From Gluconacetobacter asukensis (lineage in GTDB: Bacteria; Pseudomonadota; Alphaproteobacteria; Acetobacterales; Acetobacteraceae), in contig NZ_JABEQE010000007.1 in NCBI RefSeq assembly GCF_014174375.1, forward strand, positions 1 through 64,000: DNA of 64,000 nucleotides, given 5' to 3'. Of this stretch, positions 1 through 64,000 are shown in pieces; positions within the stretch are counted from its first letter, which is position 1, and every line of letters begins with the position of its first letter. A program made the position numbers and the translations under genes. The notes below the pieces were generated by a model. That model was not told the DNA's origin. It was given only the letters and a program-made list of their open reading frames with translations, and ran no database searches.

Positions 1-102
1 AAGGATTACGAGCGCTACGCTTCAACGCTCGCAAGTCTCCATGTCGTCGCTTTCGCATGCTTCATGCTCAGAAACGCCGCTATACTCGCTCAAGGTGCAT
101 AA
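1..102 (+). pseudogene. IS5-type transposase, C-terminal end only
   Basis: Reading from base 1 gives 33 codons ending at a TAA at 100-102. The peptide contains ERYASTLASLHVVAFACFML, which resembles the last helix of IS5-family DDE transposases. The rest of the gene lies outside the window, so I cannot say whether the element is intact. The stop codon of the neighbouring LysR gene is only about 20 bases away, so the insertion sequence probably ends between 103 and 120. No inverted repeat can be proved from one end. Confidence 0.6.
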
Positions 103-120
103 CACCCTCTAAGCGCGCCG

Positions 121-1038
121 TCATCGCCCGATCCCGGATATTGTCGCAACTTCTCTGCTGAGAAAATCGGCACAAAGCCGAACCCGCGTCAGGCTTGCCC
201 GCTCGGGTGCGATCAACATGCTTAGCGGTGCGGAGGGAAGCCTGTAATTCGACAGCACGAGGTCCAGCCGGCCGTCCTGCAGGCAGTCCTCCACCAGCCA
301 CCGATGCGCCGGCCCGAAACCGCGTCCCGCCAGGAAAGCCTCCCGTGCGGCGAGTCCATGATCGACATTCAGGCGCCCGTGGAATGGAACGATATGATGT
401 TTGCCCTTCGGTCCCTGGAGAACCAGCCGATCGGAACCGTGAACACGGGAGAGGCGCACGCCTTCCCGATCACGCAGATCCTCGGGCCGCCTCAGCGGGC
501 CGTTGCGGCGCAGCCAGTCCGGCGAGGCCACCAGCACACGCTGGCTTTCACCCAGCGCCCGCAGCTTCATCGAACTGTCGGTCAGCGGGCCGAGGCGGAT
601 GGCGATGTCGACGCCCTCTCGCACCAGATCGACACGTTCGTCGGTCAGACTGAATTCCACCCGTATCCCAGGATTCCGGTCCTGGAAGGCAAAGATCAGC
701 CGGCTGACATGCAGGACTCCGAGGGCCGCGGTGCATGAGAGGCGGACCGTTCCCGCAATCGCCTGACGTGTCTGGCGCATCTCCTGGCTGGCCTGTTCGA
801 CTAGGCACAGGATGTTCAGGCATTGCGCGTAATAGCGCGTGCCCTCTTCGGTCAGTGCCGTGCGGCGGGTGGTGCGGGTGAGCAGAGAAACCCCCAGCGC
901 CTCTTCGAGCTCGCGCAGATGGCGGGTGATCGTGGACTGGCCCGAGCCGGTTTCACGCGCGACTGCCGCGAGATTGCCGCGTTCGGCAATGCGGACGAAT
1001 GTTCGCATCCGGTCGAGTGAGACATCTGATTGTTCCAT
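121..1038 (-). CDS. LysR family transcriptional regulator
   Basis: A 305-residue protein of normal LysR length. Residues about 8-67 form the winged helix-turn-helix (TFVRIAERGNLAAVARETGS followed by STITRHLRELEEALGVSLL). Residues about 95-297 form the periplasmic-binding-protein-like effector domain. It is transcribed divergently from the flavodoxin-fold oxidoreductase at 1141, separated by about 100 bases, the classic arrangement for a LysR regulator and its target. The effector cannot be predicted. Its 3' end abuts an IS5-type transposase remnant, but the protein does not look truncated. Confidence 0.9.
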   Translation of the reverse strand: MEQSDVSLDRMRTFVRIAERGNLAAVARETGSGQSTITRHLRELEEALGVSLLTRTTRRTALTEEGTRYYAQCLNILCLVEQASQEMRQTRQAIAGTVRLSCTAALGVLHVSRLIFAFQDRNPGIRVEFSLTDERVDLVREGVDIAIRLGPLTDSSMKLRALGESQRVLVASPDWLRRNGPLRRPEDLRDREGVRLSRVHGSDRLVLQGPKGKHHIVPFHGRLNVDHGLAAREAFLAGRGFGPAHRWLVEDCLQDGRLDLVLSNYRLPSAPLSMLIAPERASLTRVRLCADFLSREVATISGIGR

Positions 1039-1064
1039 TTTCCGGCATTGTCCCTTCCACTCAG

Positions 1065-1074
1065 CCCATATGGG
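1065..1074. promoter_or_regulatory. Palindrome in LysR/oxidoreductase intergenic region
   Basis: CCCATATGGG is a perfect 10-base palindrome in the divergent promoter region between the LysR gene and the oxidoreductase. It could be part of the LysR operator, although it does not match the usual T-N11-A form exactly. Inference from position and symmetry only. Confidence 0.3.
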
Positions 1075-1140
1075 AAGAGAATAGCCTATCGCCTATCCTC
1101 GGAAAGTTGCCAATTCTTTCGACCTGCATGAGGAAGCACC

Positions 1141-1932
1141 ATGAATGTCCTGATCGTCTTCGCCCATCCGGAAAGATACTCGCTCAACGGCGCCCTCCTC
1201 GATGTCGCCGTCGCCGAACTGGCGGCCCAGGGACATGAGGTGCGTGTATCGGATCTCTATGCCATGCACTGGAAGGCTGCGGTTGACAGAGACGATTTTC
1301 CCGGCCTGTCGTCCGACGGACCGCTGAAGGTCTGGAAAGCGTCCAATGACGGGTTCGCGGCGGACGCGCTCACGGCGGATGTGAAGGCCGAGCAGGAGAA
1401 GCTGCTCTGGGCCGATACCGTCATTCTGCAGTTCCCGTTGTGGTGGTTCGCCATGCCGGCCATCCTCAAGGGCTGGGTTGATCGGGTCTATGCCTCCGGC
1501 TTCGCCTATGGGGTGGGCGAACACAGCGAGCAGCGCTGGGGCGACCGGTATGGCGAAGGGGTCATGGCCGGCAAGCGCGCAATGCTGATGGTCACTGCAG
1601 GCGGGTGGCCCGAACATTATTCGGACCGTGGGATCAATGGCCCGATCGACGATCTGCTGTTCCCGATCAATCATGGGATCCTTTTCTATCCCGGCTTCAC
1701 CGTTCTGCCACCCTTCGTGGCCTATCGTGTCGATCGGATGGACGAGCCGAAATTCAGGATTCTCGCGGAACAATTGCGCGAGCGGATGAAGACCCTGGAA
1801 ACGATCGCGCCGATTCCTTATCGCAAGCAGAATTACGGCGACTACCAGATCCCGACCATGGAGCTGCAGCCCGGATTGGCGCCGCCGGGAGCGCGCGGAT
1901 TCGAGGTACATCTCGCCCCTGAACGCGACTGA
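1141..1932 (+). CDS. NAD(P)H oxidoreductase, flavodoxin-2 fold (MdaB/KefF-like)
   Basis: A 263-residue protein of the flavodoxin-2 family, which reduces quinones or other electrophiles with NAD(P)H through bound FMN or FAD. Seen in the sequence: the N-terminal strand-loop MNVLIVFAHPERYSLNGALL and the flavin-pocket segment FPLWWFAMPAILKGWVDRV at about residues 99-117. Length is typical of the larger members with a C-terminal extension. It sits divergently to a LysR regulator that probably controls it in response to an electrophile or quinone. The substrate is unknown. The AUG follows the leader segment gaggaagcacc, a reasonable ribosome binding site. Confidence 0.85.
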   Translation: MNVLIVFAHPERYSLNGALLDVAVAELAAQGHEVRVSDLYAMHWKAAVDRDDFPGLSSDGPLKVWKASNDGFAADALTADVKAEQEKLLWADTVILQFPLWWFAMPAILKGWVDRVYASGFAYGVGEHSEQRWGDRYGEGVMAGKRAMLMVTAGGWPEHYSDRGINGPIDDLLFPINHGILFYPGFTVLPPFVAYRVDRMDEPKFRILAEQLRERMKTLETIAPIPYRKQNYGDYQIPTMELQPGLAPPGARGFEVHLAPERD

Positions 1933-2000
1933 CAGTTGCGCGGCAAAGCAGGAATGAACGTCAGTGGTCCCAGGCCGGGTATGCCGCTTGGAGCATGTCA

Positions 2001-2633
2001 TCATGCCTGCGCTCCTGGCCGCCTGGCGATGGTCGTGAACCAGGCGCGCAGGGTAGTGGCTTCATCTGGCAATGTCAGCTTCAGTCGGCTGCGGGCGAAA
2101 TCCAGTGTGACGAACGCGGTGATGTCGGCGATCGAGAAGGCATTGCCCGCGACATAGGGTACATCGCGCAGCCGGGTGTCCAGGTCGGCCATGAAATCGG
2201 TCAGCCTCTGACGACCGCGCGCGGCAAGCTCGGGGATTTGCGCATAGCCGTGTGGTCCGACCAGTGCGCGGCCCGACAGTCCCGGCAGGCCGTTCCTTAC
2301 GGCTTCCATCACTGCAAGATAGCCGTCGATCTCCATGCGCCGGTCCCACATGCCGATGATGGCGCGCTGTTCTCGCGTCGCGCCCATCAGAGGGGGATCG
2401 GGATGCAGCTCCTCCAGATAACGGCAGATGACGGGCACCTCGCTGATCGCGGTGCCGTCGTCCAGTTCCAGAACGGGAACAGTGCAGGAGGGATTGAGGA
2501 TGCGGAACGTGGGCGCGAACTGCTCGCGCTTGGCCAGATCGACCGTAACGGTCGGGATCGTCAGCCCTTTCTCGGCGATGAAGAAGCGTACGCGCCGTGG
2601 ATTGGGGGCGGTGGGGTAGTCGTAAAGCTTCAT
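2001..2633 (-). CDS. Glutathione S-transferase
   Basis: A 210-residue cytosolic-type GST that conjugates or reduces electrophiles with glutathione. The thioredoxin-fold N-domain starts MKLYDYPTAPNPRRVRFFIA and carries the PSCTVPVLELDDG loop (the conserved cis-proline) and ISEVPVICRYLEE. The all-helical C-domain follows. An in-frame extension to 2780 is possible, but the family-conserved start is the ATG at 2633. That ATG overlaps the stop of the upstream gene (ATGA at 2630-2633), so the two genes are translationally coupled. Substrate unknown. Confidence 0.9.
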   Translation of the reverse strand: MKLYDYPTAPNPRRVRFFIAEKGLTIPTVTVDLAKREQFAPTFRILNPSCTVPVLELDDGTAISEVPVICRYLEELHPDPPLMGATREQRAIIGMWDRRMEIDGYLAVMEAVRNGLPGLSGRALVGPHGYAQIPELAARGRQRLTDFMADLDTRLRDVPYVAGNAFSIADITAFVTLDFARSRLKLTLPDEATTLRAWFTTIARRPGAQA

Positions 2634-3196
2634 GGCAATGCTGCGCGCGGGTGGTGAGAGGGCGGAGACTCCGACTGTTCCCGGATGGCCGTGAGCATGC
2701 GACGGCGGATCAGGCCGCTGACCGGGCGGATCAGATACCAATAGGGAGTGAAGCGGCGCCTGGCCAGGTCCGTGACGCAAAGCACGCGGGTTTCCGTCAC
2801 CAGCCGCCGGGTGTCGTGTGGTCCCTGCTGAATGGAGAAGCCCAGAGCGAGCTTGCAGACGTCGTCATAGCGAGGGGTGAGAAAAGCGTCCGTCGAGGGA
2901 ATGTCGCACAATCCGTAATCCGCCTGCCAGAACGCACCGACAAGGCCGTAGACCAGAGCCGTATCGTCCTGCCGTTCCAGCACCGTGAAGTCGGTGAGGT
3001 CCAGATGCCGTTGCCGCGCGCGGCCGAACAGGCGGGTGGGCATCTCCCGCAGGCGGATGGCGGAGCGGACCAGGGGATCATCCTCATTCCGCCAGGCGGC
3101 CACCGCGTTCATGATGCGGCTGGCCGGGGCGGCAATATCGGCGCCATGCCGCTCGCTGAAATCAAAGCGCGGCAGGAAATCCTCCAACGGGTTCAT
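2630..3196 (-). CDS. Hypothetical protein coupled to GST
   Basis: About 188 residues, beginning MNPLEDFLPRFDFSERHGAD; an upstream ATG at 3238 would add 14 residues. The sequence includes LVGAFWQADYGLCDIPSTDAF and a basic C-terminal third (FTPYWYLIRPVSGLIRRRML). The overall pattern resembles the DUF2867/SRPBCC-like 'coenzyme-binding' helix-grip proteins, but I do not recognise a catalytic motif. It is the first gene of a two-gene operon with the glutathione S-transferase (ATGA overlap), which suggests a shared detoxification or lipid-ligand role. Function is not assigned. Confidence 0.7.
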   Translation of the reverse strand: MNPLEDFLPRFDFSERHGADIAAPASRIMNAVAAWRNEDDPLVRSAIRLREMPTRLFGRARQRHLDLTDFTVLERQDDTALVYGLVGAFWQADYGLCDIPSTDAFLTPRYDDVCKLALGFSIQQGPHDTRRLVTETRVLCVTDLARRRFTPYWYLIRPVSGLIRRRMLTAIREQSESPPSHHPRAALP

Positions 3197-3543
3197 CGTT
3201 CTTCCATTCTTCCGCCCGGTAAGCCGGCGCAGGAGCATATTCGGTCAGACGATCCTTTCGTGTCGTATCACCGTTCTTGCGATAATTTATCCGTTGGACT
3301 CCATACTTTTCCAGTGATCGTGACGGCGATAGGTCCGTGGAGCAGGCCACACCGTGCTGGCGCGTGGGGGAGTCCGATATCAGGGCGGCCGCTTGCGTTT
3401 CTCCTGCATCACCTAGATTCATATAGAAAACATTCGGGGGAGAATGCCAGCATAGTTTCGGACGCGGGAACGACAGCGAGGACGTATGGGAGAGGGGGCG
3501 GATCGGGTTCTTGGGATTTGATCTCAGAGCCGATTTCATTGGG
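3197..3543. other. Intergenic region, no gene seen
   Basis: About 350 bases between the start of the hypothetical-GST operon and the stop of the racemase gene. Both neighbours are on the minus strand. Short overlapping ORFs exist on both strands, but none has a convincing start site or protein-like composition. The promoter of the hypothetical-GST operon should lie in the AT-richer part around 3250-3310. Confidence 0.5.
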
Positions 3544-4257
3544 TCAGTCTTCATCGGAGGGCGTTTGTTCCAGACTCATCGTCACGGCCGCTTCGGCATG
3601 GATCGACGTGGTGTCATAGAGCGGCACCGGGCTGTCGTCAGGAGCGATCAGGAGCATGATTTCCGTGCAGCCCAGAATGATCGCTTCCGCCCCACGGCGT
3701 TGCAGCCGTTCGATGATGTCGCGATAGGCTCGGCGTGAATCCGGCAGGACACGCCCCCGCACCAGTTCCTCGTAGATTACCTGATGGATGGTTCGGCGAT
3801 CGTCTTCGTCCGGAACAAGCACGTCGAGATCATGCCGTTCCGTCAGGCGCCCCTTGTAGAAATCCTGTTCCATCGTGAAAGCCATGCCCAGTAGCCCTAC
3901 CCTGCGCAGCCCGTCCGCTCGGATGCGTGCGGCGGTCGGGTCGGCAATGTGCAGCAGGGGGATATCGATCGCCGCCTGCACGTTGTCTGCCATGCGATGC
4001 ATGGTGTTCGTGCAGATCATGACGAAATCCGCGCCGCCACGTTCGAGCCGACGTGCGGCCTCGATCATCCGATCCGTGGCGTCGTCCCAGCGATCCGCGT
4101 GCTGCAGATTTTCGATTTCGGCGAAATCGAACGACCACATCAGGCACTGGGCGGAATGGAGCCCACCCAGCCGCTGGCGCACGCCTTCATTGATGAGGCG
4201 ATAATAGGCGGCGGAGCTTTCCCAACTCATGCCGCCGATGAGGCCGATCGTTTTCAT
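3544..4257 (-). CDS. Aspartate/glutamate racemase family protein (YgeA/RacX-like)
   Basis: A 237-residue cofactor-independent amino-acid racemase. The protein starts MKTIGLIGGMSWESSAAYY and carries the two catalytic cysteines in ICTNTMH (Cys82) and LGCTEI (Cys197), as in aspartate and hydantoin racemases. An in-frame extension to 4959 is an artefact, because it runs through the upstream gene in another frame. The ATG at 4257 overlaps the stop of the LysE-type exporter (ATGA), so the pair forms an operon. Together with the divergent MocR-type regulator this suggests handling of a D- or branched amino acid by racemisation and export. Confidence 0.88.
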   Translation of the reverse strand: MKTIGLIGGMSWESSAAYYRLINEGVRQRLGGLHSAQCLMWSFDFAEIENLQHADRWDDATDRMIEAARRLERGGADFVMICTNTMHRMADNVQAAIDIPLLHIADPTAARIRADGLRRVGLLGMAFTMEQDFYKGRLTERHDLDVLVPDEDDRRTIHQVIYEELVRGRVLPDSRRAYRDIIERLQRRGAEAIILGCTEIMLLIAPDDSPVPLYDTTSIHAEAAVTMSLEQTPSDED

Positions 4258-4868
4258 CGTGCTGCGGCTTCCTGTAACAGAGGGTAAAGCGACGCCACCA
4301 GCAGCAGCGCCATACCGACATTGAAACTGCGTAGGATCGCGGGGCGTGTCAGCCAGCGTCGCATGCTCGCGCCGAAACCGGCCCATAGGCTGACTGTCGG
4401 TAGATTGATCGCCCCGCAGATCAGGCAGGCGACCAGAAGGTTGAACAGGTAGTCCTGACGGGGCGTGTAGGCGGAGACGATACCAATCGCCATGACCCAT
4501 GCCTTCGGGTTGACCCACTGGAAGCCGGCCGCCTGAAGAAAACCGATGGGCCGCGCGCTGCTGATCGACGCCGTGCTGGTATCCGATGTCGCGATTTTCC
4601 AGGCGAGCCACAACAGATACAGCGCACTGACATATTTCAGCATCACATAGAGCAGGGGGAGCCGGTCGAAGATGCTGCCCAGCCCGACACCGACCAGGGC
4701 GATCATGATGACGAACCCGACACTGACGCCCAGCATGTGCGGCACCGTCCGCCGAAATCCATGATTGAGCCCAGACGCCGCGAGCATTGTGTTGTTCGGA
4801 CCCGGTGTGATCAATGCGACAAGCGCGAACACAGCCAGGGGACCGAAGCTGTTCCAGAAGGCCGACAT
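4254..4868 (-). CDS. LysE/RhtB family amino-acid exporter
   Basis: A 204-residue inner-membrane protein with about six hydrophobic segments. The N-terminal signature ALITPGPNNTMLAASGLNHG is diagnostic of the LysE/RhtB family, which exports amino acids or homoserine lactones. It is the first gene of the operon with the racemase (ATGA overlap at 4254-4257). It diverges from the MocR-type regulator at 4980 across about 110 bases that contain repeats likely to be the regulator's binding sites. Confidence 0.9.
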   Translation of the reverse strand: MSAFWNSFGPLAVFALVALITPGPNNTMLAASGLNHGFRRTVPHMLGVSVGFVIMIALVGVGLGSIFDRLPLLYVMLKYVSALYLLWLAWKIATSDTSTASISSARPIGFLQAAGFQWVNPKAWVMAIGIVSAYTPRQDYLFNLLVACLICGAINLPTVSLWAGFGASMRRWLTRPAILRSFNVGMALLLVASLYPLLQEAAAR

Positions 4869-4920
4869 CAGCGCATCTCCGTTTGCACCACAGGCAGTAT
4901 CTGCAGTATTGACGAATCAG

Positions 4921-4969
4921 CCGGAACAGAACCGGTACAGTTCGGCCAACTTCTTGCAAACTGTTCCGG
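4921..4969. promoter_or_regulatory. Candidate MocR operator: direct and inverted 9-mers
   Basis: The intergenic region contains ccggaacag (4921-4929), the near-identical direct copy ccggtacag (4932-4940) and the exact inverse ctgttccgg (4961-4969). MocR/PdxR-type regulators commonly bind a set of direct plus inverted repeats in the promoter they share with a divergent target. The last copy abuts the regulator's ribosome binding site (ggaggt, 4968-4973), so binding could also autorepress the regulator. The repeats are seen directly; the function is inferred. Confidence 0.5.
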
Positions 4970-4979
4970 AGGTGCGACC

Positions 4980-6449
4980 ATGTCAGTCGATCGCAGACGC
5001 CCTTCGGCGTTGATGCCGCACTGGCAGCCCGTCCGTGGTGGTGACCGGACGCTCGTCGCCCAGCTTGAGGATGAGATCGCCGGCCGCATCGCCGATCATG
5101 TCCTGCGCCCCGGCAGTCGCCTGCCGTCAGTGCGACGGATGGCGGAAGCCGCCGGCATCAGCCGCTTCACGGTCATTGAGGCGTACGAGCGGCTGGTGGC
5201 GCGTGGCCTCGTCGAACCGCGTCATGGTTCCGGCTATTTCGTGCGCACGCGCGCCGAGGCCCCCATTATCGCCGATGCGGCGTCGGTACCTTGCCCGCCA
5301 CCGTCCCGCCTGGACGTGGCCTGGCTCTTGCGTGGCATGTTCGGCGATGGCTCCCCCGTGGAGATTCCGGCCGGTGCCGGTCTGCTGCCGACGGGCTGGC
5401 TGGATGCGGGGCTTGTTAATACCGCTATTCGTGCGGTGGGTCGTACGGCGGATGACGCGTTTCTCGGCTATGGGCACCCGCGCGGCTATCCGCCATTGCG
5501 CGCACAATTGGCATCCCTTCTCCGGAGCCAAGGGATCGGGGCTCACCCGGATCAGCATCTGATGACGACGGCAGGGGTGACGCAAGGGCTGGACCTGATC
5601 CTTCGTTTGCTTGTGCAACCGGGCGATACGGTTTTGGTGGAGGATCCCGGCTGGTTCCTGATCTTTGGGCGGCTTGCGGCCTATGGCACGCGGATCGTCG
5701 GCGTGCCGCGTGGTCCGGAAGGGCCAGATATGGAGGCACTTGACCGGCTGGCGGCCGCGTATCGACCCAAGCTGTTCCTGATCAACAGCGCGGTGCATAA
5801 TCCAACGGGTCATACGCTCACGGCATCAGCGGCCTATGACGTGCTCCGTCTGGCGGAAAAACACGATTTCCTGGTCGTCGAAGACGACACGTATGCCGAC
5901 TTTCATCCCGATACGCCGATCCGGCTCGCAGCCCTCGATCGGCTGCGGCGCGTTATTCTTGTCGGCGGCTACGCCAAAACCCTGGCGGCCGGGCTGCGCG
6001 TCGGCATGTTGGCCGCATCGCCCGACCTGATCGCGCGCCTGCCCGATCTGAAGCTTCTGGTGGGCCTGACGACTCCCAACGTGGGGGAAAGCGTCGTGCA
6101 TCATCTTCTGCACGAGGGTCATTACAAGCGGCATCTGGCCCGTGTCCGCCTGCGGGTTGACGAGGCCCGGCACCGCTGCATTGAGGCACTGACTGAGTGC
6201 GGCCTGACGCTGCCGCATCTGCCGTATGCCGGCATGTTCGTCTGGGCCGATTGCGGACGGGATTCCGAAGGCGTGACGCGCCGGGCTGCGGAGCATGGCG
6301 TCCTGCTGGCGCCGGGCTCCCTGTTCTCTCCGACACAGGCTCCATCGACCATGCTGCGTTTTACCGTGAGTATCGCGGATACGCCGAAACTGTGGCCGGT
6401 GTTGAGGACTATCCTTATGCGAGAAACAGAAGGCGCCTGGCCAGTATGA
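4980..6449 (+). CDS. MocR-type regulator (GntR HTH fused to aminotransferase domain)
   Basis: A 489-residue fusion. Residues about 20-95 form a GntR winged helix (RPGSRLPSVRRMAEAAGISR, then TVIEAYERLVARGLVEPRHG). Residues about 120-485 form a fold-type I aminotransferase domain. The PLP pocket is present: NSAVHNPTG, EDDTYADF, and the Schiff-base lysine in GGYAKTLAAGLRVG near residue 333. Such proteins use PLP or an amino-acid aldimine as effector. The ATG at 4980 is chosen because ggaggt sits 7 bases upstream; an in-frame extension to 4737 runs into the LysE gene. It likely controls the LysE-racemase operon and itself. Confidence 0.9.
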   Translation: MSVDRRRPSALMPHWQPVRGGDRTLVAQLEDEIAGRIADHVLRPGSRLPSVRRMAEAAGISRFTVIEAYERLVARGLVEPRHGSGYFVRTRAEAPIIADAASVPCPPPSRLDVAWLLRGMFGDGSPVEIPAGAGLLPTGWLDAGLVNTAIRAVGRTADDAFLGYGHPRGYPPLRAQLASLLRSQGIGAHPDQHLMTTAGVTQGLDLILRLLVQPGDTVLVEDPGWFLIFGRLAAYGTRIVGVPRGPEGPDMEALDRLAAAYRPKLFLINSAVHNPTGHTLTASAAYDVLRLAEKHDFLVVEDDTYADFHPDTPIRLAALDRLRRVILVGGYAKTLAAGLRVGMLAASPDLIARLPDLKLLVGLTTPNVGESVVHHLLHEGHYKRHLARVRLRVDEARHRCIEALTECGLTLPHLPYAGMFVWADCGRDSEGVTRRAAEHGVLLAPGSLFSPTQAPSTMLRFTVSIADTPKLWPVLRTILMRETEGAWPV

Positions 6450-6477
6450 CCGATATTGTGGCTGCATCGGAGAACAG

Positions 6478-8057
6478 TCATGACCATGCGGTGGAGTGAA
6501 AAAGTACGTTAAATCTGTCGTTTGTGCTCGCAACCATCTCGGATTGCGGATTCCACAATTTGAGAACCAATCCTGCCCCCGCAACCACTGATACCGACAC
6601 TCCCGTGAGCCCAGCTCCGGGAGTGTTCGTGTTTTTAGCCTTTCCAATGGCTTGCTGCTCGATCCAGTTCAGGATCGTGCCCAGTTCTCCATACAGCATC
6701 GCGTCGATCTCGCCCCGGTTCGGGCCGGGAGTGAGCACGACCTTCTCGATCAGCGCCCGAAGCGCCTCGGCGGCTTCCAGCCGTTCCTCGGGGCGGTTGA
6801 GGGCGTCGGTCAGACGGCCGACCTTCCGGGCGTAGACCGCTGCGGCACTCGGCAGCAGGTCCGGCACAGCGTCGGGGACATCGGACAGCAGGGATGCCAG
6901 CTCGGCCTTGCGGGCTTCGAGCGTGTCCATCTCCGCTTTCATGCTGGGATGAAACATGCCTTCCTTGATGGCCTCGATGATGCCCCGGATCTGTTTCTCG
7001 ACCTTCACCTGTTCCACCTGCCAGACATCGGCGTTGGACCGACGCTCGCGATTCAGACGGTTGGTCTCCTCGGCATAGGCGCGCATCGCCTCGGCCGCGA
7101 TCTCGGGCGCCATCATCCGGTCCTTAAGACCGGAGAGCACGCGGCGCTCCAGATCGGGACGGGGGATCGTCCGACTGTTGGTGCAGGAGCCATTGGTGAC
7201 ATGGCCTGAACAGGCGAAACGGTCGGAACCTCGCAGAGCGTAGGGGCCACCGCACTGGCCGCAGAACAGCAGGCCCGATAGCAGGGATTTCGGCCGGCGC
7301 GTGCCGTTGAGCCGGTTGCGCTTGTGGTGGGCGCGAACAGCCTCGGTGACGTTGACGTATTTCTCGGCGATCTGGCTCTGCCGCGCTTCACATGGCCCCG
7401 GATGGTGGTGTCGCTCCACAGCTTGCCCTCGGGGCCGGCAATGCCCTGATCGTTCAGAGCCTTGGCAATCGCGCGCGGGCCAATGCCGGCAGCGAAGTCA
7501 CGGAAGATGCGGCGGACGATCTCCGCCTGATGCGCGTCGATCTCGCGGTCGCCCCGGATCTGTTCCCCGCGTGCGTCGAACTGTTGGATGACGCGATAGC
7601 CATAGCACAACCCACCGCCAGATTTGCCGTCCTCGACCCGGCCGCGCAGGCCACGATGGGTCTTGGCCGCCAGATCTTTGAGGAACAGGGCGTTCATGGT
7701 GCCCTTGAGGCCGACATGCAGTTCGCTGATCTCGCCCTCGGAGAGGGTGACGATCGGCACGCCGGCGAATTTCAGGTGCTTGAACAGGGTGGCGACGTCG
7801 GCCTGGTCGCGCGAGATGCGGTCCAGCGCTTCGGCCAGCACGATATCGAACCGTCCGGCCTGGGCATCCTGTAACAGGGTCTGGATACCGGGACGCAGGA
7901 TCATGCTGGCGCCGGAGATGCCCGCGTCCTTGTAGGCGCCAATGACGTTCCATTTCTCGCGCTTGGCGTGTTCGCGGCAGACGCGGAACTGGTCCTCGAT
8001 CGAGGCGTCGCGCTGGTTGTCGGAGGAATAACGGGCATACAGGGCGACGCGGGTCAT
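6478..8057 (-). pseudogene. Large serine recombinase with internal deletion and frameshift
   Basis: The 5' part (8057 down to about 7390) encodes the resolvase catalytic domain, MTRVALYARYSSDNQ with its nucleophilic serine, and the recombinase domain up to LWSDTTIRGHVKRG. The 3' part (about 7419 to 6478) resumes in another frame at EARQSQIAEKYVNVTEAVR. It then gives the zinc ribbon (LLFCGQCGGPYALRG, SCTN) and a coiled coil. Full-length relatives have roughly 60-70 residues between these two points. The join lies in gcgcggca (reverse strand near 7380-7390), a short sequence plausibly present at both ends of the deleted piece. The gene is therefore probably dead. The usual C-terminal end also appears replaced by unrelated sequence after VSVVAGAG. 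Confidence 0.82.
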
Positions 8058-8085
8058 GGGGGTGTTCCTTGGGTGGTGTTTCCTA

Positions 8086-8466
8086 TCAGGCGACCTTGTC
8101 CATCCGGCTGGGCCGGATCAGCACCTCGGCCGAAATGCCGAGGCCGTCATGTAACTGGCGGATCATGTCGATCGACAGGCCGCGCTTGCGGTTCAGCACG
8201 TCCGCTACCCGGTTACGCGGGCCGATCATCGGCTCCAGATCCTTGCGGGTGAGGCCCTGCTGTTCCATGCGGAAGCGGATCGCCTCGACCGGATCGGGCG
8301 GGTCGATCGGATGGTGCTTCACCTCATACGCGTCGATCAGGGTTGCCAGCACATCGAGCTTGTCGCCGTCCGGCGTGCCGCTTTTGGCACCCCACAGGCG
8401 TCCGACTTCTTCCAGCGCCGCGTCATAATCCGCCTCGTTGCGGATGGGTTTCAGATCAGCCGTCAT
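8086..8466 (-). CDS. higA: HigA-type antitoxin
   Basis: A 126-residue helix-turn-helix protein. The N-terminal half (MTADLKPIRNEADYDAALEE) is the toxin-binding part. The C-terminal half carries the XRE-like HTH (FRMEQQGLTRKDLEPMIGPR, then RVADVLNRKRGLSIDMI). Its start overlaps the end of the toxin gene by 11 bases. The order is toxin first, antitoxin second, the reversed order characteristic of higBA. It neutralises the toxin and represses the operon, probably through the palindrome at 8800. Confidence 0.9.
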   Translation of the reverse strand: MTADLKPIRNEADYDAALEEVGRLWGAKSGTPDGDKLDVLATLIDAYEVKHHPIDPPDPVEAIRFRMEQQGLTRKDLEPMIGPRNRVADVLNRKRGLSIDMIRQLHDGLGISAEVLIRPSRMDKVA

Positions 8467-8779
8467 GTTCCACCTCCGTCACGTCGATCCTGTCATACGC
8501 TTTGTGTGTGCCGATCCATTTGATCCAGACGATGCTTTTCTCGAAATCGACCGCCACGACTAGGCGATAGGCGTTACCTTTGATGTTGAAGACGATCCGC
8601 TCGGCGCTGACGATGCTGGCTGTGGCATAGAGCCGCTTCACATCGGCGGTGCTCGTCCATGTGGCCCTGCCGACTTCGGCGAACCAGGCGTCCAGCGCTG
8701 CCTTGACGGCCGGCTGGTCCTTCTGGCCCGTCAGGCTGTCGACGAACTCCCTCAGCGTGCGGCGGGCGATGATCCTCAT
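8456..8779 (-). CDS. higB: HigB-type mRNA interferase toxin
   Basis: A 107-residue protein of the HigB toxin family (RelE-like fold, ribosome-dependent mRNA cleavage). Diagnostic segments: MRIIARRTLREFVDSL at the N-terminus and KGNAYRLVVAVDFEKSIVWI then KWIGTHKAYDRID at the C-terminus. Translation is probably coupled to the antitoxin, whose ATG lies 11 bases inside this gene. The pair sits beside a broken recombinase, consistent with a stabilisation module of a former mobile element. Confidence 0.9.
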   Translation of the reverse strand: MRIIARRTLREFVDSLTGQKDQPAVKAALDAWFAEVGRATWTSTADVKRLYATASIVSAERIVFNIKGNAYRLVVAVDFEKSIVWIKWIGTHKAYDRIDVTEVEHDG

Positions 8780-8799
8780 TGACTGACCTTATATCACGG

Positions 8800-8812
8800 G
8801 ACCATAATGGTC
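8800..8812. promoter_or_regulatory. Candidate higBA operator
   Basis: A perfect palindrome (gaccat-a-atggtc) lies about 20 bases upstream of the higB start, next to a plausible -10 box (tataag on the minus strand). Autorepression by HigA is known for the family; this palindrome is the obvious candidate site. Confidence 0.4.
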
Positions 8813-8880
8813 ACAAGAAAAATACACGACTGCCCGACGAGGGGTTGTTCGCCGGGGGCAACGCTGCCGGGAAGGGGAAG

Positions 8881-9090
8881 CTATCGCATAGGACCGGATC
8901 GGTTCTGCCGGGCCTGTTTCCTCTCCAGCGCGCAAGCACGCTCGAACTGCTCGCGGGCCATCTGTCGCCCGATCAGGCGGGCGAGGGACCGGATGGCGTC
9001 ATCGGACGGGCGAAGCGCCTGTTCGGCCGTTTCCGCCGAATTGTTGGGAGCGAACACCTCGATCCTGATCCTGTCGGGTCTGCGTGCCAT
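8881..9090 (-). CDS. Small hypothetical protein
   Basis: A 69-residue protein starting MARRPDRIRIEVFAPNNSAE; an upstream ATG at 9111 would add 7 residues. It is charged and helical, with DDAIRSLARLIGRQMAREQF as a likely amphipathic helix. No known domain is recognised. Its composition looks like a real protein rather than a shadow, and it lies directly upstream of higBA on the same strand, in mobile-element context. It may be a DNA-binding accessory or partner protein; function not assigned. Confidence 0.5.
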   Translation of the reverse strand: MARRPDRIRIEVFAPNNSAETAEQALRPSDDAIRSLARLIGRQMAREQFERACALERKQARQNRSGPMR

Positions 9091-9209
9091 CCTGCCCACC
9101 TTCCCGGTCATGGGGCGACAGGACCGATGAAGGACAGGACAAGGGGATTTGAGAAGACCGTGCGACCGCCCATGCGGTAATCGGCGGCGATCGCGCAGGA
9201 AAGGGAGGC

Positions 9210-9833
9210 TTGTCGGCTGTGGAAAAGGTGATCATTCTTCTGGCGATCGGATATGCCATTGGATTCTATGTTCGGGATCGCCGCGCGAAAGAGGTCGTGG
9301 CACGGCAGGCTGCCGTTCAGCAGCAGGAAGACGAGCGGCGTCGGCAGTATCGGCAGGAGAACGACCTGTCCGATCCGCAGAACCAGCTGCGCTTCATTGA
9401 CGAATGTCGTCTGAAGGCGGTCCCTCCCGTCAATCGGGAAGCCGTACGCGTGCTCTATGCGATCGACGAATGGATCAAGGATAGGCAGCCCGACTGGCGT
9501 TTCGCTTTCGAGGTTGCGATGGGTGGTTTCATCAAAACGCCGTATGCCCCGGATGATCCACGTCAGAAGCGGGCGTTCAATTCCTACAGCGGCAAGCGTG
9601 TCGATTTCCTTCTGATCGATCGTTTTGGCAATCCGGTCCTGGTGGTCGAGTATAATGGTTCGGGCCATGATCTGTCCCGCGACGCTGACGCTCGTATGGC
9701 GGTCAAGCGTCTGGCTTTGCAGAAGGCGGATATCCCGCTGCTCGAAATTCCCGAGAAGATGGGCAAGTCCGACATCTTCGCCGCTCTTTCGGAGAAAGTC
9801 GGAGTGTTTGAGGCTGAAGAAAGAACAGGCTAA
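9210..9833 (+). CDS. Membrane-anchored DUF2726 protein
   Basis: A 207-residue protein starting at a TTG codon (aagggagg ribosome binding site just upstream). Residues about 5-22 form one transmembrane helix (VIILLAIGYAIGFYV), followed by a charged linker. Residues about 70-195 form a DUF2726 domain with RVDFLLIDRFGNPVLVVEYN and ARMAVKRLALQKADIPLLEI. DUF2726 is predicted to have a restriction-endonuclease-like fold, and the D...V-V-E-Y spacing fits that, but nuclease activity is inference. A decayed paralogue lies at about 14555-14751, and both genes share the same downstream sequence. Confidence 0.8.
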   Translation: MSAVEKVIILLAIGYAIGFYVRDRRAKEVVARQAAVQQQEDERRRQYRQENDLSDPQNQLRFIDECRLKAVPPVNREAVRVLYAIDEWIKDRQPDWRFAFEVAMGGFIKTPYAPDDPRQKRAFNSYSGKRVDFLLIDRFGNPVLVVEYNGSGHDLSRDADARMAVKRLALQKADIPLLEIPEKMGKSDIFAALSEKVGVFEAEERTG

Positions 9834-9956
9834 GGGCTCCGCCTCGTGCTGGCAAGGGTGCGCGCCAGCAGGCTGACGCCGCCCGACGGGGTGTCCCCGT
9901 CTTCCTTCGCTGCGCTCCGTGCAGACCGGGCGATACCCCTCCCCATCGGTCGCCCT
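9823..9956. repeat. Imperfect repeat, copy 1 (3' end of DUF2726 gene and downstream)
   Basis: About 130 bases beginning at the last codons of the DUF2726 gene (acaggctaagggctccgc) and ending at cccatcggtcgccct are repeated with roughly 85-90% identity at 14741-14876. Shared blocks include caggctgacgccgcccgacg and cttcgctgcgctccgtgcag. The repeat appears non-coding, and its peptide-like reading on the minus strand is an artefact. It is probably the spacer of an ancestral DUF2726-methyltransferase module. Confidence 0.8.
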
Positions 9957-9972
9957 TGAGCGACCGAACCAG

Positions 9973-10170
9973 GTGTGGGAGCGATTGTGGCGATTGGTCA
10001 AATACGAGTAGGTCTATCTACGCGCCTATGACAGCGTTGGCGACGCGCGGGTCGCGCTCGGCCGGTATCGGGATTTTCACAATCGAAAACGCCCACATTC
10101 TAGCCTCGATGCGCGAACGCCGGATCAAACCTACTTCGGTAGAAAGCCCGAAATCGCAGCAGCGGCCTGA
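9973..10170 (+). pseudogene. IS3-family transposase remnant, C-terminal 65 codons
   Basis: The frame beginning at 9973 reads VWERLWRLVKYE, a TAG stop at 10009-10011, then VYLRAYDSVGDARVALGRYR and DFHNRKRPHSSLDARTPDQ, ending at TGA 10168-10170. This is the end of an IS3-family orfB integrase domain. The in-frame stop and missing 5' part show it is dead. It starts directly at the end of the 9823-9956 repeat, so the junction near 9957-9972 records an insertion or deletion event. Confidence 0.75.
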
Positions 10171-10387
10171 AGGTTAGGCATTACAATATCAACCGGCAGA
10201 GGCAGCACTTATCGGATGCGAGACGTTATCTCCACCAAGCCGGGCACTTCTTACAGAAACTATCGTCCATATCTCACATGAGGGCAGTTGCCGTCTGTCT
10301 GTTACTTCTCCACAAACATGCAGGTGGTTTGGACCGGGGCAGCGGAGGGTCAGCGTTGTATAGCTGCAAGGAATATACCTGACATCG
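10171..10387. other. Intergenic region, nothing recognised
   Basis: About 215 bases between the IS3 remnant and the stop of the aspartyl-protease-like gene. Codon-like structure and strong hairpins were not seen. Confidence 0.4.
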
Positions 10388-11422
10388 TTATTTCTGATCC
10401 GAGCCCTGAAGTGTTCCCGCATTCTCACTTACCCCGACGTTGGTGATGCTATAAGAATCGAAATGAAGATGCTGTGCAGGCGGAAGCGGTTCGGGGTCGG
10501 TGACGTCCAGGGCTCCGAATGTCCGATGTTTAAAATCGAACATGACCGTTCTATTGCGGAAGAACTGATATCCAAGTGATATTCTCTCAATATTTTCGGT
10601 AATGAGGAAATCCTGGTATGGCAAATTAACGTCGGCAACCGATACAGTCACCTTTTTACTCAGATAACCATGATTCTTTCCCACGAAATCGAGCATGACC
10701 TGAGGTCGCATTTTAAGCGCCCTTGTGGTAAAGCCCAGCTTCTTCGCCTCATTCAGAGGCAGCATATCTCGACCAAGATCGGGGTCGAAATGAATCCGTA
10801 CCTTTTTCCCCGCGATTACCCCATCAACGGAGTCATCCTCGCGCAGATCAGCAATGTGAGCATCTGCCCCCAGCAGTCGCGTTGACGAGCCGCATCGATC
10901 GTGATCCCAGCGATAGAATGCCAATTTCCTATGAGGAATATCAATGAGTTCTATCAACCCATACTCGCTGAGAAACTCGCGGCCGATGATGCCCACAATG
11001 GGTGGTATACCTGCGCGTACTGGGAAAGCTCGATCTACGATAAGCGCCCGCAAGTCGTGAAGCTCAAGTGTTCCGAACTGTAGGCGACCAACGTGCGTCA
11101 ACTCCGCCGGCTCCCGCTGTCGGTCGATCCCTATTGCAGTCACAGAACCATCGTCTGCGAACCAGAAATCGTCGGACACATTCCTCACGAGAAATTTGCC
11201 GTATTGGGGAGAGACGAAGAGTGCACCACGCATGCCGTCGAATTTTGCCTCCACCAGAGGACTGTCCCCTACGCCCCCGAGCAGTGGAAGCACGGTCGCT
11301 GCACTGATACATTCGGCGACCGATGGCAGATCACGACTGAAGGCAGTCGCAGCTGCGGATATGATGATGCCAGTAAAGGCCATCACCGTGAGGGTTGTCC
11401 GCAAAGCATATCTCCCCGCCAT
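10388..11422 (-). CDS. Secreted retropepsin-like (aspartyl-protease-fold) protein lacking catalytic DTG
   Basis: A 344-residue protein if started at the ATG 11422. Residues 1-29 form a signal peptide (MAGRYALRTTLTVMAFTGII then ISAAATAFS). Two similar lobes follow, each ending with the hydrophobic-glycine and strand motif of retropepsin-like proteins: GIIGREFLSEYGLIELIDIP (lobe 1) and SLGYQFFRNRTVMFDF (lobe 2). The places where D-T-G should occur read FVSPQYGKF and HFDPDLGRDMLPL, so neither lobe has an intact active site. It is probably a periplasmic binding or scaffold protein, or a dead protease. The reading frame continues upstream without a stop into a GST fragment. Confidence 0.6.
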   Translation of the reverse strand: MAGRYALRTTLTVMAFTGIIISAAATAFSRDLPSVAECISAATVLPLLGGVGDSPLVEAKFDGMRGALFVSPQYGKFLVRNVSDDFWFADDGSVTAIGIDRQREPAELTHVGRLQFGTLELHDLRALIVDRAFPVRAGIPPIVGIIGREFLSEYGLIELIDIPHRKLAFYRWDHDRCGSSTRLLGADAHIADLREDDSVDGVIAGKKVRIHFDPDLGRDMLPLNEAKKLGFTTRALKMRPQVMLDFVGKNHGYLSKKVTVSVADVNLPYQDFLITENIERISLGYQFFRNRTVMFDFKHRTFGALDVTDPEPLPPAQHLHFDSYSITNVGVSENAGTLQGSDQK

Positions 11423-11484
11423 GCCGCGTTCCGCCAGCAAGTGCCAGTTGAGAGCGCTCGTCAAAAGTTTGGGACTCATAATTC

Positions 11485-11797
11485 CAAGGCAATTCAATGC
11501 GACCACAAGCCATTGTGTGACGAGCGCCTGTGACCGGGTATCTTCGGGCCACCATCTGCGATCCGTCGGTTGGTCAGCGAGGTAGACCAGAGTGGGCTGG
11601 GAGTCCCGGAGTGTAACGTCGCCACCTTCCAGGACCGGGACTTCCCCGAACGAGTTCAGTTTCCGGAAATTCGGATCATGATGCTGGCCCGACGCAAGAT
11701 CGACCGAAACGAGATCCAGCTTCGTGTTGGTAAGGGTCGCAAAAAGCCGAATTTTGTAGCAGTTTCCAGAGACGTCCAGATCATAGAAAACCATCAC
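11485..11797 (-). pseudogene. Glutathione S-transferase N-terminal fragment, in frame with next gene
   Basis: About 100 residues starting MVFYDLDVSGNCYKIRLFAT, with the conserved FGEVPVLEGGDVTLRDSQPT of the thioredoxin-like GST domain and the start of the helical domain (TQWLVVA). The helical C-domain is missing. The frame runs without a stop into the secreted protein at 11422, giving one 469-codon ORF. Because the second half begins with its own signal peptide, I interpret this as a deletion that fused two genes rather than a functional fusion. Confidence 0.6.
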
Positions 11798-11837
11798 GGG
11801 GTGTCCTGCGACTTAACTGTCTGACCGGAAATGAGTT

Positions 11838-12732
11838 GAGTGATTTCAGCGGGTTATGATTCATGGGTTTGCGAGAACCTGATGAGATCAAGATGGCCTG
11901 GACTGAAATCACCCGAGCGCAGTATCGCCGGGACGAGCTGGAGTATGCAAGCGACCTGCGCGATGCGGAATGGGCGCTGATTGCGCCACTGATGCCCGAG
12001 AGAAAACGACTGGGAAGACCACGACGTACGGATTTGCGCCGCGTCATGGAGGCGATCCTCTATATTGTCACCACGGGCTGCCAGTGGCGGCAATTGCCGC
12101 GCCACTTTCCCGCCTTCACGACCGTGCAGGGCTATTTCTACCGTTGGATCCGCGAGGGCCGATGGGAAGCCATGAACCATATTCTCGTGATCCTGTCGCG
12201 TGAGCAGGACGGGCGAGGCGCCACGCCTTCGGTGGGCATTATCGATAGCCAATCGGTTAAAACCGCTGAAAACGGCGGCCCTCGCGGTTATGACGCGGGC
12301 AAGAAGATCAAGGGACGCAAGCGGCATATCGCGACCGACACGCTGGGTCATGTCGTGGCGGCTGTCGTGCATCCCGCCGACGTTCAGGATCGTGACGGCG
12401 CGCCGCTGGTAGCGACCAGGATACGCTCATTGTTCCCCTGGCTTCGCCATCTGATCGGTGACGGAGGGTATGCCGGCGAGAAGTTGCGTGGTGCGCTGGC
12501 TGAACTCGGCCGATGGACGATCGAGATCGTCAAGCGCAGCGATCGGGCCGAAGGCTTCGTCGTCCTGCCCAAACGCTGGATCGTGGAGCGCAGCTTTGCA
12601 TGGCTCGGGCGCTGCCGCCGCCTCACGAAGGATGTCGAGGCAACAATCTCGTCATCCCACGCGTGGTTGATGATCGCCCATATCCGCAGAGTTCTGCGGA
12701 AAATCAATCAGACCGCTTTCTGATTCAGGCTC
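11838..12732 (+). mobile_element. IS5-family insertion sequence
   Basis: The element surrounds the transposase gene. The proposed ends share GAG and AGCGG at equivalent positions (left gagtgatttcagcgggttat; right, reverse strand, gagcctgaatcagaaagcgg) but are too diverged to be certain. A target duplication was not found. Boundaries are approximate. Confidence 0.5.
11893..12723 (+). CDS. IS5-family transposase
   Basis: A 276-residue DDE transposase (286 if started at 11863). Features: ASDLRDAEWALIAPLMPERK at the N-terminus; IIDSQSVKTAENGGPRGYDA with the first Asp and the KTAE signature; LIGDGGYAGEKLRGAL with the second Asp; and KRWIVERSFAWLGRCRRLTK with the catalytic Glu. All catalytic residues are present, so it could be active. 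It separates the GST/aspartyl-protease region from the TetR-GNAT pair. Confidence 0.92.
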   Translation: MAWTEITRAQYRRDELEYASDLRDAEWALIAPLMPERKRLGRPRRTDLRRVMEAILYIVTTGCQWRQLPRHFPAFTTVQGYFYRWIREGRWEAMNHILVILSREQDGRGATPSVGIIDSQSVKTAENGGPRGYDAGKKIKGRKRHIATDTLGHVVAAVVHPADVQDRDGAPLVATRIRSLFPWLRHLIGDGGYAGEKLRGALAELGRWTIEIVKRSDRAEGFVVLPKRWIVERSFAWLGRCRRLTKDVEATISSSHAWLMIAHIRRVLRKINQTAF

Positions 12733-12792
12733 TAAGATATGAGGCCGGAGCATGCATGGCCTTGCGCGGCGCGGATTTACGTCATACTTTGA

Positions 12793-12808
12793 ACGAACGA
12801 TCATTCGT
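12793..12808. promoter_or_regulatory. Candidate TetR operator
   Basis: ACGAACGATCATTCGT is a 16-base near-perfect palindrome (one mismatched pair), 15 bases upstream of the TetR start. It is flanked by the further symmetric pair ctttga/tcaaag, so the whole dyad spans about 12788-12816. TetR proteins usually autoregulate through such sites. Confidence 0.6.
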
Positions 12809-12822
12809 GAGTCAAAGACGAA

Positions 12823-13377
12823 ATGAGAGAAGCTGTTCCCATCCACCGGATCGTTGTCGAAGCCCGCGAGCTGTTTCGCGAGTATGGCTACGAAGGGGCG
12901 TCCATGCGTGATCTGGCCGATCGCGTCGGCTTGCGTCCGCAAAGCCTCTACACGCGCTTTCCGTCGAAGGAATCGCTGGTGCGCGAGGTGCTGGCACTGA
13001 CGCTCGACGACACGCTGGCCGGTCTTCCGGATCCTGCGACGGACGCGCGTGGTGCCTGGCGGACATTGATTGGACGGATTGCGGAGACGTTCGAGGCACG
13101 AGGGCGCTGCGTGGGATTGCATCTCGCTTATGGCGTGACGGCGCAGACACCGGACGCTCAGGACGCAGTGAGGTCATTTTTCGCGCGATTGCGCGATGCG
13201 ATGGCCGAGATTCTGGAGGCTGGGAAGGCTCCCGAACCAGCCTCCGTCGCAGCGGACACTCTCGCGCAACTTGAGGGCGCAACGCTCTGGATCACGACCG
13301 AGGGCGACATGGGACCTCTTCGGCATGCTGTGGAACGCGCCTTGTATGTTGGTGACCTGGGAGCGGAACCGCGATGA
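12823..13377 (+). CDS. TetR family transcriptional regulator
   Basis: A 184-residue protein. The N-terminal HTH (residues about 8-55) reads IVVEARELFREYGYEGASMR, DLADRVGLRPQSLYTRFPSK, then ESLVREVLALTL. The C-terminal ligand domain is typical in size. Its stop overlaps the start of the GNAT gene (ATGA, 13374-13377), so the two are co-translated. The palindrome just upstream suggests autoregulation. Ligand unknown. Confidence 0.9.
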   Translation: MREAVPIHRIVVEARELFREYGYEGASMRDLADRVGLRPQSLYTRFPSKESLVREVLALTLDDTLAGLPDPATDARGAWRTLIGRIAETFEARGRCVGLHLAYGVTAQTPDAQDAVRSFFARLRDAMAEILEAGKAPEPASVAADTLAQLEGATLWITTEGDMGPLRHAVERALYVGDLGAEPR

Positions 13378-13890
13378 TCGAAACTGAGAGATTGCGTCTC
13401 TCGTTCCATCAAGCTGCGGATTTCGACGATTTGCGCATGATGTGGAGCGATCCGAATGTTGTTCGTCACATCAGTGGTGTTCCGTCGTCGGAACAGGAAA
13501 GCTGGTTTCGTCTCCTCCGCTATCGGGGCCTCTGGGATATCCTGGGGTACGGATACTGGTGTGTTCGGTCGAAGGCGGACGGAAGATATGTCGGCGATGT
13601 CGGGTTCGCCGATCTGAAGCGCCCGGTCGAACCGCCTTTGGGTGCAGTGCCGGAGGCAGGATGGGTTCTGGCGAGCTGGGCGCATGGTCAGGGATTTGCG
13701 ACCGAAGCGCTCCGGGCTGCTCTGACATGGATGGACGGGCGAGGCGTGGACCGCACGGTGATGCATCATGGCATCGGAAAACGAGGCGTCCCGCAGGGTG
13801 GCGGAGAAATGCGGGTATTCCTTGAGAAACAATGTTCGTTTCGGGAACCGGCCGACGCTGCTATTGCAGCGTGAGCGGAAATACTATTGA
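13374..13890 (+). pseudogene. GNAT N-acetyltransferase, frameshifted near its C-terminus
   Basis: RimJ/RimL-type acetyltransferase: IETERLRLSFHQAADFDDLR at the start and the acetyl-CoA loop region (AGWVLASWAHGQGFATEALR) at about residues 95-114. After DRTV near 13760 the main frame gives low-complexity sequence ending at 13874. Dropping one base (A at about 13761) restores the family's end, CIMASENEASRRVAEKCGYS then LRNNVRFGNRPTLLLQRER, stopping at 13888-13890. The gene therefore carries a single-base insertion, either a real mutation or a sequencing error. The protein read without correction (166 residues) would lack the last strand. Confidence 0.7.
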
Positions 13891-14268
13891 TGAGTACACG
13901 CTCATCCATATACCCGTGCATGAACCCGACATGAGCCGGGCGAGCCCGAGCAACTGCCGTTGGAGGAGCGGGTCGTCGCGCGACTCTGGAGCGTCTCTCC
14001 GATCTCCTTTCCTTGCCACGATGGGATTACGATTTCGAACGCGTTCAATTCGAACAGCCGGTCCTGTTCGACCGACACCTCGGGACACCCGGATTGCACG
14101 AGGTTCGGCAGCGCGTCTCCTTGACGCCACGCCGCCCTATTCTCCCTCCGGAGATCGTCTCCCGACTGGCAGGAGGAAGTCTTTGGCGGAACCCGCAAAT
14201 GAATCCCGGCAACGCGACTGTCCTGGCGTGAGTGAGGCTTCGGTGTCGCGCATCTGACATTTTCTCAT
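13891..14268. other. Decayed region with a protein-like patch of unknown origin
   Basis: Between the GNAT gene and the adaptor remnant. One plus-strand patch (about 13975-14231) reads LERLSDLLSLPRWDYDFERV then QFEQPVLFDRHLGTPGLHEV and ends at a stop at 14231. Its composition looks like protein, but I do not recognise the family and see no good start codon. It may be the remains of another lost gene. Confidence 0.3.
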
Positions 14269-14403
14269 GCCTCCGATGCCGTCGTCCGCATTCAGATACT
14301 GGCCGAGATTTACCTGTCTGATCCCGATGGAGCCGTCGAAGGGCGCGCGGATATACTTCTGGTCGATCACCGCCTGCACTCTGGCGACACGGCCTTTCTC
14401 CGC
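14269..14403 (-). pseudogene. Fragment of RND-efflux periplasmic adaptor (HlyD/MexA-type)
   Basis: The minus-strand peptide ARVQAVIDQKYIRAPFDGSI, GIRQVNLGQYLNADDGI matches the lipoyl/barrel-sandwich segment of efflux membrane fusion proteins. Only about 45 codons are left, with no recognisable sequence on either side. It shows that an efflux system once lay here and was deleted. Confidence 0.6.
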
Positions 14404-14554
14404 TTCATAGGGTGCCGAGGCTGTCCGCCGCAATGGCACATGGTGAATCAGGCGCCTGCGACCCCTGGCCTTCACAATCCGATCATGCTGATCCCGATCT
14501 GCAGGCCGTGGATCGCGCGGCAATGCATGGTCTACTGACCTGACGCCGGTGCCG

Positions 14555-14751
14555 CTCCGCACGGATTTTTCTCGTGGCAGGGATCAGCGACATTCCCGGC
14601 ATTAGTCGATGACTGTATGGCGGAGAAGCGTCGAGCCTTACAAAAGGCGGGCGTTCCGTTGCTCGGAATGCCTGAAAAGATGGCCAGGCTGCAAATCATC
14701 GGTGCCATTTCGGATGCTACGGGGACGGTCGAAAAGACAGGAACAGGCTAA
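14555..14751 (+). pseudogene. DUF2726 gene remnant (second copy)
   Basis: The frame ending at TAA 14749-14751 reads QGSATFPALVDDCMAEKRRA, LQKAGVPLLGMPEKMARLQI. It aligns with ARMAVKRLALQKADIPLLEI and PEKMGKSD of the intact DUF2726 gene at 9210. The 5' two thirds, including the membrane helix, are missing. The same downstream repeat follows as behind the intact copy, and then the DNA methyltransferase. Confidence 0.7.
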
Positions 14752-14876
14752 GGGCTCCGCCCTCGCGCCGACAAGGGTTCGCGTCAGCAGGCTGACGCCG
14801 CCCGACGGGGTGTCCCCGATCTTCCTCCGCTGCGCTCCGTGCAGATCTGGAGATACCCCTCCCCATCGGTCGCCCT
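14741..14876. repeat. Imperfect repeat, copy 2
   Basis: Second copy of the 9823-9956 repeat, in the same orientation. Here it lies between the decayed DUF2726 gene and the methyltransferase. The divergence (about 10-15%) argues against a very recent duplication. Confidence 0.8.
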
Positions 14877-14954
14877 CGTCGTTGCTACCCCGCTGCTCGC
14901 CGCGAGGCAGAGGAACAGCGGGGGCTGTTCCTCGCGGAAAAAAGGGCAGGGGCT

Positions 14955-15635
14955 ATGACCGGCAACACGAACACGGCGACCAATTTCCGCAATACCATTC
15001 TCAATGGCGATAGCGTGGAACTGATGCGGGCAATGCCGCGCAATGCGGTGGATTTCATCCTGACCGATCCGCCTTACCTGGTGAACTACATGGGCCGGGA
15101 CGGGCGACAGGTCCGCAACGACGATAATGCGCGCTGGCTCCGGCCAGCTGTCAATCAGATGCACCGCGTTCTGAAATGGGGAGGTCTTGCCGTCAGTTTT
15201 TATGGGTGGAACAAGATCGACCTGTTTGCCGAAGCCTGGAAAGCGGCCGGGTTCCGCATGGTCGGGCATATCGTTTTCCGTAAGTCCTATGCCTCATCGT
15301 CGGGGTTCCTGCGCTACGAGCACGAAAGCGCCTATCTTCTGGCAAAGGGGAACGCGAAGCGGTCCGGTCAGCCGGTGCCGGACGTGATCGACATGCCGTA
15401 TTCGGGGAACAAATTGCATCCTACACAAAAGCCCGTGGCGGCGCTGCTTCCCCTGATGGATGCGTTCTGCCCGGCTGGTGGTCTGGTGCTGGACCCGTTT
15501 TGCGGTTCGGGTTCGTCGCTGGTGGCGGCGCAGCATCTTGGCCGTGACTGGCTGGGCATGGAACTGGACGCGGACCATGCGGCAACGGCGACCCGGCGCC
15601 TAGCCTGGCACGCAGCGAAGAAGGTGGCGGCATAG
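14955..15635 (+). CDS. Orphan DNA methyltransferase (beta-class adenine-N6 or cytosine-N4)
   Basis: A 226-residue protein. Motif IV is near the N-terminus (DFILTDPPYLVNYM, about residues 32-45). The AdoMet motif I is near the C-terminus (LVLDPFCGSGSSLVAAQHLG, about residues 178-197). This IV-before-I order defines the beta group. DPPY is compatible with adenine-N6 or cytosine-N4 methylation. The target-recognition stretch between is short, and no restriction gene is next to it, so it is probably a solitary methylase from a phage or plasmid. The DUF2726 gene, predicted nuclease-like, appears twice nearby and may have been its ancestral partner. Confidence 0.9.
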   Translation: MTGNTNTATNFRNTILNGDSVELMRAMPRNAVDFILTDPPYLVNYMGRDGRQVRNDDNARWLRPAVNQMHRVLKWGGLAVSFYGWNKIDLFAEAWKAAGFRMVGHIVFRKSYASSSGFLRYEHESAYLLAKGNAKRSGQPVPDVIDMPYSGNKLHPTQKPVAALLPLMDAFCPAGGLVLDPFCGSGSSLVAAQHLGRDWLGMELDADHAATATRRLAWHAAKKVAA

Positions 15636-15764
15636 GGAGCGAGCGCCGCAGGGCCGATAATCTGGTTCTGCGGCTTTACCTTTCTTGGTCGGACCCGCTG
15701 TTCAATTTTGCGCCGATCCGACTTCGCGGATTGGCGACAGGGGGATGGAAAATAAACGTCGCTC

Positions 15765-15782
15765 GCCGGGCGAGTGCCCGGC
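15765..15782. other. Hairpin upstream of IS407-like element
   Basis: A 7-base perfect stem (gccgggc / gcccggc) with loop gagt. No T-run follows on either strand, so a terminator role is doubtful. The surrounding 15636-15852 stretch contains no recognisable gene. Confidence 0.3.
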
Positions 15783-15912
15783 TCGCGGAATATTCTGGCA
15801 GACGCGAAGAACGATATAGCGATCGTGCGATCGCGTTACGAGATCGACATATTGACCTTGCCCCCTGAAATGCCCTCGATTTGAAGTAAGGTCTGTCCAC
15901 CGGAGACAGACG

Positions 15913-16179
15913 ATGAAGAAAGCGCGTTTCACACAGGACCAGATCATTGGGATCCTGAAGGAGCATCAGGCGGGCGCGACGGCGGCCGATCTGTGCCGCA
16001 GGCACGGGATCAGCGATGCGACCTTCTACACGTGGCGATCGAAATACGGCGTGATGGAAGTGTCGGAAGCGCGGCGGCTCAAGGCTCTGGAAGAGGAGAA
16101 CGCGAAGCTGAAGCGGCTCCTGGCGGAGAGCGTGATGGACGTCTCGACGCTGAAGGACCTGCTGGCAAAAAACTCGTGA
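15913..16179 (+). CDS. IS407-like orfA (transposase DNA-binding subunit)
   Basis: An 88-residue protein with an HTH (FTQDQIIGILKEHQAGATAA, DLCRRHGISDATFYTWRSKY) and a leucine-zipper-like C-terminal helix (RRLKALEEENAKLKRLLAES). The sequence A-AAA-AAC at 16167-16173 is in the correct register for a -1 programmed frameshift into orfB. Confidence 0.9.
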   Translation: MKKARFTQDQIIGILKEHQAGATAADLCRRHGISDATFYTWRSKYGVMEVSEARRLKALEEENAKLKRLLAESVMDVSTLKDLLAKNS

Positions 16180-16214
16180 CGCCCGGTTTGCGGCGGGACG
16201 CCGTGACCTGAGCG

Positions 16215-17030
16215 ATGACCGAACGGGATTACTCGCAGCGGCGCGCCTGCCGCCTGATCGGTATGGATCCGAAGACCTGGCGCTATGCATCGCGACGGCC
16301 CGACGACGCTGATGCGCGCGTCCGGCTTCGCGCATTGGCAGCGGAAAGGCGTCGGTTCGGCTATCGGCGGCTGCAGATCCTGCTCGGCCGGGAGGGGATG
16401 GCGATGAACCACAAGAAGCTGTTCCGGCTGTATCGCGAGGAAGGGCTGTCGGTCCGCAAGCGTGGCGGCCGGAAACGGGCGATGGGCACGCGCTCGCCGA
16501 TGATGTTGCCCGACGGGCCCAACCAGCGGTGGAGCCTGGATTTCGTCTCGGACGCTCTGAACAACGGACGGCGGTTCCGCGTGCTGACGGTGGTGGACGA
16601 CTACACGCGCGAATGTCTGGCGCTGGTGGCGGATACGTCGTTGTCAGGCGAACGGCTCGGTCGCGAACTCGACCGGATCGGGGAACATCGCGGCTGGCCA
16701 CTGATGATCGTCAGTGACAACGGCACAGAGATGACCTCAAACGCCATTCTGGCCTGGCAGGAAAAGCGGTCGGTGCTGTGGCACTATATCGCACCGGGCA
16801 AGCCGCAGCAGAACGGGTTCGTCGAGAGCTTCAACGGCCGGTTCCGTGACGAATGCCTCAACGAGCACCTGTTCCGCAACATCGCCCACGCTCGGACGGT
16901 CATCGACGCCTGGCGAGCTGACTACAACGCCGTCAGGCCCCACACCAGCCTCAACGGCATGACGCCAGAAGCTTTCGCCCAACACGCCAACAAGGCATAC
17001 AACAACCCTCAGACCCTAACTCAAAACTGA
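16215..17030 (+). CDS. IS407-like orfB (DDE integrase)
   Basis: A 271-residue integrase-type transposase. HTH_21-like N-terminus ([20 protein letters not shown]). The catalytic core has [10 protein letters not shown] (first D), [18 protein letters not shown] (second D) and [18 protein letters not shown] (catalytic E). Reading back in frame from the ATG at 16215 there is a TGA at 16209-16211. The normal orfA-orfB frameshift fusion would therefore stop before the integrase, so the element may be defective unless translation re-initiates. Confidence 0.9.
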
Positions 17031-17197
17031 GGGCACGTTCGGGGCAGGGTCACGACGTCCCGAATCGAATGCCAGCGAAATCATCAATTGCACCCGCCGT
17101 CCGCTACCCGCGCACAGGTTTACTACGGCCGAGCAAAGCCATTGAATTCACGACATATCCCTTCTCTGTTACCCACGTTGTGGGAAGGGGTAAAATT

Positions 17198-17213
17198 AGT
17201 TGAAAGTTCACAT
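17198..17213. promoter_or_regulatory. IacR/MarR-type operator, site 1 (transporter)
   Basis: AGTTGA-AAGT-TCACAT, 43 bases upstream of the transporter start. It matches the AGTGGA-N4-TCCACT consensus shared by four leaders in this region, with three of the twelve half-site positions different. It is the weakest of the four. Confidence 0.5.
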
Positions 17214-17255
17214 GATGTATGATCTAATCTCGTAATGATATCGGAAGGTGTCCGC

Positions 17256-18521
17256 ATGAAACCTGCCAAGCGTGCTTTATGCAGTGCAATGGCCGGAAAT
17301 ATTGTGGAATGGTATGATTTTTCTTTGTACTTGGCCGCTGCCCCGTTAATTTTTAGTCAATTATTCTTTTCGGGAGCGCAGACGGCTTTCATGCATCAGG
17401 TCGAGGCGGCGGCGTTCTTTGCCGCAGGCTTCGTGGTGCGTCCCGTCGGTGGCATTCTATTCGGCTATCTTGGAGACCGCTACGGGCATCTGGTTTCACT
17501 GCGTTGGACGTTGCTCCTGATCGGCGCGGGGACGGCCGCGATTGGAGCGTTGCCCGGTTTCGATACGATTGGCCTTTATGCGCCGTCGATCCTTCTTCTG
17601 CTCCGTCTTGTGCAGGGTGTCGCTGCCGGGGGTGAGTGGGCCGGTAGTATTCTGGTGATCGAAGGTGCAGCCGCGGGCGCGCGGAACAATACCGTACTGT
17701 TGTCCCTGAGTCAGTCCGGCGTTGCGGCTGGCATGGTCCTGGGAACGGTCGCGCTTTGGCTGGCCAGTTGCCTGCCCCATGAAGCATTCCTGCGCTGGGG
17801 GTGGCGAGCGGCCTTCGTGGCGCCTTTACCGTTCGTCGGGCTTGGGATCTTGCTCCGAACCTCGATGGACGGAGGGGCGAGAAGGGTGGAGCCGCACGGC
17901 CTCTCACGCTTTCCGTTGGTGACCCTCTTACGTCGCGAGCCGGTGGCCGTTCTGCGCGGGATCGGCATTCGTCTGGCGGAAAATGGCGGCGTCTATCTGA
18001 TGACCGTTTTCGGCCTGTCGTACGGACGGGAGCAGCATATACCGGACACTGTTCTGCTGCTGGCCATGACACTGGGCCTTGCCGCAGACGGCCTGGCGAT
18101 GCCGCTTTTCGGCTGGCTTGCGGTCCGATACGGCGCGCAGCGCGTCTATCTGGGGGGTATCATCGGGCTCTCCTGTCTGGCGCCGCTATTTTTTCTCCTG
18201 GTCGCGTCGGGCCAAACGGGGTATGTCATGCTTGCCTTCGTTCTGGTCATGGCGCTAGGTCACGCGCCGATGATCGCCGTCGAGCCGATCTTGCTGGCGC
18301 GCCTGTTCGCCGATGGCGAGCGCTATACCGGGGTGGCCGTTTCTCATGAAATCGGGGCGGTGCTGGCGGGCGGCCTTTCACCCCTTATGGCGACGCTTCT
18401 CTATCATGCGAGCGGGAGCGTGAATGGCGTCATTCTCTATCTTCTGCTGCTGGCGACGTTCTCGGCGATCGCACTTTGCGGGCGTGGAATAGGGCGTGAC
18501 AAACCCGCTTCCTTCTCCTGA
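17256..18521 (+). CDS. MHS-family MFS transporter (aromatic acid/metabolite:H+ symporter type)
   Basis: A 421-residue inner-membrane protein with about 12 hydrophobic helices. The start MKPAKRALCSAMAGNIVEWY DFSLY carries the NIVEWYDF motif of the metabolite:H+ symporter family (shikimate, proline/betaine, alpha-ketoglutarate permeases). GYLGDRYGH and RLVQGVAAGGEWAGS are the MFS motifs. The ATG at 17256 is preferred to 17235 because ggaaggt lies just before it. A MarR-type operator-like sequence lies in the leader and the MarR gene follows. I infer uptake of an indole or aromatic acid for the downstream pathway. Confidence 0.82.
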   Translation: MKPAKRALCSAMAGNIVEWYDFSLYLAAAPLIFSQLFFSGAQTAFMHQVEAAAFFAAGFVVRPVGGILFGYLGDRYGHLVSLRWTLLLIGAGTAAIGALPGFDTIGLYAPSILLLLRLVQGVAAGGEWAGSILVIEGAAAGARNNTVLLSLSQSGVAAGMVLGTVALWLASCLPHEAFLRWGWRAAFVAPLPFVGLGILLRTSMDGGARRVEPHGLSRFPLVTLLRREPVAVLRGIGIRLAENGGVYLMTVFGLSYGREQHIPDTVLLLAMTLGLAADGLAMPLFGWLAVRYGAQRVYLGGIIGLSCLAPLFFLLVASGQTGYVMLAFVLVMALGHAPMIAVEPILLARLFADGERYTGVAVSHEIGAVLAGGLSPLMATLLYHASGSVNGVILYLLLLATFSAIALCGRGIGRDKPASFS

Positions 18522-18571
18522 AGGGATGGGCTAGGTCTGCGGACCGTAACAGAGGCGGCTGGGGATAGCAC

Positions 18572-19039
18572 TTGAAGCGCGGCAAAATTTGGCGGCAGGC
18601 GAATCCGACGGATCCCGCCTTCTCCCCCGAGACATCCCCCTTCTTTCACCTGTCCCGCCTGGTCGGGCTTTATCATCTACGCATGGATGCGCACTTGAAG
18701 CCGATCGGGATGGATGTGCCGCGCTGGCGCGTCATCAATATCCTCCATGAGCATGAGTGCGCGACGATCAGTACGATTGCCGATCTGGCGGTGATCCGCG
18801 TCTCGACCATGACCAAGCTGGTCTATCGGATGGAAGGCGAAAGGCTGGTCAGTACTGCGGTCTCATCGACCGACGGTCGCGTTACCGAAGTGCGCCTGGC
18901 CGAGAAGGGGCGTAACGCGCTGGATCAGGTGCGAAGCAAGGCGGGGCTGATCTTTGAGCGCGCGTTTCATGACATCGAGGATGCGGATATACAGACCTTC
19001 ATGACCCTGACACGGAAAATTTACGACAATATTTATTGA
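18572..19039 (+). CDS. iacR: MarR family regulator, probable IacR
   Basis: A 155-residue MarR protein starting at TTG. Winged-helix core at residues about 45-115: PRWRVINILHEHECATISTI, ADLAVIRVSTMTKLVYRMEG, then the wing SSTDGRVTEVRLAEKG. MarR regulators (IacR, IadR) control known indole-acetate clusters and release DNA on binding indole-acetate. Here it stands between the transporter and the catabolic genes. The repeated 16-base dyads in four leaders are the expected type of MarR target. The family call is firm; the IacR identity is inferred from context. Confidence 0.75.
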   Translation: MKRGKIWRQANPTDPAFSPETSPFFHLSRLVGLYHLRMDAHLKPIGMDVPRWRVINILHEHECATISTIADLAVIRVSTMTKLVYRMEGERLVSTAVSSTDGRVTEVRLAEKGRNALDQVRSKAGLIFERAFHDIEDADIQTFMTLTRKIYDNIY

Positions 19040-19052
19040 GGATCGGAGCGGA

Positions 19053-19076
19053 GGGCGCGGTTGCGAATCCGCGCCC
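19053..19076. terminator. Hairpin downstream of the MarR gene
   Basis: An 8-base perfect stem (gggcgcgg / ccgcgccc) with an 8-base loop, 13 bases after the MarR stop. There is no T-run, so it is at best a weak or factor-assisted terminator separating the regulator from the dehydrogenase operon. Confidence 0.4.
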
Positions 19077-19142
19077 CGCCGTCAGTCCCCTGTCCTGGCA
19101 CCGGCCGCAGCCGTGCATGCGGCAAAAAAAATTTGCCAAATA

Positions 19143-19158
19143 AGTGGAATAATCAACT
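19143..19158. promoter_or_regulatory. IacR/MarR-type operator, site 2 (dehydrogenase operon)
   Basis: AGTGGA-ATAA-TCAACT, about 60 bases upstream of the FMN dehydrogenase start. One half-site position differs from a perfect dyad. Same spacing (4) and core as the sites before the TonB receptor and the monooxygenase. Confidence 0.6.
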
Positions 19159-19218
19159 ATTCCATATTAGCATCGGTATCGCTGCCCCTGGCGGCGGCGA
19201 TGCGGGTGTGGAGTAGGC

Positions 19219-20388
19219 ATGATCGTTTCCGTTGACCAGCTCCGTCAGGCTGCGCGTGGCACATTGCCACGCTGGCTGTTTGACTATGTCGATGGCGGTG
19301 CGTACTCAGAAGCGACCCTGAGACGTAACAGGGACGCGCTTGCCGAGCGGCATCTGCTTCCTTTCGTCCTGCGTGGCGTGGCGCGGCCCGATGCCGGCGC
19401 GTCGATCCTGGGTGTCAGGCAACCGTTTCCGATCGGGCTCGCCCCGGTGGGAATGGCCGGCATGCTGGACGCACAGGGAGAGATCGCCGCCGCGCGCGCG
19501 GCGACCGCCCTTGGTGTGCAGATGTGCGTTTCTCACTTCTCGATCTGTTCGATCGAGGAGATCGCGCGTGCTGTCGATCCTGCATTTCTGATGTTCCAGC
19601 TCTATATTTTTCGCGATCGTGCGGTCACCGAGGACATGGTGCGGCGCGCCTGGGCAGCAGGTGTCAGGACGCTGGTCGTGACCGTCGATACCCCGGTCAC
19701 ACCGTTGCGGGAGCGGGATGTCCGAAATGGATTCCGCCAGCTTTCCCGTCTGTCCCTTCGGCATATCGGGCAGATGCTTCCGCGCCCCGGATGGACCTGG
19801 CGCATGGTGCGGCGCGGACATTGCGTGATCGGCAACCTTGTTCCCTACGATATGGGGACGACCCTTTTTTCGCAGGCGGCGGCTATTTCCCGGTCGCTCG
19901 ATCCGGCGATCGGGTGGGACGACATGGCATGGCTGCGTACGATTTGGAAAGGTCGTCTTGTCGTCAAGGGCGTCATGCAGCCGGCCGACGTCGCGACATG
20001 TGCCGATCTGGGCCTGGACGGCGTCGTGCTGTCCAATCATGGCGGACGGCAGCTCGATGGCAGCGCTTCGGCGGTCGATGTGCTGGAGGCCGGCATACGT
20101 GCGGCGAATGCCCGGATTCAGATCCTGGTGGATGGCGGGTTCCGGTACGGTGGAGACGTCGCGAAGGCCCTCATGCTTGGTGCCGCCGGCGTGATGATCG
20201 GCCGCCCGTGGGCTTACGCGCTGGCCGCGAATGGAGAGAAGGGCGTTACCGACGTGCTGAAATATTTCCGGGACGGACTTCTTTCGACCATGACCTTGCT
20301 GGGGGCCGCCGATCTCGGTGCGTTGCGCGGCGGGCGGAAGTCGCTTCTTCTTGAAGCACGCCAGACGACATCGTTCGATGAAGAATAG
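19219..20388 (+). CDS. FMN-dependent alpha-hydroxy-acid dehydrogenase (LldD/MdlB family)
   Basis: A 389-residue TIM-barrel flavoenzyme oxidising an L-2-hydroxy acid to the 2-oxo acid. FMN and substrate motifs: PIGLAPVGMAG (about 75-85), VVTVDTPVTPLRERDVRNGF (about 155-174) and the catalytic SNHGGRQLDG with His275 and Arg278. Length and motifs match L-lactate and (S)-mandelate dehydrogenases. It opens a three-gene operon (10-base gaps) with an aldehyde dehydrogenase and a PQQ dehydrogenase. In an indole context indole-3-lactate would be a logical substrate, and lactate or mandelate are alternatives. The MarR-type site upstream ties it to the same regulon as the dioxygenase operon. Confidence 0.85.
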   Translation: MIVSVDQLRQAARGTLPRWLFDYVDGGAYSEATLRRNRDALAERHLLPFVLRGVARPDAGASILGVRQPFPIGLAPVGMAGMLDAQGEIAAARAATALGVQMCVSHFSICSIEEIARAVDPAFLMFQLYIFRDRAVTEDMVRRAWAAGVRTLVVTVDTPVTPLRERDVRNGFRQLSRLSLRHIGQMLPRPGWTWRMVRRGHCVIGNLVPYDMGTTLFSQAAAISRSLDPAIGWDDMAWLRTIWKGRLVVKGVMQPADVATCADLGLDGVVLSNHGGRQLDGSASAVDVLEAGIRAANARIQILVDGGFRYGGDVAKALMLGAAGVMIGRPWAYALAANGEKGVTDVLKYFRDGLLSTMTLLGAADLGALRGGRKSLLLEARQTTSFDEE

Positions 20389-20397
20389 GGGCATTAG

Positions 20398-21891
20398 ATG
20401 AGCATGACATCCGTCCTGCCCGACGTGCGGACATTTCTTGAACGCCGCCATGGTCTCTACATCGATGGAGGATGGGTGGCCTCCTCCGGCGAGGCGCGGC
20501 TGCCGGTTTTCGACCCTGCGAGCGGGGAGAAGATATCGTCGGTGGCGGACGCCACCGAGCAGGACGTCCAGCGCGCGGTACAGGCGGCGAAGGCGAGTTT
20601 CCTTTCAGGACCATGGCGCGGCATGCCGCCGGTCGCCCGTGAACGAATCCTGCTGCGCTTGGCCGACCTGGTCGAACGTGACGCGGAAATCCTGGCCCAG
20701 CTCGAGACGTTGGAACAGGGAAAATCCATTACCCTGTCACGTATTCTGGAGGCCGGATCGTCACAGGCGTGGATCCGCTATGTCGCGGGTCTAGCAACGA
20801 AAATAACCGGGCAAAGCTTCGACGTATCGATCCCGTTGCCGCCGGGGGCGCGTTACGCGGCCTATACCCGAAAGGAACCGGTCGGTGTCGTCGCCGGTAT
20901 CGTGCCGTGGAATTTTCCGCTTCTGATCGGCGTCTGGAAAGTATTGCCGGCCCTGGCGGCCGGGTGTTCCGTCGTTGCCAAACCGTCTGAAACGACCCCG
21001 CTGACGATGCTGCGCCTTGCCGAACTGGCGACCGAGGCGGGAGTCCCGGATGGTGCATTCAACGTCGTGACCGGCAGCGGCGGCGTCGCCGGTGAGGCGC
21101 TCGTGCAGCATCCGGATATCGCCAAGGTCAGTTTCACGGGTTCGACGCCGGTCGGCAAGCGCATCGCCCGGAATTGTGCGTCGCGTCTGGCCCGCGTGTC
21201 CCTGGAACTGGGTGGAAAGAACCCGGCGATCGTCCTGGCGGATGCGGATGTCGACCGTGTGGTCGGCGGATTGACCTTGGCTGGCTTTCTCAATCAGGGG
21301 CAGGTCTGCGCGGCATGTTCCCGAGTGTATGCCGAGGCGTCGATTTTCGATCGGGTGGTGGCGGGATTGCAGCAGGCGGTGACCGGTATGTCCATCGGGC
21401 CCGGCATGGATGAGACGGCGCAAATCAACCCCGTCGCGTCGCAGGCTCATCAGAAAAGGATTCAGTCTTACCTGGAGCGGGCGGAAAAGGCAGGAGCGGA
21501 GATCCTGTCGGGACCTCCCGCACCGGAGGGACGCGGATTCTACGTTCCGCCCGCCCTTGTCGTGAAGCCCGACGATACGCTCCCGCTTGTACGAGAAGAG
21601 GTATTCGGACCGGTCATGACGGTCACACGCGTGGCCAACGCCGAAGAGGCGCTCGTGCGGGCCAACGACACGCCCTTCGGTCTGGCCGCGAGCGTCTGGA
21701 CCGGCAGCCTTCAGGCGGCGATGGAACTGCCGCCCCTGTTGCAGGTCGGGACAGTGTGGGTGAACAGTCACGTCATGATCGATCCGAATATGCCGTTCGG
21801 CGGTATGAAAGAGTCCGGGGTCGGCCGGGATTTCGGAACGGGATGGCTCGATGCCTTCACCGAAACGAAATCCATCTGCGTTCGGTATTGA
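20398..21891 (+). CDS. NAD(P)-dependent aldehyde dehydrogenase
   Basis: A 497-residue ALDH of standard length, close in pattern to phenylacetaldehyde/betaine-aldehyde types. Key residues: [20 protein letters not shown], the nucleotide loop [11 protein letters not shown], the general base Glu270 in LELGGKN, and the nucleophile Cys304 in [11 protein letters not shown]. Cytosolic. It lies between the FMN dehydrogenase and the PQQ dehydrogenase, so it is placed to oxidise the aldehyde made by either to an acid. In the proposed pathway that is indole-3-acetaldehyde to indole-3-acetate. Confidence 0.9.
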
Positions 21892-21900
21892 GACGACATC

Positions 21901-24012
21901 ATGCGGAATCGATTCTCGCGCTACGGTCTCGTCGTGGCGTGCCTTTCCATGCCGGTGACGGCCGTGTTCTCCGGCGCGTCGGCCGACGATAATCCATCGG
22001 ACTGGCCTCAGCACGGCCGTACGGCCTTCGAGCAGCGATTCAGCCCGCTGGACCAGATCAATACGCGGACGATCGGGAGACTGGGGCTGGCCTGGCACCA
22101 GGATTTCGACACGTCCCGCGGGCAGGAAGGCACGCCGCTGATCGTCGACGGCGTCATGTACGTGACGACCAGCTGGAGCAAGGTCGAGGCGCTGGATGCC
22201 GCGACCGGGCGTGTCCTGTGGCGTCACGACCCGGCGGTTCCGGGGGGCGTCGCGGTCAGGGGATGCTGCGATACGGTCAATCGCGGCGCCGCGTACTGGG
22301 ACGGGCGCGTGTATGTCGGGACGTTCGACGGCAGGTTGATCGCCCTGGACGCGAAGAGCGGTCGCCTGGACTGGAGCGTGAATACGATTCCGCACGATGC
22401 CACCTTGGGCGATATCCGTTCCTACACGATCGATGCGGCGCCGCGGATCGCCAAGGACGTTGTGATAATCGGCAATGGAGGGGCGGAGTTCGGGGCCCGC
22501 GGGTTCGTGTCCGGATTCGACGCCCGGACCGGTCGGTTGAAATGGCGTTTCTTTACGGTGCCGGCACCCGGAAACCAGCCTGACCATGCGGCGTCCGACA
22601 ACGTTCTGTCGTCGGTCGCCTACAAGACCTGGAGTCCGACAGGTGGATGGACCCATTCCGGTGGCGGCGGTACCGTCTGGGATTCGATCGTCTATGATCC
22701 CGTGACCGGTCTGGTCTATCTGGGGGTGGGAAACGGCGCCCCCTGGAACTACAAATTCCGTTCGAACGGGGAAGGGGATAACCTGTTCCTGGCCAGCATC
22801 GTCGCCATCAGGCCGGAAACGGGCGAGTATGTCTGGCATTTCCAGGAAACGCCGAAAGACCAGTGGGACTTCACCGCGTCCCAGCCCATGATGGTGCTGG
22901 ACCTGCCTGTCCAGGGGCGGATGCGCCATGTCCTTGTCCAGGCGCCGAAGAATGGCTTTTTCTATACGCTGGACGCGCGGACCGGTGCCTTTATATCGGC
23001 GATACCTTATACGTTTCTGAACTGGGCGAAGGGTATCGATCCGAAGACGGGGCGTCCGGACATCGTGCCCGACGCCTTGTGGTCGCTGACCGGCAGGACG
23101 TGGTTCGGCATTCCCGGTTCGCTCGGCGGACATAACTGGGCGCCGATGGCTTACAGCCCGCAGACCGGATACGTCTACATCCCGGCACAGCAATTGCCCG
23201 AGCCGTTCAAGGCGGATGACCATATGCGCCTGCACGATATGGGCGTGAATCTCGGCATAGACATGTCGGGGCTGCCGGCCGACCCGAAGGTGCTGGCCGC
23301 TGTCGGGAAGACCGTGCAGGGGTGGCTGCTGGCCTGGGATCCGGTTGCAGGCAAGGCCGCGTTCCGCGTGCAGCACGATACGCCATGGAACGGCGGCGTC
23401 CTGGCTACAGCCGGGGGCCTTGTCTTTCAGGGGCTCGCCACGGGCGGATTCGAAGCATACGACGCCCGCACCGGCGCGCGCCTGTATCATTTCGACGCCC
23501 ATAGCGGGATTGTCGCGCCACCGGTCGCATATGCTGTCCATAACCGCCAGTATGTAGCGGTCGAAGTGGGCTGGGGCGGCATCTTTCCGCTGATGGGCGG
23601 GGCCTTGGCAAGGATGCGCAACGACAGCGTGAATCATTCTCGCTTGCTCGTTTTTGCGTTGGACGGGAAAGATCGCCTGCCGGCAGACAGCCGGCCTGTT
23701 CAGACCCTGGCGGACGGGGTGGGATCGTTCGAGCCCGAGCGCGCAAGACGCGGCTATGTATCCTATCAACATTTCTGCATGGCGTGTCATGGCGACAACG
23801 CGATTGCCGGCGGTGTGCTGCCGGACCTGCGCTGGTCGGGGGCGCTCGGCAGTCCCGATGGCTTCTATAGCATTGCAGGGATGGGGGCATTGAAGAATTT
23901 CGGCATGGTTGGCTTCTCCAGCGTTCTGAAGCCCCAGGAGATCGAAGACATCCGGCAGTTCCTGATCAGCCGCGCCCGACATGATGCCGCTCTTGGCGAA
24001 GATAAAAAATAA
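21901..24012 (+). CDS. Periplasmic PQQ-dependent alcohol dehydrogenase with C-terminal cytochrome c (quinohaemoprotein)
   Basis: A 703-residue protein with an N-terminal signal (RYGLVVACLSMPVTAVFSG ASA), an eight-bladed PQQ propeller and a C-terminal haem-c domain (CMACH at 626-630). The adjacent-cysteine pair Cys122-Cys123 (RGCCDTVNRG) stacks on PQQ. The catalytic aspartate is Asp323 in DQWDFTASQP. The residue two further on is Thr325, not Asp, so it looks calcium-type rather than lanthanide-type. Type II/IIG quinohaemoproteins oxidise primary or bulky alcohols in the periplasm and pass electrons to the respiratory chain. Here it is co-transcribed with an aldehyde dehydrogenase; tryptophol or another aryl-alcohol is a reasonable guess. 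Confidence 0.9.
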   Translation: MRNRFSRYGLVVACLSMPVTAVFSGASADDNPSDWPQHGRTAFEQRFSPLDQINTRTIGRLGLAWHQDFDTSRGQEGTPLIVDGVMYVTTSWSKVEALDAATGRVLWRHDPAVPGGVAVRGCCDTVNRGAAYWDGRVYVGTFDGRLIALDAKSGRLDWSVNTIPHDATLGDIRSYTIDAAPRIAKDVVIIGNGGAEFGARGFVSGFDARTGRLKWRFFTVPAPGNQPDHAASDNVLSSVAYKTWSPTGGWTHSGGGGTVWDSIVYDPVTGLVYLGVGNGAPWNYKFRSNGEGDNLFLASIVAIRPETGEYVWHFQETPKDQWDFTASQPMMVLDLPVQGRMRHVLVQAPKNGFFYTLDARTGAFISAIPYTFLNWAKGIDPKTGRPDIVPDALWSLTGRTWFGIPGSLGGHNWAPMAYSPQTGYVYIPAQQLPEPFKADDHMRLHDMGVNLGIDMSGLPADPKVLAAVGKTVQGWLLAWDPVAGKAAFRVQHDTPWNGGVLATAGGLVFQGLATGGFEAYDARTGARLYHFDAHSGIVAPPVAYAVHNRQYVAVEVGWGGIFPLMGGALARMRNDSVNHSRLLVFALDGKDRLPADSRPVQTLADGVGSFEPERARRGYVSYQHFCMACHGDNAIAGGVLPDLRWSGALGSPDGFYSIAGMGALKNFGMVGFSSVLKPQEIEDIRQFLISRARHDAALGEDKK

Positions 24013-24044
24013 ATCGAATACAGAATGATTCGAATAGACAATTA

Positions 24045-24060
24045 AGTGGAAATTTCACAT
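24045..24060. promoter_or_regulatory. IacR/MarR-type operator, site 3 (TonB receptor)
   Basis: AGTGGA-AATT-TCACAT, about 140 bases upstream of the receptor start in an otherwise gene-free leader of 187 bases. Two half-site positions differ from the perfect dyad at 26636. Confidence 0.6.
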
Positions 24061-24199
24061 GATAAATCGACCTCCGGCTCCGGACGGGGCCAGGGGATAC
24101 GGATTATGACGGCAGACGGACTTCATGCGGGGCGGTCTGTCGGGATAAACATTACGATATGGTTCCATTCCGGCTTGAACGTGCGCCGGATGACGAGGA

Positions 24200-26581
24200 G
24201 TGCGCAATATGTTCGCAGGACCATCGGAGGGGCTTTCAAGGCAGGAGGCATTTCGTCTTGCAGGAATTGTCCGATCCATTTTTCTATCTTCCGGCTGTTC
24301 GGTTCTGGCGATGTCGCTCATGCTGGACACTGCCCGGGCGCAGACCGGAGCGGAGGTCGCACCCTCGCCTGCCACGCAGAAGAAGCCTGTAGCACCCGCG
24401 CACCCGCGGCGGGCGTCCGCCAACGGGACACGCCTTGAGGAAGTGACGGTCACGGCGCGTCGTCGCACCGAACGGATCGAACGGACGCCGATTTCCATGA
24501 CCACGGTCACGGGTACCCAGTTCGCGGAACGTGGCATCACCTCGATCGCAAAAATCCAGAACCTCGCACCCAATATCTCGTTCGGGAATGTGGCTGCGAG
24601 TTCCGGTGTCGCGAACGCGGCGGCCATTTTCATTCGTGGCATCGGCCAGACCGACTTTTCGTTCGGTGTCGATCCGGGCGTCGGGATGTATGTCGACGGC
24701 GTATATGTTGGCAGCCCGGTCGGTTCGGTTCTCAACATGGTCGACATTTCCAGCGTTTCCGTGCTGAGGGGACCGCAGGGAACGTTGTTCGGGCGGAATA
24801 CGATTGGCGGCGCGGTGGCTGTGACGTCCCTGCAACCGAACGACCATCTGTCGGCACGGGCGGACGTCAAGTACGGCACGGCAAACCGCATCGATACGCG
24901 GGCGTTCGTCAACGTGCCGCTGTCCAGTACGCTGTTCGCCAACTTCTCGGTGGGCAGTTTCATGCAGGACGGGTACGTCAACGCGCCGTATCAGAAGGAT
25001 GAACGCAAACTGGGCAGTCAGGACACCCGGGTGTTCAAGGGGGCGCTCCGATGGCATCCGATCGACAAGCTGAATGTGGTTCTGCGTGGCGACTGGACCC
25101 GCGATCGCAGCAACGGCGCGCCATTCGTGACGACGGGCGTGAATCCGACGGCGACCGGCAGCATGATCGCGCTGAACAACGCTCTTGCGGGTGGAACCCT
25201 GACGAACTGTACGGCGGCAGCGTGCTATAATTCCCGTTATTTCAGCAAGAATACCAATTATGGTACGGGCCCTGACTACTCGAACCTGGTTAACTGGTCG
25301 ACATCCGGGACGATCGACTACGAACTGACGCCGTGGCTCGATCTGAAATCGATCACAGCTTATCGCAAGAGCGAGGGGCAGTTTACCCAGGATCGTGACG
25401 CATCCCCCGTCAATATCAATTTCGTCAAGGATTTCTATATGGAGAAGCAATTCTCCGAAGAGTTTCAGGCGAACGGTCGCGCATTAAACAATCGTCTGCA
25501 TTATTCTGCCGGCGTCTATTATTTCGACCAGTCCGGATATGACATCAATCCGGTGAATTTCTACGTTCTCAGCCTGCTGAGCGGCGGAGATTTCCGTGAT
25601 CGGAACTATGCGGCCTATGCCCAGTCGACCTATGCGGTTACCCGGAAGTTCAATGTCACGGTCGGTGTCCGCTATACGGAAGACAATAAGAGCTTCCTGC
25701 CGAACCAGTATTATATCAGTTCGATCGGCGCTCCGATCCTGTCCATTCCGCCAGGAACGCGGATCGTGCCCGAGCGCTGGTATCACAACAACAATGCCCG
25801 TTGGACGCCGATGGTCAACCTGTCCTATCAGGTGACGCCGGAGTTGATGGCCTATACGACGTTCTCGCAAGGCTTCAAGGGCGGCGGATTCACGCAGCGG
25901 CTGACGAACATCGCGCCGTCTCCGCCGTCCTTCCGGCCGGAATCGGTCAATTCGTTCGAAGGCGGCCTGAAATTCTATGGACTGGACCATCGTCTGCGGG
26001 TCAGCGCGGCCGGGTTCTTTACATTCTATGACAATGTGCAGCTTCTGGTCGCGGATACGACGCATATCGGCCCGTACTATACCAATGCGGGCAAGGCGCA
26101 TATATCGGGCTTCGAACTCGAATCGCAATACGCGTTGGGTGACGGCTGGACGGCCAGCGGTTCCGTCGGCCTGACCGATGCCCACTATACGTCGCTGACG
26201 AACAGCGTGCAGGGGCTGACCCTGGATTCGATGTTCGTGCTCGTTTCGAAATGGACGGCCAACCTGGGACTGTCCAAGCGGATCGACATGGGGAAGTACG
26301 GTGTCCTGACGCCGCGCGTCGATGCGGTCTATCGGTCGCGGTATAATGCGAACGTAAACGCGATCATGTATAATGAACTGATCCAGCCGAAATATATTCT
26401 GGTCAACCTCGGGGCGCGATGGGCCAGCGAGAGCGGCCGGTATAATTTCAGCGCCGGGCTGGACAATGCCACGAACGAAAAGTTCATGGCGTGGGGAAGC
26501 TATTCCGGCAGCTTTGGCAATTATCAGAAATCGTTCGATCGGGGTCGCCAGTGGTTCATCCAGGGCGGTGTTTCGTTCTGA
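24200..26581 (+). CDS. TonB-dependent outer-membrane receptor
   Basis: A 793-residue protein with an N-terminal export signal (around SSGCSVLAMSLMLDTARAQT) and a TonB box near EEVTVTARRR. The plug domain contains NLAPNISFGN, IFIRGIGQTDFSFGVDPGVG, and VLRGPQGTLFGRNTIGGAVA. A C-terminal beta-barrel ends in a phenylalanine-rich strand (FIQGGVSF). The plug type is that of the large receptor group common in sphingomonads and acetic acid bacteria. A MarR-type dyad in the leader and its place between the dehydrogenase and dioxygenase operons suggest that it imports the pathway substrate or a bound form of it. Confidence 0.9.
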   Translation: MRNMFAGPSEGLSRQEAFRLAGIVRSIFLSSGCSVLAMSLMLDTARAQTGAEVAPSPATQKKPVAPAHPRRASANGTRLEEVTVTARRRTERIERTPISMTTVTGTQFAERGITSIAKIQNLAPNISFGNVAASSGVANAAAIFIRGIGQTDFSFGVDPGVGMYVDGVYVGSPVGSVLNMVDISSVSVLRGPQGTLFGRNTIGGAVAVTSLQPNDHLSARADVKYGTANRIDTRAFVNVPLSSTLFANFSVGSFMQDGYVNAPYQKDERKLGSQDTRVFKGALRWHPIDKLNVVLRGDWTRDRSNGAPFVTTGVNPTATGSMIALNNALAGGTLTNCTAAACYNSRYFSKNTNYGTGPDYSNLVNWSTSGTIDYELTPWLDLKSITAYRKSEGQFTQDRDASPVNINFVKDFYMEKQFSEEFQANGRALNNRLHYSAGVYYFDQSGYDINPVNFYVLSLLSGGDFRDRNYAAYAQSTYAVTRKFNVTVGVRYTEDNKSFLPNQYYISSIGAPILSIPPGTRIVPERWYHNNNARWTPMVNLSYQVTPELMAYTTFSQGFKGGGFTQRLTNIAPSPPSFRPESVNSFEGGLKFYGLDHRLRVSAAGFFTFYDNVQLLVADTTHIGPYYTNAGKAHISGFELESQYALGDGWTASGSVGLTDAHYTSLTNSVQGLTLDSMFVLVSKWTANLGLSKRIDMGKYGVLTPRVDAVYRSRYNANVNAIMYNELIQPKYILVNLGARWASESGRYNFSAGLDNATNEKFMAWGSYSGSFGNYQKSFDRGRQWFIQGGVSF

Positions 26582-26592
26582 CCATGAGCTCT

Positions 26593-26627
26593 GCCGGACC
26601 TGGGGTATCCTCGTCCGGCTGATTTTT
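26593..26627 (+). terminator. Rho-independent terminator after TonB receptor
   Basis: A 7-base perfect stem (gccggac / gtccggc) with a 13-base loop, followed closely by a five-T run (26623-26627). It lies 12 bases after the receptor stop and just before the next operator, so the dioxygenase operon has its own promoter. Confidence 0.7.
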
Positions 26628-26632
26628 CAGAA

Positions 26633-26654
26633 TTTAGTGGAAATATCCACTAAA
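26633..26654. promoter_or_regulatory. IacR/MarR-type operator, site 4 (dioxygenase operon), perfect dyad
   Basis: TTTAGTGGA-AATA-TCCACTAAA: a perfect 9-base inverted repeat with a 4-base spacer, about 110 bases upstream of the monooxygenase start. It is the best example of the shared motif and probably the strongest binding site, in front of the main catabolic operon. Confidence 0.7.
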
Positions 26655-26762
26655 TGACGATAATCTATCGTTGATGCTTCGGCCGGATGAAAGGTTTCTG
26701 ATGAACAGGTATGAGTCGGATGGGGAACTGGCCGTTGCGATCGCGCCGAGGGTGGCCTCCCG

Positions 26763-27917
26763 ATGCTGAATCATGTTGGCATTTGCTCTGGCGTGGCGGA
26801 CATGGATGACGCTCTGGCGCCTCTTCTGGCGGAGATCCGGGCACGAGCCCTCGAGTTCCGGCGCGCGCGGAAGATACCGGAGGAAATTGTCGAGAAATTT
26901 CGGCAGGTCGGGGTCTATCGCGCCCTGGTGGCGCGGCGTTTCGGCGGGATGGAGCTTTCGCCTTCGGTATTTCTCGAACTGATCGAAGTGATCGGCAACG
27001 CCGACGCCTCGGCGGGCTGGGTCGCCAGTTTTGGTATCTCCGCGACGTATCTCGCAGCGCTGCCCATCGCCACGCTGGAGACGATCTACCGGCATGGGCC
27101 GGATGTCGTCTTCGCCGGCGCGATTTTCCCGCCGCAGAAGGCGGAACGCGCGGATGACGGGTTTATCGTGAACGGCCGCTGGCCATATGCCAGCGGTTGC
27201 ACCGGCGCATCGCTCATCGGGGTGGGGATCGGCATTCCGGGCGAGAAGGGGGCGCTGCCACGTACCGCTGTGATGCCGGCATCCGCGATCCGGATCGAGG
27301 AAGTCTGGGATACGATCGGCCTCGCGGGCACGGGGAGCCACGACGTCGTGGCCCGGGACGTCCATGTGCCGGAGAGCTGGACATTCATTCGCGGGGGCGC
27401 GCCCAGTATGAACCTGGCGATCTACCGCTATCCGTCGCTCGGTTTCGCAGCGCAGGTTCTGACGGCCGTCGGATTGGGATGCGCGCGGCGCGCGATCGAC
27501 GAGGTGACGGAAATGGCGGCCGTGCGTCAGTCCATCACCGGAGCGCCCACCATGGCCGACAGGTCCCATGTCCAGGCCGAACTGGCCGAGGCCGAGGCGA
27601 TGCTGTCGTCGGCCCGCGCATTCTTCTATGCCGTGACGGAGGAAGTCTGGTTCCTGGTGAAGGGCGGCGCGGAGGTGCCGGAGGCTCTGGCAAATCGGAT
27701 TCGTCTTGCCGCGACACACGGGGCGCAGGTGGCGGCGGAAGTGACGCGGAAATGTTTCGGTCTGGGCGGTATCGCGGCGGTGCAGTCGGAGCACATTCTG
27801 GGGCGCTGCATGCAGGATTGTGCCGTCGTGGCGCAGCACGCGTTCATGGCGCGGGGCAATTACGAGGCGGCGGGCCGTGTCATGCTCGGCCGCGGCGGCC
27901 GTCCCGGCTATCCGTAA
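26763..27917 (+). CDS. iacA: Acyl-CoA-dehydrogenase-fold flavin monooxygenase, probable IacA
   Basis: A 384-residue protein of the acyl-CoA dehydrogenase superfamily, in the branch of two-component aromatic monooxygenases that use free reduced flavin. Seen: the N-terminal helical domain (LLAEIRARALEFRRARKIPE), the beta-domain (FIVNGRWPYASGCTGASLIG, VWDTIGLAGTGSHDVVARDV) and the C-terminal four-helix domain. A flavin reductase gene lies in the same operon. IacA of known clusters hydroxylates indole-3-acetate at C2 as the first step. The identity as IacA rests on the surrounding set of C, D, E, F, G and H homologues and the MarR gene. An alternative is another aryl monooxygenase of this fold. 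Confidence 0.78.
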   Translation: MLNHVGICSGVADMDDALAPLLAEIRARALEFRRARKIPEEIVEKFRQVGVYRALVARRFGGMELSPSVFLELIEVIGNADASAGWVASFGISATYLAALPIATLETIYRHGPDVVFAGAIFPPQKAERADDGFIVNGRWPYASGCTGASLIGVGIGIPGEKGALPRTAVMPASAIRIEEVWDTIGLAGTGSHDVVARDVHVPESWTFIRGGAPSMNLAIYRYPSLGFAAQVLTAVGLGCARRAIDEVTEMAAVRQSITGAPTMADRSHVQAELAEAEAMLSSARAFFYAVTEEVWFLVKGGAEVPEALANRIRLAATHGAQVAAEVTRKCFGLGGIAAVQSEHILGRCMQDCAVVAQHAFMARGNYEAAGRVMLGRGGRPGYP

Positions 27918-27957
27918 AGCGGCAATTTTCTGAAGATTTTTACGAGGGAAGAGGCAT

Positions 27958-29241
27958 ATGCAGGATTTACCCGACCCCCGGACACTCCTCGCGCCCGATC
28001 GGGCCGACGGATCGATCTATAGTGACCCCGACCTGTACGACATGGAGATGGATCGCATCTTCATGCATAACTGGATCTGGGTCGCGCATCGCAGCGAAAT
28101 TCCGGAACCGGGCGATTTCATCACGACGTTCGTCGGGCCGCATCCGGTCATCGTCTGTCGCGATCGGCAAGGTGTCGTGCACGTGATGCTGAACCGCTGC
28201 CGCCATCGCGCGGCGACGGTCTGCGAACTCAGGCGCGGGAAGACGGCCAGCTTTGTCTGTCCTTATCATGGCTGGGCCTACGGGCTGGACGGGACGCTGC
28301 GGGGCGTCCCGCATCAGGAAGGCTATAGCGGGCACCTCGACAAATCGTCTCTTCCATTGGTGAATCTGCGCGTCGAGGAATATAACGGCCTGGTTTTCGC
28401 CACGTTCGACGAAACGATCCCGTCGCTCGATTCATGGCTGGGTCGGGCAAAACCCTGGATCGACCTGTTCATGAAACAGGGTGCGGGCTGGCCGGTGAAG
28501 ACCATGGGCGAGCATAAATTCACTTTTCCGGGCAACTGGAAGATCCAGCTCGAAAACACGACCGACGCCTATCATTTTCCGATCGTGCACAAGTCGTTCC
28601 TGGATTCCGTCGACCAGGAAACACAGGATACGCTGAACTTCGTCGGCGGAAAGGGATTCGTCGAGGATCTGGGCAACGGTCATTCCGTTATGGTCATGAT
28701 CCCGGAACTGGTGGATCTGGACGAGAATCTCGACGCGCCGATCCCCGAACGTTTCGCCGAACTGGCGGCCGGGCTGTCGAAGGACTACCCGTCGGAAAAA
28801 GTGCGCCAGATCATCCGCGCCGTGGGCGGTTCGGGATTCAACCTGAACCTTTTCCCGAACCTGGCCTGTTCCATGGCTTTCTTTCGCGTGCTGCGCCCTT
28901 TGAGCGCGACATCGACCGAAATCCGGCATATCGCCATCGGCATGGATGGCGGTCCGGACGTCGCCAACCAGGCGCGCCTGCGTCTGCACGAGCATTTTCA
29001 GGGGCCGATGGGTTTCGGCACACCCGATGACGCCGAGGCGTGGGATCGGGTACAGCGCGGTTCGCTGGCAGGAAAGAACATAGACATTCTGCTGAATCGC
29101 GGCTTGGGGCACGAGGCGCGGCGACCGGATGGGAACCTGTACAGCGATGTCAGCGCCGAAACCGGCATGCGTGCCGCCTACCGCCAATGGCTTGTCGCGA
29201 TGACGGATAAGGCTTTTCCCGCCGAGGGAGAAGGTGCATGA
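27958..29241 (+). CDS. iacC: Rieske non-haem iron oxygenase alpha subunit, probable IacC
   Basis: A 427-residue catalytic subunit. The Rieske cluster ligands are Cys81-x-His83 and Cys101-x2-His104 (NRCRHRAATV, CPYHGWAYG). The mononuclear iron site has Asp203, His206 and His211 in TTDAYHFPIVHKS, followed by the substrate-binding C-domain. Its stop overlaps the start of the beta subunit by 4 bases. In iac/iad clusters the alpha-beta oxygenase acts after the monooxygenase/SDR steps on the hydroxylated indole-acetate. Confidence 0.82.
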   Translation: MQDLPDPRTLLAPDRADGSIYSDPDLYDMEMDRIFMHNWIWVAHRSEIPEPGDFITTFVGPHPVIVCRDRQGVVHVMLNRCRHRAATVCELRRGKTASFVCPYHGWAYGLDGTLRGVPHQEGYSGHLDKSSLPLVNLRVEEYNGLVFATFDETIPSLDSWLGRAKPWIDLFMKQGAGWPVKTMGEHKFTFPGNWKIQLENTTDAYHFPIVHKSFLDSVDQETQDTLNFVGGKGFVEDLGNGHSVMVMIPELVDLDENLDAPIPERFAELAAGLSKDYPSEKVRQIIRAVGGSGFNLNLFPNLACSMAFFRVLRPLSATSTEIRHIAIGMDGGPDVANQARLRLHEHFQGPMGFGTPDDAEAWDRVQRGSLAGKNIDILLNRGLGHEARRPDGNLYSDVSAETGMRAAYRQWLVAMTDKAFPAEGEGA

Positions 29242-29711
29242 GCATCACGCTGCAGGATGCGGTCGCGTTGATCGCGCTGGAGGCCGATCTGCTGGATCAT
29301 GGCGCGTTCCGCGACTGGCTGACGCTTTATACGTCCGACGGCCGATATGTCGTGCCGATCGATCCGGACGTCGAGGATTTCGAGAGCGTCCTGAATTACG
29401 CCTATGACGACGCGGCGATGCGGGAAAAGCGCGTCGAACGCCTGCTGGGGGGACGGTCGATCTCGGCCGCGCCGCCTGCCCGGACCGTTCGTCTGCTGTC
29501 GCGCTACCGGATGCTGGAGACCACGGACGCGACCTGCACACTGCGCTGCGCGCAGCACCTGATGGAACTTCGCCAGGGGCGTCAGCGCGACTATGCCGCC
29601 AATGTCACGTATCGCCTGAAGAACACGGACGGGGGACTGAAGATCGACCTGAAGGTCATCCGCCTTCTGACCGCGACCGAGGCGCTGACGGCCGTGAGTT
29701 ATATCCTGTGA
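29238..29711 (+). CDS. iacD: Ring-hydroxylating dioxygenase beta subunit, probable IacD
   Basis: A 157-residue NTF2-fold small subunit. Conserved parts: EADLLDHGAFRDWLTLYTSD GRYVVP, the R(L)LSRYRMLET region, and YAANVTYRLKNTDGGLKIDL at the end. It is structural, pairing with the alpha subunit at 27958. The start overlaps alpha (ATGA) and the stop overlaps the SDR (GTGA), so the three are translationally coupled. Confidence 0.82.
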   Translation: MSITLQDAVALIALEADLLDHGAFRDWLTLYTSDGRYVVPIDPDVEDFESVLNYAYDDAAMREKRVERLLGGRSISAAPPARTVRLLSRYRMLETTDATCTLRCAQHLMELRQGRQRDYAANVTYRLKNTDGGLKIDLKVIRLLTATEALTAVSYIL

Positions 29712-30442
29712 CGCCTGTCGCGCTCATAACGGGCGGTGCCCGGGGGCTTGGCGCCTGCATCGCCGGGCAACTCGCGGCCGGGGGGTACCAGGTCGTGCTT
29801 GGGGACATCGACCCGGCCGCGGCGGCGGAGACGGCGCGCCGGCTGGGTGATGGCGCGGCGGCGCTGGGACTCGATGTCTCGTCCGAAAGTGGCGTTGATT
29901 CGGCACTGGATGAGGTGGAACGGCGTTTCGGGCTGCCGTGGCTGCTGGTCAACAATGCCGCGATCATGAAGGCGCAGAAGGTCCTGGAGATCGACATCGC
30001 GACGTTCGACGCGGTGATGGCCGTCAATCTGCGCGGGACGTTTCTGTGCAGCCAGCGCTTCGCGCGTCGTCTTCGGGCGCGGGAGCAGGAAGGCCGGATC
30101 GTGAATATCGGTTCGCTTGCCGGCCAGAACGGCGGGACGGCCACCGGCGCGCATTATGCCGCGTCGAAGGGGGCGGTTCACACGCTGACCAAGGTTTTCG
30201 CCCGCGACCTCGCGCCGTTCGGAATTACCGTGAACGCGATCGCGCCGGGGCCGCTGGATCTGCCATCGGTGGGCGAGACGATCGGGGTGGAAAACGCCGC
30301 CCGCGTCTTCGCCGGCCTGCCGACCGGCAAGCCGGGCGACCCGCGGACCGTCGCCCGGATGGTCGTGGAACTGGCCCGGCCGGATGCCGGCGGGATCACG
30401 GGGACGACCATCGACATCAATAGCGGGCTTTACCTGCGATGA
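29708..30442 (+). CDS. iacE: Short-chain dehydrogenase/reductase, probable IacE
   Basis: A 244-residue classical SDR. Rossmann motif TGGARGLG near residue 8, NNAAI at about 80-84, and the catalytic Ser near 136 with YAASK near 149-153 (GAHYAASKGAVHTL). It starts at GTG inside the beta-subunit stop codon. Known IacE acts with IacA to give dioxindole-acetate. NAD(P) preference is not clear: the residue after the second strand is Asp (GDIDP), which favours NAD. Confidence 0.8.
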   Translation: MTPVALITGGARGLGACIAGQLAAGGYQVVLGDIDPAAAAETARRLGDGAAALGLDVSSESGVDSALDEVERRFGLPWLLVNNAAIMKAQKVLEIDIATFDAVMAVNLRGTFLCSQRFARRLRAREQEGRIVNIGSLAGQNGGTATGAHYAASKGAVHTLTKVFARDLAPFGITVNAIAPGPLDLPSVGETIGVENAARVFAGLPTGKPGDPRTVARMVVELARPDAGGITGTTIDINSGLYLR

Positions 30443-31398
30443 GTGATACCGGTGTGATCGACGTGACCGTCGCGGCGGTCGAGCGGATGGGACGTGTCTT
30501 GTGTTTCGACCTGCGCGCCGTCTCCGGCCAGCTGCCCGCGTGCCGGGCGGGCGCGCATGTCGACCTGTATCTCGGGGACGGGCTGATACGCCAGTATTCG
30601 CTTTGCGGTGATCCGGCGGACCGGGAACGGTATAGGCTGGCGGTGCTTCTGGAACCGGCGTCTCGTGGTGGGTCGCGCCGCGTGCATGAGATCGTGTCGC
30701 CCGGTGCGATCTTGCAGGCGGGACAGCCGCGAAACCTCTTTCCTCTGGCGGTGGGGGCATCCCGTTCCGTGTTGGTCGGGGGAGGAATCGGCGTGACCCC
30801 CCTGATCGCCATGGCATACGAACTGCACGCGGCGGGAGCGCCCTTTACCTTGCATTATATCGCCCGCGATCCGGTCTTCGCGGATCTTCTGTTCCGGACC
30901 CCGTTCGCGGGGGCGGTACGGATCCATGACCGCAGCGATGCCGCGTCGCCGCGTTTCGAACCTGCCGCCGTGCTGTCGGCGGCCGTGGCAGATGGCGCGG
31001 CCGTTGCCGGCCTGCATGTGTATAGCTGCGGCCCCAACAGTCTGATGGATGCGGTGGACGCCGCGGCGAAGGCGATCGGCCTGCCGGACGACAACGTGCA
31101 TCGCGAGGCGTTTTCCGCGCTGCCCGTCGCGGGCGGAATGGGTTTCGAGGTTCTGGCCGCCAAATCCTCCGTGCGGGTGTCGGTCGGAGAGAACGAGACC
31201 ATCGCGGCGGCCCTCGCGCGGGTGGGGGTGAAAGTCGCCGTCAGCTGCGAACAGGGTATCTGCGGGACATGCGTGGTGGACCTGCTGGAAGGGATGCCGG
31301 ATCACCGGGACGAGTATCTGACCGAGGAGGAGCGGTCGGAGCAGATCGCGCTGTGCTGCTCGCGCGCGCGCTCGCCGCTTCTGGTGGTCGATCTCTGA
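30439..31398 (+). CDS. iacF: Phthalate-dioxygenase-reductase-type electron-transfer protein, probable IacF
   Basis: A 319-residue three-domain reductase. FMN-binding barrel (YLGDGLIRQYSLCGDPADRE), NAD domain (VLVGGGIGVTPLIAMAYELH) and C-terminal plant-type 2Fe-2S ferredoxin (SCEQGICGTCVVDLLEG; ligands Cys270, Cys275, Cys278 and a cysteine at about 307). It delivers electrons from NAD(P)H to the Rieske oxygenase. Length and domain order match VanB/IacF proteins. ATGA overlap with the SDR. Confidence 0.85.
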   Translation: MSDTGVIDVTVAAVERMGRVLCFDLRAVSGQLPACRAGAHVDLYLGDGLIRQYSLCGDPADRERYRLAVLLEPASRGGSRRVHEIVSPGAILQAGQPRNLFPLAVGASRSVLVGGGIGVTPLIAMAYELHAAGAPFTLHYIARDPVFADLLFRTPFAGAVRIHDRSDAASPRFEPAAVLSAAVADGAAVAGLHVYSCGPNSLMDAVDAAAKAIGLPDDNVHREAFSALPVAGGMGFEVLAAKSSVRVSVGENETIAAALARVGVKVAVSCEQGICGTCVVDLLEGMPDHRDEYLTEEERSEQIALCCSRARSPLLVVDL

Positions 31399-32390
31399 TG
31401 CCGGGGCTGAAGATCTGCGTGGCCGGGGTCGGGGCGATGGGGGGGATGCTCGCCGGCATGCTCGCCCGCACGGACGTGGACCTGTCGCTCGTCGCGCGTG
31501 GCGAAACGCTCCGGACCCTTCGGGAACAGGGGCTGACCGTGCATGACGGGCAGTCGGCGCGCATCGTGCGATGCGCCGCGAATACGCGCGCGCCCGACAC
31601 GGTGCAGGACGTCGTCATCCTGGCGGCCAAGTCCCAGCAGCTTCCCGCGCTGGCTGCGTGCGTGTCGCACGCCGTCGGACCGCAGACGCTGGTCGTGCCG
31701 GTCGTCAACGGCCTGCCGTGGTGGATGACGCTGCCGACAGGAAGCCCCTGCGGCGCGGCCCGCGCCTGCCTGGATCCGGGGGGAGAGCTTGCGCGCGCGT
31801 TTCCTCCCGCCCGCGTGGTCGGGTGCGTGGCCTATGCGTTCGCATCGCTGGATGCGCCGGCGGTCGTGCGATCGGCGAAGGCGCCGACACTGGTGCTGGG
31901 GCGCGTCCAGGGGGGGAACGCCGACGACCCGGAGGTGGCGGCGCTGGTGCAGGTTCTGGACGCGGCGGGCGTCGTGATCACCCCCAGCCCCGACATACGG
32001 TGCGATGTGTGGGCCAAGCTGGCGGTCAATCTTGCCACGAATCCGCTTTCGGTTGTGTGTGAGGAGACATTGGGCGGGCTCGTCGCGGCACCGCCGACGC
32101 GTCAGGTCGTCCGCGACATGCTAGAAGAGGCCGTCACCATCGGCCGGGCATGTGGTTTCGGCCCTCTTCGCAGCGTGGACGAACAACTTGGCTCCATCGC
32201 CGTGGCAGACGGTCATCGGACGTCGATGCTTCAGGATTACCAGGCGGGCCGCGCGCTTGAACTGGACGCGATCGGATATGCGGTCATGCGGGTGGGGGCT
32301 GTCTGCGGCGTGCCCATGCCCGTAACCGCGACAATTCTCAGGCTGGCGGATTTCAAGGCCGCGCGGCCGGACAGGCAGGGAAATCGCTGA
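31398..32390 (+). CDS. Ketopantoate-reductase-family (ApbA/PanE-like) protein
   Basis: A 330-residue NADPH-dependent 2-oxoacid reductase family member. Rossmann motif GVGAMGG near residue 10, the C-terminal 6PGDH-like helical domain with the catalytic-lysine region VWAKLAVNLATNPLSVV, and HRTSMLQDYQAGRALELDAI. The ATG (31398) shares a base with the reductase stop (TGATG); a longer ORF from 31269 is an artefact. Its insertion between probable iacF and the class II aldolase is not part of the basic iac set. A second, divergent paralogue lies at 41213-42181. Probably reduces a 2-oxo or 2-oxo-lactone intermediate rather than ketopantoate. Confidence 0.75.
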   Translation: MPGLKICVAGVGAMGGMLAGMLARTDVDLSLVARGETLRTLREQGLTVHDGQSARIVRCAANTRAPDTVQDVVILAAKSQQLPALAACVSHAVGPQTLVVPVVNGLPWWMTLPTGSPCGAARACLDPGGELARAFPPARVVGCVAYAFASLDAPAVVRSAKAPTLVLGRVQGGNADDPEVAALVQVLDAAGVVITPSPDIRCDVWAKLAVNLATNPLSVVCEETLGGLVAAPPTRQVVRDMLEEAVTIGRACGFGPLRSVDEQLGSIAVADGHRTSMLQDYQAGRALELDAIGYAVMRVGAVCGVPMPVTATILRLADFKAARPDRQGNR

Positions 32391-33148
32391 TGACCATGGG
32401 AGTTCAAGAGGAAGAATGGCAGCTCCGGACACGACTGGCCGAATGCTACCATCTGATCAGTTATCATGGCTGGACGGAGATGATCTTCAATCATATCTCC
32501 GTCCGCCTGCCGGGTGAGCCGAAGCGCTACCTGGTGAACGCGTTCGGGCTGAATTACGACGAGGTCACACCAGAAAACCTTTTGGTCGTCAACGCGGACG
32601 GCCAACTGGTCGGGGATGCCTCCAGCAAGCCCAATCCGGCGGGTTTCGCTCTGCATGGGGCGATCCATGCGGCGCGGGACGACATTCACTGCATCATACA
32701 TACCCACACGAACGCGGTCTGCGCCGTCGCGATGAAGCAGGACGGCTTCAGCCACGACAATTTTTACGGCGCGCAACTTTTCGGCCGTGTCGGCTACCAT
32801 GATTTCGAGGGCATCACCCTGTATGACGAGGAACGCCCCAGGATGCTGGCCAGCCTGGGCGACAAGCATGTGCTGGTACTGCGCAACCATGGAATCGCGG
32901 TCGGGGAAAGCGACGTCGCACGGGCCTTCTTCCTGCTGTGGACTGTCCAGCGCGCCGCGGAAATCCAGTGTCACGCCGGCATGATTCCGGGGGCGGACGT
33001 CATTATTGCCGATACCGTCAAGCAGGCATGCGCGCGCGACGCGGCACGGCTGATCGCCAGATCATCGGCGGCGGACAAGATGTTCGACGCGGCGGTTCGC
33101 AAGATGCGCAGGGAACGCGGCCCGCTATGGCCGGGGGATAAAACATGA
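32390..33148 (+). CDS. Class II aldolase/adducin-family protein
   Basis: A 252-residue protein of the zinc-dependent class II aldolase fold. Metal ligands are visible as CIIHTHTNAVCAVA (His-x-His) and VLRNHGIAVG; SYHGWTEMIFNHISVRLPGE is the N-terminal signature. Family members act as aldolases, or as decarboxylases of dihydroxy-aromatic acids (for example 3,4-dihydroxyphthalate decarboxylase). In this operon a retro-aldol or decarboxylation of an aromatic or ring-cleavage intermediate is likely. TGATG junction upstream and ATGA junction downstream. Confidence 0.8.
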   Translation: MTMGVQEEEWQLRTRLAECYHLISYHGWTEMIFNHISVRLPGEPKRYLVNAFGLNYDEVTPENLLVVNADGQLVGDASSKPNPAGFALHGAIHAARDDIHCIIHTHTNAVCAVAMKQDGFSHDNFYGAQLFGRVGYHDFEGITLYDEERPRMLASLGDKHVLVLRNHGIAVGESDVARAFFLLWTVQRAAEIQCHAGMIPGADVIIADTVKQACARDAARLIARSSAADKMFDAAVRKMRRERGPLWPGDKT

Positions 33149-33627
33149 CCGGCGTGACGGCGGACGAATTCCGCAAGGCCATGTCGCATTTCGCGACAGG
33201 TGTGGCCGTGGTCATGGCGGCGGGAGACGAGGGAGAACACGGGGCGACAATCAGCGCGCTCAGTTCAGTCTCGCTCGATCCTTTGACGCTGCTGGTCTGC
33301 CTGAATCGCAAAAGTGCGACCTGTCGCGCCATCGAAAAAAACGGGCGCTTCGGTCTGAGCATACTGCGACGGGACCAAGTGGATATCGCCCGGCATTTTG
33401 CCATGCCGGCCCATGCCAAGACAGTGCATGACCACGGTATCCGCCATGCCGACGGCACGTCCTTCGTCCGGGGTGCCCTGGTGCAGATCGGCCTTGAGGT
33501 CGTGGAGACCCTGTGGGGCGGAACGCACGAGGTCTTTATGGCGAGGCCGCTGCATATCGCCATGAATGTCCGGTCCGAGGTCGAGCCGCTTCTGTATTAC
33601 CGGGGGACGTTTGACCTGACGCCCTGA
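33145..33627 (+). CDS. iacG: Flavin reductase (RutF/HpaC family), probable IacG
   Basis: A 160-residue flavin reductase of the two-component monooxygenase type. FRKAMSHFATGVAVVMAAGD at the N-terminus, GATISALSSVSLDPLTLLVC LN and KSATCRAIEKNGRFGLSIL follow the family pattern. It supplies FADH2 or FMNH2 to the monooxygenase at 26763. Overlaps the aldolase gene by 4 bases. Confidence 0.85.
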   Translation: MTGVTADEFRKAMSHFATGVAVVMAAGDEGEHGATISALSSVSLDPLTLLVCLNRKSATCRAIEKNGRFGLSILRRDQVDIARHFAMPAHAKTVHDHGIRHADGTSFVRGALVQIGLEVVETLWGGTHEVFMARPLHIAMNVRSEVEPLLYYRGTFDLTP

Positions 33628-33655
33628 CGAAGCCAGCGGGAAGGAGAAACGACGC

Positions 33656-34903
33656 ATGCACGACGAGACAGAGCAGGAAATCGCCACGCGCCTTATCGGC
33701 CGTGTTGATCGGTACGAGTCCACCATTCGGGCCTTCGCTAGCTACGATCCCGCCCGGGCAAGGCAGGAGGCCGCGACGGCCGCGCAGGGGCCGCTGTCCG
33801 GCCTGTCCGTGGGCATCAAGGACATCATCGATACGGCGTATTATCCCACCGGGCACGGGTCGCCCATCTATGACGGGAACCATACGCGAAACGACGCGGC
33901 CTGCGTCACGCTTCTCCGGCAGGCCGGCGCATTGTGCGTCGGCAAGACGGTGACCACGGAATTTGCATTTTTTCGCGCGGGCGCCACCGTCAATCCGCAC
34001 GATCTGTCCCGGACGCCGGGCGGTTCCTCAAGCGGTTCCGCCGCCGCGGTTGCCGCCGGCATGATCGATATCGGGCTGGCATCGCAGACGGCGGCATCGC
34101 TGACCCGGCCGGCATCCTATTGCGGGATCGTCGGATTCAAACCATCCTACGGGCGCTATGCGGCGGCTGGCGTCAAGGGGCTTGCACCGTCGTTCGATAC
34201 GCTGGGAACATTGACGGCCGACGTGGCGACGGCCGTGCTGGCGGATGGCGTTCTGAAAGGTCCGTGTCCAGTCCGCATGACGCCGTCGGCCCGGGCGCCG
34301 GCGCGTATCGGCCTGTGCCGCACCCCTTGGTGGGACGAGGCGGAGGATTCCACGCGCCTGGCGCTACTGGATTCGGGCCGGCGTTTCGGTAGCCATGCCG
34401 ATGTGGAGGACGTCGACCTGTCGGCGTTCTCGGACGCGGCGGATCTTCATGTCACGATCATGAGTTATGAAGCCGCTCAGGCTCTGGCATGGGAATTCAC
34501 CGACAGGCGCGCCCTGATGAGCCAGCAGATCGTCGGCCTGTTGGAAGCCGGACGGGCGATCGGATACGAGACGTACCGCGCTGCCCTGACACGCGCCGCC
34601 GCCTTGCGCGAGCGGATCGACACTCTGTTCGATCGCTACGACGTGCTGCTTGCGCCCGCCGCGCCAGGGGTTGCGCCGAAACGGGAGCAGGGTACGGGCA
34701 GCCCAATTTTCAGCCGGCTGTGGACGCTGGTGCGGTTGCCGACCGTAACGTTACCTGGTCCGGTAGGGGACGGCGGCCTGCCGGTGGGCGTGCAACTGCT
34801 GGGTCGGATCGGAAGCGACGAGGATTTGCTGAATGTCGCCGCATGGGCGGAGGCTATCTTGCCCGCGCGGCCCGTTCCGGCTATCTGCCGACAGGGGGAG
34901 TAG
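33656..34903 (+). CDS. iacH: Amidase-signature hydrolase, probable IacH
   Basis: A 415-residue amidase-signature enzyme (GatA type). The Ser-cisSer-Lys triad can be placed at Lys55 (VGIKDIIDT), the serine-rich loop GGSSSGSAAAV near 122-132, and the nucleophile Ser148 (ASQTAASLTRPASY). IacH in known clusters is an amidase of this type with an incompletely defined role, likely hydrolysing an indole-derived amide or lactam, or releasing indole-acetate from amide conjugates. Lies 28 bases after the flavin reductase. Confidence 0.8.
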   Translation: MHDETEQEIATRLIGRVDRYESTIRAFASYDPARARQEAATAAQGPLSGLSVGIKDIIDTAYYPTGHGSPIYDGNHTRNDAACVTLLRQAGALCVGKTVTTEFAFFRAGATVNPHDLSRTPGGSSSGSAAAVAAGMIDIGLASQTAASLTRPASYCGIVGFKPSYGRYAAAGVKGLAPSFDTLGTLTADVATAVLADGVLKGPCPVRMTPSARAPARIGLCRTPWWDEAEDSTRLALLDSGRRFGSHADVEDVDLSAFSDAADLHVTIMSYEAAQALAWEFTDRRALMSQQIVGLLEAGRAIGYETYRAALTRAAALRERIDTLFDRYDVLLAPAAPGVAPKREQGTGSPIFSRLWTLVRLPTVTLPGPVGDGGLPVGVQLLGRIGSDEDLLNVAAWAEAILPARPVPAICRQGE

Positions 34904-35470
34904 ATGACAACTCCGACGTTGGAACACCGTCTGGACGCCCTGGCGGCGCGCGTGGCGCAACTGGAAGCCGAGGCGGAGATCCGCCGGATTCAGGCACGGT
35001 ATATGTTCCTGTGCGATACGCCATGCCCCGAATTCGGCATCATGGACGATGCGCAGCGCATCGATCGGATCATGGACCTCTACGCCGAAGATGCGATCTG
35101 GGAGGGCGTGGGCGATTATTATGACAACCAGTTCGGACGCTGTGTCGGCAAGGCGGCCATACGTACGCATTTTGAAAGTTTCTGGAATGAAAAACGCGAC
35201 CCGAATTTGCTTCTGAACGTCCATTATCTGACATCCGAGCAGATTCACGTCCACGGCGATACGGCGGATGGCCAATGGGTGCACTGCCAGCCATGGATTT
35301 TCAGTGACGGGACATCCCTGCTGCGGTCGAGCCGGCTGAACAATCTTTTCCGGCGCCAGGGCAATGTCTGGAAAATCACGTGCACCCGAACGGAAAATCT
35401 GTTTGTCGCGCCGCTGCCGGCTGGCTGGGCCGGCAGCTTTCCTGCGCGTTCCGTACTGATGAAGCCGTGA
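34904..35470 (+). CDS. NTF2/SnoaL-like protein, possible IacI
   Basis: A 188-residue protein with an N-terminal coiled-coil helix (LEHRLDALAARVAQLEAEAE) and a SnoaL-4-type cone (IMDLYAEDAIWEGVGDYYDN, VHYLTSEQIHVHGDTADGQW). It starts immediately after the amidase stop. Small NTF2-like proteins in indole and indole-acetate clusters act as cofactor-independent oxygenases or accessory proteins, so IacI is a candidate name, but I cannot verify this. Confidence 0.65.
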   Translation: MTTPTLEHRLDALAARVAQLEAEAEIRRIQARYMFLCDTPCPEFGIMDDAQRIDRIMDLYAEDAIWEGVGDYYDNQFGRCVGKAAIRTHFESFWNEKRDPNLLLNVHYLTSEQIHVHGDTADGQWVHCQPWIFSDGTSLLRSSRLNNLFRRQGNVWKITCTRTENLFVAPLPAGWAGSFPARSVLMKP

Positions 35471-35575
35471 GGATGTTCAGAAAATTTCCCATTCATGGTT
35501 TTTACCACTTCCTTCCCCTGCCCGAGCGCATGTGTTCGAGCAGGATCAGTTCTGCCATGGCAGGAAAGGACGAAC

Positions 35576-35971
35576 ATGACCGATATCGCTGATGCGGTGA
35601 CCAAGGAGATCGTGGAGCTGCATCGTCTGTTGCAGGCGTGGTTTTGCGGCGAGGGAACGAATGATCCCGAGGTCATCCTGGAACGGTTCGATCCCGGCTA
35701 CATGATGGTGGGTGCGGCCGGCCGCGTCGTGAGTTATGAGGATTTCCGGAAAATTCTTCCCGCGCTGCACGGTTCGCGCCCGACGCTGGTCATGCAGATC
35801 TCTGACGTTCGGGTCTGTCATGCATTCGAAGGGGGTGTCCTGGCCTTCTATCGGGAAGTCCAGACCACGGGGGAAAGCCGCAACGCACGCTGGTCCAGCG
35901 TCATGTTCCTGTTTTCAGAGGACGGTCAGGCGTTGCGCTGGCGGCATCTGCACGAAACGTTCGTGGCCTGA
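35576..35971 (+). CDS. Small NTF2-like (DUF4440-type) protein
   Basis: 131 residues from the ATG at 35576, preceded by ggaaagga; the ORF is open from 35495. Pattern: EIVELHRLLQAWFCGEGTND, FDPGYMMVGAAGRVVSYEDF, and ARWSSVMFLFSEDGQALRWR HLHETF. A one-domain cone-fold protein without cofactor motif. It is separated from the previous gene by 105 bases and is probably the last gene of the catabolic operon or its own unit. It could be the counterpart of the cofactorless oxygenase of indole pathways; speculative. Confidence 0.65.
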   Translation: MTDIADAVTKEIVELHRLLQAWFCGEGTNDPEVILERFDPGYMMVGAAGRVVSYEDFRKILPALHGSRPTLVMQISDVRVCHAFEGGVLAFYREVQTTGESRNARWSSVMFLFSEDGQALRWRHLHETFVA

Positions 35972-36186
35972 TATCTTATCGTCCTGTTTCCTCGCGCCGG
36001 CGGTGACGCTGGCCGGGGACGGGCGCGACGAAGGGCAGGGATCGTTCGTCTTCGTATCAGGTCATTGTTCAATAAAACTCAATTGTATCGGGGTAATTTT
36101 TCATCGGCTTGGCTGGCGTGGCAGTCTGAAAATTTGTTACGATATCCTTGCGAAATGCATCGAATCATGCCTAGCCTAGCGTAGTC

Positions 36187-37569
36187 TTGCGCAACGTGAA
36201 CGATGCGACGTCCGAAATATGCTTCGGCCCAAGGGCAGCCCAGATGCAGATAGTTGAACAATCACGTGAACTGGAATACGAATCGGCGGGTCTGTGGAAG
36301 GCCTGGTCAATCGTCCTTCTGTGCATGCTCGCCTATATCTTGTCCTTTATCGATCGACAGATTCTTGCGCTGCTTGTCGGTCCGATCCGGGCCGATCTCC
36401 ACATTTCCGATACGCAATTCGGCCTTTTGAACGGCCTCGCATTTTCGATTTTTTACGCCACCATGGGAATCCCTATTGCGGGCCTGTCCGATCGTTCATC
36501 CCGTCCACGGATCATCGTCTGCGGAATTGCGGTGTGGAGCGCCGCCACAATAGCGTGCGGCATGGCAAGATCATTCGGCCACCTCTTCCTGTCGCGCATC
36601 CTCGTCGGTGCCGGTGAAGCGGCGCTCTCGCCTGCCGCCTACTCTCTCATTGCGGATCTCTTTCCGCGCGACAGGATGGGGCGAGCTCTGGCCGTCTATT
36701 CACTCGGAACGCTGCTGGGAACCGGACTGGCCTTTCTCGTCGGCGGCGTCGTCATTGCGGCCATATCGTCGGCGGCCCGCTATTCTCTTGCCGGCCTGTC
36801 GTTCTCGCCTTGGCAGGTCACGATGCTTATCGTCGGCGCGCCCGGAATTATTCTTGCCATCGTCATTGGAACAGTCGTCAAGGATCCGCGGCGTACGCGT
36901 GCCCTGGATCCCTCTGTTCCTACGATCGCGAGCGTATTTCGTGAGCTGACCTCTCAGCCTGGTATCTACGTGCCTCTTTTGCTCGGCTTTTCGCTTGCGG
37001 CGATGGCGCTGTATGGTCTCCTGAGCTGGATCCCCGCGCATCTGATGCGTCGCTTCGACATGGGGCCCCGTCAGGTCGGATTGCTGCTCGGTCCGATCGC
37101 GATCATTGCAGGCGGCGGAGGCAATCTCGTCAGCGGGTGGCTGGTTGACGGTTTCGCCGGAAAGGGCCGGCACGATGCACCGTTTCTGGTGGGCATGATC
37201 GGCGCGGCCGGCGTGGCACTCCCGTCGCTCGCAATCGGCCTCGCACCCAGTCTGGGGATCGCGATCCCGCTTGTCGCGGCCGCACTGTTCTTCGCTGCGT
37301 TCCCGATGGCGCCATCAACCGTCGTCATGCAGGTCGCCGCACCGGCATCGATACGCTCGCGCGTATCGGCCATCTTTCTGTTTTGCAATTCCTTCATCGG
37401 CCTGGCCCTGAGTTCGGCGCTGATCGGCTTTACCAATGATCGCTTCTTCGGGGGCAATGACATCGGGTTGGCGATGGGCATCGTCGTCTCGATCGCCGCG
37501 GTTCTCGCAATCTTCGTTTTGCACATGGGACGGCGCCCATTCGGCGCCCGGCATCCCTTCCGGGCCTGA
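36187..37569 (+). CDS. MFS transporter (spinster-like)
   Basis: A 460-residue 12-helix transporter. SFIDRQILALLVGPIRADLH ISDTQFGLLNGLAFSIFYA is typical of the spinster-like MFS branch, and RILVGAGEAALSPAAYSLIA is motif C. It starts at TTG 36187; ATG 36244 would shorten it by 19 residues. It is followed 20 bases later by an opine-dehydrogenase-like gene, so it probably belongs to that second module rather than to the indole-type regulon. No MarR-type dyad was found upstream. Confidence 0.82.
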   Translation: MRNVNDATSEICFGPRAAQMQIVEQSRELEYESAGLWKAWSIVLLCMLAYILSFIDRQILALLVGPIRADLHISDTQFGLLNGLAFSIFYATMGIPIAGLSDRSSRPRIIVCGIAVWSAATIACGMARSFGHLFLSRILVGAGEAALSPAAYSLIADLFPRDRMGRALAVYSLGTLLGTGLAFLVGGVVIAAISSAARYSLAGLSFSPWQVTMLIVGAPGIILAIVIGTVVKDPRRTRALDPSVPTIASVFRELTSQPGIYVPLLLGFSLAAMALYGLLSWIPAHLMRRFDMGPRQVGLLLGPIAIIAGGGGNLVSGWLVDGFAGKGRHDAPFLVGMIGAAGVALPSLAIGLAPSLGIAIPLVAAALFFAAFPMAPSTVVMQVAAPASIRSRVSAIFLFCNSFIGLALSSALIGFTNDRFFGGNDIGLAMGIVVSIAAVLAIFVLHMGRRPFGARHPFRA

Positions 37570-37589
37570 TTCCAAGGAGATCATCAAGG

Positions 37590-38672
37590 ATGCGTACAGC
37601 AGTATTGGGCGGTGGGCATGGTTGCTACGCCGCGGCGGCGGAGCTGTCCGAAAAGGGGCATGAAGTCTGGCTCTGGCGCCGGGACGCCAATGCTTTCGCG
37701 CCGGTGACCGAGAGTCGCGCGATCAAGGTGAAGGATCGCCACGGCGTGCGCACCGTCGCGATCGCTCACCCGACGACCGACCTTGCCGAGGCGGTGACCA
37801 ATGCAGAGCTGATCGTCATTCCCCTGCCGGCGATCGCGCAAGAGGGGCTGGCCGGACAGGTCGCGCCGCTCCTCCGCGATGGCCAGGTCATCTTCCTGCC
37901 GCCCGGTACGCTCGGCAGTATCGTCTTCGCCCAGGCCATGGCGAAGGCGGGCAATCATGCCGATGTCGCGATCGCCGAGACCGGCACGCTGCCTTACCTC
38001 GTCCGCAAGCATGGACCGACTTCGATCGTTGTCAGTGGCTACGCGACCCGGTTGCCGACGGGTATCTATCCGTCGCGCCTAGCGGGCCATGCCTTGCCGA
38101 TTCTCCAGCGGGCCTATCCCTCGATCGAACCGATCGAGGATGCGCTGTCCGGAGCGTTGATGAATGCCGGCCCGGTCATCCATCCGCCGCTCATCCTGCT
38201 CAATGCCGGTCCGCTCGAACATTTCGAGAGCTGGGATATCCACAATGAGGGCACCCAGCCGGCAATCCGCCGTGTCACGACCGCGCTCGACCGGGAGCGG
38301 ATGGACGTTCGTGAGGCGCTGGGCTATGGCGCACCGCATTTCCCGCTCGCCGACCATTATGACGAGAGCGGCGACGAGTGGATGTATGGCCGCCGGGCGC
38401 ATGGCGAACTGACCGACAGCGGTGACTGGCGGGAAAAGATCGACCTCCAGACGCATCGCTACATGCGCGAGGATACGGCGCTGGGTCTCGCGCTGCTCGT
38501 GTCAATCGGCCGTTGGGCCGGTTGCCCGACGCCGGTCGCCTCGGGGCTGCTCGCGGTCGCGAGCGCGGTGACGGGGGAGGATCTCTATGCCGGTGGCCGC
38601 ACGCTCGAAGCTCTCGGGCTTGCCGAGCTCGACCGCGCCGGCATGGATAAGGTCATGACCGATGGCCTCTGA
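37590..38672 (+). CDS. NAD/NADP octopine/opine dehydrogenase family protein
   Basis: A 360-residue protein. N-terminal Rossmann (RTAVLGGGHGCYAAAAELSE) and the octopine-dehydrogenase C-domain with MNAGPVIHPPLILLNAGPLE. Opine dehydrogenases reductively condense an amino acid with a 2-oxo acid or do the reverse. Ribosome binding site aaggag at 37575. Overlaps the next gene by 11 bases. The substrate may be an N-carboxyalkyl amino acid; not determinable here. Confidence 0.8.
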   Translation: MRTAVLGGGHGCYAAAAELSEKGHEVWLWRRDANAFAPVTESRAIKVKDRHGVRTVAIAHPTTDLAEAVTNAELIVIPLPAIAQEGLAGQVAPLLRDGQVIFLPPGTLGSIVFAQAMAKAGNHADVAIAETGTLPYLVRKHGPTSIVVSGYATRLPTGIYPSRLAGHALPILQRAYPSIEPIEDALSGALMNAGPVIHPPLILLNAGPLEHFESWDIHNEGTQPAIRRVTTALDRERMDVREALGYGAPHFPLADHYDESGDEWMYGRRAHGELTDSGDWREKIDLQTHRYMREDTALGLALLVSIGRWAGCPTPVASGLLAVASAVTGEDLYAGGRTLEALGLAELDRAGMDKVMTDGL

Positions 38673-39666
38673 GCATCGGGTCGCGGTTCTCGGGGCCGGC
38701 CGCATGGGGCGGGGCATCGCGCTCTCCCTCTCGTACGCGGGACATCCGGTGGTGGTGGTCGATCTCAAGCCGCGCGAGGCCGCGGCCCCGCGCGGGCTGG
38801 AGGCCGAGATGCGGGCGGAGATTGAACGGGATCTCACCTTTCTTTCGGACGTCGGCGTACTCGAGGATGGCGGGGTCGAGGCAGTACAGGCCTCGATTCG
38901 TTTCGCCGACGCGGCTGGGGCCGCCGACGCGGTGGCTGACGCGACGATCGTGTTCGAGTGTGTGCCGGAAACGATCGAGGCCAAGCGGCCCTGTTACGAA
39001 TGGGTAAGCCGCCATGCGTCGGCGGATTGCATCGTCGCTTCGACCACCTCGACCATCGATGCACAGACGCTGGCGGCGCTGGTCACGAGGCCGGAGCGGT
39101 TCCTCAATGCGCATTGGCTCAATCCCGCGCATCTGATCCCGCTGGTCGAACTCAGCCCTTCGGTTGCGACATCGTCCGATACGATTCATCGGATGAAGCA
39201 GTTCTTGTCCGCTTGCGGCAAGGTGCCGATCGTGTGTGCCTCCTCGCCTGGCTATATCGTGCCGCGTATCCAGGCGCTCGCGATGAACGAGGCGGCGCGG
39301 CTGGTCGAGGAAGGCGTCGCGAGCGCGGAAGATGTCGACATGGCCGTCCGTGTCGGCTTCGGTCTGCGCTTCGCGGTGCTCGGTCTCCTCGAGTTCATCG
39401 ATTGGGGAGGCTGCGACATCCTGTATCATGCCAGTTTCTTTCTGTCCGCCAAGGTGGATGCAGCGCGCTTCGCCGCGCCGAAGCTGATTTCCGATCACAT
39501 GGAACAGGGCCGACGCGGCCTGCGCGACGGCGCGGGATTCTATGAGTACGAAGGTGTCGATCTCGGCGAATATCGTCGGAAGCGGATGCATGACTTCATT
39601 CACCTGCTGCAGGCGCGGCAATTGATGCCGGTGCGGGGTGGCAATACCCGCCCGGACCATCAATGA
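38662..39666 (+). CDS. 3-hydroxyacyl-CoA dehydrogenase family protein
   Basis: A 334-residue protein with N-terminal NAD domain (RVAVLGAGRMGRGIALSLSY), SPSVATSSDT and the catalytic region NAHWLNPAHLIPLVEL. The conserved SSPGYIVPRIQALAMNEAAR and the C-terminal domain (EQGRRGLRDGAGFYEYEGVD) complete a short-form 3-hydroxyacyl-CoA (or carnitine-type) dehydrogenase. The catalytic His is plausibly that in NAHWLNP. Coupled to the opine-dehydrogenase gene by overlap. Pathway unknown. Confidence 0.85.
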   Translation: MASEHRVAVLGAGRMGRGIALSLSYAGHPVVVVDLKPREAAAPRGLEAEMRAEIERDLTFLSDVGVLEDGGVEAVQASIRFADAAGAADAVADATIVFECVPETIEAKRPCYEWVSRHASADCIVASTTSTIDAQTLAALVTRPERFLNAHWLNPAHLIPLVELSPSVATSSDTIHRMKQFLSACGKVPIVCASSPGYIVPRIQALAMNEAARLVEEGVASAEDVDMAVRVGFGLRFAVLGLLEFIDWGGCDILYHASFFLSAKVDAARFAAPKLISDHMEQGRRGLRDGAGFYEYEGVDLGEYRRKRMHDFIHLLQARQLMPVRGGNTRPDHQ

Positions 39667-39834
39667 GACAGCTTCGACAATGTCCATGCCTGGGACGTGA
39701 CAGCCCATGATTTTATGGCGCGACGGCGCCGGCACTCTTCGCAGTGCCTGCCGAACCGTAGACGGAGAGAATATCGCGTCCGACAGAACCGCGCCGCGGA
39801 CGCTTTGCCCTATATGTCGGGAAAGAGGCGCAGC

Positions 39835-41175
39835 ATGCATTTCCGCTCATTTCTGTCGTGCCGACATGCACGAGCTGGGTCCGGCGCCCATCGATCCGAT
39901 GCCGACGTCTCGAAGAGTTCCGCTTCCGGAGGCGCGGCACGGTTACGTGTCGTCCCTGTCTTTCTGGGGCTGGTCGCCGCTGTTCTGCCGGGAACCCATG
40001 TCGCCATCGGCGCGAGCAGGCCCGATCCGGCGCGCACCCTCAGCATCGTGCTGACGGGGCAGTCGCTGATCCGCTCGGATATCCGCGTGACGTCGCCTTC
40101 CACAGGTCCGGCGATAGAACCGATGTTGAAGGCTGACGCGGTCTTTACGAACTTCGAGACCACGGTGGGCGAGGGCGGCGAAACGGGCAAAGGGTTCAAC
40201 GCGCCCTCATTTTCAGCCCCTCCCCAGGCAGTCGACGCCCTCCGGTCGCTGGGGTTCAATCTCATATCTCTGGCAAACAATCATTCGTGGGATCTGCGGA
40301 CGCGCGGAATCGAGAACACGCTTCGGAAGATGACGTCAGTCGAAATAGTCCATGCGGGAGTCGGCGAAAATCTGCACGATGCGGAAGCACCAGCCTATCT
40401 GACGACGCCGCATGGCACCGTTGGACTCGTCGCGATGGCGTCGGGCTTGATTGCTCGGGGCGCGGCGGCCGCACCAGGCCGCGCCGGGGTCAACGAACTG
40501 CGCGTGGAAGGCAATGGCAGTCCTGATATGGGCGATCAGCAACGCATCCTGAACCGTATCCGCGAAGCTGCGAAACATGCCGATATCGTCGTCGCGTATC
40601 ATCATAATCATATATTCCCTTCGTCGGCTGACTTTCTGATGATGATGAACGAGCAACTGCCGGAACGGCTTGTCCCGCCCGAATGGGTTAAACGTTGGGC
40701 GCACAGAGAGGTCGATGCCGGTGCGAACGTCGTGGTCATGCATGGTGCTCCGCTTCTCCACGGGGTCGAAATCTATAATGGCTCCGTCATCCTGTACGAT
40801 CTCGGGAATTTCATTTTCCAACTTCCTGCGACCCCGCCACGCTTCGAGGAGACGATGTGTTGGGAAAGCGTTATTGCCTCGGTCGAATTCAAAGGCAGGA
40901 CGCTTCACTCCGTCACGTTTCGCCCTATTGATGTCAATAAGGGGCGGGACGATGGCGACCGTTATCTGGCCATGCGCGGCATGCCCGCACCGGCGGCTGG
41001 TACTCATGCACGCTATATTCTTGAACGTCTGGCCCGCCTCTCGGAACCCTTCGGAACGGTGATGCGGATCGACGGTGCCTCCGCTACGATAAGGTTGGGG
41101 GCACGTTACGATTCAACAGGGTCCGGCACGCTGTCGGCTTGGGGAGCGCGGGCCGACCACCACGATCAGCGGTAA
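39835..41175 (+). CDS. CapA-family (poly-gamma-glutamate capsule type) metallophosphoesterase-like protein
   Basis: 446 residues from ATG 39835 (aaagagg just upstream). N-terminal hydrophobic segment VVPVFLGLVAAVLPGTHVAI suggests export or membrane anchoring. CapA motifs: VLTGQSLIRSDI, FTNFETTVGEGG, LISLANNHSWDLRTRGIENT, VVAYHHNHIFPS and VILYDLGNFIFQ. CapA proteins are calcineurin-like enzymes linked to capsule or peptide-polymer metabolism. Its place at the end of an opine-DH/hydroxyacyl-CoA-DH group is unusual and gives no clear role. Confidence 0.8.
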   Translation: MHFRSFLSCRHARAGSGAHRSDADVSKSSASGGAARLRVVPVFLGLVAAVLPGTHVAIGASRPDPARTLSIVLTGQSLIRSDIRVTSPSTGPAIEPMLKADAVFTNFETTVGEGGETGKGFNAPSFSAPPQAVDALRSLGFNLISLANNHSWDLRTRGIENTLRKMTSVEIVHAGVGENLHDAEAPAYLTTPHGTVGLVAMASGLIARGAAAAPGRAGVNELRVEGNGSPDMGDQQRILNRIREAAKHADIVVAYHHNHIFPSSADFLMMMNEQLPERLVPPEWVKRWAHREVDAGANVVVMHGAPLLHGVEIYNGSVILYDLGNFIFQLPATPPRFEETMCWESVIASVEFKGRTLHSVTFRPIDVNKGRDDGDRYLAMRGMPAPAAGTHARYILERLARLSEPFGTVMRIDGASATIRLGARYDSTGSGTLSAWGARADHHDQR

Positions 41176-41212
41176 GGGCTTCGCCCGTTCCTCCTCCATG
41201 GTCTCGTCAACG

Positions 41213-42181
41213 TCATACTCGAATGGACGCGTCACCCTCGCATATACCTGCCGAAAGACCGCGTGCCTGTTGAGTCGGTTCCAGGATCCGGACGAGATTG
41301 GCGAGAGTCCTGGTTACGGGAACATCTATATTGACCTTGCCCGCCATCTCGACGATCGCACCGTTGATGGCTTCGATCTCGGTCGGACGACCGGCGTCAC
41401 GATCCTGGAGCATGGATGGCCGATGATCTCCCTGGGCGGAGAGGGCGTGGTCGACACGTTCCAGAACCGTGGACAGGCGTGCATTGATGCCGAGCGCGTT
41501 GGCGACACTGACGACCTCGCGCGCGACCGCGTCGAAAATCCAGCGCCCGGATGCATTGTCGAGGAATCCGACAGGCTTCCCCGCGATGGTGGCGGTGGCG
41601 TTGAGGGCTGCATTGAACGCCGCCTTTTCCCATATTGACGGGCGCGGATCGTCCTGCGGTTCCACCGTAAAGCGTGCGTGTCTCAATAGTTCCGTCGCGG
41701 TAGCGACGGCCCGTCGCGACGATGCGTCAACGCCGCCAATCCAGATCGTCCCCCTGCCGTGTGTTTCGATGATACCGGCGACAAGGTCGGCGGACACGTC
41801 CGTCACGGCCAGCAGCGGGGTCGTGTCGCCAGACAGGCTCATCAGAGTCGTTTCATGTCTCAAGCCATTGGAAAAGCTGATGGCGGTCGAATCATCCGCC
41901 GCGAGATGTTTGACGCTCCGTATCGCGGCGGGCAGGGCGGTTGCCTTGGTCGTGAACAGAAAGATATTGATCGGCCCGTCAATGTTTCGAGCCGATGCCG
42001 CCTTGGGGCGAGCATGTCGCTCGATGCCGTTTTCGCGCCAACGAATTCCATGCCGCTCAATTTCCGAGAGCCTGGCGAGGTCGATGTCGATCGTCACCAC
42101 CTCTCGGCCGCTAGCGGCGATGCGCCCCGCGAAAAGGGATCCCAGCGCACCCGCGCCAATGACAGCAATTCGTTCGTGCAT
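41213..42181 (-). CDS. Ketopantoate-reductase-family (PanE-like) protein
   Basis: A 322-residue protein starting MHERIAVIGAGALGSLFAGR at 42181. PanE-type signatures: VDHALSAQGDHRPSMLQDRD and the lysine in SIWEKAAFNAALNATATIAG. The start site at 42181 is chosen over an in-frame ATG at 42262 because the Rossmann motif should begin at once. Convergent with the CapA gene. A second member of the same family lies in the dioxygenase operon (31398), which is more distantly related. Confidence 0.82.
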   Translation of the reverse strand: MHERIAVIGAGALGSLFAGRIAASGREVVTIDIDLARLSEIERHGIRWRENGIERHARPKAASARNIDGPINIFLFTTKATALPAAIRSVKHLAADDSTAISFSNGLRHETTLMSLSGDTTPLLAVTDVSADLVAGIIETHGRGTIWIGGVDASSRRAVATATELLRHARFTVEPQDDPRPSIWEKAAFNAALNATATIAGKPVGFLDNASGRWIFDAVAREVVSVANALGINARLSTVLERVDHALSAQGDHRPSMLQDRDAGRPTEIEAINGAIVEMAGKVNIDVPVTRTLANLVRILEPTQQARGLSAGICEGDASIRV

Positions 42182-42537
42182 AATCGTCCCATATCCGCTG
42201 AAGACGTAAAGATATACAAATAATTGTCTGCAATTTCTAGTAGATCTGAGAATGACTGCCATTGAAAATCATGCCGCTGAAACGACGGCCAGTGATGCAC
42301 TGGCCAACGCAATGTGGGACCACTTGAAGGATCCCGCCTGTGTCGTCTCTATCCGCCTTTCTTGGTCGAGAATGTAGAGTAGCCGGTCGGCTTTGCGACC
42401 ACGCTGTCGGTTCGTGCCACGCAATGGTCGCATTGAGACCGCCGATGCGATTCGACGTTGATACCATTGCAGGCTGTGCCCGGCTACATGCCCCATGCTG
42501 CTATGGCGCGGTGACGGCGGGTTCGGTATCGGGCTAG
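42182..42537. other. Intergenic region with possible truncated gene start
   Basis: About 355 bases between the PanE-like gene and the IS5 element. A short plus-strand frame from about 42253 reads MTAIENHAAETTASDALANA then MWDHLKDPACVVSIR, which is protein-like and could be the 5' end of a regulator divergent from the PanE-like gene, cut off by later rearrangement. Too short to identify. Confidence 0.3.
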
Positions 42538-43381
42538 GCCGTGAACTCATAAAAATTGTTGGTGTTTAGCGGCCCGCGTGATTCAAGGCTTCGGACTGAG
42601 GGAGCCTTGATGACGTGCCGCCGCTACGAACTCACCGACCGCGAATGGTCTATCCTGTCGCCGTTGCTGCCCAACAAGCCGCGTGGCGTTCCCCGCGTCG
42701 ATGATCGCCGCGTGCTGAACGGCATCCTTTGGCGCTTTCGGACAGGTTCGCCCTGGGTAGAAATCCCCGAACGCTATGGCCCGCCGACCACCTGCTACAA
42801 CCGTTTCGTCCGCTGGCGAAAAGCCGGGGTCTGGGATCAGCTTCTTGAAGCCGTTGCAGCGGCTTACGATGGTGACATCGTCATGATCGATTCGACCTGT
42901 GTTCGCGTTCACCAGCACGCGGCCACGGGAAAAAGGGGATGGAAACGATGGCCGCATGGGCCGTTCCCGCGGCGGCCTCACCAGCAAGATCCATGCGCTC
43001 GTCGACGCGGAAGGTCGTCCCGTCAGCCTCCGCCTGACAGGCGGTCAAGTCGCCGATTGCACCGAGGCCGATGCGCTGACCGACAATCTGGAAGAGGGAG
43101 ACATCCTGCTGGCCGACAAGGGATATGACAGCAATGCCATTCGCGCCAAGGCAGCGGCCCGAAAGGCTTGGGCCAACATCCCGCCAAAGGCCAATCGCAA
43201 GGAAAGCTCCACCTTCTCACGCTGGGTCTATCGCCAGAGGAACCTCGTGGAACGCTTCTTCAACAAGATCAAACAGTTCCGAGGTATCGCAACCCGATAC
43301 GACAAGCATCCCGAAAACTATCTCGCCGCTGTAAAGCTCGTTGCAGCGAGAAGCTGGTGTCGGTGTTTATGAGTCGACGCT
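42538..43381 (+). mobile_element. IS5-family element (IS427-like), flanked by CTAG
   Basis: An 844-base element whose ends share 12 of 16 bases (left gccgtgaactcataaa; right, reverse strand, agcgtcgactcataaa) including the inner actcataaa block. CTAG precedes the left end (42534-42537) and follows the right end (43382-43385), which looks like a target duplication. Two overlapping transposase frames lie inside. Confidence 0.75.
42610..43372 (+). CDS. IS427-like transposase in two frames (orfA/orfB)
   Basis: First frame 42610-43128: YELTDREWSILSPLLPNKPR, WRFRTGSPWVEIPERYGPPT, VMIDSTCVRVHQHAATGK (first catalytic Asp). Second frame 42899-43372: GRSRGGLTSKIHALVDAEGR, ILLADKGYDSNAIR (second Asp), RNLVERFFNKIKQFRGIATR (Glu). 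The switch is +1 at the A-run 42930-42934. Members of this IS group make their transposase by programmed frameshifting, so this may be normal; a one-base insertion is the alternative. Confidence 0.8.
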
Positions 43382-43386
43382 CTAGG

Positions 43387-44390
43387 TGTTTAGTCCCGGG
43401 TTTTAATGGTGCGGATTTTGTATGAATCGTGATGGTTCTTTTTCCCACTGCTGGCAAATAAATTCGTATGGGGTGAGCCCCCGCAGGGTCTTGAGTCTGC
43501 GAGCGAAATTGTAGGCGGCAACGAAGTTTGCGAGATGCTGGCGCAACTGGCCATGCGTTTCGTAGTAGAAGCGCTTGACGGTCGCGTCCTTGATCGTGCG
43601 GTTCATCCTCTCGACCTGACCATTCTCGTCCAGGGATGCTTCACCTTCGTCAAACGGTGCTCGATATCGTTTTCGTCACAGACCCGATCGAAGATGTGGT
43701 GGAAGGCATACGTGTCGCAGGCCCGATTGGTGAACTGGATGCCATTGTCGGTCAGTATCGTATGGATTTCATAGGGAACGGTCTCGATCAGGCGTCGAAG
43801 GAACTCCGCTGCGACCATTTTGCCCGCTTGCTGATGAAGCTCGACATAGGCGAACTTACTGGTCCGATCGATGGCGACAAATAGGCGCAGTTTGCCCTCT
43901 GCCGTCTGCACCTCGGCGATATCGATGTGAAAGTAGCCGATCGGGCAAGTTTTGAATTTCGACCGCCTGGGCTTGTCGCCTTCGGTATCGGGCAGACGGG
44001 AGATGCCGTGACGCTGAAGGCAGCGATGCAGTGAAGAGCGCGTCAGGTGTGGGATTGTCGCCTGTAGCGCGTAAAGGCAGTCGTCCAGGGGCAGCAAGGT
44101 ATGGCGGCGGAACGCCAAGACGATCGCTTCTTCCTCGATCGACAGAACCGTTGAAGAAGCTACCTTCGGGCCGGTGCGTCGATCCGACGGATCGCTCCGG
44201 CCCTTCCATTTGGCGACTGTCTTCGGGTTGATCCCGTAGCGCTTCGCCAGAGCCCTCAGGCTCTCTTGACTATGCTGTATCGCTCGACGGACTGCCGCTG
44301 TCGTCGTGGCGCTCCCGTGGTGAACCTGGCCCATAGTGCTTCCTTCCACTCTCGCGAAAAGATTGCACCAACAAAACCCGGGACTAAACA
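43387..44390 (-). mobile_element. IS481-family element
   Basis: About 1004 bases bounded by an inverted repeat TGTTTAGTCCCGGGTTTT, identical at both ends (43387-43404 and 44373-44390). It sits directly against the CTAG that follows the IS5 element; flanks are ctagg on the left and cctag on the right. The transposase is on the minus strand and broken by a frameshift. Confidence 0.88.
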
Positions 44391-44391
44391 C
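43403..44391 (-). pseudogene. IS481-family transposase, frameshifted
   Basis: The 5' frame (to 43603) has the HTH (SLRALAKRYGINPKTVAKWK) and the DDE core (GYFHIDIAEVQTAEGKLRLF; ILTDNGIQFTNRACD) and runs into HPWTRMVRSRG. The 3' frame (43606 to 43403) resumes with MNRTIKDATVKRFYYETHGQ and LKTLRGLTPYEFICQQWEKE. Full-length relatives read HPWTNGQVERMNRTIKDATV, so about one base is missing or added near 43622-43630, and the catalytic Glu region is split. Confidence 0.85.
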
Positions 44392-44984
44392 CTAGGCAAC
44401 CGACCATGAACTGACTAACGATCTTTCACCCTATGTGCTGTTCTGCCTGTCTGGGGAGAGGAAAATATGTCTTGTCGCTTTAATGCTCTGATAGATTGGA
44501 CAATGGTTCCGCGTATCATGGCTAAATAATATTTGATCCATCTGGACTTTTATTGCCGGGTGTGTGATTGCTCCGCTATGCCTATGAGCTGGATTTGCCG
44601 GGACTATGGGTATGTCGCGTGAAAGATTACTCTGACCTCGTGTTCTATTTTGAACGTGAGGATCGCATTAATGTCTAGCGCGTGCTGCACGTGCGCAACG
44701 ATATTCCGCTCTGGATGAGCGGCTCGAATGCAGAGGACGTGCAGGCCTATGAATGGCCGTTCCCTTCGGCCAGGGGGGGCTCCGCGCAGGTGAGCCGAGC
44801 ATTTGCTGTGAGTTGAGATGTTAAGAAACTGATATTGCTAAATTATATTGCCGCCTGCAGTGAATGTGGGAATCGGCGCTTGCGAGCCCCCGCAACCATA
44901 CCGAACACATAAAACCACACGAAACCAACAGGTTCGTGGGGTTTTTCTTGGGGTGCATGGTTGAACGGCTATACGCGCGGCCGA
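44391..44984. other. Decayed region between insertion sequences
   Basis: About 590 bases of low coding quality between the IS481 element and the truncated IS407 copy. One recognisable piece is the ParE-like remnant (separate entry). The rest, including an AT-rich stretch at about 44460-44540, shows no gene. Confidence 0.5.
44583..44716 (+). pseudogene. ParE/RelE-type toxin remnant
   Basis: The frame from 44583 reads YELDLPGLWVCRVKDYSDLV, FYFEREDRINV, a TAG stop (44676-44678), then RVLHVRNDIPLWM. The pattern (LPGLR...V..F...LVFY...RVLH..RDIP) is that of ParE/RelE plasmid-stabilisation toxins. The nonsense codon and missing 5' half show it is dead. No antitoxin gene was seen. Confidence 0.55.
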
Positions 44985-45410
44985 TACGGCGTTGTCAGGC
45001 GAATGGCTCGGCCGCGATGTTTGACCGGATCGGGGGATATCGCGGCTGGCCACTGATGATCGTCAGCGACAACGGCACCGAGATGACCTCGAACGCCATC
45101 CTGGCATAGGCAGGAAAAGCGGTTGGTGCTGTGGCACTATGTCGCCCTGGGCAAGCCGCAGCAGACCGGGTTCGTCGAGAGATTCAACGGCCGGTTCCGT
45201 GGCGGATGCCTCAACGAGTACGAGCACCTGTTCCGCAATCTCGGCCATGCCTGCTCGATCATCGACGCCTGGCGGGCCGACTACAACGCCATCAGGCCCC
45301 GCACCAGCCTCAATGGCATGACGCCCGAGGCTTTCGCTCAACACGCCAACAAGGCATACAGCAACCCACAGACCCTAACTCAGAACTGAGGGCACATAGG
45401 GGGAGGGTCA
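44985..45410 (+). mobile_element. Truncated IS407-like copy (3' part)
   Basis: This stretch matches the last third of the complete element at 15853-17052 (TLSGEWLGRD-like start, [40 protein letters not shown]). It includes the right terminal repeat ending gagggtca at 45410. The orfB frame is broken by a TAG in AILA* (about 45106-45109) and by small indels. Orientation is the same as in the complete copy. It lies right next to the exopolysaccharide locus. Confidence 0.85.
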
Positions 45411-45418
45411 CATTTTGC

Positions 45419-46036
45419 TCAGAAATATCGTTCGTAGATAGTGATGACATCGCCCGGCTGTAGAAGAGAGTCGCGCTTCAGTTGACCTTCCACAGTCTGG
45501 CTATCGCCGTTATTCCGTACCGCCCCAGCATAGCCGGTAATGGCGCGATAGGTATAGCCGCCTGCCAAAGCCACGGCGCTGAGCGTTGTCATGCCTGGTA
45601 TATAAGGGTATTGGCCTGGATGGCTCACTTCGCCCAGCACAAAAATCGGTCGATATTGCGTAACTTCTACTGATATACTAGGGTGATTGAGGATTCCCTT
45701 GCTGGCCAACCGACCGGCAATGTCGGTCTCCAACTGGTTTGTGGTCAATCCCATGGCTGGAATCGTGCCGATCAGCGGAAATGCAATCTGTCCGTTATCG
45801 CCCACAGTAAATGTGTTGCTGAGCTGTAGCTCGTTATAGGTCAGGACCCGCAATTGATCCCCCGCCCCCAGGCGGTAGGCTGTGTTGGTCGGAGGCGGCA
45901 GGGGCGGCAGGTTGCTTCCGGGCGCGCAGCCGGCCAGAAGGGCGAGCAGCGTCGCCAACGTGCAGGCGCCCAATGGATGGACCCGCCGAGAAAACATGCG
46001 GCAAGCATAGGGCAGGTGGGCTGTTGCGGCGGTCAT
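45419..46036 (-). CDS. Polysaccharide export lipoprotein (Wza/GumB family)
   Basis: A 205-residue outer-membrane auxiliary protein. Lipobox LLAGC (LATLLALLAGCAPG), then the polysaccharide-export domain (YRLGAGDQLRVLTYNELQLS, TFTVGDNGQIAFPLIGTIPA) and a SLBB-like repeat (FVLGEVSHPGQYPYIPGMTT). Short form, like GumB of xanthan and its acetan counterpart. Last gene of the minus-strand operon that begins with the priming transferase at 53148. It forms the exit pore with the co-polymerase. Confidence 0.9.
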   Translation of the reverse strand: MTAATAHLPYACRMFSRRVHPLGACTLATLLALLAGCAPGSNLPPLPPPTNTAYRLGAGDQLRVLTYNELQLSNTFTVGDNGQIAFPLIGTIPAMGLTTNQLETDIAGRLASKGILNHPSISVEVTQYRPIFVLGEVSHPGQYPYIPGMTTLSAVALAGGYTYRAITGYAGAVRNNGDSQTVEGQLKRDSLLQPGDVITIYERYF

Positions 46037-46065
46037 GGTCTTTCTCCGTTGGCGGATATCTGGAG

Positions 46066-47397
46066 TTATTCGGCAAAGCTGACGCCCAGCGCGACGTAAT
46101 TGCTGGCAAAGGTCGATTTGCGTCCGGCATACAGCGTGTCCATCGGCAGGCCGCCATGAGAGTAGTTGTTGACATGGTTGAAGGACAGGTCGGCCGTGAC
46201 GTAGCGGTTGATCACCCAGTTGGCCGAAACGCCGAACTTGAACAGGGTCTGCGTGCGTGAGCGGGTGCCCGGTACCGTGCGGCCGGTCTGGCTCATGCCG
46301 CCTTCGGCGAAGCCGCGCAGAAAGACGTTCCGGCGCAGTTCGTGGTCGAGCTGGATGCGTCCATCCGTCACCGTCTGGTTGCGCGCAAATGGCGATGCGG
46401 GATCGAGGATGCGGCGATAGAAAAAGATGCTGACCGTATCCGCGCGCGACGGCGACCAGATCGTGTCGATCTCGAAGGTCGGAGTGGTGACGGACGGTGC
46501 CGCGCTGCGGGTGAAATGGCGCGTTTCGCCGCCCGCCAGCAGGCGGTAGCGGATGACCGAATTTGTATCCAGGTCCAGACCGGCGAAGGCTGCGCCATCG
46601 ACATAATCGTTGGGTGTTTCGCCTTGTGTGGCCAGATATTGCGCGGCCGATCCGCGCAGGATCATCACGGCGGAATTGCCGGTCGACAGCTCGAAACGCG
46701 AGGTCAGGGAGCCGGTTTCGAGGTGATGGCTCAGGCTGCCATAGTCGGTGTCGATTCCGCCGCCGGTCGCCCGGCCGAAGGAATAATTCTCGTAGATTGC
46801 GGATGGAATCACGCTGAACCGGCCGAACAGCTTGGTATAGGTCAGGCGCACATCGTCGGCGGAATAGGGCACGGGGCGCGAAACGCCGAAATTGCCCAGA
46901 TCCATCGAGGACAGATGCTGCTGGTAATGGGTATATCCCAGCGCCAGCGTGTCCTGCCCCAGCGACAGCGAGCCGCCCGCGCCGATGGTCCAGTTGGTAT
47001 AGTCCGCAATGGGGATCTGGGAGAAGCGCCGGTCGCTGACCGAGGCAAGTAGGCCGAATGCATGGCGTGTCCAGTCCGAATTGACCTTCAGTCCGCCATC
47101 CATGACGAATTGCGGGCTCTGCGTATGGGGCGTCGCCAATGTATTGGTGTTGTAGCCGGCGCTGAGGGCGGCCGAGGGGCGCACGAGGAAGTCGCCCACA
47201 TGGATGCCGGCCGGCTGATGGCTCATCAACTGGTGCATGACGACGGAATCAGCCTGTTCGGGCGATGCGTATCCCGGCAGGTCGGATGGAAAATATTGTG
47301 CAATCAACTGGGCCTGTGCCGGATGGCTCCATGATGCGACGGCCAGAGGGACCAAAGGGCTCAGGCGCCGGATGATCTCGGCGAGGCGGGAGGGCAT
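46066..47397 (-). CDS. Outer-membrane beta-barrel protein of EPS locus
   Basis: A 443-residue protein with an export signal (SPLVPLAVASWSHPAQAQ) and many alternating beta-strands (FGLLASVSDRRFSQIPIADY, LALGYTHYQQHLSSMDLGNF), ending FASNYVALGVSFAE. It resembles the BBP2-type barrels found in acetan-like loci of acetic acid bacteria. Its role may be a polysaccharide porin or outer-membrane assembly factor; unproven. Its ATG overlaps the GT4 stop by one base. Confidence 0.75.
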   Translation of the reverse strand: MPSRLAEIIRRLSPLVPLAVASWSHPAQAQLIAQYFPSDLPGYASPEQADSVVMHQLMSHQPAGIHVGDFLVRPSAALSAGYNTNTLATPHTQSPQFVMDGGLKVNSDWTRHAFGLLASVSDRRFSQIPIADYTNWTIGAGGSLSLGQDTLALGYTHYQQHLSSMDLGNFGVSRPVPYSADDVRLTYTKLFGRFSVIPSAIYENYSFGRATGGGIDTDYGSLSHHLETGSLTSRFELSTGNSAVMILRGSAAQYLATQGETPNDYVDGAAFAGLDLDTNSVIRYRLLAGGETRHFTRSAAPSVTTPTFEIDTIWSPSRADTVSIFFYRRILDPASPFARNQTVTDGRIQLDHELRRNVFLRGFAEGGMSQTGRTVPGTRSRTQTLFKFGVSANWVINRYVTADLSFNHVNNYSHGGLPMDTLYAGRKSTFASNYVALGVSFAE

Positions 47398-48599
47398 CAG
47401 GATGGATTGCCCTCCCGCACGGCATCGAGCGGAACGTGCGCGGGTGAACGGCCCGATGCCGGGTAAATGGCCCCGTATAGTTCTGTATAGCGTCGCGCGA
47501 CATCGTTCCAGTCATATCGGGAAGATTCTGCGATGGCGTGGCTGCGCAGCGCGCGCAGTGCGGCATCGCCGCTGTCGTGCAACGCCAGAATGTCGTGTGC
47601 GATAGCATCCAGATCTGCGGCTGGTCGTACGATACCGATGCGCGTCTGGTCGGCCAAGCGGCGGAACGGCACGATGTCGCTCAGGACAGGAATCAGCCCG
47701 GCGGACTGGGCTTCGACCGCCGCCAGGCCAAAGCCTTCATGCTGCGACAGGCATGCGTAATAGCTGCTCTGGCCGAACAGGATTTTCAGTTCCTCATCCG
47801 ACGGAGCGATGACGAAGCGCACCGCGTCCGTTACCCCGGCGGCGCGGGCGGCGGTGGCCAGATCGGCCTCGGACTGGTCGGCCGGGCGGCCGGCGACGAT
47901 CAGGCGCCAGTCGTCGCCGGATGTGCGCAGGCGGGCGAGCAGGGGGAACAGAAGGTCGATCTGCTTGTGGCGGGCGAACCGGCCGAAGCTGATGAGGGTA
48001 CGCGTGGGGTCGGCGGCCGACGCGGCATGGAATTTCTGCTGGTTGATCCCGTTTTCGATTGTCAGAAGGCGGCGGCCCGCGATCGGTGCGAACATCTGGG
48101 CGTCACTGTAGCTGCAGGCCACGATCCGTTCGTACGCACGGATCGACAGGCGTGTCAGTGTCTGGAACCAGACTGCCTTGATCGCGCCCAGGGCCCGCGT
48201 GTGGAAGAAGCCTCCGTGCGTGGACGCCACGAGCGTACGGCGATGCAGCCAGCGTGTCGCGGCAAGGAAATCGAAGAAGAAATCGATGGCGTGGACGTGG
48301 ACGATCGTGGCATCGCCCAGGTGCCGCAGGACGTTCGGCGCGAGGGGATAGCGCGACGATCCCCGCCAGGCGATCCGCCGGACCGGTACGCCCTGGACGA
48401 TGTCGCTTGCCGGCAGGCGGTCGGTCTCGCCGAAGAGGCGGTCCAGCGTCAGCACGCGGGCGTCCAGTCCCAGCAGGTCGCGCTGGATTCTTGCAAGGCT
48501 CAGAACCGAATCTTCCAGCCCCCCGACCGAGGGGCTGAACTGACGGACGACATGCAGGATTTTCAAGTTTATCCCCTCACGAATCGTAAGGAAGGGCAA
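47397..48599 (-). CDS. aceC: GT4 glycosyltransferase, GumH/AceC-type (alpha-mannosyltransferase)
   Basis: A 400-residue GT-B enzyme. N-terminal LKILHVVRQFSPSVGGLEDS is the GumH/AceC start; the EX7E-type region reads CLSQHEGFGLAAVEAQSAGL. GumH/AceC adds mannose from GDP-mannose to the cellobiosyl lipid carrier. The identity is based on the N-terminal signature and neighbours. It overlaps the co-polymerase gene by about 20 bases. A later start is possible near the TTG before LKILHVV. Confidence 0.78.
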   Translation of the reverse strand: MPFLTIREGINLKILHVVRQFSPSVGGLEDSVLSLARIQRDLLGLDARVLTLDRLFGETDRLPASDIVQGVPVRRIAWRGSSRYPLAPNVLRHLGDATIVHVHAIDFFFDFLAATRWLHRRTLVASTHGGFFHTRALGAIKAVWFQTLTRLSIRAYERIVACSYSDAQMFAPIAGRRLLTIENGINQQKFHAASAADPTRTLISFGRFARHKQIDLLFPLLARLRTSGDDWRLIVAGRPADQSEADLATAARAAGVTDAVRFVIAPSDEELKILFGQSSYYACLSQHEGFGLAAVEAQSAGLIPVLSDIVPFRRLADQTRIGIVRPAADLDAIAHDILALHDSGDAALRALRSHAIAESSRYDWNDVARRYTELYGAIYPASGRSPAHVPLDAVREGNPS

Positions 48600-50775
48600 T
48601 GGGGCGATGCCGCAGGTACTGCGACGAACCGGGGAAGGCGGCGGCCGAATCCTCGGCCATCGATACGACGACCCCCGCGACCTGCGCCCCGTATGAGCGC
48701 AGCTGTTCGAGCGACGACAGGATGGCAGTGCGTGACGTTTGCAGCCACCGGCAGACGAATACGGTCTGATCGGCGACCGCGCCGTAAACCAGCCCGTCAG
48801 GCATGATCTGCAACGCGGGGCTGTCGATGATGATCAGGTTGTACGACCGCCCGATATCCTTCAGCAGGCTGCGCAGACGGGCGATTTCGGCCGTGTCGAA
48901 CGAAAACATGCCTGGCGCGCCAGCCGGGATGAAATCGACGCCGCTTTCGGTGTCATGCTGCACGACGTCGGCGACCGAGGCCGTGCCGGACAGAAGTTCG
49001 CTCAGACCCCGCTGGACCGGAGCGATATCGCGCCGCTGGCGGCTCTCTCGATGGTCGCCATCGATGACCAGGGCTGGCTGGCCGCCGGCCCGCGCCAGTG
49101 TTGCCAGCCAGTAGGCCAGGGAACTCTTGCCTTCGGCCGCCGAGGCCGAGGTAATCGCCACCACCCGGCCCCGTTCGGTCATCGGTGCGGATAATGACAA
49201 TTGCGCCAGCAGGCTGCGCACGGCCTCGCTGGCTGGCGAGAAGGGCGCATCGACGACATGGCGACGGATCATGCGCCCGTCGTGCCGGGGTACGCGGGGA
49301 ATGGCGGTCAGCAGCGGCATGCCGATCATGGCCCTCAACTGCTCGATTTCGCCGAAGCCCGGTGACAGCAGGTCGCGCAGGAATACGGCACCGCCCGCCG
49401 CCGCCAGGGACAGGATGACCACGCCCATCAGCAGTTTCTTGCGGTTGGGAAAAGTTGGGGCGTCTGGGGCCGTGGCGTGCGAGACGAACGCCACCGGGGG
49501 CTGCAGCAGTTCGACACGATCGACCATTTCCTTCGAGCGGCCCAGGAAGGCCTCGTAGACTTCGCGGGCGCTCTGTGCCTCCTGCACCAGCATGCGGTAT
49601 TCCGCCTGAGGAGAACTCTGGGTGCCGGCCTGTTCGCGCAGCGTGTCCAGATTGCGGGTCAGGCGCGTGACCTCGGCGCGGGTCGAGGCGACCTCGGCGT
49701 CGATCGAGGCGAGGGCGGCACTGGTTTCCCGCGCCATGCTGACCCGGGCCGCCGCGATCTGCCGGTCCAGCCCGGCCAGTTCGGGATGGTGCGGGCCCAT
49801 CGTGCTGGCCTTCTGCATCCGTGTGCTTTCCAGTTGCGTCAGCGTGTTCGCTGCCGCCACCAGGATCGGTTGCTGGGCCAGGGTGATCAGCGCGCGGCTT
49901 TCGCCCTCGGCGTTGGCATGGGACAGGGCGTCGGCCCGCGCCTGGGCGGCGGCCAGGCGGTTCTGGGCCTGGGTCAGGCTGATCGCGGTTTCTGATATCT
50001 GCCGGTCGATCAATGGGCCGTTTCCGGCATCGTCGCCGGTATTGGTCAGATGATGTGCGGTATTGAACATGTTGGCTTTGGTGGCGGCTTCCAGCCAGCG
50101 TTCGCGCAACTGGGCCGTCCTGTTGTCGACCCAGGCGGCGGTGCGGTTCAGGTTGCCGCGCCGGGTGTCCAGCGCGATCTGTTGGTATTCGGTGACGAAG
50201 CTGTTGGCCAGGTCGGCCGCGCGCTGTCCGTCAGCGGCGTTCACGCTGATGCTGATGATGCGTGAACGCACACCCGGGGCGACGATGACAGCCGCCTGCA
50301 ACCGGTCGATCTGTGCCTGGAATACTGAATCGGGATGGGCCGGGCCCGCCTTTGCGCAGAGCAGGTGGGTGTGGACGCACAGCGCGCCGCGCAGGCTGAA
50401 GGTCTGTGGTACGGGGGGCGGAGGCAGGGAGCGCAATACCGCGGCAGCCACGTCGCGCGACTGCAGGAGCCCGGCCTGGGTGGCCAGTTCGTCATCCTGA
50501 AGCCGGTCCGTCGGCTGGGCGTTCGGAAGGGCGGTCTGGTCCATGCTCGCGGGAGAGACCACGACAGTCGCCGTGGCCATGAAAGTGCGCTTCAACGAGA
50601 GTGTCACGCCGCATCCCACGAGGAACGTACCGGCACCGACGGCCAGGAACAGGGTGCGATAGCGGCGGACAAGACGAATGCCGTGCAGGAGGATGGCCCG
50701 ACCGTCGCGCGCGGGAGGGGCCATGGCCAGATGGTCGGCCGTGCTGAAGTCGTTCATGCCGGACGGCGATCCCAT
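48577..50775 (-). CDS. EPS co-polymerase with BY-kinase domain (GumC/Wzc-like)
   Basis: A 732-residue inner-membrane protein. Wzz domain near the N-terminus with TM1 (TLFLAVGAGTFLVGCGVTLS), a long periplasmic coiled coil, TM2 (LLMGVVILSLAAAGGAVF) and a C-terminal P-loop domain (ITSASAAEGKSSLAYWLATL; VIDGDHRES as Walker A'; NLIIIDSP). The C-terminus has only a few tyrosines (SQYLRHRPIALPYDS), fewer than typical Wzc clusters. An in-frame extension to 51312 overlaps the WecG gene and is not believed; the ATG at 50775 is preferred. Controls chain length and export together with the lipoprotein. Confidence 0.85.
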   Translation of the reverse strand: MGSPSGMNDFSTADHLAMAPPARDGRAILLHGIRLVRRYRTLFLAVGAGTFLVGCGVTLSLKRTFMATATVVVSPASMDQTALPNAQPTDRLQDDELATQAGLLQSRDVAAAVLRSLPPPPVPQTFSLRGALCVHTHLLCAKAGPAHPDSVFQAQIDRLQAAVIVAPGVRSRIISISVNAADGQRAADLANSFVTEYQQIALDTRRGNLNRTAAWVDNRTAQLRERWLEAATKANMFNTAHHLTNTGDDAGNGPLIDRQISETAISLTQAQNRLAAAQARADALSHANAEGESRALITLAQQPILVAAANTLTQLESTRMQKASTMGPHHPELAGLDRQIAAARVSMARETSAALASIDAEVASTRAEVTRLTRNLDTLREQAGTQSSPQAEYRMLVQEAQSAREVYEAFLGRSKEMVDRVELLQPPVAFVSHATAPDAPTFPNRKKLLMGVVILSLAAAGGAVFLRDLLSPGFGEIEQLRAMIGMPLLTAIPRVPRHDGRMIRRHVVDAPFSPASEAVRSLLAQLSLSAPMTERGRVVAITSASAAEGKSSLAYWLATLARAGGQPALVIDGDHRESRQRRDIAPVQRGLSELLSGTASVADVVQHDTESGVDFIPAGAPGMFSFDTAEIARLRSLLKDIGRSYNLIIIDSPALQIMPDGLVYGAVADQTVFVCRWLQTSRTAILSSLEQLRSYGAQVAGVVVSMAEDSAAAFPGSSQYLRHRPIALPYDS

Positions 50776-50816
50776 CGAGGTCCAGAGATCGGTGCGATTG
50801 GTCAAGATTCGGTCGG

Positions 50817-51662
50817 TCAAGATGTGGACCTCCGTTCCAGTTGAAGGCGCCAACGCAGGACATGGTAGCCGAAGATGGGCAACCCGATAAGATAACGACG
50901 CCACAACCGTTTCGGTTCGCGGGACAGGCGTACCAGCCATTCCAATCCCATGTTGGCGACCCAGCGCGGTGGCCGCCGGACGCGCCCGGCGGCGTGGTCG
51001 ACCAGGGCGCCGGCCGTGATGGCGACGGTAGGCGGTAGGCGGTCCCAGTTGTCGTGCAGCCAGCGTTCCTGGCGTGGCATGCCCATGTTGACCAGCATCA
51101 GGTTCGGGCCGGCCGCAGTGATCTGCCTGATGATATCCTCGGAATCCGTCGACCCAGCGGTGGCGTCGAAGAAGCCGTTGCGGATGCCAGCGGTTCGTAC
51201 GCCGTAGCGGGCCTCGAAAGCCCGGGCGGCTTCTTCGGCCACCGACTGTTCCCCGCCCAGCCAGAAGATGCTGGCGTCGGCCCCCAGTTCCTGCAGGACG
51301 TGGCCGATCCACTCGGGCGGCGTGGTACGGTGCGGGCGCCGGCCGATCAGGAACAGCGCTGCTAGCTGCACGCCCGCCCCGTCGCAGAAGGCAATGTCGG
51401 CACGGTCGAACAGGTCGCGCAGCCAGGGCGCACGCTGCGCCAGGACCACGCAGTGAGCATTGGCGTTCACGACCAGCATTCGCGCGCGGCGACAGGCGGC
51501 CTGTGCCACATGCATGGCAAGTTCATGGCGTGGAATATCCATCAGGCGCAGACCCATGACGTGCAGCTTGTCATACGGTGTCAGGCAGGCGTGCATGGAT
51601 GGCGGCGATCCGGCGTGGAGGATTGGCCCCTCGTGCCGTGCGGACAGGATGTCAGAAGGCAT
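50817..51662 (-). CDS. WecG/TagA/CpsF-family glycosyltransferase (GumM-like)
   Basis: A 281-residue GT26-type enzyme. Motifs ARMLVVNANAHCVVLAQRAP, IAFCDGAGVQLAALFLIGRR, and LVNMGMPRQERWLHDNWDRL are diagnostic. In xanthan the GumM homologue adds the second glucose on the lipid-linked first glucose. Its start overlaps the 3' end of the priming transferase by 11 bases. Confidence 0.85.
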   Translation of the reverse strand: MPSDILSARHEGPILHAGSPPSMHACLTPYDKLHVMGLRLMDIPRHELAMHVAQAACRRARMLVVNANAHCVVLAQRAPWLRDLFDRADIAFCDGAGVQLAALFLIGRRPHRTTPPEWIGHVLQELGADASIFWLGGEQSVAEEAARAFEARYGVRTAGIRNGFFDATAGSTDSEDIIRQITAAGPNLMLVNMGMPRQERWLHDNWDRLPPTVAITAGALVDHAAGRVRRPPRWVANMGLEWLVRLSREPKRLWRRYLIGLPIFGYHVLRWRLQLERRSTS

Positions 51663-53148
51663 GGCGGCTGAGTACCTCCCGTATTACGGTGAGAACAAGG
51701 ATCTTCAGGTCGAAGCGCAGCGACCAGCGCTGCATGTATTCCAAGTCCAGGGCGACGCGTCGGCGCAGATCGTCCAGCGTGACCAACTGGCCGCGCGCGC
51801 CGTTGACCTGCGCCCAGCCGGTGATGCCGGGCCTGACTTGATGACGGATGACATATTCCGCCAGCGCATCGTCCAGCAGCATGCCGCCAGCACGGGTGTG
51901 GGGGGCGTGCGGACGGGGGCCGACCAGTGACATTTCGACGCGCATCACGTTCAGCAACTGCGGTAGTTCGTCGATACTCAGCCGGCGTAGCCATCGTCCG
52001 ACCGGCGTGACGCGCGGATCGTCGCGCGCGGTCTGCTGCGCCGCCATCTTGTCCGACATGTCCGTATACATCGTGCGGAACTTGAAGATCATGAACATCC
52101 GGTTGTTGAAGCCCAGGCGCGGTTGCCTGAAGAATACCGGACCGGGCGACGTCGCCTTGATGGCGATCGCTGCGCCGATCATCAGCGGAGACAACGCCAG
52201 CAGCGCCATCGCGCCCAGCGTCACGTCAAGGATCGTTTTCTTGACGACCTGCCAGTCTGACAGTGGGCGGCGCTGAAGCACCAGCAGCGGGAAGGGGCCC
52301 AACCGTTCGATCGGCAGCAGGACATCGATTCCATGAACGGTATTGGGCACAACGTAGACGTCGGATAATACGCTGCGCAGTTGCCAGCTGATCTTGGCAA
52401 CCTGCTCGACCGGATCGGCGGCAGGCGGGATGGCCAGAACGATGGCATGCAGAGGGTTTTCGCGACTGTGGGCGATCAGGTCCAGCAGCGTGCCGTCGGT
52501 GATCTGGGGATTCTCGGCGGTTTCGTGGTCGTCAAACACGCCGGCCAGGCGATAGGTCGATCCGGCCTCGTTGGCGATGCGGCCGGCGAAGCGGATGGCC
52601 GTCTCATCGCTGCCGACGACCGCGATATCACGGGCCAGTTGCCGCGCGATGGCCGGGCTGCCCAGAAGGGCTATTTCGAAAATGCGTACCATGCACAGAA
52701 CAGCTGATGAAAGAAGCAGCCATACCATGGAAAGTTCAAGGCACAGCACCAGCGGATGGCGCAGCATGGACAGGACGACGATATGCAGCAGCGCGCCGAT
52801 CAGCAGTGGAGGGGCGAGATAGTGCAGTTGCGTGGCGGGCTGGCGTACCGTCGGAACGTAAAGCAGGACCCTGTTCTTGGGTATCATCATGAAACCAAGG
52901 CCGGACATCAGGTCGGCAAGCGGTAACGCCTTATGCCAGTCCTGATGGATAATCGCGGGCTCGATCGATGCCGCCATCAGGCTGGATGCAAGGATCGCGG
53001 CAGTGTCTATGCTGGTTATGATTCCGGACAGGACGGAATGATAATAAGGATAGGCATCCGGTTCCGTGATTGCAGGCGCGGCCATTACGGGCAGTCTGCG
53101 TTCCGGAAGGCCGAGGGGCTCCTGCAAGGGGCCGTACGATTCGCTCAT
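51652..53148 (-). CDS. aceA: Undecaprenyl-phosphate glucose phosphotransferase (GumD/AceA type)
   Basis: A 498-residue priming enzyme that transfers glucose-1-phosphate to undecaprenyl phosphate. N-terminal four-helix membrane region, the CoA-binding-like middle domain (IAVVGSDETAIRFAGRIANE), then the bacterial sugar transferase domain: KATSPGPVFFRQPRLG, FKFRTMYTD, LRRLSIDELPQLLNVM, MSLVGPRPH, RPGITGWAQVNGARG. Opens the EPS operon that continues to 45419. Confidence 0.9.
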   Translation of the reverse strand: MSESYGPLQEPLGLPERRLPVMAAPAITEPDAYPYYHSVLSGIITSIDTAAILASSLMAASIEPAIIHQDWHKALPLADLMSGLGFMMIPKNRVLLYVPTVRQPATQLHYLAPPLLIGALLHIVVLSMLRHPLVLCLELSMVWLLLSSAVLCMVRIFEIALLGSPAIARQLARDIAVVGSDETAIRFAGRIANEAGSTYRLAGVFDDHETAENPQITDGTLLDLIAHSRENPLHAIVLAIPPAADPVEQVAKISWQLRSVLSDVYVVPNTVHGIDVLLPIERLGPFPLLVLQRRPLSDWQVVKKTILDVTLGAMALLALSPLMIGAAIAIKATSPGPVFFRQPRLGFNNRMFMIFKFRTMYTDMSDKMAAQQTARDDPRVTPVGRWLRRLSIDELPQLLNVMRVEMSLVGPRPHAPHTRAGGMLLDDALAEYVIRHQVRPGITGWAQVNGARGQLVTLDDLRRRVALDLEYMQRWSLRFDLKILVLTVIREVLSRHAF

Positions 53149-53600
53149 ACAAAGACCTCCATGGACAAGTGGTTGATTTGGAACCGTTCTTATGGTCGAT
53201 AAACATTAGAGTCTAAAAAAAGACTTTTCTAAGATAATGGTGGATGAAAATCGCGATGTAATCGGAATGCTATATGCTACGTTCGCGCAAGGTAGAGGCA
53301 TGAAAAATCCGCCCCGGTCTTCGGGGGGGCCTGGGCTAAGCGAGGCGCCTGCTATTGATTCTTCGATAAAATGCCATTGATGGATCTTAAAGATCCATTA
53401 TACCCTAATGGATATGCCCAACGTTACGTGTAACGGCCCAAACCTGTCCGCTTCCGGGCCGGGAAGGTGGCGCGCCTGAGGCGCGAAGGAAGAATAAGGA
53501 GATAATATTTTTTTTGTCTAGTTTTTTTATGACTTTTTTTGAATCTGATCAAAAACCCTTTTTTGTTCCGTGGTTTTGTGTTGAATCGGCAACGGATGCA
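53149..53600. other. Intergenic region: promoter of EPS operon, no gene
   Basis: About 450 bases between the start of the priming transferase and the stop of the UDP-glucose dehydrogenase. It holds a hairpin at 53380-53398 and a T-rich block at about 53505-53570, and the promoter of the minus-strand EPS operon should be here. No protein-like ORF was seen. Confidence 0.6.
53380..53398. promoter_or_regulatory. Inverted repeat upstream of EPS operon
   Basis: ATGGATCT-TAA-AGATCCAT, an 8-base perfect inverted repeat, about 230 bases upstream of the priming transferase start. A T-run does not follow it on either strand, so it looks more like an operator or attenuator stem than a terminator. Confidence 0.4.
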
Positions 53601-54926
53601 TCAGGGGCGACCGACCGATTGGTAGCGAAAGCCCAGTTCCCGCATCGCCATGGGCTCCCAGATATTGCGCAGGTCTACGATGACATCGCCCTTCATCAGC
53701 TTGCGCAGACGTGCCGGCGACAGGGCGCGGAATTCATTCCATTCCGTCAGCACCAGCAGGATATCGGCCCCTGTCGCGGCATCCAGCGCGTCCTCGCAAT
53801 ACTGTAAGGTCTTGGGCAGCACGGAGCGGGCTGACTGCATGCCGGCCGGATCGAACGCCCGCAGGTGTGCGCCTTCTTCCGCCAGGCGGCGCAGGATAGG
53901 AATCGACGAAGCCTCACGCATGTCATCGGTCTGGTGTTTGAAAGTCAGGCCCAGAACGCCGATCGTCGTGTTCGCCACGGAACCGCCATTGGCGGCGATG
54001 ACGCGTTCCGCCATATGGATCTTTCGCCTGTCGTTGATATCGATGGTCGTCTCGATCAACCGCATGGGCGATCCGGCATCCTGAGCGATACGGGTCAATG
54101 CCAGTGTGTCCTTGGGGAAGCACGATCCACCGAAACCCGGGCCGGGATGGAGAAATTTGCGACCGATCCGATTGTCGAGTCCGATGCCGCGTGCCACGTC
54201 ATGTACCTCCGCCCCTACCCGTTCGCACAGGTCGGCGATTTCATTGATGAAGGTCACCTTCATCGCCAGGAAGGAATTGGCCGCATATTTCACCAGTTCT
54301 GCCGTTTCCAGGCTGGTGAACAGGACGGGCGCCTCGATCAGGTAGAGCGGTCGGTAAAGCTGACGCATGACCTCCATGGCGCGCTGCGTGCCGCCCGGCT
54401 TGGTGGTGTCGGTGCCGATAACCACACGGTCGGGACGCATGAAATCACCGATCGCATTGCCTTCACGCAGGAATTCCGGGTTCGAGGCGACATCGAAATC
54501 CAGTTCGGGCCGGACGCGGCGGATCAACTCCGCCACCTGCCGGCCGGTACCCACCGGCACGGTCGACTTTGTGACGACGACTGCATAATTCTTCATGCTC
54601 TTGGCAATCTGTTCGGCCGCCGCATAGACATATCGCAGGTCGGCATGCCCGTCGCCGCGACGGCTGGGTGTGCCGACTGCAATGAAGATCGCCTCGGCCG
54701 CCTGGACAGCCTGCTCGATATCGTCGCCAAAAGTCAGGCGTCCCGCTGCCACGTTGTCTGCCACCAGCTTGTCCAGTCCCGGCTCGTAAATCGGGATCCG
54801 GCCTTCGCGCAGGGCCGCCAGACGAACCGGGTCGGTTTCGACGATGGCGACGTCGGTGCCGAATTCGGCAAAGCAGGCACCGGATACGAGGCCGACATAA
54901 CCGCCACCAATCATTGCGATCTGCAT
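53601..54926 (-). CDS. ugd: UDP-glucose 6-dehydrogenase
   Basis: 441 residues from the ATG at 54926. Rossmann GGGYVGLVSGACFAEFG at residue 7 onward; YAANSFLAMKVTFINEIADL; catalytic cysteine in GFGGSCFPKDTLAL; C-terminal LTFKHQTDDMREASSIPIL. It makes UDP-glucuronate, the donor for the GumK-like transferase in the same operon. An in-frame extension to 55157 overlaps the upstream GT2 gene and is not used. Confidence 0.94.
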   Translation of the reverse strand: MQIAMIGGGYVGLVSGACFAEFGTDVAIVETDPVRLAALREGRIPIYEPGLDKLVADNVAAGRLTFGDDIEQAVQAAEAIFIAVGTPSRRGDGHADLRYVYAAAEQIAKSMKNYAVVVTKSTVPVGTGRQVAELIRRVRPELDFDVASNPEFLREGNAIGDFMRPDRVVIGTDTTKPGGTQRAMEVMRQLYRPLYLIEAPVLFTSLETAELVKYAANSFLAMKVTFINEIADLCERVGAEVHDVARGIGLDNRIGRKFLHPGPGFGGSCFPKDTLALTRIAQDAGSPMRLIETTIDINDRRKIHMAERVIAANGGSVANTTIGVLGLTFKHQTDDMREASSIPILRRLAEEGAHLRAFDPAGMQSARSVLPKTLQYCEDALDAATGADILLVLTEWNEFRALSPARLRKLMKGDVIVDLRNIWEPMAMRELGFRYQSVGRP

Positions 54927-54954
54927 GGTCAACTCCTCTGGTACAGGGTCTGGT

Positions 54955-55977
54955 TCACGACGGGGACATTCCCTGCCGATCGGACGGAAGGGGCACCGTT
55001 CCGGCGCGTGCCGCACGCCACTGCAGGACCCGGCGTCGCATCGCCCGGGCGACTTGCCACCCCATGCGCGGTACGAACGACGGATGCCGCAGCGCCCGCG
55101 CCGCCAGGGCGCCGACCGCGCCGCGTCGAACCGCCTGGGAAAAGAAATGCGCGTCATCCAGGCGCCGCAGGCCCTCGGCCCGCCGACGCAGCAGGGCGGC
55201 CAGGTCCGGGGCGCCGTCCACAGCCGGGTCGCCGGCTAGATCGAGCGCCGATCGGGCCAGGGCGTCGTAGGCAATGGTGGTACGTGTCATGCCCGATGCC
55301 CGGCGGCTGATCGCCCCTTCGCGCTGGGTGTAAAGATAATGGGCGGAATCCAGTATCTGCAGCCGCGCGCCATGCAGCAACAGACGCACCATGAAGGTGA
55401 AATCCTCGCCGTGGCGCTGGTCTGCAGGATAGCGGATACCCGAGCGGATCAGGATTTCGCGCCGGATGACCGGCTTGAGCAGCCCCCAGTCCAGGCCCTG
55501 TCCATCGGCCAGATTATGGGCCAGATAGTCGCTCACCGTGATAACACCCGCCGAGGCGACGCCGGGGCCCATCGCCCGGCCGGTTACCCGCCGGGCCGCC
55601 GCGTCGTAATAGAGCAGGTCGTCGGCCACGATATCGATGGCCGGATCGTGCGCCAATGCGTTCGCCACGGCGTCCAGCCGATCCGGTGCATAGGCATCGT
55701 CGGCATCCAGGATGGCGATCCAGTCGCCGGCGGCCTGCGCAATGCCGGCGTTGCGGGCGGCCGCCGGGCCGCCATTGCGCTCGGTGCGTAACAGGCGGAT
55801 AGTGGGATGGCGCCGCGCCAACTCTTCGACCACCGCGCAAGTCGTATCGGTCGAGCAATCGTCGATGACCAGGATTTCGGTGGCCGGCAGACGTTGCGCC
55901 ACGACCGATTCCACAGCCCTCTCCACGAAACCCGCGGCGTTGTAGACCGGGATGAGGACGGAGAAGGTGCCGGTCAT
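54955..55977 (-). CDS. GT2-family glycosyltransferase
   Basis: A 340-residue GT-A enzyme. FSVLIPVYNAAGFVERAVES, VIDDCSTDTT, ILDADDAYAPDRL (the DxD metal site) and HGEDFTFMVRLLLHGA are the family's blocks. C-terminal 90 residues are basic, probably membrane-associated. Donor and linkage unknown. Overlaps the GT4 gene by 4 bases. Confidence 0.88.
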   Translation of the reverse strand: MTGTFSVLIPVYNAAGFVERAVESVVAQRLPATEILVIDDCSTDTTCAVVEELARRHPTIRLLRTERNGGPAAARNAGIAQAAGDWIAILDADDAYAPDRLDAVANALAHDPAIDIVADDLLYYDAAARRVTGRAMGPGVASAGVITVSDYLAHNLADGQGLDWGLLKPVIRREILIRSGIRYPADQRHGEDFTFMVRLLLHGARLQILDSAHYLYTQREGAISRRASGMTRTTIAYDALARSALDLAGDPAVDGAPDLAALLRRRAEGLRRLDDAHFFSQAVRRGAVGALAARALRHPSFVPRMGWQVARAMRRRVLQWRAARAGTVPLPSDRQGMSPS

Positions 55978-57158
55978 GCGTCGATCCTCACGAGCTGGTC
56001 GTACAGATCCTCCAGCGCGGCCGTGCAGTGCCGGATGTCGTGATGGGTGCGGACAAACCGCCGCCCGGCCGCCCCCATCCGGTCGGCCAGCATGTCGTCG
56101 CGCAGCAGCGTTTCCAGATGCCTGGTCAGGGCCGCGACATCCCGCTCGCCAAAGGCGAAGCCGGTTTCGCCGTCGACGATCCCTTCCGTCACGCCGCCAC
56201 GGGCCGACGTGACGACCGGCAGGCCGCTGGCCTGGGCCTCCAGCAGCACCAGAGGCAGCCCCTCGGCGTCGCCGCTGGCGGCCGTCACGCTGGGCAGGCA
56301 GAACACGCGGGCCTGGCCCATCAACGCCAGCACCCGATCGCGCGGAACAGCGCCAAGGAACGTGATGCCGTCCAGCGATGCCGCCATCGTTTCCAGGGCG
56401 GGGCGTTCGGGACCGTCTCCCGCAATGATCAGGCGGGCTGCGGGCATCGTCTGACGCAGGGTACGGAAGGCCTCGATCAGGAAACGACAGCCTTTTTTCT
56501 CGACCAGTCGGCCCAGGAACAGGATCGTCGGTGCCCGGTCGCCGGGCGGGGTGTCGCCGGGCACGAAACGGGCCGGATCGATGCCGATGTGACGGATGTG
56601 GATCCGCGCGGCAGGCAGGCCGACGGTGATCGCCGCCTCCCGGATATGGCCGGAGACGGCGACGAAGCTGACGCTCGGTTGGTGTGCCAACCTGTGCAGA
56701 CGGTGGGGATAGCGCTTCCAGCGCCTGCCGCTCCGGCCGGCCGCGAACCAGTCCATGTGGGTGGTAATGTCCGACCCGTGCAGAGTCACCAGCAGCGGGA
56801 CGGACAGTCGCTGGGCCAGATGCCAGGCTTCGACCCCGTCAAAACCGAAATGGGCGTGGATCAGCGCCGGGCGCACATGCCGTGCGATGCGGGTCAGGCC
56901 CGGTGGAGCGCGATCAAGCGTGCGGGCCGCCAGGCTGCGCAGCCGCTGGGGCAGGGTGGCGGGGCCGCGATAGGCCGCCCTGGCGGACAGGCCGTCCAGC
57001 GGCAGGCGGTCGATCAGCCGTTCGCCGATCATGATAGGATTCCAGCGCCGTAGCGCCAGCGATTGGTCGCGCACGAAGGTTTCGGACAGTGGCAGAAGCT
57101 CGGTCCGATAGATTCCGACGGTCGGAGCCTCTGTCATCGTGCCTGTCCGTTGTAACAT
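55974..57158 (-). CDS. GT4-family glycosyltransferase
   Basis: A 394-residue GT-B enzyme. N-terminal GIYRTELLPLSETFVRDQSL, HAHFGFDGVEAWHLAQ, nucleotide-sugar domain ILFLGRLVEKKGCRFLIEAF and the EX7E region (AEGLPLVLLEAQASGLPVVT). Start at 57158 is chosen because the minus-strand sequence gcggaggacaacg immediately precedes it. Middle of the minus-strand operon with the GT2 gene and ugd. Confidence 0.86.
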   Translation of the reverse strand: MLQRTGTMTEAPTVGIYRTELLPLSETFVRDQSLALRRWNPIMIGERLIDRLPLDGLSARAAYRGPATLPQRLRSLAARTLDRAPPGLTRIARHVRPALIHAHFGFDGVEAWHLAQRLSVPLLVTLHGSDITTHMDWFAAGRSGRRWKRYPHRLHRLAHQPSVSFVAVSGHIREAAITVGLPAARIHIRHIGIDPARFVPGDTPPGDRAPTILFLGRLVEKKGCRFLIEAFRTLRQTMPAARLIIAGDGPERPALETMAASLDGITFLGAVPRDRVLALMGQARVFCLPSVTAASGDAEGLPLVLLEAQASGLPVVTSARGGVTEGIVDGETGFAFGERDVAALTRHLETLLRDDMLADRMGAAGRRFVRTHHDIRHCTAALEDLYDQLVRIDA

Positions 57159-57306
57159 CGTTGTCCTCCGCTTCCATGTTTCTGCTGGACAGGGCATGGC
57201 GTTCATGCTTCCGGCCGTCGGCAGCGTGACGAGGGCGATTTCCACATGTCTGCCCACTGAAGGCGCAGAGATCGGAAAAAATGAGATAAATGAAGGCGAA
57301 ACGATT

Positions 57307-58413
57307 CTAGAGTCTGGTATCGGCGTAGATGTCGGGCGTCATGATACGATCCACGACTTCATGCCAGGCCAGCATCTGGGGCTGGATGGGCTCGTCATGG
57401 GACAAGGCGTCCTGGATAGCGCGCCGGATGGAGGCGCGGTCTCCCGGTACGTAGCCGCAACGTCCCGGCTGGTCGCCCAAGGCGAATTCCGGGCAGACCG
57501 CTGGAATGCCGAACAGACCGAATTGACGGAGCTTCAGGGATGTGTCGATCAGGTAGCGAGGCGTGCCGCGATCCAGGTACGGCGCGATGCCGAACGCCGC
57601 ATGCTGGACATAGGGCAGGGTCTCCGCGAACGGCATTTCCGCGTGGATGATGATATTGGGCGCCTTCAGGCCGTCCGCTGCCTTGCCTGCCCCGATGACA
57701 TGAAAATCGACATCGGGAAATTCCTCGGCAGCGATGGTGAAAAATGACGCATCGAACAGCATGGACCCCATCGATATGCCGCAACGCCGGTTGTCATAGG
57801 GATCGGGATAGATACGTTCGGCGATGGCACGGTCGATACCGTGCGGAATATAGTAGGCGTTGCGCTCATGCGGCATGCCCTGGCGCAACAGGCGTGAGGG
57901 CAGGCGCACAGTATCGATACTGTCGAAATTGGCCCGGAACCGTCGCTTGATGGTCTCGGCACAATCAATGACATCCAGGTCGTCCGAGGCCAGGTAGACG
58001 ATGCGCGCATTGGGGTTCAACCGTCGTACATCCTCGATGAATACCGGTGCCATACCGGATTCTATGAAGACCGTGTCGGCGTCGCTCAGCCACTGCTTTG
58101 GAATCCTTGGAATCAGGTGGCGGTAAAACCAGAACAATGTTTCTTCGACAGGAGCCAGCGCCTGGCGGCGAATGTTGAAAGGGTGCCAGGCGGTCCGCCA
58201 TAGGAAACACTCAACGCCGTCGATAGTTTCCACACGATTTGCGCAGGATGCGAGATCGGCCCTGGTGTCGCCGCGATGCTCGGACAGGCGGCTGAGGCCG
58301 ATGGAAAAGAACCGCGTCCGGCCGCGCTTGGCCAGTTCGGATGTGATGAAATGCACGCTCGCTTTTCGTCGCGAACGATAGTCGTGCACCGATATAACCA
58401 ATGAGCCGGCCAT
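57307..58413 (-). CDS. GumK-like glucuronosyltransferase (GT70-type)
   Basis: A 368-residue GT-B protein. VHDYRSRRKASVHFITSELA near the N-terminus, IVYLASDDLDVIDCAETIKR, and IIIHAEMPFAETLPYVQHAA then FGIAPYLDRGTPRYLIDTSL resemble GumK of xanthan synthesis, which transfers glucuronic acid to the lipid-linked mannose. The ugd gene in the same operon supplies UDP-glucuronate, which supports the call. Confidence 0.75.
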   Translation of the reverse strand: MAGSLVISVHDYRSRRKASVHFITSELAKRGRTRFFSIGLSRLSEHRGDTRADLASCANRVETIDGVECFLWRTAWHPFNIRRQALAPVEETLFWFYRHLIPRIPKQWLSDADTVFIESGMAPVFIEDVRRLNPNARIVYLASDDLDVIDCAETIKRRFRANFDSIDTVRLPSRLLRQGMPHERNAYYIPHGIDRAIAERIYPDPYDNRRCGISMGSMLFDASFFTIAAEEFPDVDFHVIGAGKAADGLKAPNIIIHAEMPFAETLPYVQHAAFGIAPYLDRGTPRYLIDTSLKLRQFGLFGIPAVCPEFALGDQPGRCGYVPGDRASIRRAIQDALSHDEPIQPQMLAWHEVVDRIMTPDIYADTRL

Positions 58414-58960
58414 GCCACTACCTGCCTCGTCGTTATTACGGACAACGTCGTGAAGAATGCATTACCGATTTGGGATCAAAGCCAGGCGCTTTATGCTGGT
58501 CCGGCGCATGGCAGCCCGAATCTGTAGGGGAGAAATGTTCGGATTGCAAGACGAATGAAGATCCTTCGTTCGAAAACGTGTGCTTCTAATCGGGGGTCAA
58601 ATAAGGCGGATTTCTGGCAGGATCGTGTTTTTGCGAAGACGGGGAGCGTCTTGTTGCGAGAATGCGAAAAATGCTGGTATTGGCATCTCTTATTGCTTGC
58701 AACGCCGCGTTGGACGAGGATAGGTTTGAGTCAAAGCGATCGGCCATGCCTGCCGAACGGTGGCTGGCTTTCCGGATTCTTACAGGAAATACACAGATTA
58801 TCAGGCGTTTCAGTCGCCAGGTCATAAAAACGGCCCATTCCTCCCGCCCGGGCAGGTATATGTCCGCTTGTCTCAATGTTGTCTCATGCGGTCGGAGCCC
58901 CGTCGGCATCGATGTCATGACGGCGTGGCCGGAATTCGCCAGCGGGGGGAGGAAAGTCGC
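58414..58960. other. Divergent intergenic region of EPS locus, no gene seen
   Basis: About 550 bases between the GumK-like gene (minus) and the acyltransferase (plus). Several short ORFs overlap here but none has a protein-like start. It must contain both promoters. No strong repeat was noticed. Confidence 0.5.
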
Positions 58961-60157
58961 ATGTCGGACCATCTGTTCGAAGCACGATCGGAACGATCCT
59001 ATCTCCTGCAACTGACCTCGCTGCGCGGGATTGCCTGCCTGGTGGTACTGGTCGGGCATGTCATCCAGGTCATCCGATATGATCCGGTGACGCGCGGGCC
59101 GTGGGGACGGGCGGCGCATGATCTGGTCACCTATCTCTTCAACGCCCAGGCCGCGGTCCTGCTGTTCTTTGTGCTTAGCGGCTGTGTGCTGTCGCTGTCG
59201 CTGCAACGGGTCGGGCGCTTCGACGGGGCGGTACTGGCGAGATTCTATATCAAACGGCTCTTTCGCATCTATCCGCTGCTGTGGGTGTCGGTGCTGGTCG
59301 CCGTCATGGTGATGCTACATGTGCGCAGCACGATGGAGGTGGAAGTCTTCGTCGACTGGCTGTCGCGCAACCTGCACGCGCCGGTTTCGCCCGTGCATGT
59401 GGGCCTGGCGCTTGCGGGGGCCTATACCCGTTATAACGGCCCCATGTGGTCGCTGCGGGTCGAACTGATCTTTTCGGTGCTCTTTCCCGTTGTCCTGTTC
59501 CTGATGCGCAACCGCGTGGCACGGCCCTGGGCCCTGGCGGGTTTCATCATGCTGGCGCTGGTGCCTATGCCCTCGGAGATCGGGCTGAATTTCGGACTTG
59601 CTTTCGCGCTCGGGGCCCTGATCCCCATGCTGCCGTCTCCGGCATGGGCAGCATCGCCAGCCTTGCCGCTGGTGGCGACGATCGTGCTGCTGTACGACCG
59701 GCTGGCGCTGGGAGGCCATGCGGTGCCCGAACAGATTTATGACGTTATCGAGACGTTGGCCGCCTTTGTGATCGTGCGCGACCTCTATGCATCGGGACGG
59801 TCGTACGGGGTGCTGACGCACCGGGTCACGATATGGATGGGAGAACTGTCCTACAGCGTCTATCTGCTGCATCTGCCGATCCTGCTGCTGCTGTTCGACC
59901 TGATGCAGGGCCATGTGGGGCTGCGTCCGCTGCTGTCCGATCCGGACGTGACACAGACGGTTCTGGCGCTGGGCACCATCTGCGTGACGCTGGCGGTATC
60001 GAGTGTGACCTACCACCTGGTGGAACTGCCCCTGCATAATCTGGGCCGTCTCCTCGCGAGCCGCCTGCCGGATCGCGCAAGGCCGCAGACCGCCGGGCGG
60101 GGCGGGGAGGTCGCGCTGGCAACGCCGGTCGCCGCCTGCGCCGAGCGTGACGGATGA
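58961..60157 (+). CDS. Acyltransferase-3 family membrane O-acyltransferase
   Basis: 398 residues from ATG 58961 (gggggagg upstream). About ten membrane helices. N-terminal block LTSLRGIACLVVLVGHVIQV with the catalytic-type histidine, FFVLSGCVLSLSLQR, RFYIKRLFRIYPLLWVSVL and WSLRVELIFSVLFPVVLFL. Likely O-acetylates the repeat unit, as GumF/GumG do. First gene of the plus-strand EPS operon. Confidence 0.88.
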   Translation: MSDHLFEARSERSYLLQLTSLRGIACLVVLVGHVIQVIRYDPVTRGPWGRAAHDLVTYLFNAQAAVLLFFVLSGCVLSLSLQRVGRFDGAVLARFYIKRLFRIYPLLWVSVLVAVMVMLHVRSTMEVEVFVDWLSRNLHAPVSPVHVGLALAGAYTRYNGPMWSLRVELIFSVLFPVVLFLMRNRVARPWALAGFIMLALVPMPSEIGLNFGLAFALGALIPMLPSPAWAASPALPLVATIVLLYDRLALGGHAVPEQIYDVIETLAAFVIVRDLYASGRSYGVLTHRVTIWMGELSYSVYLLHLPILLLLFDLMQGHVGLRPLLSDPDVTQTVLALGTICVTLAVSSVTYHLVELPLHNLGRLLASRLPDRARPQTAGRGGEVALATPVAACAERDG

Positions 60158-61473
60158 GGGCGGGTCATATCGGGGCCGGACGGGCGGCCGTCGCGGCCGA
60201 GGGGCGCCTGGGAGGAATGTACCTGGTCATCGCGGCAGCGATGTTCAACCTGGTGTTATGCTTCCTCTCCAGCCGGCACTGGATGCTGGTTGGAAATTCA
60301 CAGATTGCCGTGGTTGAAATCACGATCCTGGCGGCCGGTCTGTATCTGATCCGGCAAAGGATCGACCGTACCGCTCTGTGGCTCATGGCGCTGACGACGG
60401 GCTTCGTGGTCGGGGCCCGGCTGGTCAATCCGGCCCTCAGCGTGAAGATTCTGCATGATGTCGGCATCATGTACATCTTCTATATGCTCGGTCGCATGGC
60501 CAGCGAGCGAACCGCCTGGTCGACGATTCGGATCCTGATCGTCCTGGTGCTGGTGGTGGGGTTCGTCGAACTGGTCTTTACGAACATCTATGCCAGTCTC
60601 TTCAATATATGGGACTATTATGTGCAGAAGGGCGTGATCGCCAAGGACACGGTCAATTACAGCAATACCAACCTGTTTCTCAGCGGCAATCGGGGCGCGG
60701 GGGCCAGTCGCACTTTCTTCCAGTCGATTTTCGGACCGCATCGCGTCTCTTCGATCTTTCTGGAGCCGGATTCGCTGGGGAATTTTTCGGCCGTGCTGTT
60801 CGCGTGGTGCCTCAGCGTGTCGCGCAACCAGCCGGGTCAGCGCTGCGTGGTGATGTACGCCCTGGCCGTGCTGTGCTTTGTGCTGGCGGATTCTCGTTTT
60901 GCTTCGGGGTGCTGCCTGTTGATGCTGCTGGTGCGGGTCAGCCCGTTTCGCCGGTCGGCACTGGCGGCGTTTCTTTTCCCGATCCTTATCGGGACGCTGC
61001 TGACGCTCGTGGGCACGATGCATGAATTGCCCGGCGTCCTGCCGGCCATCATCAAAGACGATTTGGCCGGTCGGCTGATCTTTTCGGGCCGGCTGCTGGA
61101 TTACTGGGGTCTCGGCCAGTGGTTCGGGCTGGCACCGTCGCAGGTGTACACCCTGGATACCGGTTACGCCTATGTACTGAACAATCTGGGGGCGGTCCTG
61201 ACCCTGTTCTATCTGGGCCTGTTCGCGTTTCACCCGTCCCGCACGCCCGAAGGCGCGACGATGAAGACCATGATCTCGGTCTACTTCGCGACATCATTGT
61301 GCATCGGGGCCTCGGTCTTCACGATCAAGACGGCAGCGTTGCTGTGGTTCCTTTATGGCGTCACCGATGCGATGGGGCCAGCAGCCCTGCGTATCCGACC
61401 CCGCATGATCCGGGTGCCGGCCGGCATGGCCGTGCCGTCCCTGACCAGACGATATGGAAAATCCCATGCGTAG
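60154..61473 (+). CDS. EPS polymerase-like membrane protein (Wzy/GumE type)
   Basis: A 439-residue polytopic protein with about 10-12 helices and a large loop around VNYSNTNLFLSGNRGAGASR, SIFGPHRVSSIFLEPDSLGN. The EPDSLGNF segment and layout are typical of bacterial polysaccharide polymerases. Overlaps the acyltransferase by 4 bases and the GH5 gene by 20 bases. Weak sequence conservation in the family limits certainty. Confidence 0.7.
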   Translation: MRAGHIGAGRAAVAAEGRLGGMYLVIAAAMFNLVLCFLSSRHWMLVGNSQIAVVEITILAAGLYLIRQRIDRTALWLMALTTGFVVGARLVNPALSVKILHDVGIMYIFYMLGRMASERTAWSTIRILIVLVLVVGFVELVFTNIYASLFNIWDYYVQKGVIAKDTVNYSNTNLFLSGNRGAGASRTFFQSIFGPHRVSSIFLEPDSLGNFSAVLFAWCLSVSRNQPGQRCVVMYALAVLCFVLADSRFASGCCLLMLLVRVSPFRRSALAAFLFPILIGTLLTLVGTMHELPGVLPAIIKDDLAGRLIFSGRLLDYWGLGQWFGLAPSQVYTLDTGYAYVLNNLGAVLTLFYLGLFAFHPSRTPEGATMKTMISVYFATSLCIGASVFTIKTAALLWFLYGVTDAMGPAALRIRPRMIRVPAGMAVPSLTRRYGKSHA

Positions 61474-62473
61474 TCTGATGATCTTCTTCCCGGCCATGCT
61501 GGCTTTGTCCGCCGCCGGCCGGACGGTGCCGGCACAGGCACAGGAATACAAGGGCGTAAACCTGGCAGGGGCAGCCTATTCCTCGAACAAGATTCCCGGT
61601 CGCTATGGCTATGATTACCTGTTTCCCAAGCAAGGCGAGGTGACGTATTTCCACGACAAGGGCATGAACATCTTTCGCCTGTCGGTCCTGTGGGAAAGGT
61701 TGCAGCCCACGCCTGGCGCGGCGCCGGATGCCGATTACATGAAGCGCATCCAAGCCTTCGCCGACCAGGTTCGGGCTGTGGGGGGGACCGTGATCCTCGA
61801 CGTCCACGATTACGGCCGTTATCGCGGGAAACTGATCGGGGGAGACACGGTCTCGGCAGACGATTTCCGCGACCTGTGGACGCGTCTGGGCGCGACGCTG
61901 CATGACAGGCACGATATCTGGTTCGGCCTGATGAACGAACCGCAGCAGCAATCGGCCCGCCAGTGGCGCGACATCACCCAGCAGGCGATCCTGGGCATCC
62001 GGAGCGCCGGGGCCAGGAATCCGATTCTGGTGTCGGGCATCGGCTGGGATTCCGCGCATGGGTTTGCAACGCAGAACGGGCCGGATATGGCGGCGTTGAA
62101 AGACCCGGCCCATGCTCTGATTTTCGAGGTGCATGAATATTTCGACAGGGACAGTAGTGGCCGGAGTGCTGAGTGCGTCCCGGCAGAGCAGGCGATCGGG
62201 CGCCTGACATCCTTTACGGCATGGCTGCACCAGACAGGCAATGTCGGTTTCCTGGGGGAATTCGGCGTGGGGCGGAATGCGGCATGCCTTGATGTGCTGG
62301 AGAAGGTCGCCGCCTATCTCGCGGTGAATCAGTCGGTCTGGCGTGGCTGGACCTACTGGGCAGCTGGTCCGCTATGGGGCGAATACATGTACACGCTGGA
62401 ACCGACGCGCGACGGGCAGGATCGGCCGCAGATGCAGGTTCTGGAACGGCATCTGAACCACCATGAGGGATGA
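61454..62473 (+). CDS. GH5-family endoglycosidase (cellulase-like)
   Basis: A 339-residue secreted protein. Signal peptide MRSLMIFFPAMLALSAAGRT to AQAQ (an ATG at 61466 is an alternative start). GH5 TIM-barrel: KGVNLAGAAYSS, GMNIFRLSVLWERLQP, VILDVHDYGRYRG, acid/base Glu in GLMNEPQQQ, and nucleophile Glu in FLGEFGVG. It is probably periplasmic or extracellular. Inside an EPS operon it may trim or release chains with a beta-1,4-glucan (cellobiose) backbone, the backbone expected from this locus. Confidence 0.88.
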   Translation: MENPMRSLMIFFPAMLALSAAGRTVPAQAQEYKGVNLAGAAYSSNKIPGRYGYDYLFPKQGEVTYFHDKGMNIFRLSVLWERLQPTPGAAPDADYMKRIQAFADQVRAVGGTVILDVHDYGRYRGKLIGGDTVSADDFRDLWTRLGATLHDRHDIWFGLMNEPQQQSARQWRDITQQAILGIRSAGARNPILVSGIGWDSAHGFATQNGPDMAALKDPAHALIFEVHEYFDRDSSGRSAECVPAEQAIGRLTSFTAWLHQTGNVGFLGEFGVGRNAACLDVLEKVAAYLAVNQSVWRGWTYWAAGPLWGEYMYTLEPTRDGQDRPQMQVLERHLNHHEG

Positions 62474-62513
62474 CCGGCGCATCAGAAATAGAGCGGAGCA
62501 GGAAAGGAGCAAC

Positions 62514-63671
62514 ATGGTGGCCGATTCCCTGATCGATATCCTGATCCCGGCCTATAATGCGGAAGCGACCATCCGCGAGGCCATCGACAGCCTGCGCGGC
62601 CAGACCATCGCCACGATCCGCATCGTTGTCGTCGATGACGGTTCGACCGACGAGACAGGCCGGATACTGGCCGAGCTGGCGTCGCAGGACCCGCGGATCG
62701 TGGTTTTGACGCAGCCGAATGGCGGTATCACAGCCGCGCTGAACCATGGGCTATCGCTGTGTCGCGCGCCGTTTATTGCCCGGCTGGATGCTGACGATCT
62801 GGCAGCGCCCGACCGTCTCGAGCGGCAGGTCGGATACATGACGGCGCATCTGGATTGCATCGCCCTGTCCGGTAGCGGCCGGCATATCGATGCCCACGGG
62901 CGTCCGACGGGCGACAGGGTACGCGCCCCCCGGATAGACCGGGCCGATCCGTCCTGGCTGCCGGCGCGCGAGCCCTATCTGCCCCAGCCTTTCCTGATGA
63001 TGCGGCGCGCGGCGTTCGACCGGGTAGGGGGCTATCGCAGTCTGGCGGTGGCGGAGGACAGCGACCTGTGCTGGCGCCTGCAAGAAGTCGGAACCATGCT
63101 GAACCTTCCGGAAGATTTCGGTTCGTACCGGGTGCATGCGAACAGTATTTCCAGCGCCTCGATCCGCAATGGGCGGTCGATGGCGTTCTGGTCGCAGATG
63201 GCGGCGGTGTCTGCCCGCCGGCGCCGGGCGAGGCAGCCCGACCTGGCCTTTTCCGCGGATGAATTGCGGCGTTGCGCGCAGGCGGTTTCGCTGGAGGATT
63301 TTCTGCATGCGGGTGCGGCAGTCCTGAGCGCGGACGAACGGTCCTGGCTGGCGCTGGCCATGGGGATGAAGCTGGTCGCGCTGGCTTTCTACCGTCCGTT
63401 TGAACTGGATAGCACGGATTGCGGCTTCATCCGCCGCGCGCTGCGGGATCCCTCCATCTCGATCCGGGCGGAAAATCGGGCGGAGATGGCGGATCATCTG
63501 ATGGGAACAGCGACGCGGCTGGCCATTCGCGGGCGCTTCGGCGATGCACTGGGGCTGGTGGCGCCCGCGCGCTATCCGGTGCTGCTGGGGCGTATCTCGT
63601 TCCGGCTGATTTTGCCTCAGGGGGTGCGGGAGATGTTCAAGCGTCTGGCCGGCCGTGCCCAGCCGGCCTGA
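62514..63671 (+). CDS. GT2-family glycosyltransferase
   Basis: 385 residues from ATG 62514 (aaaggag just upstream; ORF open from 62463). GT-A blocks IDILIPAYNAEATIREAIDS, VVVDDGSTDETGRILAELAS, ARLDADDLAAPDRLERQVGY and VAEDSDLCWRLQEVG. A long C-terminal helical part follows. Probably adds a side-chain sugar. Follows the GH5 gene with 40 bases between. Confidence 0.88.
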   Translation: MVADSLIDILIPAYNAEATIREAIDSLRGQTIATIRIVVVDDGSTDETGRILAELASQDPRIVVLTQPNGGITAALNHGLSLCRAPFIARLDADDLAAPDRLERQVGYMTAHLDCIALSGSGRHIDAHGRPTGDRVRAPRIDRADPSWLPAREPYLPQPFLMMRRAAFDRVGGYRSLAVAEDSDLCWRLQEVGTMLNLPEDFGSYRVHANSISSASIRNGRSMAFWSQMAAVSARRRRARQPDLAFSADELRRCAQAVSLEDFLHAGAAVLSADERSWLALAMGMKLVALAFYRPFELDSTDCGFIRRALRDPSISIRAENRAEMADHLMGTATRLAIRGRFGDALGLVAPARYPVLLGRISFRLILPQGVREMFKRLAGRAQPA

Positions 63672-63728
63672 CGGCGTGATCGCGGCATCGGGCCGCGCGG
63701 GTAACGAAGCAGACAGGAAGGGGAACGC

Positions 63729-64000
63729 ATGGCGGAACAGGGGCGGAGCCCGGTGGCGGGTCCAGGTGGTCTGGGCCGGGCGGCGACGAGCGGCGTGTTA
63801 TGGCTGATGGTGCAGAGCCTGGCCGCGCGTGGGATCGGCTTCGTCTCCCAACTGGCCCTGGCATGGCTGCTGACGCCTGAAGATTTCGGGATCATCGGCC
63901 TTGCGTATACGGTTTTTGGCATCACCAATGCGCTGGTCAGCTTCGGGGTAGACGATGTCCTGCTGCAGCGGCAGAAGGCCATGGCGTTCTGGTCCGCGCC
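63729..64000 (+). CDS. Polysaccharide flippase (Wzx/MATE-like), 5' part only
   Basis: 90 codons from ATG 63729 to the window end. SGVLWLMVQSLAARGIGFVS, QLALAWLLTPEDFGIIGLAY and VFGITNALVSFGVDDVLLQR are typical of the first helices of Wzx-type flippases (RfbX/GumJ). It would move lipid-linked repeat units across the inner membrane. The rest of the gene is outside the window. Confidence 0.85.
   Translation, partial: MAEQGRSPVAGPGGLGRAATSGVLWLMVQSLAARGIGFVSQLALAWLLTPEDFGIIGLAYTVFGITNALVSFGVDDVLLQRQKAMAFWSA

Follow-up and report, generated by a model that had tools for sequence, protein, structure and literature searches.

The DNA considered here, a window of 64,000 nucleotides from Gluconacetobacter asukensis, carries between positions 17256 and 35971 a run of genes that recalls the iac operons for catabolism of the auxin indole-acetate. 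The question it raises is whether this is such an operon and, if so, how far its gene set departs from the canonical one. Acetic acid bacteria live on fruit and flowers and in fermentations, and auxin degradation, if truly encoded here, would be extended to the bacteria of these habitats. A search of literature listings found no published account of iac genes from this group. The first-pass annotation, made from the letters alone, took the host to be an acetic acid bacterium, and the 13 best related loci indeed all belong to Gluconobacter, Gluconacetobacter, Nguyenibacter or Acetobacter. All genes and sites of the window described below lie on the forward strand.

The iac Core

The open reading frames of 17256-35971 and their tight order were confirmed from the sequence, and domain searches recovered every protein that had been named: the MarR regulator, FMN hydroxyacid dehydrogenase, aldehyde dehydrogenase, PQQ alcohol dehydrogenase, monooxygenase, Rieske alpha and beta subunits, SDR, Fe-S reductase, flavin reductase and amidase. 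The stretch 26763-31398 encodes relatives of IacA, C, D, E and F, with 42-68% identity to other iac-type loci. They comprise an IacA-like flavin monooxygenase with an acyl-CoA-dehydrogenase fold (26763..27917; 47-55% identical to iac-type IacA), an IacC-like Rieske alpha subunit (27958..29241; 60-68%), an IacD-like beta subunit (29238..29711; 42-52%), an IacE-like SDR (29708..30442; 43-56%) and an IacF-like Fe-S reductase (30439..31398; 43-51%). The first-pass assignment had been made to hinge on the closest homologues of two of these. It holds for the Rieske alpha subunit, which is 79-87% identical to its counterparts in acetic acid bacteria and closest to iac-type loci among the sequences compared. 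The picture is mixed for the monooxygenase: its best solved structure is Rv3094c, with no chain named IacA in the match list, while iac-type proteins in plasmid records reach 55% identity to it. The IacR-like MarR regulator (18572..19039) has as its best PDB match 7KUA (E 2e-28), given in the available text as IacR of P. putida.

The genes R, A, C, D, E, F, G and H had been called the set that defines iac. This stands for A, C, D, E and F by their identities and for R by the match to 7KUA; since the G protein is only weakly related and the H protein appears to come from another amidase subfamily, however, the set is not the canonical one. IacA, IacE, IacC, IacD, IacF and an IacR-type MarR are all found, whereas IacB is found neither in the window nor in the genome. 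Judged by its sequence, the cluster is of the iac type with a gene set that differs from the canonical one. The available text of PMC9613470 gives IacB and IacI as markers of the iac operon; iorB/iadB and iotA/iadA are described, in the accounts available, as markers of the iad locus. An iad-type locus was rejected: IacA is present, the Rieske alpha subunit shows its 60-68% identity to iac-type loci, and none of these iad markers was found among the cluster genes scanned by domain search.

Divergent and Additional Genes

The original list of cluster genes turned out to be incomplete. The genes for the Fe-S reductase and the flavin reductase are separated by two others (31398-33148): KPR, of the ketopantoate-reductase (PanE/ApbA) family (31398..32390, start codon chosen in this analysis; PF02558/PF08546), and ALD, of the class II aldolase/adducin family (32390..33148; PF00596). 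Two genes of the NTF2/SnoaL type after the amidase had also been overlooked, and a TonB-dependent receptor (24200..26581, found by domain search; start codon uncertain) was missing. The nearest solved relatives of KPR are 2-dehydropantoate 2-reductases and those of ALD are a class II aldolase/adducin domain protein (3ocr, the nearest) and adducins; no known function was found for either, and a literature search on the KPR/ALD pair with indole came back empty.

The flavin reductase (33145..33627; PF01613) is 26-33% identical to IacG. The amidase, Hw (33656..34903), is 29-35% identical to IacH, and its nearest solved relative is malonamidase E2; one related locus, L060, was assigned both the Hw and the IacH type. 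Next comes a SnoaL-type protein, S (34904..35470; PF13577), which is 30-37% identical to IacI, forms a separate, IacI-like subfamily and is 67% identical to an NTF2 protein of Gemmobacter. Genes for KPR, ALD, Hw and the hydroxyacid dehydrogenase (HADH) described below are found beside iac in several groups and in Marinomonas, and their products are candidate enzymes for the side-chain steps that are missing.

An NTF2-Fold Protein as the Likely Substitute for IacB

The last reading frame of the span, 35495-35971, encodes an NTF2-like protein, N (35576..35971, start codon chosen in this analysis), which excludes a second MarR gene at this position. That the window holds no clear IacB homologue had been noticed before; tblastn with five IacB proteins agreed (best E 0.096), and the same was true of the whole genome (best E 0.58, none at E 1e-5). 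In 35 genomes that were chosen for carrying iac and are not independent of each other, a strong N match and IacB are exactly complementary (19 vs 16), and N and IacB occur together in none of 89 loci. Three of the IacB-bearing genomes do contain proteins that resemble N more weakly (E 1e-21 to 1e-26). Among 385 genomes of the class, with at most 10 candidates per genome scored in the first look, a strong N match occurred only in the strain's own genome, and three weak matches (E 1e-16 to 1e-21) lacked any iac gene in the surrounding 1.5 kb or so; this sample contained no further N-type iac genome and adds little on the specificity of N. The predicted folds of N and IacB differ, which excludes N as a remote IacB at the moderate confidence of the IacB model (pLDDT 80.6, with five models spanning 57.7 to 80.6); the best PDB match of that model is YgiN (E 2.5e-4).

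N is likely a stand-in for IacB. The complementarity could instead reflect nothing but lineage, alphaproteobacterial as opposed to other iac types, a doubtful reading that nevertheless deserves some weight: most N rows belong to just two sets of related loci, the 35 genomes cannot be counted as independent, and the different folds make it unobvious that N and IacB share the same chemistry. Against this, a genome inside the acetic-acid-bacterium group (G169) has IacB and lacks N, and IacB-type loci exist among alphaproteobacteria (L015, L021, L056 and L078). The tree requires at least two switches between N and IacB, and a single clade of N rows was rejected (p-AU 1.9e-6), with the rows named after the first tree had been seen. 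According to the available text of PMC7225977 and PMC9613470, neither the function of IacB nor the conversion of dioxindole-acetate to catechol has been resolved. Natural replacement of IacB by a protein with a different fold, without exception across the 35 chosen genomes, would allow a direct genetic test of that function.

The Operator-Like Sites and the Upstream Oxidation Genes

The gene for the regulator is preceded by that for an MFS transporter of the MHS/shikimate type (17235..18521), identified by domain and family searches. An operator-like site at 17197..17213, an exact match to the four-site pattern, lies before this pair, with similar sites upstream of the orthologous MFS gene in 3/3 related loci. 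Others lie before the HADH-ALDH-PQQ-ADH genes (19142..19158; before HADH in 5/5 related loci) and the TonB receptor gene (24044..24060; 5/5), and a palindrome of this kind precedes iacA (26635..26651; 7/11). The search pattern was built from these same four window sites, and beyond them it found one further site at ≤1 mismatch in the 4.39-Mb draft genome. Among Acetobacter loci, the site before iacA is present in one of five (L035) and missed in the other four; those before HADH and TonB are present in L029, the sole Acetobacter locus that has these genes. A site before ALDH was missed in six of seven ALDH genes, and among Acetobacter loci it was mostly unseen at that position. The MarR protein would be expected to bind these sites.

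The second unit encodes HADH, an FMN-dependent 2-hydroxyacid dehydrogenase (19219..20388; PF01070) whose nearest solved relatives are L-lactate oxidase and (S)-mandelate dehydrogenase; an aldehyde dehydrogenase, ALDH (20398..21891), whose nearest NCBIfam model is the phenylacetaldehyde dehydrogenase StyD, at 629 bits under a cut-off of 850; and a PQQ-dependent alcohol dehydrogenase with a cytochrome c domain, PQQ-ADH (21901..24012), whose best PDB match is 8gy2, the dehydrogenase subunit of quinone alcohol dehydrogenase. An operator-like site common to both, in the window strain and in related loci, supports a place for these genes in the iac program, as had been supposed. The accompanying idea of a complete funnel into indole-acetate was not sustained: oxidation of indole-lactate would yield indole-pyruvate, and no indole-pyruvate decarboxylase was found among the cluster genes scanned by domain search.

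A Proposed Scheme

The locus is probably a variant of iac auxin catabolism run as one regulon of four units, with N replacing IacB. In the scheme that follows, we infer all substrates and reactions in this strain. Indole-acetate or a related ligand would relieve repression by the IacR-type MarR protein and switch on the four units: MFS-iacR; HADH-ALDH-PQQ-ADH; the TonB receptor; and iacACDEF-KPR-ALD-G-Hw-S-N. By analogy with relatives, for which the available accounts describe hydroxylation of the indole ring by IacA and oxidation to dioxindole-acetate by IacE, IacA with the flavin reductase would hydroxylate the ring and IacE would oxidize the product to dioxindole-acetate. IacCDF, the amidase and the SnoaL protein may then carry it on to catechol, with N acting in place of IacB. 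The PQQ enzyme and ALDH probably feed in tryptophol or a similar aryl-ethanol as the acid, and HADH, KPR and ALD probably handle 2-hydroxy or 2-oxo acids, either substrates of the indole-lactate type or the side-chain remnant. A bolder and distinctly tentative version sees auxin catabolism in acetic acid bacteria as a PQQ-linked regulon, in which tryptophol and indole-lactate from yeasts and plants are turned into indole-acetate by a vinegar-type dehydrogenase and its partners, and then degraded by an iac variant in which an unrelated protein of the NTF2 fold replaced IacB on more than one occasion, ending at catechol in strains like this one.

Known Systems and Alternative Readings

With iac of Pseudomonas putida 1290, Enterobacter soli, Acinetobacter, Paraburkholderia and Caballeronia, the cluster shares IacA, C, D, E and F (42-68% identical to loci of such genera), an IacR-like regulator and an IacI-like SnoaL protein. 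Set against these, it has N instead of IacB, contains KPR and ALD, and shows only 26-35% identity for the flavin reductase and the amidase. The operator-like site of iacA also precedes HADH-ALDH-PQQ-ADH and the TonB gene, and the genome has no recognized catechol dioxygenase. Marinomonas sp. NFXS50, according to the available text of PMC11373566, likewise has a class II aldolase, a 2-dehydropantoate 2-reductase and an alpha-hydroxyacid dehydrogenase beside iac, and an amidase far from IacH (28.6% identity to that of P. putida). Unlike the window cluster, it has IacB together with genes for ABC transport and for the ortho-cleavage of catechol, and that text lists neither PQQ-ADH nor N. The iad locus of Variovorax and Bradyrhizobium has in common with the window cluster a Rieske oxygenase pair, a reductase and a MarR regulator; in the accounts available its first step is that of the Rieske enzyme and its end product is anthranilate, whereas the window cluster has IacA.

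Two other readings bear on the substrates. The HADH-ALDH-PQQ-ADH genes might be neighbors of iac and no more, with a role in oxidizing phenylethanol or alcohols in general, which is unlikely. The closeness of the PQQ enzyme to an ordinary quinone alcohol dehydrogenase subunit and of ALDH to the phenylacetaldehyde dehydrogenase model would fit, as would the phenylacetaldehyde and opine genes beside iac in P. putida 1290 and the Acetobacter loci that mostly lack an operator before ALDH. The operator common to the units in the window strain, and to HADH in all five related loci, argues otherwise, as do ALDH and PQQ-ADH, which stay near iac in several related loci despite differing arrangement, and the hydroxyacid dehydrogenase described for the Marinomonas cluster. 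It is more improbable still that the cluster degrades some other indole or aryl-acid and not indole-acetate itself, with the divergent G, Hw, S, N, KPR and ALD reflecting that substrate. The low identities of G and Hw to IacG and IacH and the extra KPR, ALD and HADH speak for it, and published IacA and IacE, in the text available, oxidize several 3-substituted indoles. IacC, IacA and IacE, however, are as close to the types of indole-acetate degraders as those are among themselves across phyla-wide samples, and the same extra genes occur in the Marinomonas cluster, called indole-acetate-degrading in the available text of its paper.

Fate of Catechol

The searches recognized no ring-cleavage enzyme for the catechol expected from the proposed regulon, which may leave the cell. 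The earlier observation that the window lacks catechol ring-cleavage genes extends to the genome, where neither an intradiol dioxygenase (PF00775) nor a match to the catechol 2,3-dioxygenase model was found; of the extradiol families, only the catechol 2,3 type and LigB were covered. With neither type found there, any use as a carbon source is at most putative. Two further proteins of the genome gave matches below cut-off: its only LigB protein to the 4,5-DOPA-extradiol-dioxygenase model, and its second Rieske protein to that for glycine betaine monooxygenase. Meta-cleavage of catechol was rejected as an exit: when the catechol 2,3-dioxygenase model was run against 16 genomes, the two controls from outside the acetic acid bacteria were alone in passing its cut-off. 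Three acetic acid bacteria (G204, G206 and G209) gave matches below it, and the same proteins pass the cut-off for HpaD, which acts on 3,4-dihydroxyphenylacetate. The relative Acetobacter orleanensis has catBCA-pcaD near the aldolase, the reductase and iac; cat genes, ALD, KPR, PQQ-ADH, ALDH and iac lie side by side there.

The cluster and its flanks

A cluster for indole-3-acetate catabolism (iac) with an upstream oxidation module had been proposed in the first-pass annotation. Its open reading frames are present at the positions it gave, head to tail and many with few-base overlaps, and its enzyme classes were confirmed by Pfam and NCBIfam. Five genes that are present were missing from its list: one for a TonB receptor at 24200, KPR at 31398 (ketopantoate-reductase type, with its start chosen in this analysis), ALD at 32390 (class II aldolase), a SnoaL gene at 34904, and N at 35576, which is NTF2-like and has 1tp6 (PA1314) as its sole PDB sequence match.

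Iac-type clusters were found by tblastn against a plasmid collection, and five were examined with their annotation, one of which names an “IacB protein”. These five and the loci of Enterobacter soli, Pseudomonas putida 31303 and Acinetobacter kanungonis served as identity references. The iac assignment stands for A (47–55% identity), C (60–68%), D (42–52%), E (43–56%) and F (43–51%), but G reaches just 26–33% and H just 29–35%. The SnoaL protein shares 30–37% identity with reference IacI and 67% with an NTF2 protein of Gemmobacter. C81, H83, C101, H104, H206 and H211, which we take to be the Rieske and iron ligands, are kept in an alignment of ten IacC sequences. The best solved structure for IacA is Rv3094c, in a match list from which a chain named IacA is absent.

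On the 3' side, positions 36187–42262 hold an MFS transporter, an octopine-dehydrogenase-family protein (37590), a 3-hydroxyacyl-CoA-dehydrogenase-type protein, a CapA-type protein and, on the opposite strand, a second ApbA-type reductase. The octopine-type protein occurs in 9 of 89 compared loci, window counted, and is 60–68% identical to counterparts near iac in Pseudomonas, Acinetobacter and a further genome, G059. Integrase-core (rve, transposase-type) genes flank the cluster on both sides (16215–17030 and 43603–44391), making it look as if mobile. The cluster differs little in GC content (62.6%) from the rest of the window (61.7%).

Related loci

Of at least 581 relatives in a scan of GTDB genomes, the best 80 were retained; the best 13 (11 species) are all acetic acid bacteria, with IacC identities of 79–87%. 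Literature searches of limited scope turned up no description of an acetic acid bacterial iac cluster; background came from PMC9613470, PMC12633357 (a preprint), PMC11630574, PMC10374108 and PMC7225977. Gene strings and ORF assignment were compiled for 89 loci, comprising 79 of the 80 retained relatives, nine others and the window (L080 duplicates L020 and was left out). In L032, L033, L030, L081 and L098, from Gluconacetobacter sacchari, Nguyenibacter, A. tropicalis and Pseudomonas, the cluster is reduced to a partial C-D-F set, in some cases joined by amidase and SnoaL genes; L030 may be partial merely through a short contig.

Probable replacement of IacB

As the first-pass annotation had noted, no clear IacB was found in the window, nor was one found in the genome (best E 0.58). 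Among the 89 loci, IacB is found in 64 and N in 16, never together; nine have neither (L026, L030, L032, L033, L037, L040, L072, L081 and L089). N lies elsewhere in the assembly for the genomes of L026, L030 and L040, and the strains of L032 and L033 own another iac locus among those compared. In a search of 35 chosen genomes (own, four family members, 11 acetic acid bacteria and 19 others from the GTDB scan), 19 gave a strong N match (E ≤ 1e-40) and the other 16 gave IacB; every genome had one of the two, and none had both (Fisher p 2e-10, over genomes that are not independent). In three IacB genomes, N-like proteins with weaker matches (E 1e-21 to 1e-26) occur elsewhere. The N model has an NTF2 fold (pLDDT 88; TM 0.93 to 1tp6 by target length), and the IacB model a ferredoxin-like fold nearest to YgiN. 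On balance, we favor the view that N has replaced IacB.

Trees were built from joined A, C, D and E proteins, one of 54 of the 89 loci (near-copies and partial loci left out) and one of 27 chosen rows. They need two and three N/IacB label changes, respectively, and the starred branches force at least two. One genome, G169, lies inside the acetic acid bacterial group (support 100/100) with IacB present and N absent. A single clade of N rows was rejected on the 27-row tree (p-AU 1.9e-6), in a test whose rows were named once the first tree had been seen and in which L026 and L040 were scored N because N is elsewhere in the genome.

A shared operator-like site and the oxidation module

The oxidation module consists of a lactate/mandelate-type hydroxyacid dehydrogenase (HADH, 19219), an aldehyde dehydrogenase (ALDH, 20398; nearest model StyD, score under the model cut-off) and a PQQ alcohol dehydrogenase (PQQ-ADH, 21901; nearest solved structure 8gy2). 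From their sequences, the three would suit a role in oxidising tryptophol and indole-lactate. Neither an AdhB-like cytochrome subunit nor an indole-pyruvate decarboxylase was found among the cluster genes scanned. Cells with the published IacA and IacE are reported to take 3-(2-hydroxyethyl)indole directly; the module therefore need not be obligatory.

The palindrome TTTAGTGGAAATATCCACTAAA precedes iacA, and similar sites lie in the intergenic stretches before MFS-iacR, HADH and the TonB gene. These four were chosen by eye, and the derived pattern fits them exactly by construction. With at most one mismatch, the pattern matches these four places in the whole draft genome (two on the other strand too) and one other, C35:8875, while a reversed control pattern has no match in the genome. 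In the stretch examined, the extra site (contig C35, 8875–8891) has a MarR-family gene some 0.7 kb away. With at most two mismatches, the window has nine matches at seven places against 0.39 expected.

Twelve stretches from relatives were scored with a matrix from the window sites alone, over 300 bases upstream and 60 inside each gene, a positive being a score reached by at most one of 100 first-order Markov shuffles per stretch. Sites were positive before HADH (5/5), TonB (5/5), the MFS gene (3/3), iacA (7/11, all four misses being Acetobacter loci), a second MFS (2/7) and ALDH (1/7), some divergent genes sharing one site; before PQQ-ADH, iacR and ten other cluster genes, there were none in 117. 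Several ALDH genes stand behind HADH, and where the genes are arranged divergently the site fell short of significance. This common operator-like site places the oxidation module in the same predicted regulon as iac in the window strain, and the module is probably also co-regulated in Gluconobacter, Gluconacetobacter and Nguyenibacter. We infer that the MarR protein binds these sites. Enterobacter soli and P. putida 31303 also have operator-like sites in their iac loci (L043 6525 and L103 3893); the operator may thus be conserved across iac types.

Accessory genes and the lower pathway

By ORF count, 20 of the 89 loci have both KPR and ALD, two have KPR alone and one has ALD alone. By tblastn, KPR is present in eight more Pseudomonas and Azospirillum loci, perhaps missed as ORFs because the genes extend past the end of the locus. 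KPR and ALD come after F in the window, L024–L029 and L017 and after G in Ideonella, Sphaerotilus, Curvibacter, Azohydromonas and Aquabacterium; in Bradyrhizobium they lie a few kb off, adjoining branched-chain-type ABC genes. The Marinomonas NFXS50 iac cluster is described (PMC11373566) as having a class II aldolase, a 2-dehydropantoate 2-reductase and an alpha-hydroxyacid dehydrogenase; it also has an amidase with 28.6% identity to the IacH of P. putida. The A. conturbans locus carries a gene for malic enzyme between N and iacR (L031 16397–18073).

One locus, L032, has C-D-F with the amidase and SnoaL genes and lacks A and E, and iacCDF is duplicated in P. putida 1290 (PMC6624763). Together these suggest a lower half of CDF, amidase and SnoaL and an upper half of A, G, E and B or N. 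On chemical grounds, CDF might dihydroxylate dioxindole-acetate at the ring-fusion carbons; the product could split into catechol and a C4 oxo-acid amide, which the amidase would hydrolyse. The closest solved relative of the amidase (33656) is malonamidase E2.

Fate of catechol

Beyond the lack of catechol ring-cleavage genes noted for the window, the genome has no intradiol dioxygenase (PF00775), and the catechol 2,3-dioxygenase model finds nothing in it. Of its nine matches to PF00903, seven lie in frames 129–178 residues long and the other two share a frame of 642. It also has one LigB protein, whose nearest model is DOPA dioxygenase. PF00775 is matched in 18 of the 22 genomes outside the acetic acid bacterial set and in 3 of the 13 within it. 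Two of these three, G. dulcium and G. sacchari, have adjacent pairs that presumably resemble PcaGH. The third, A. orleanensis, encodes catB-catC-catA-pcaD above model cut-offs with a CatM/BenM-like LysR gene. Next come ALD, KPR, an OprB porin, MFS, an IacR relative, PQQ-ADH, ALDH and iac. A catechol dioxygenase was thus recognised in just one of the 13 genomes and in none of the other 12, own included. From this survey and the cat genes beside iac in A. orleanensis, catechol is likely the product in the group.

4-Hydroxyphenylacetate-type genes were also seen in acetic acid bacteria (L130, L131 and L132), with HpaD above cut-off in three genomes and, in A. tropicalis, an HpaB-like protein besides.
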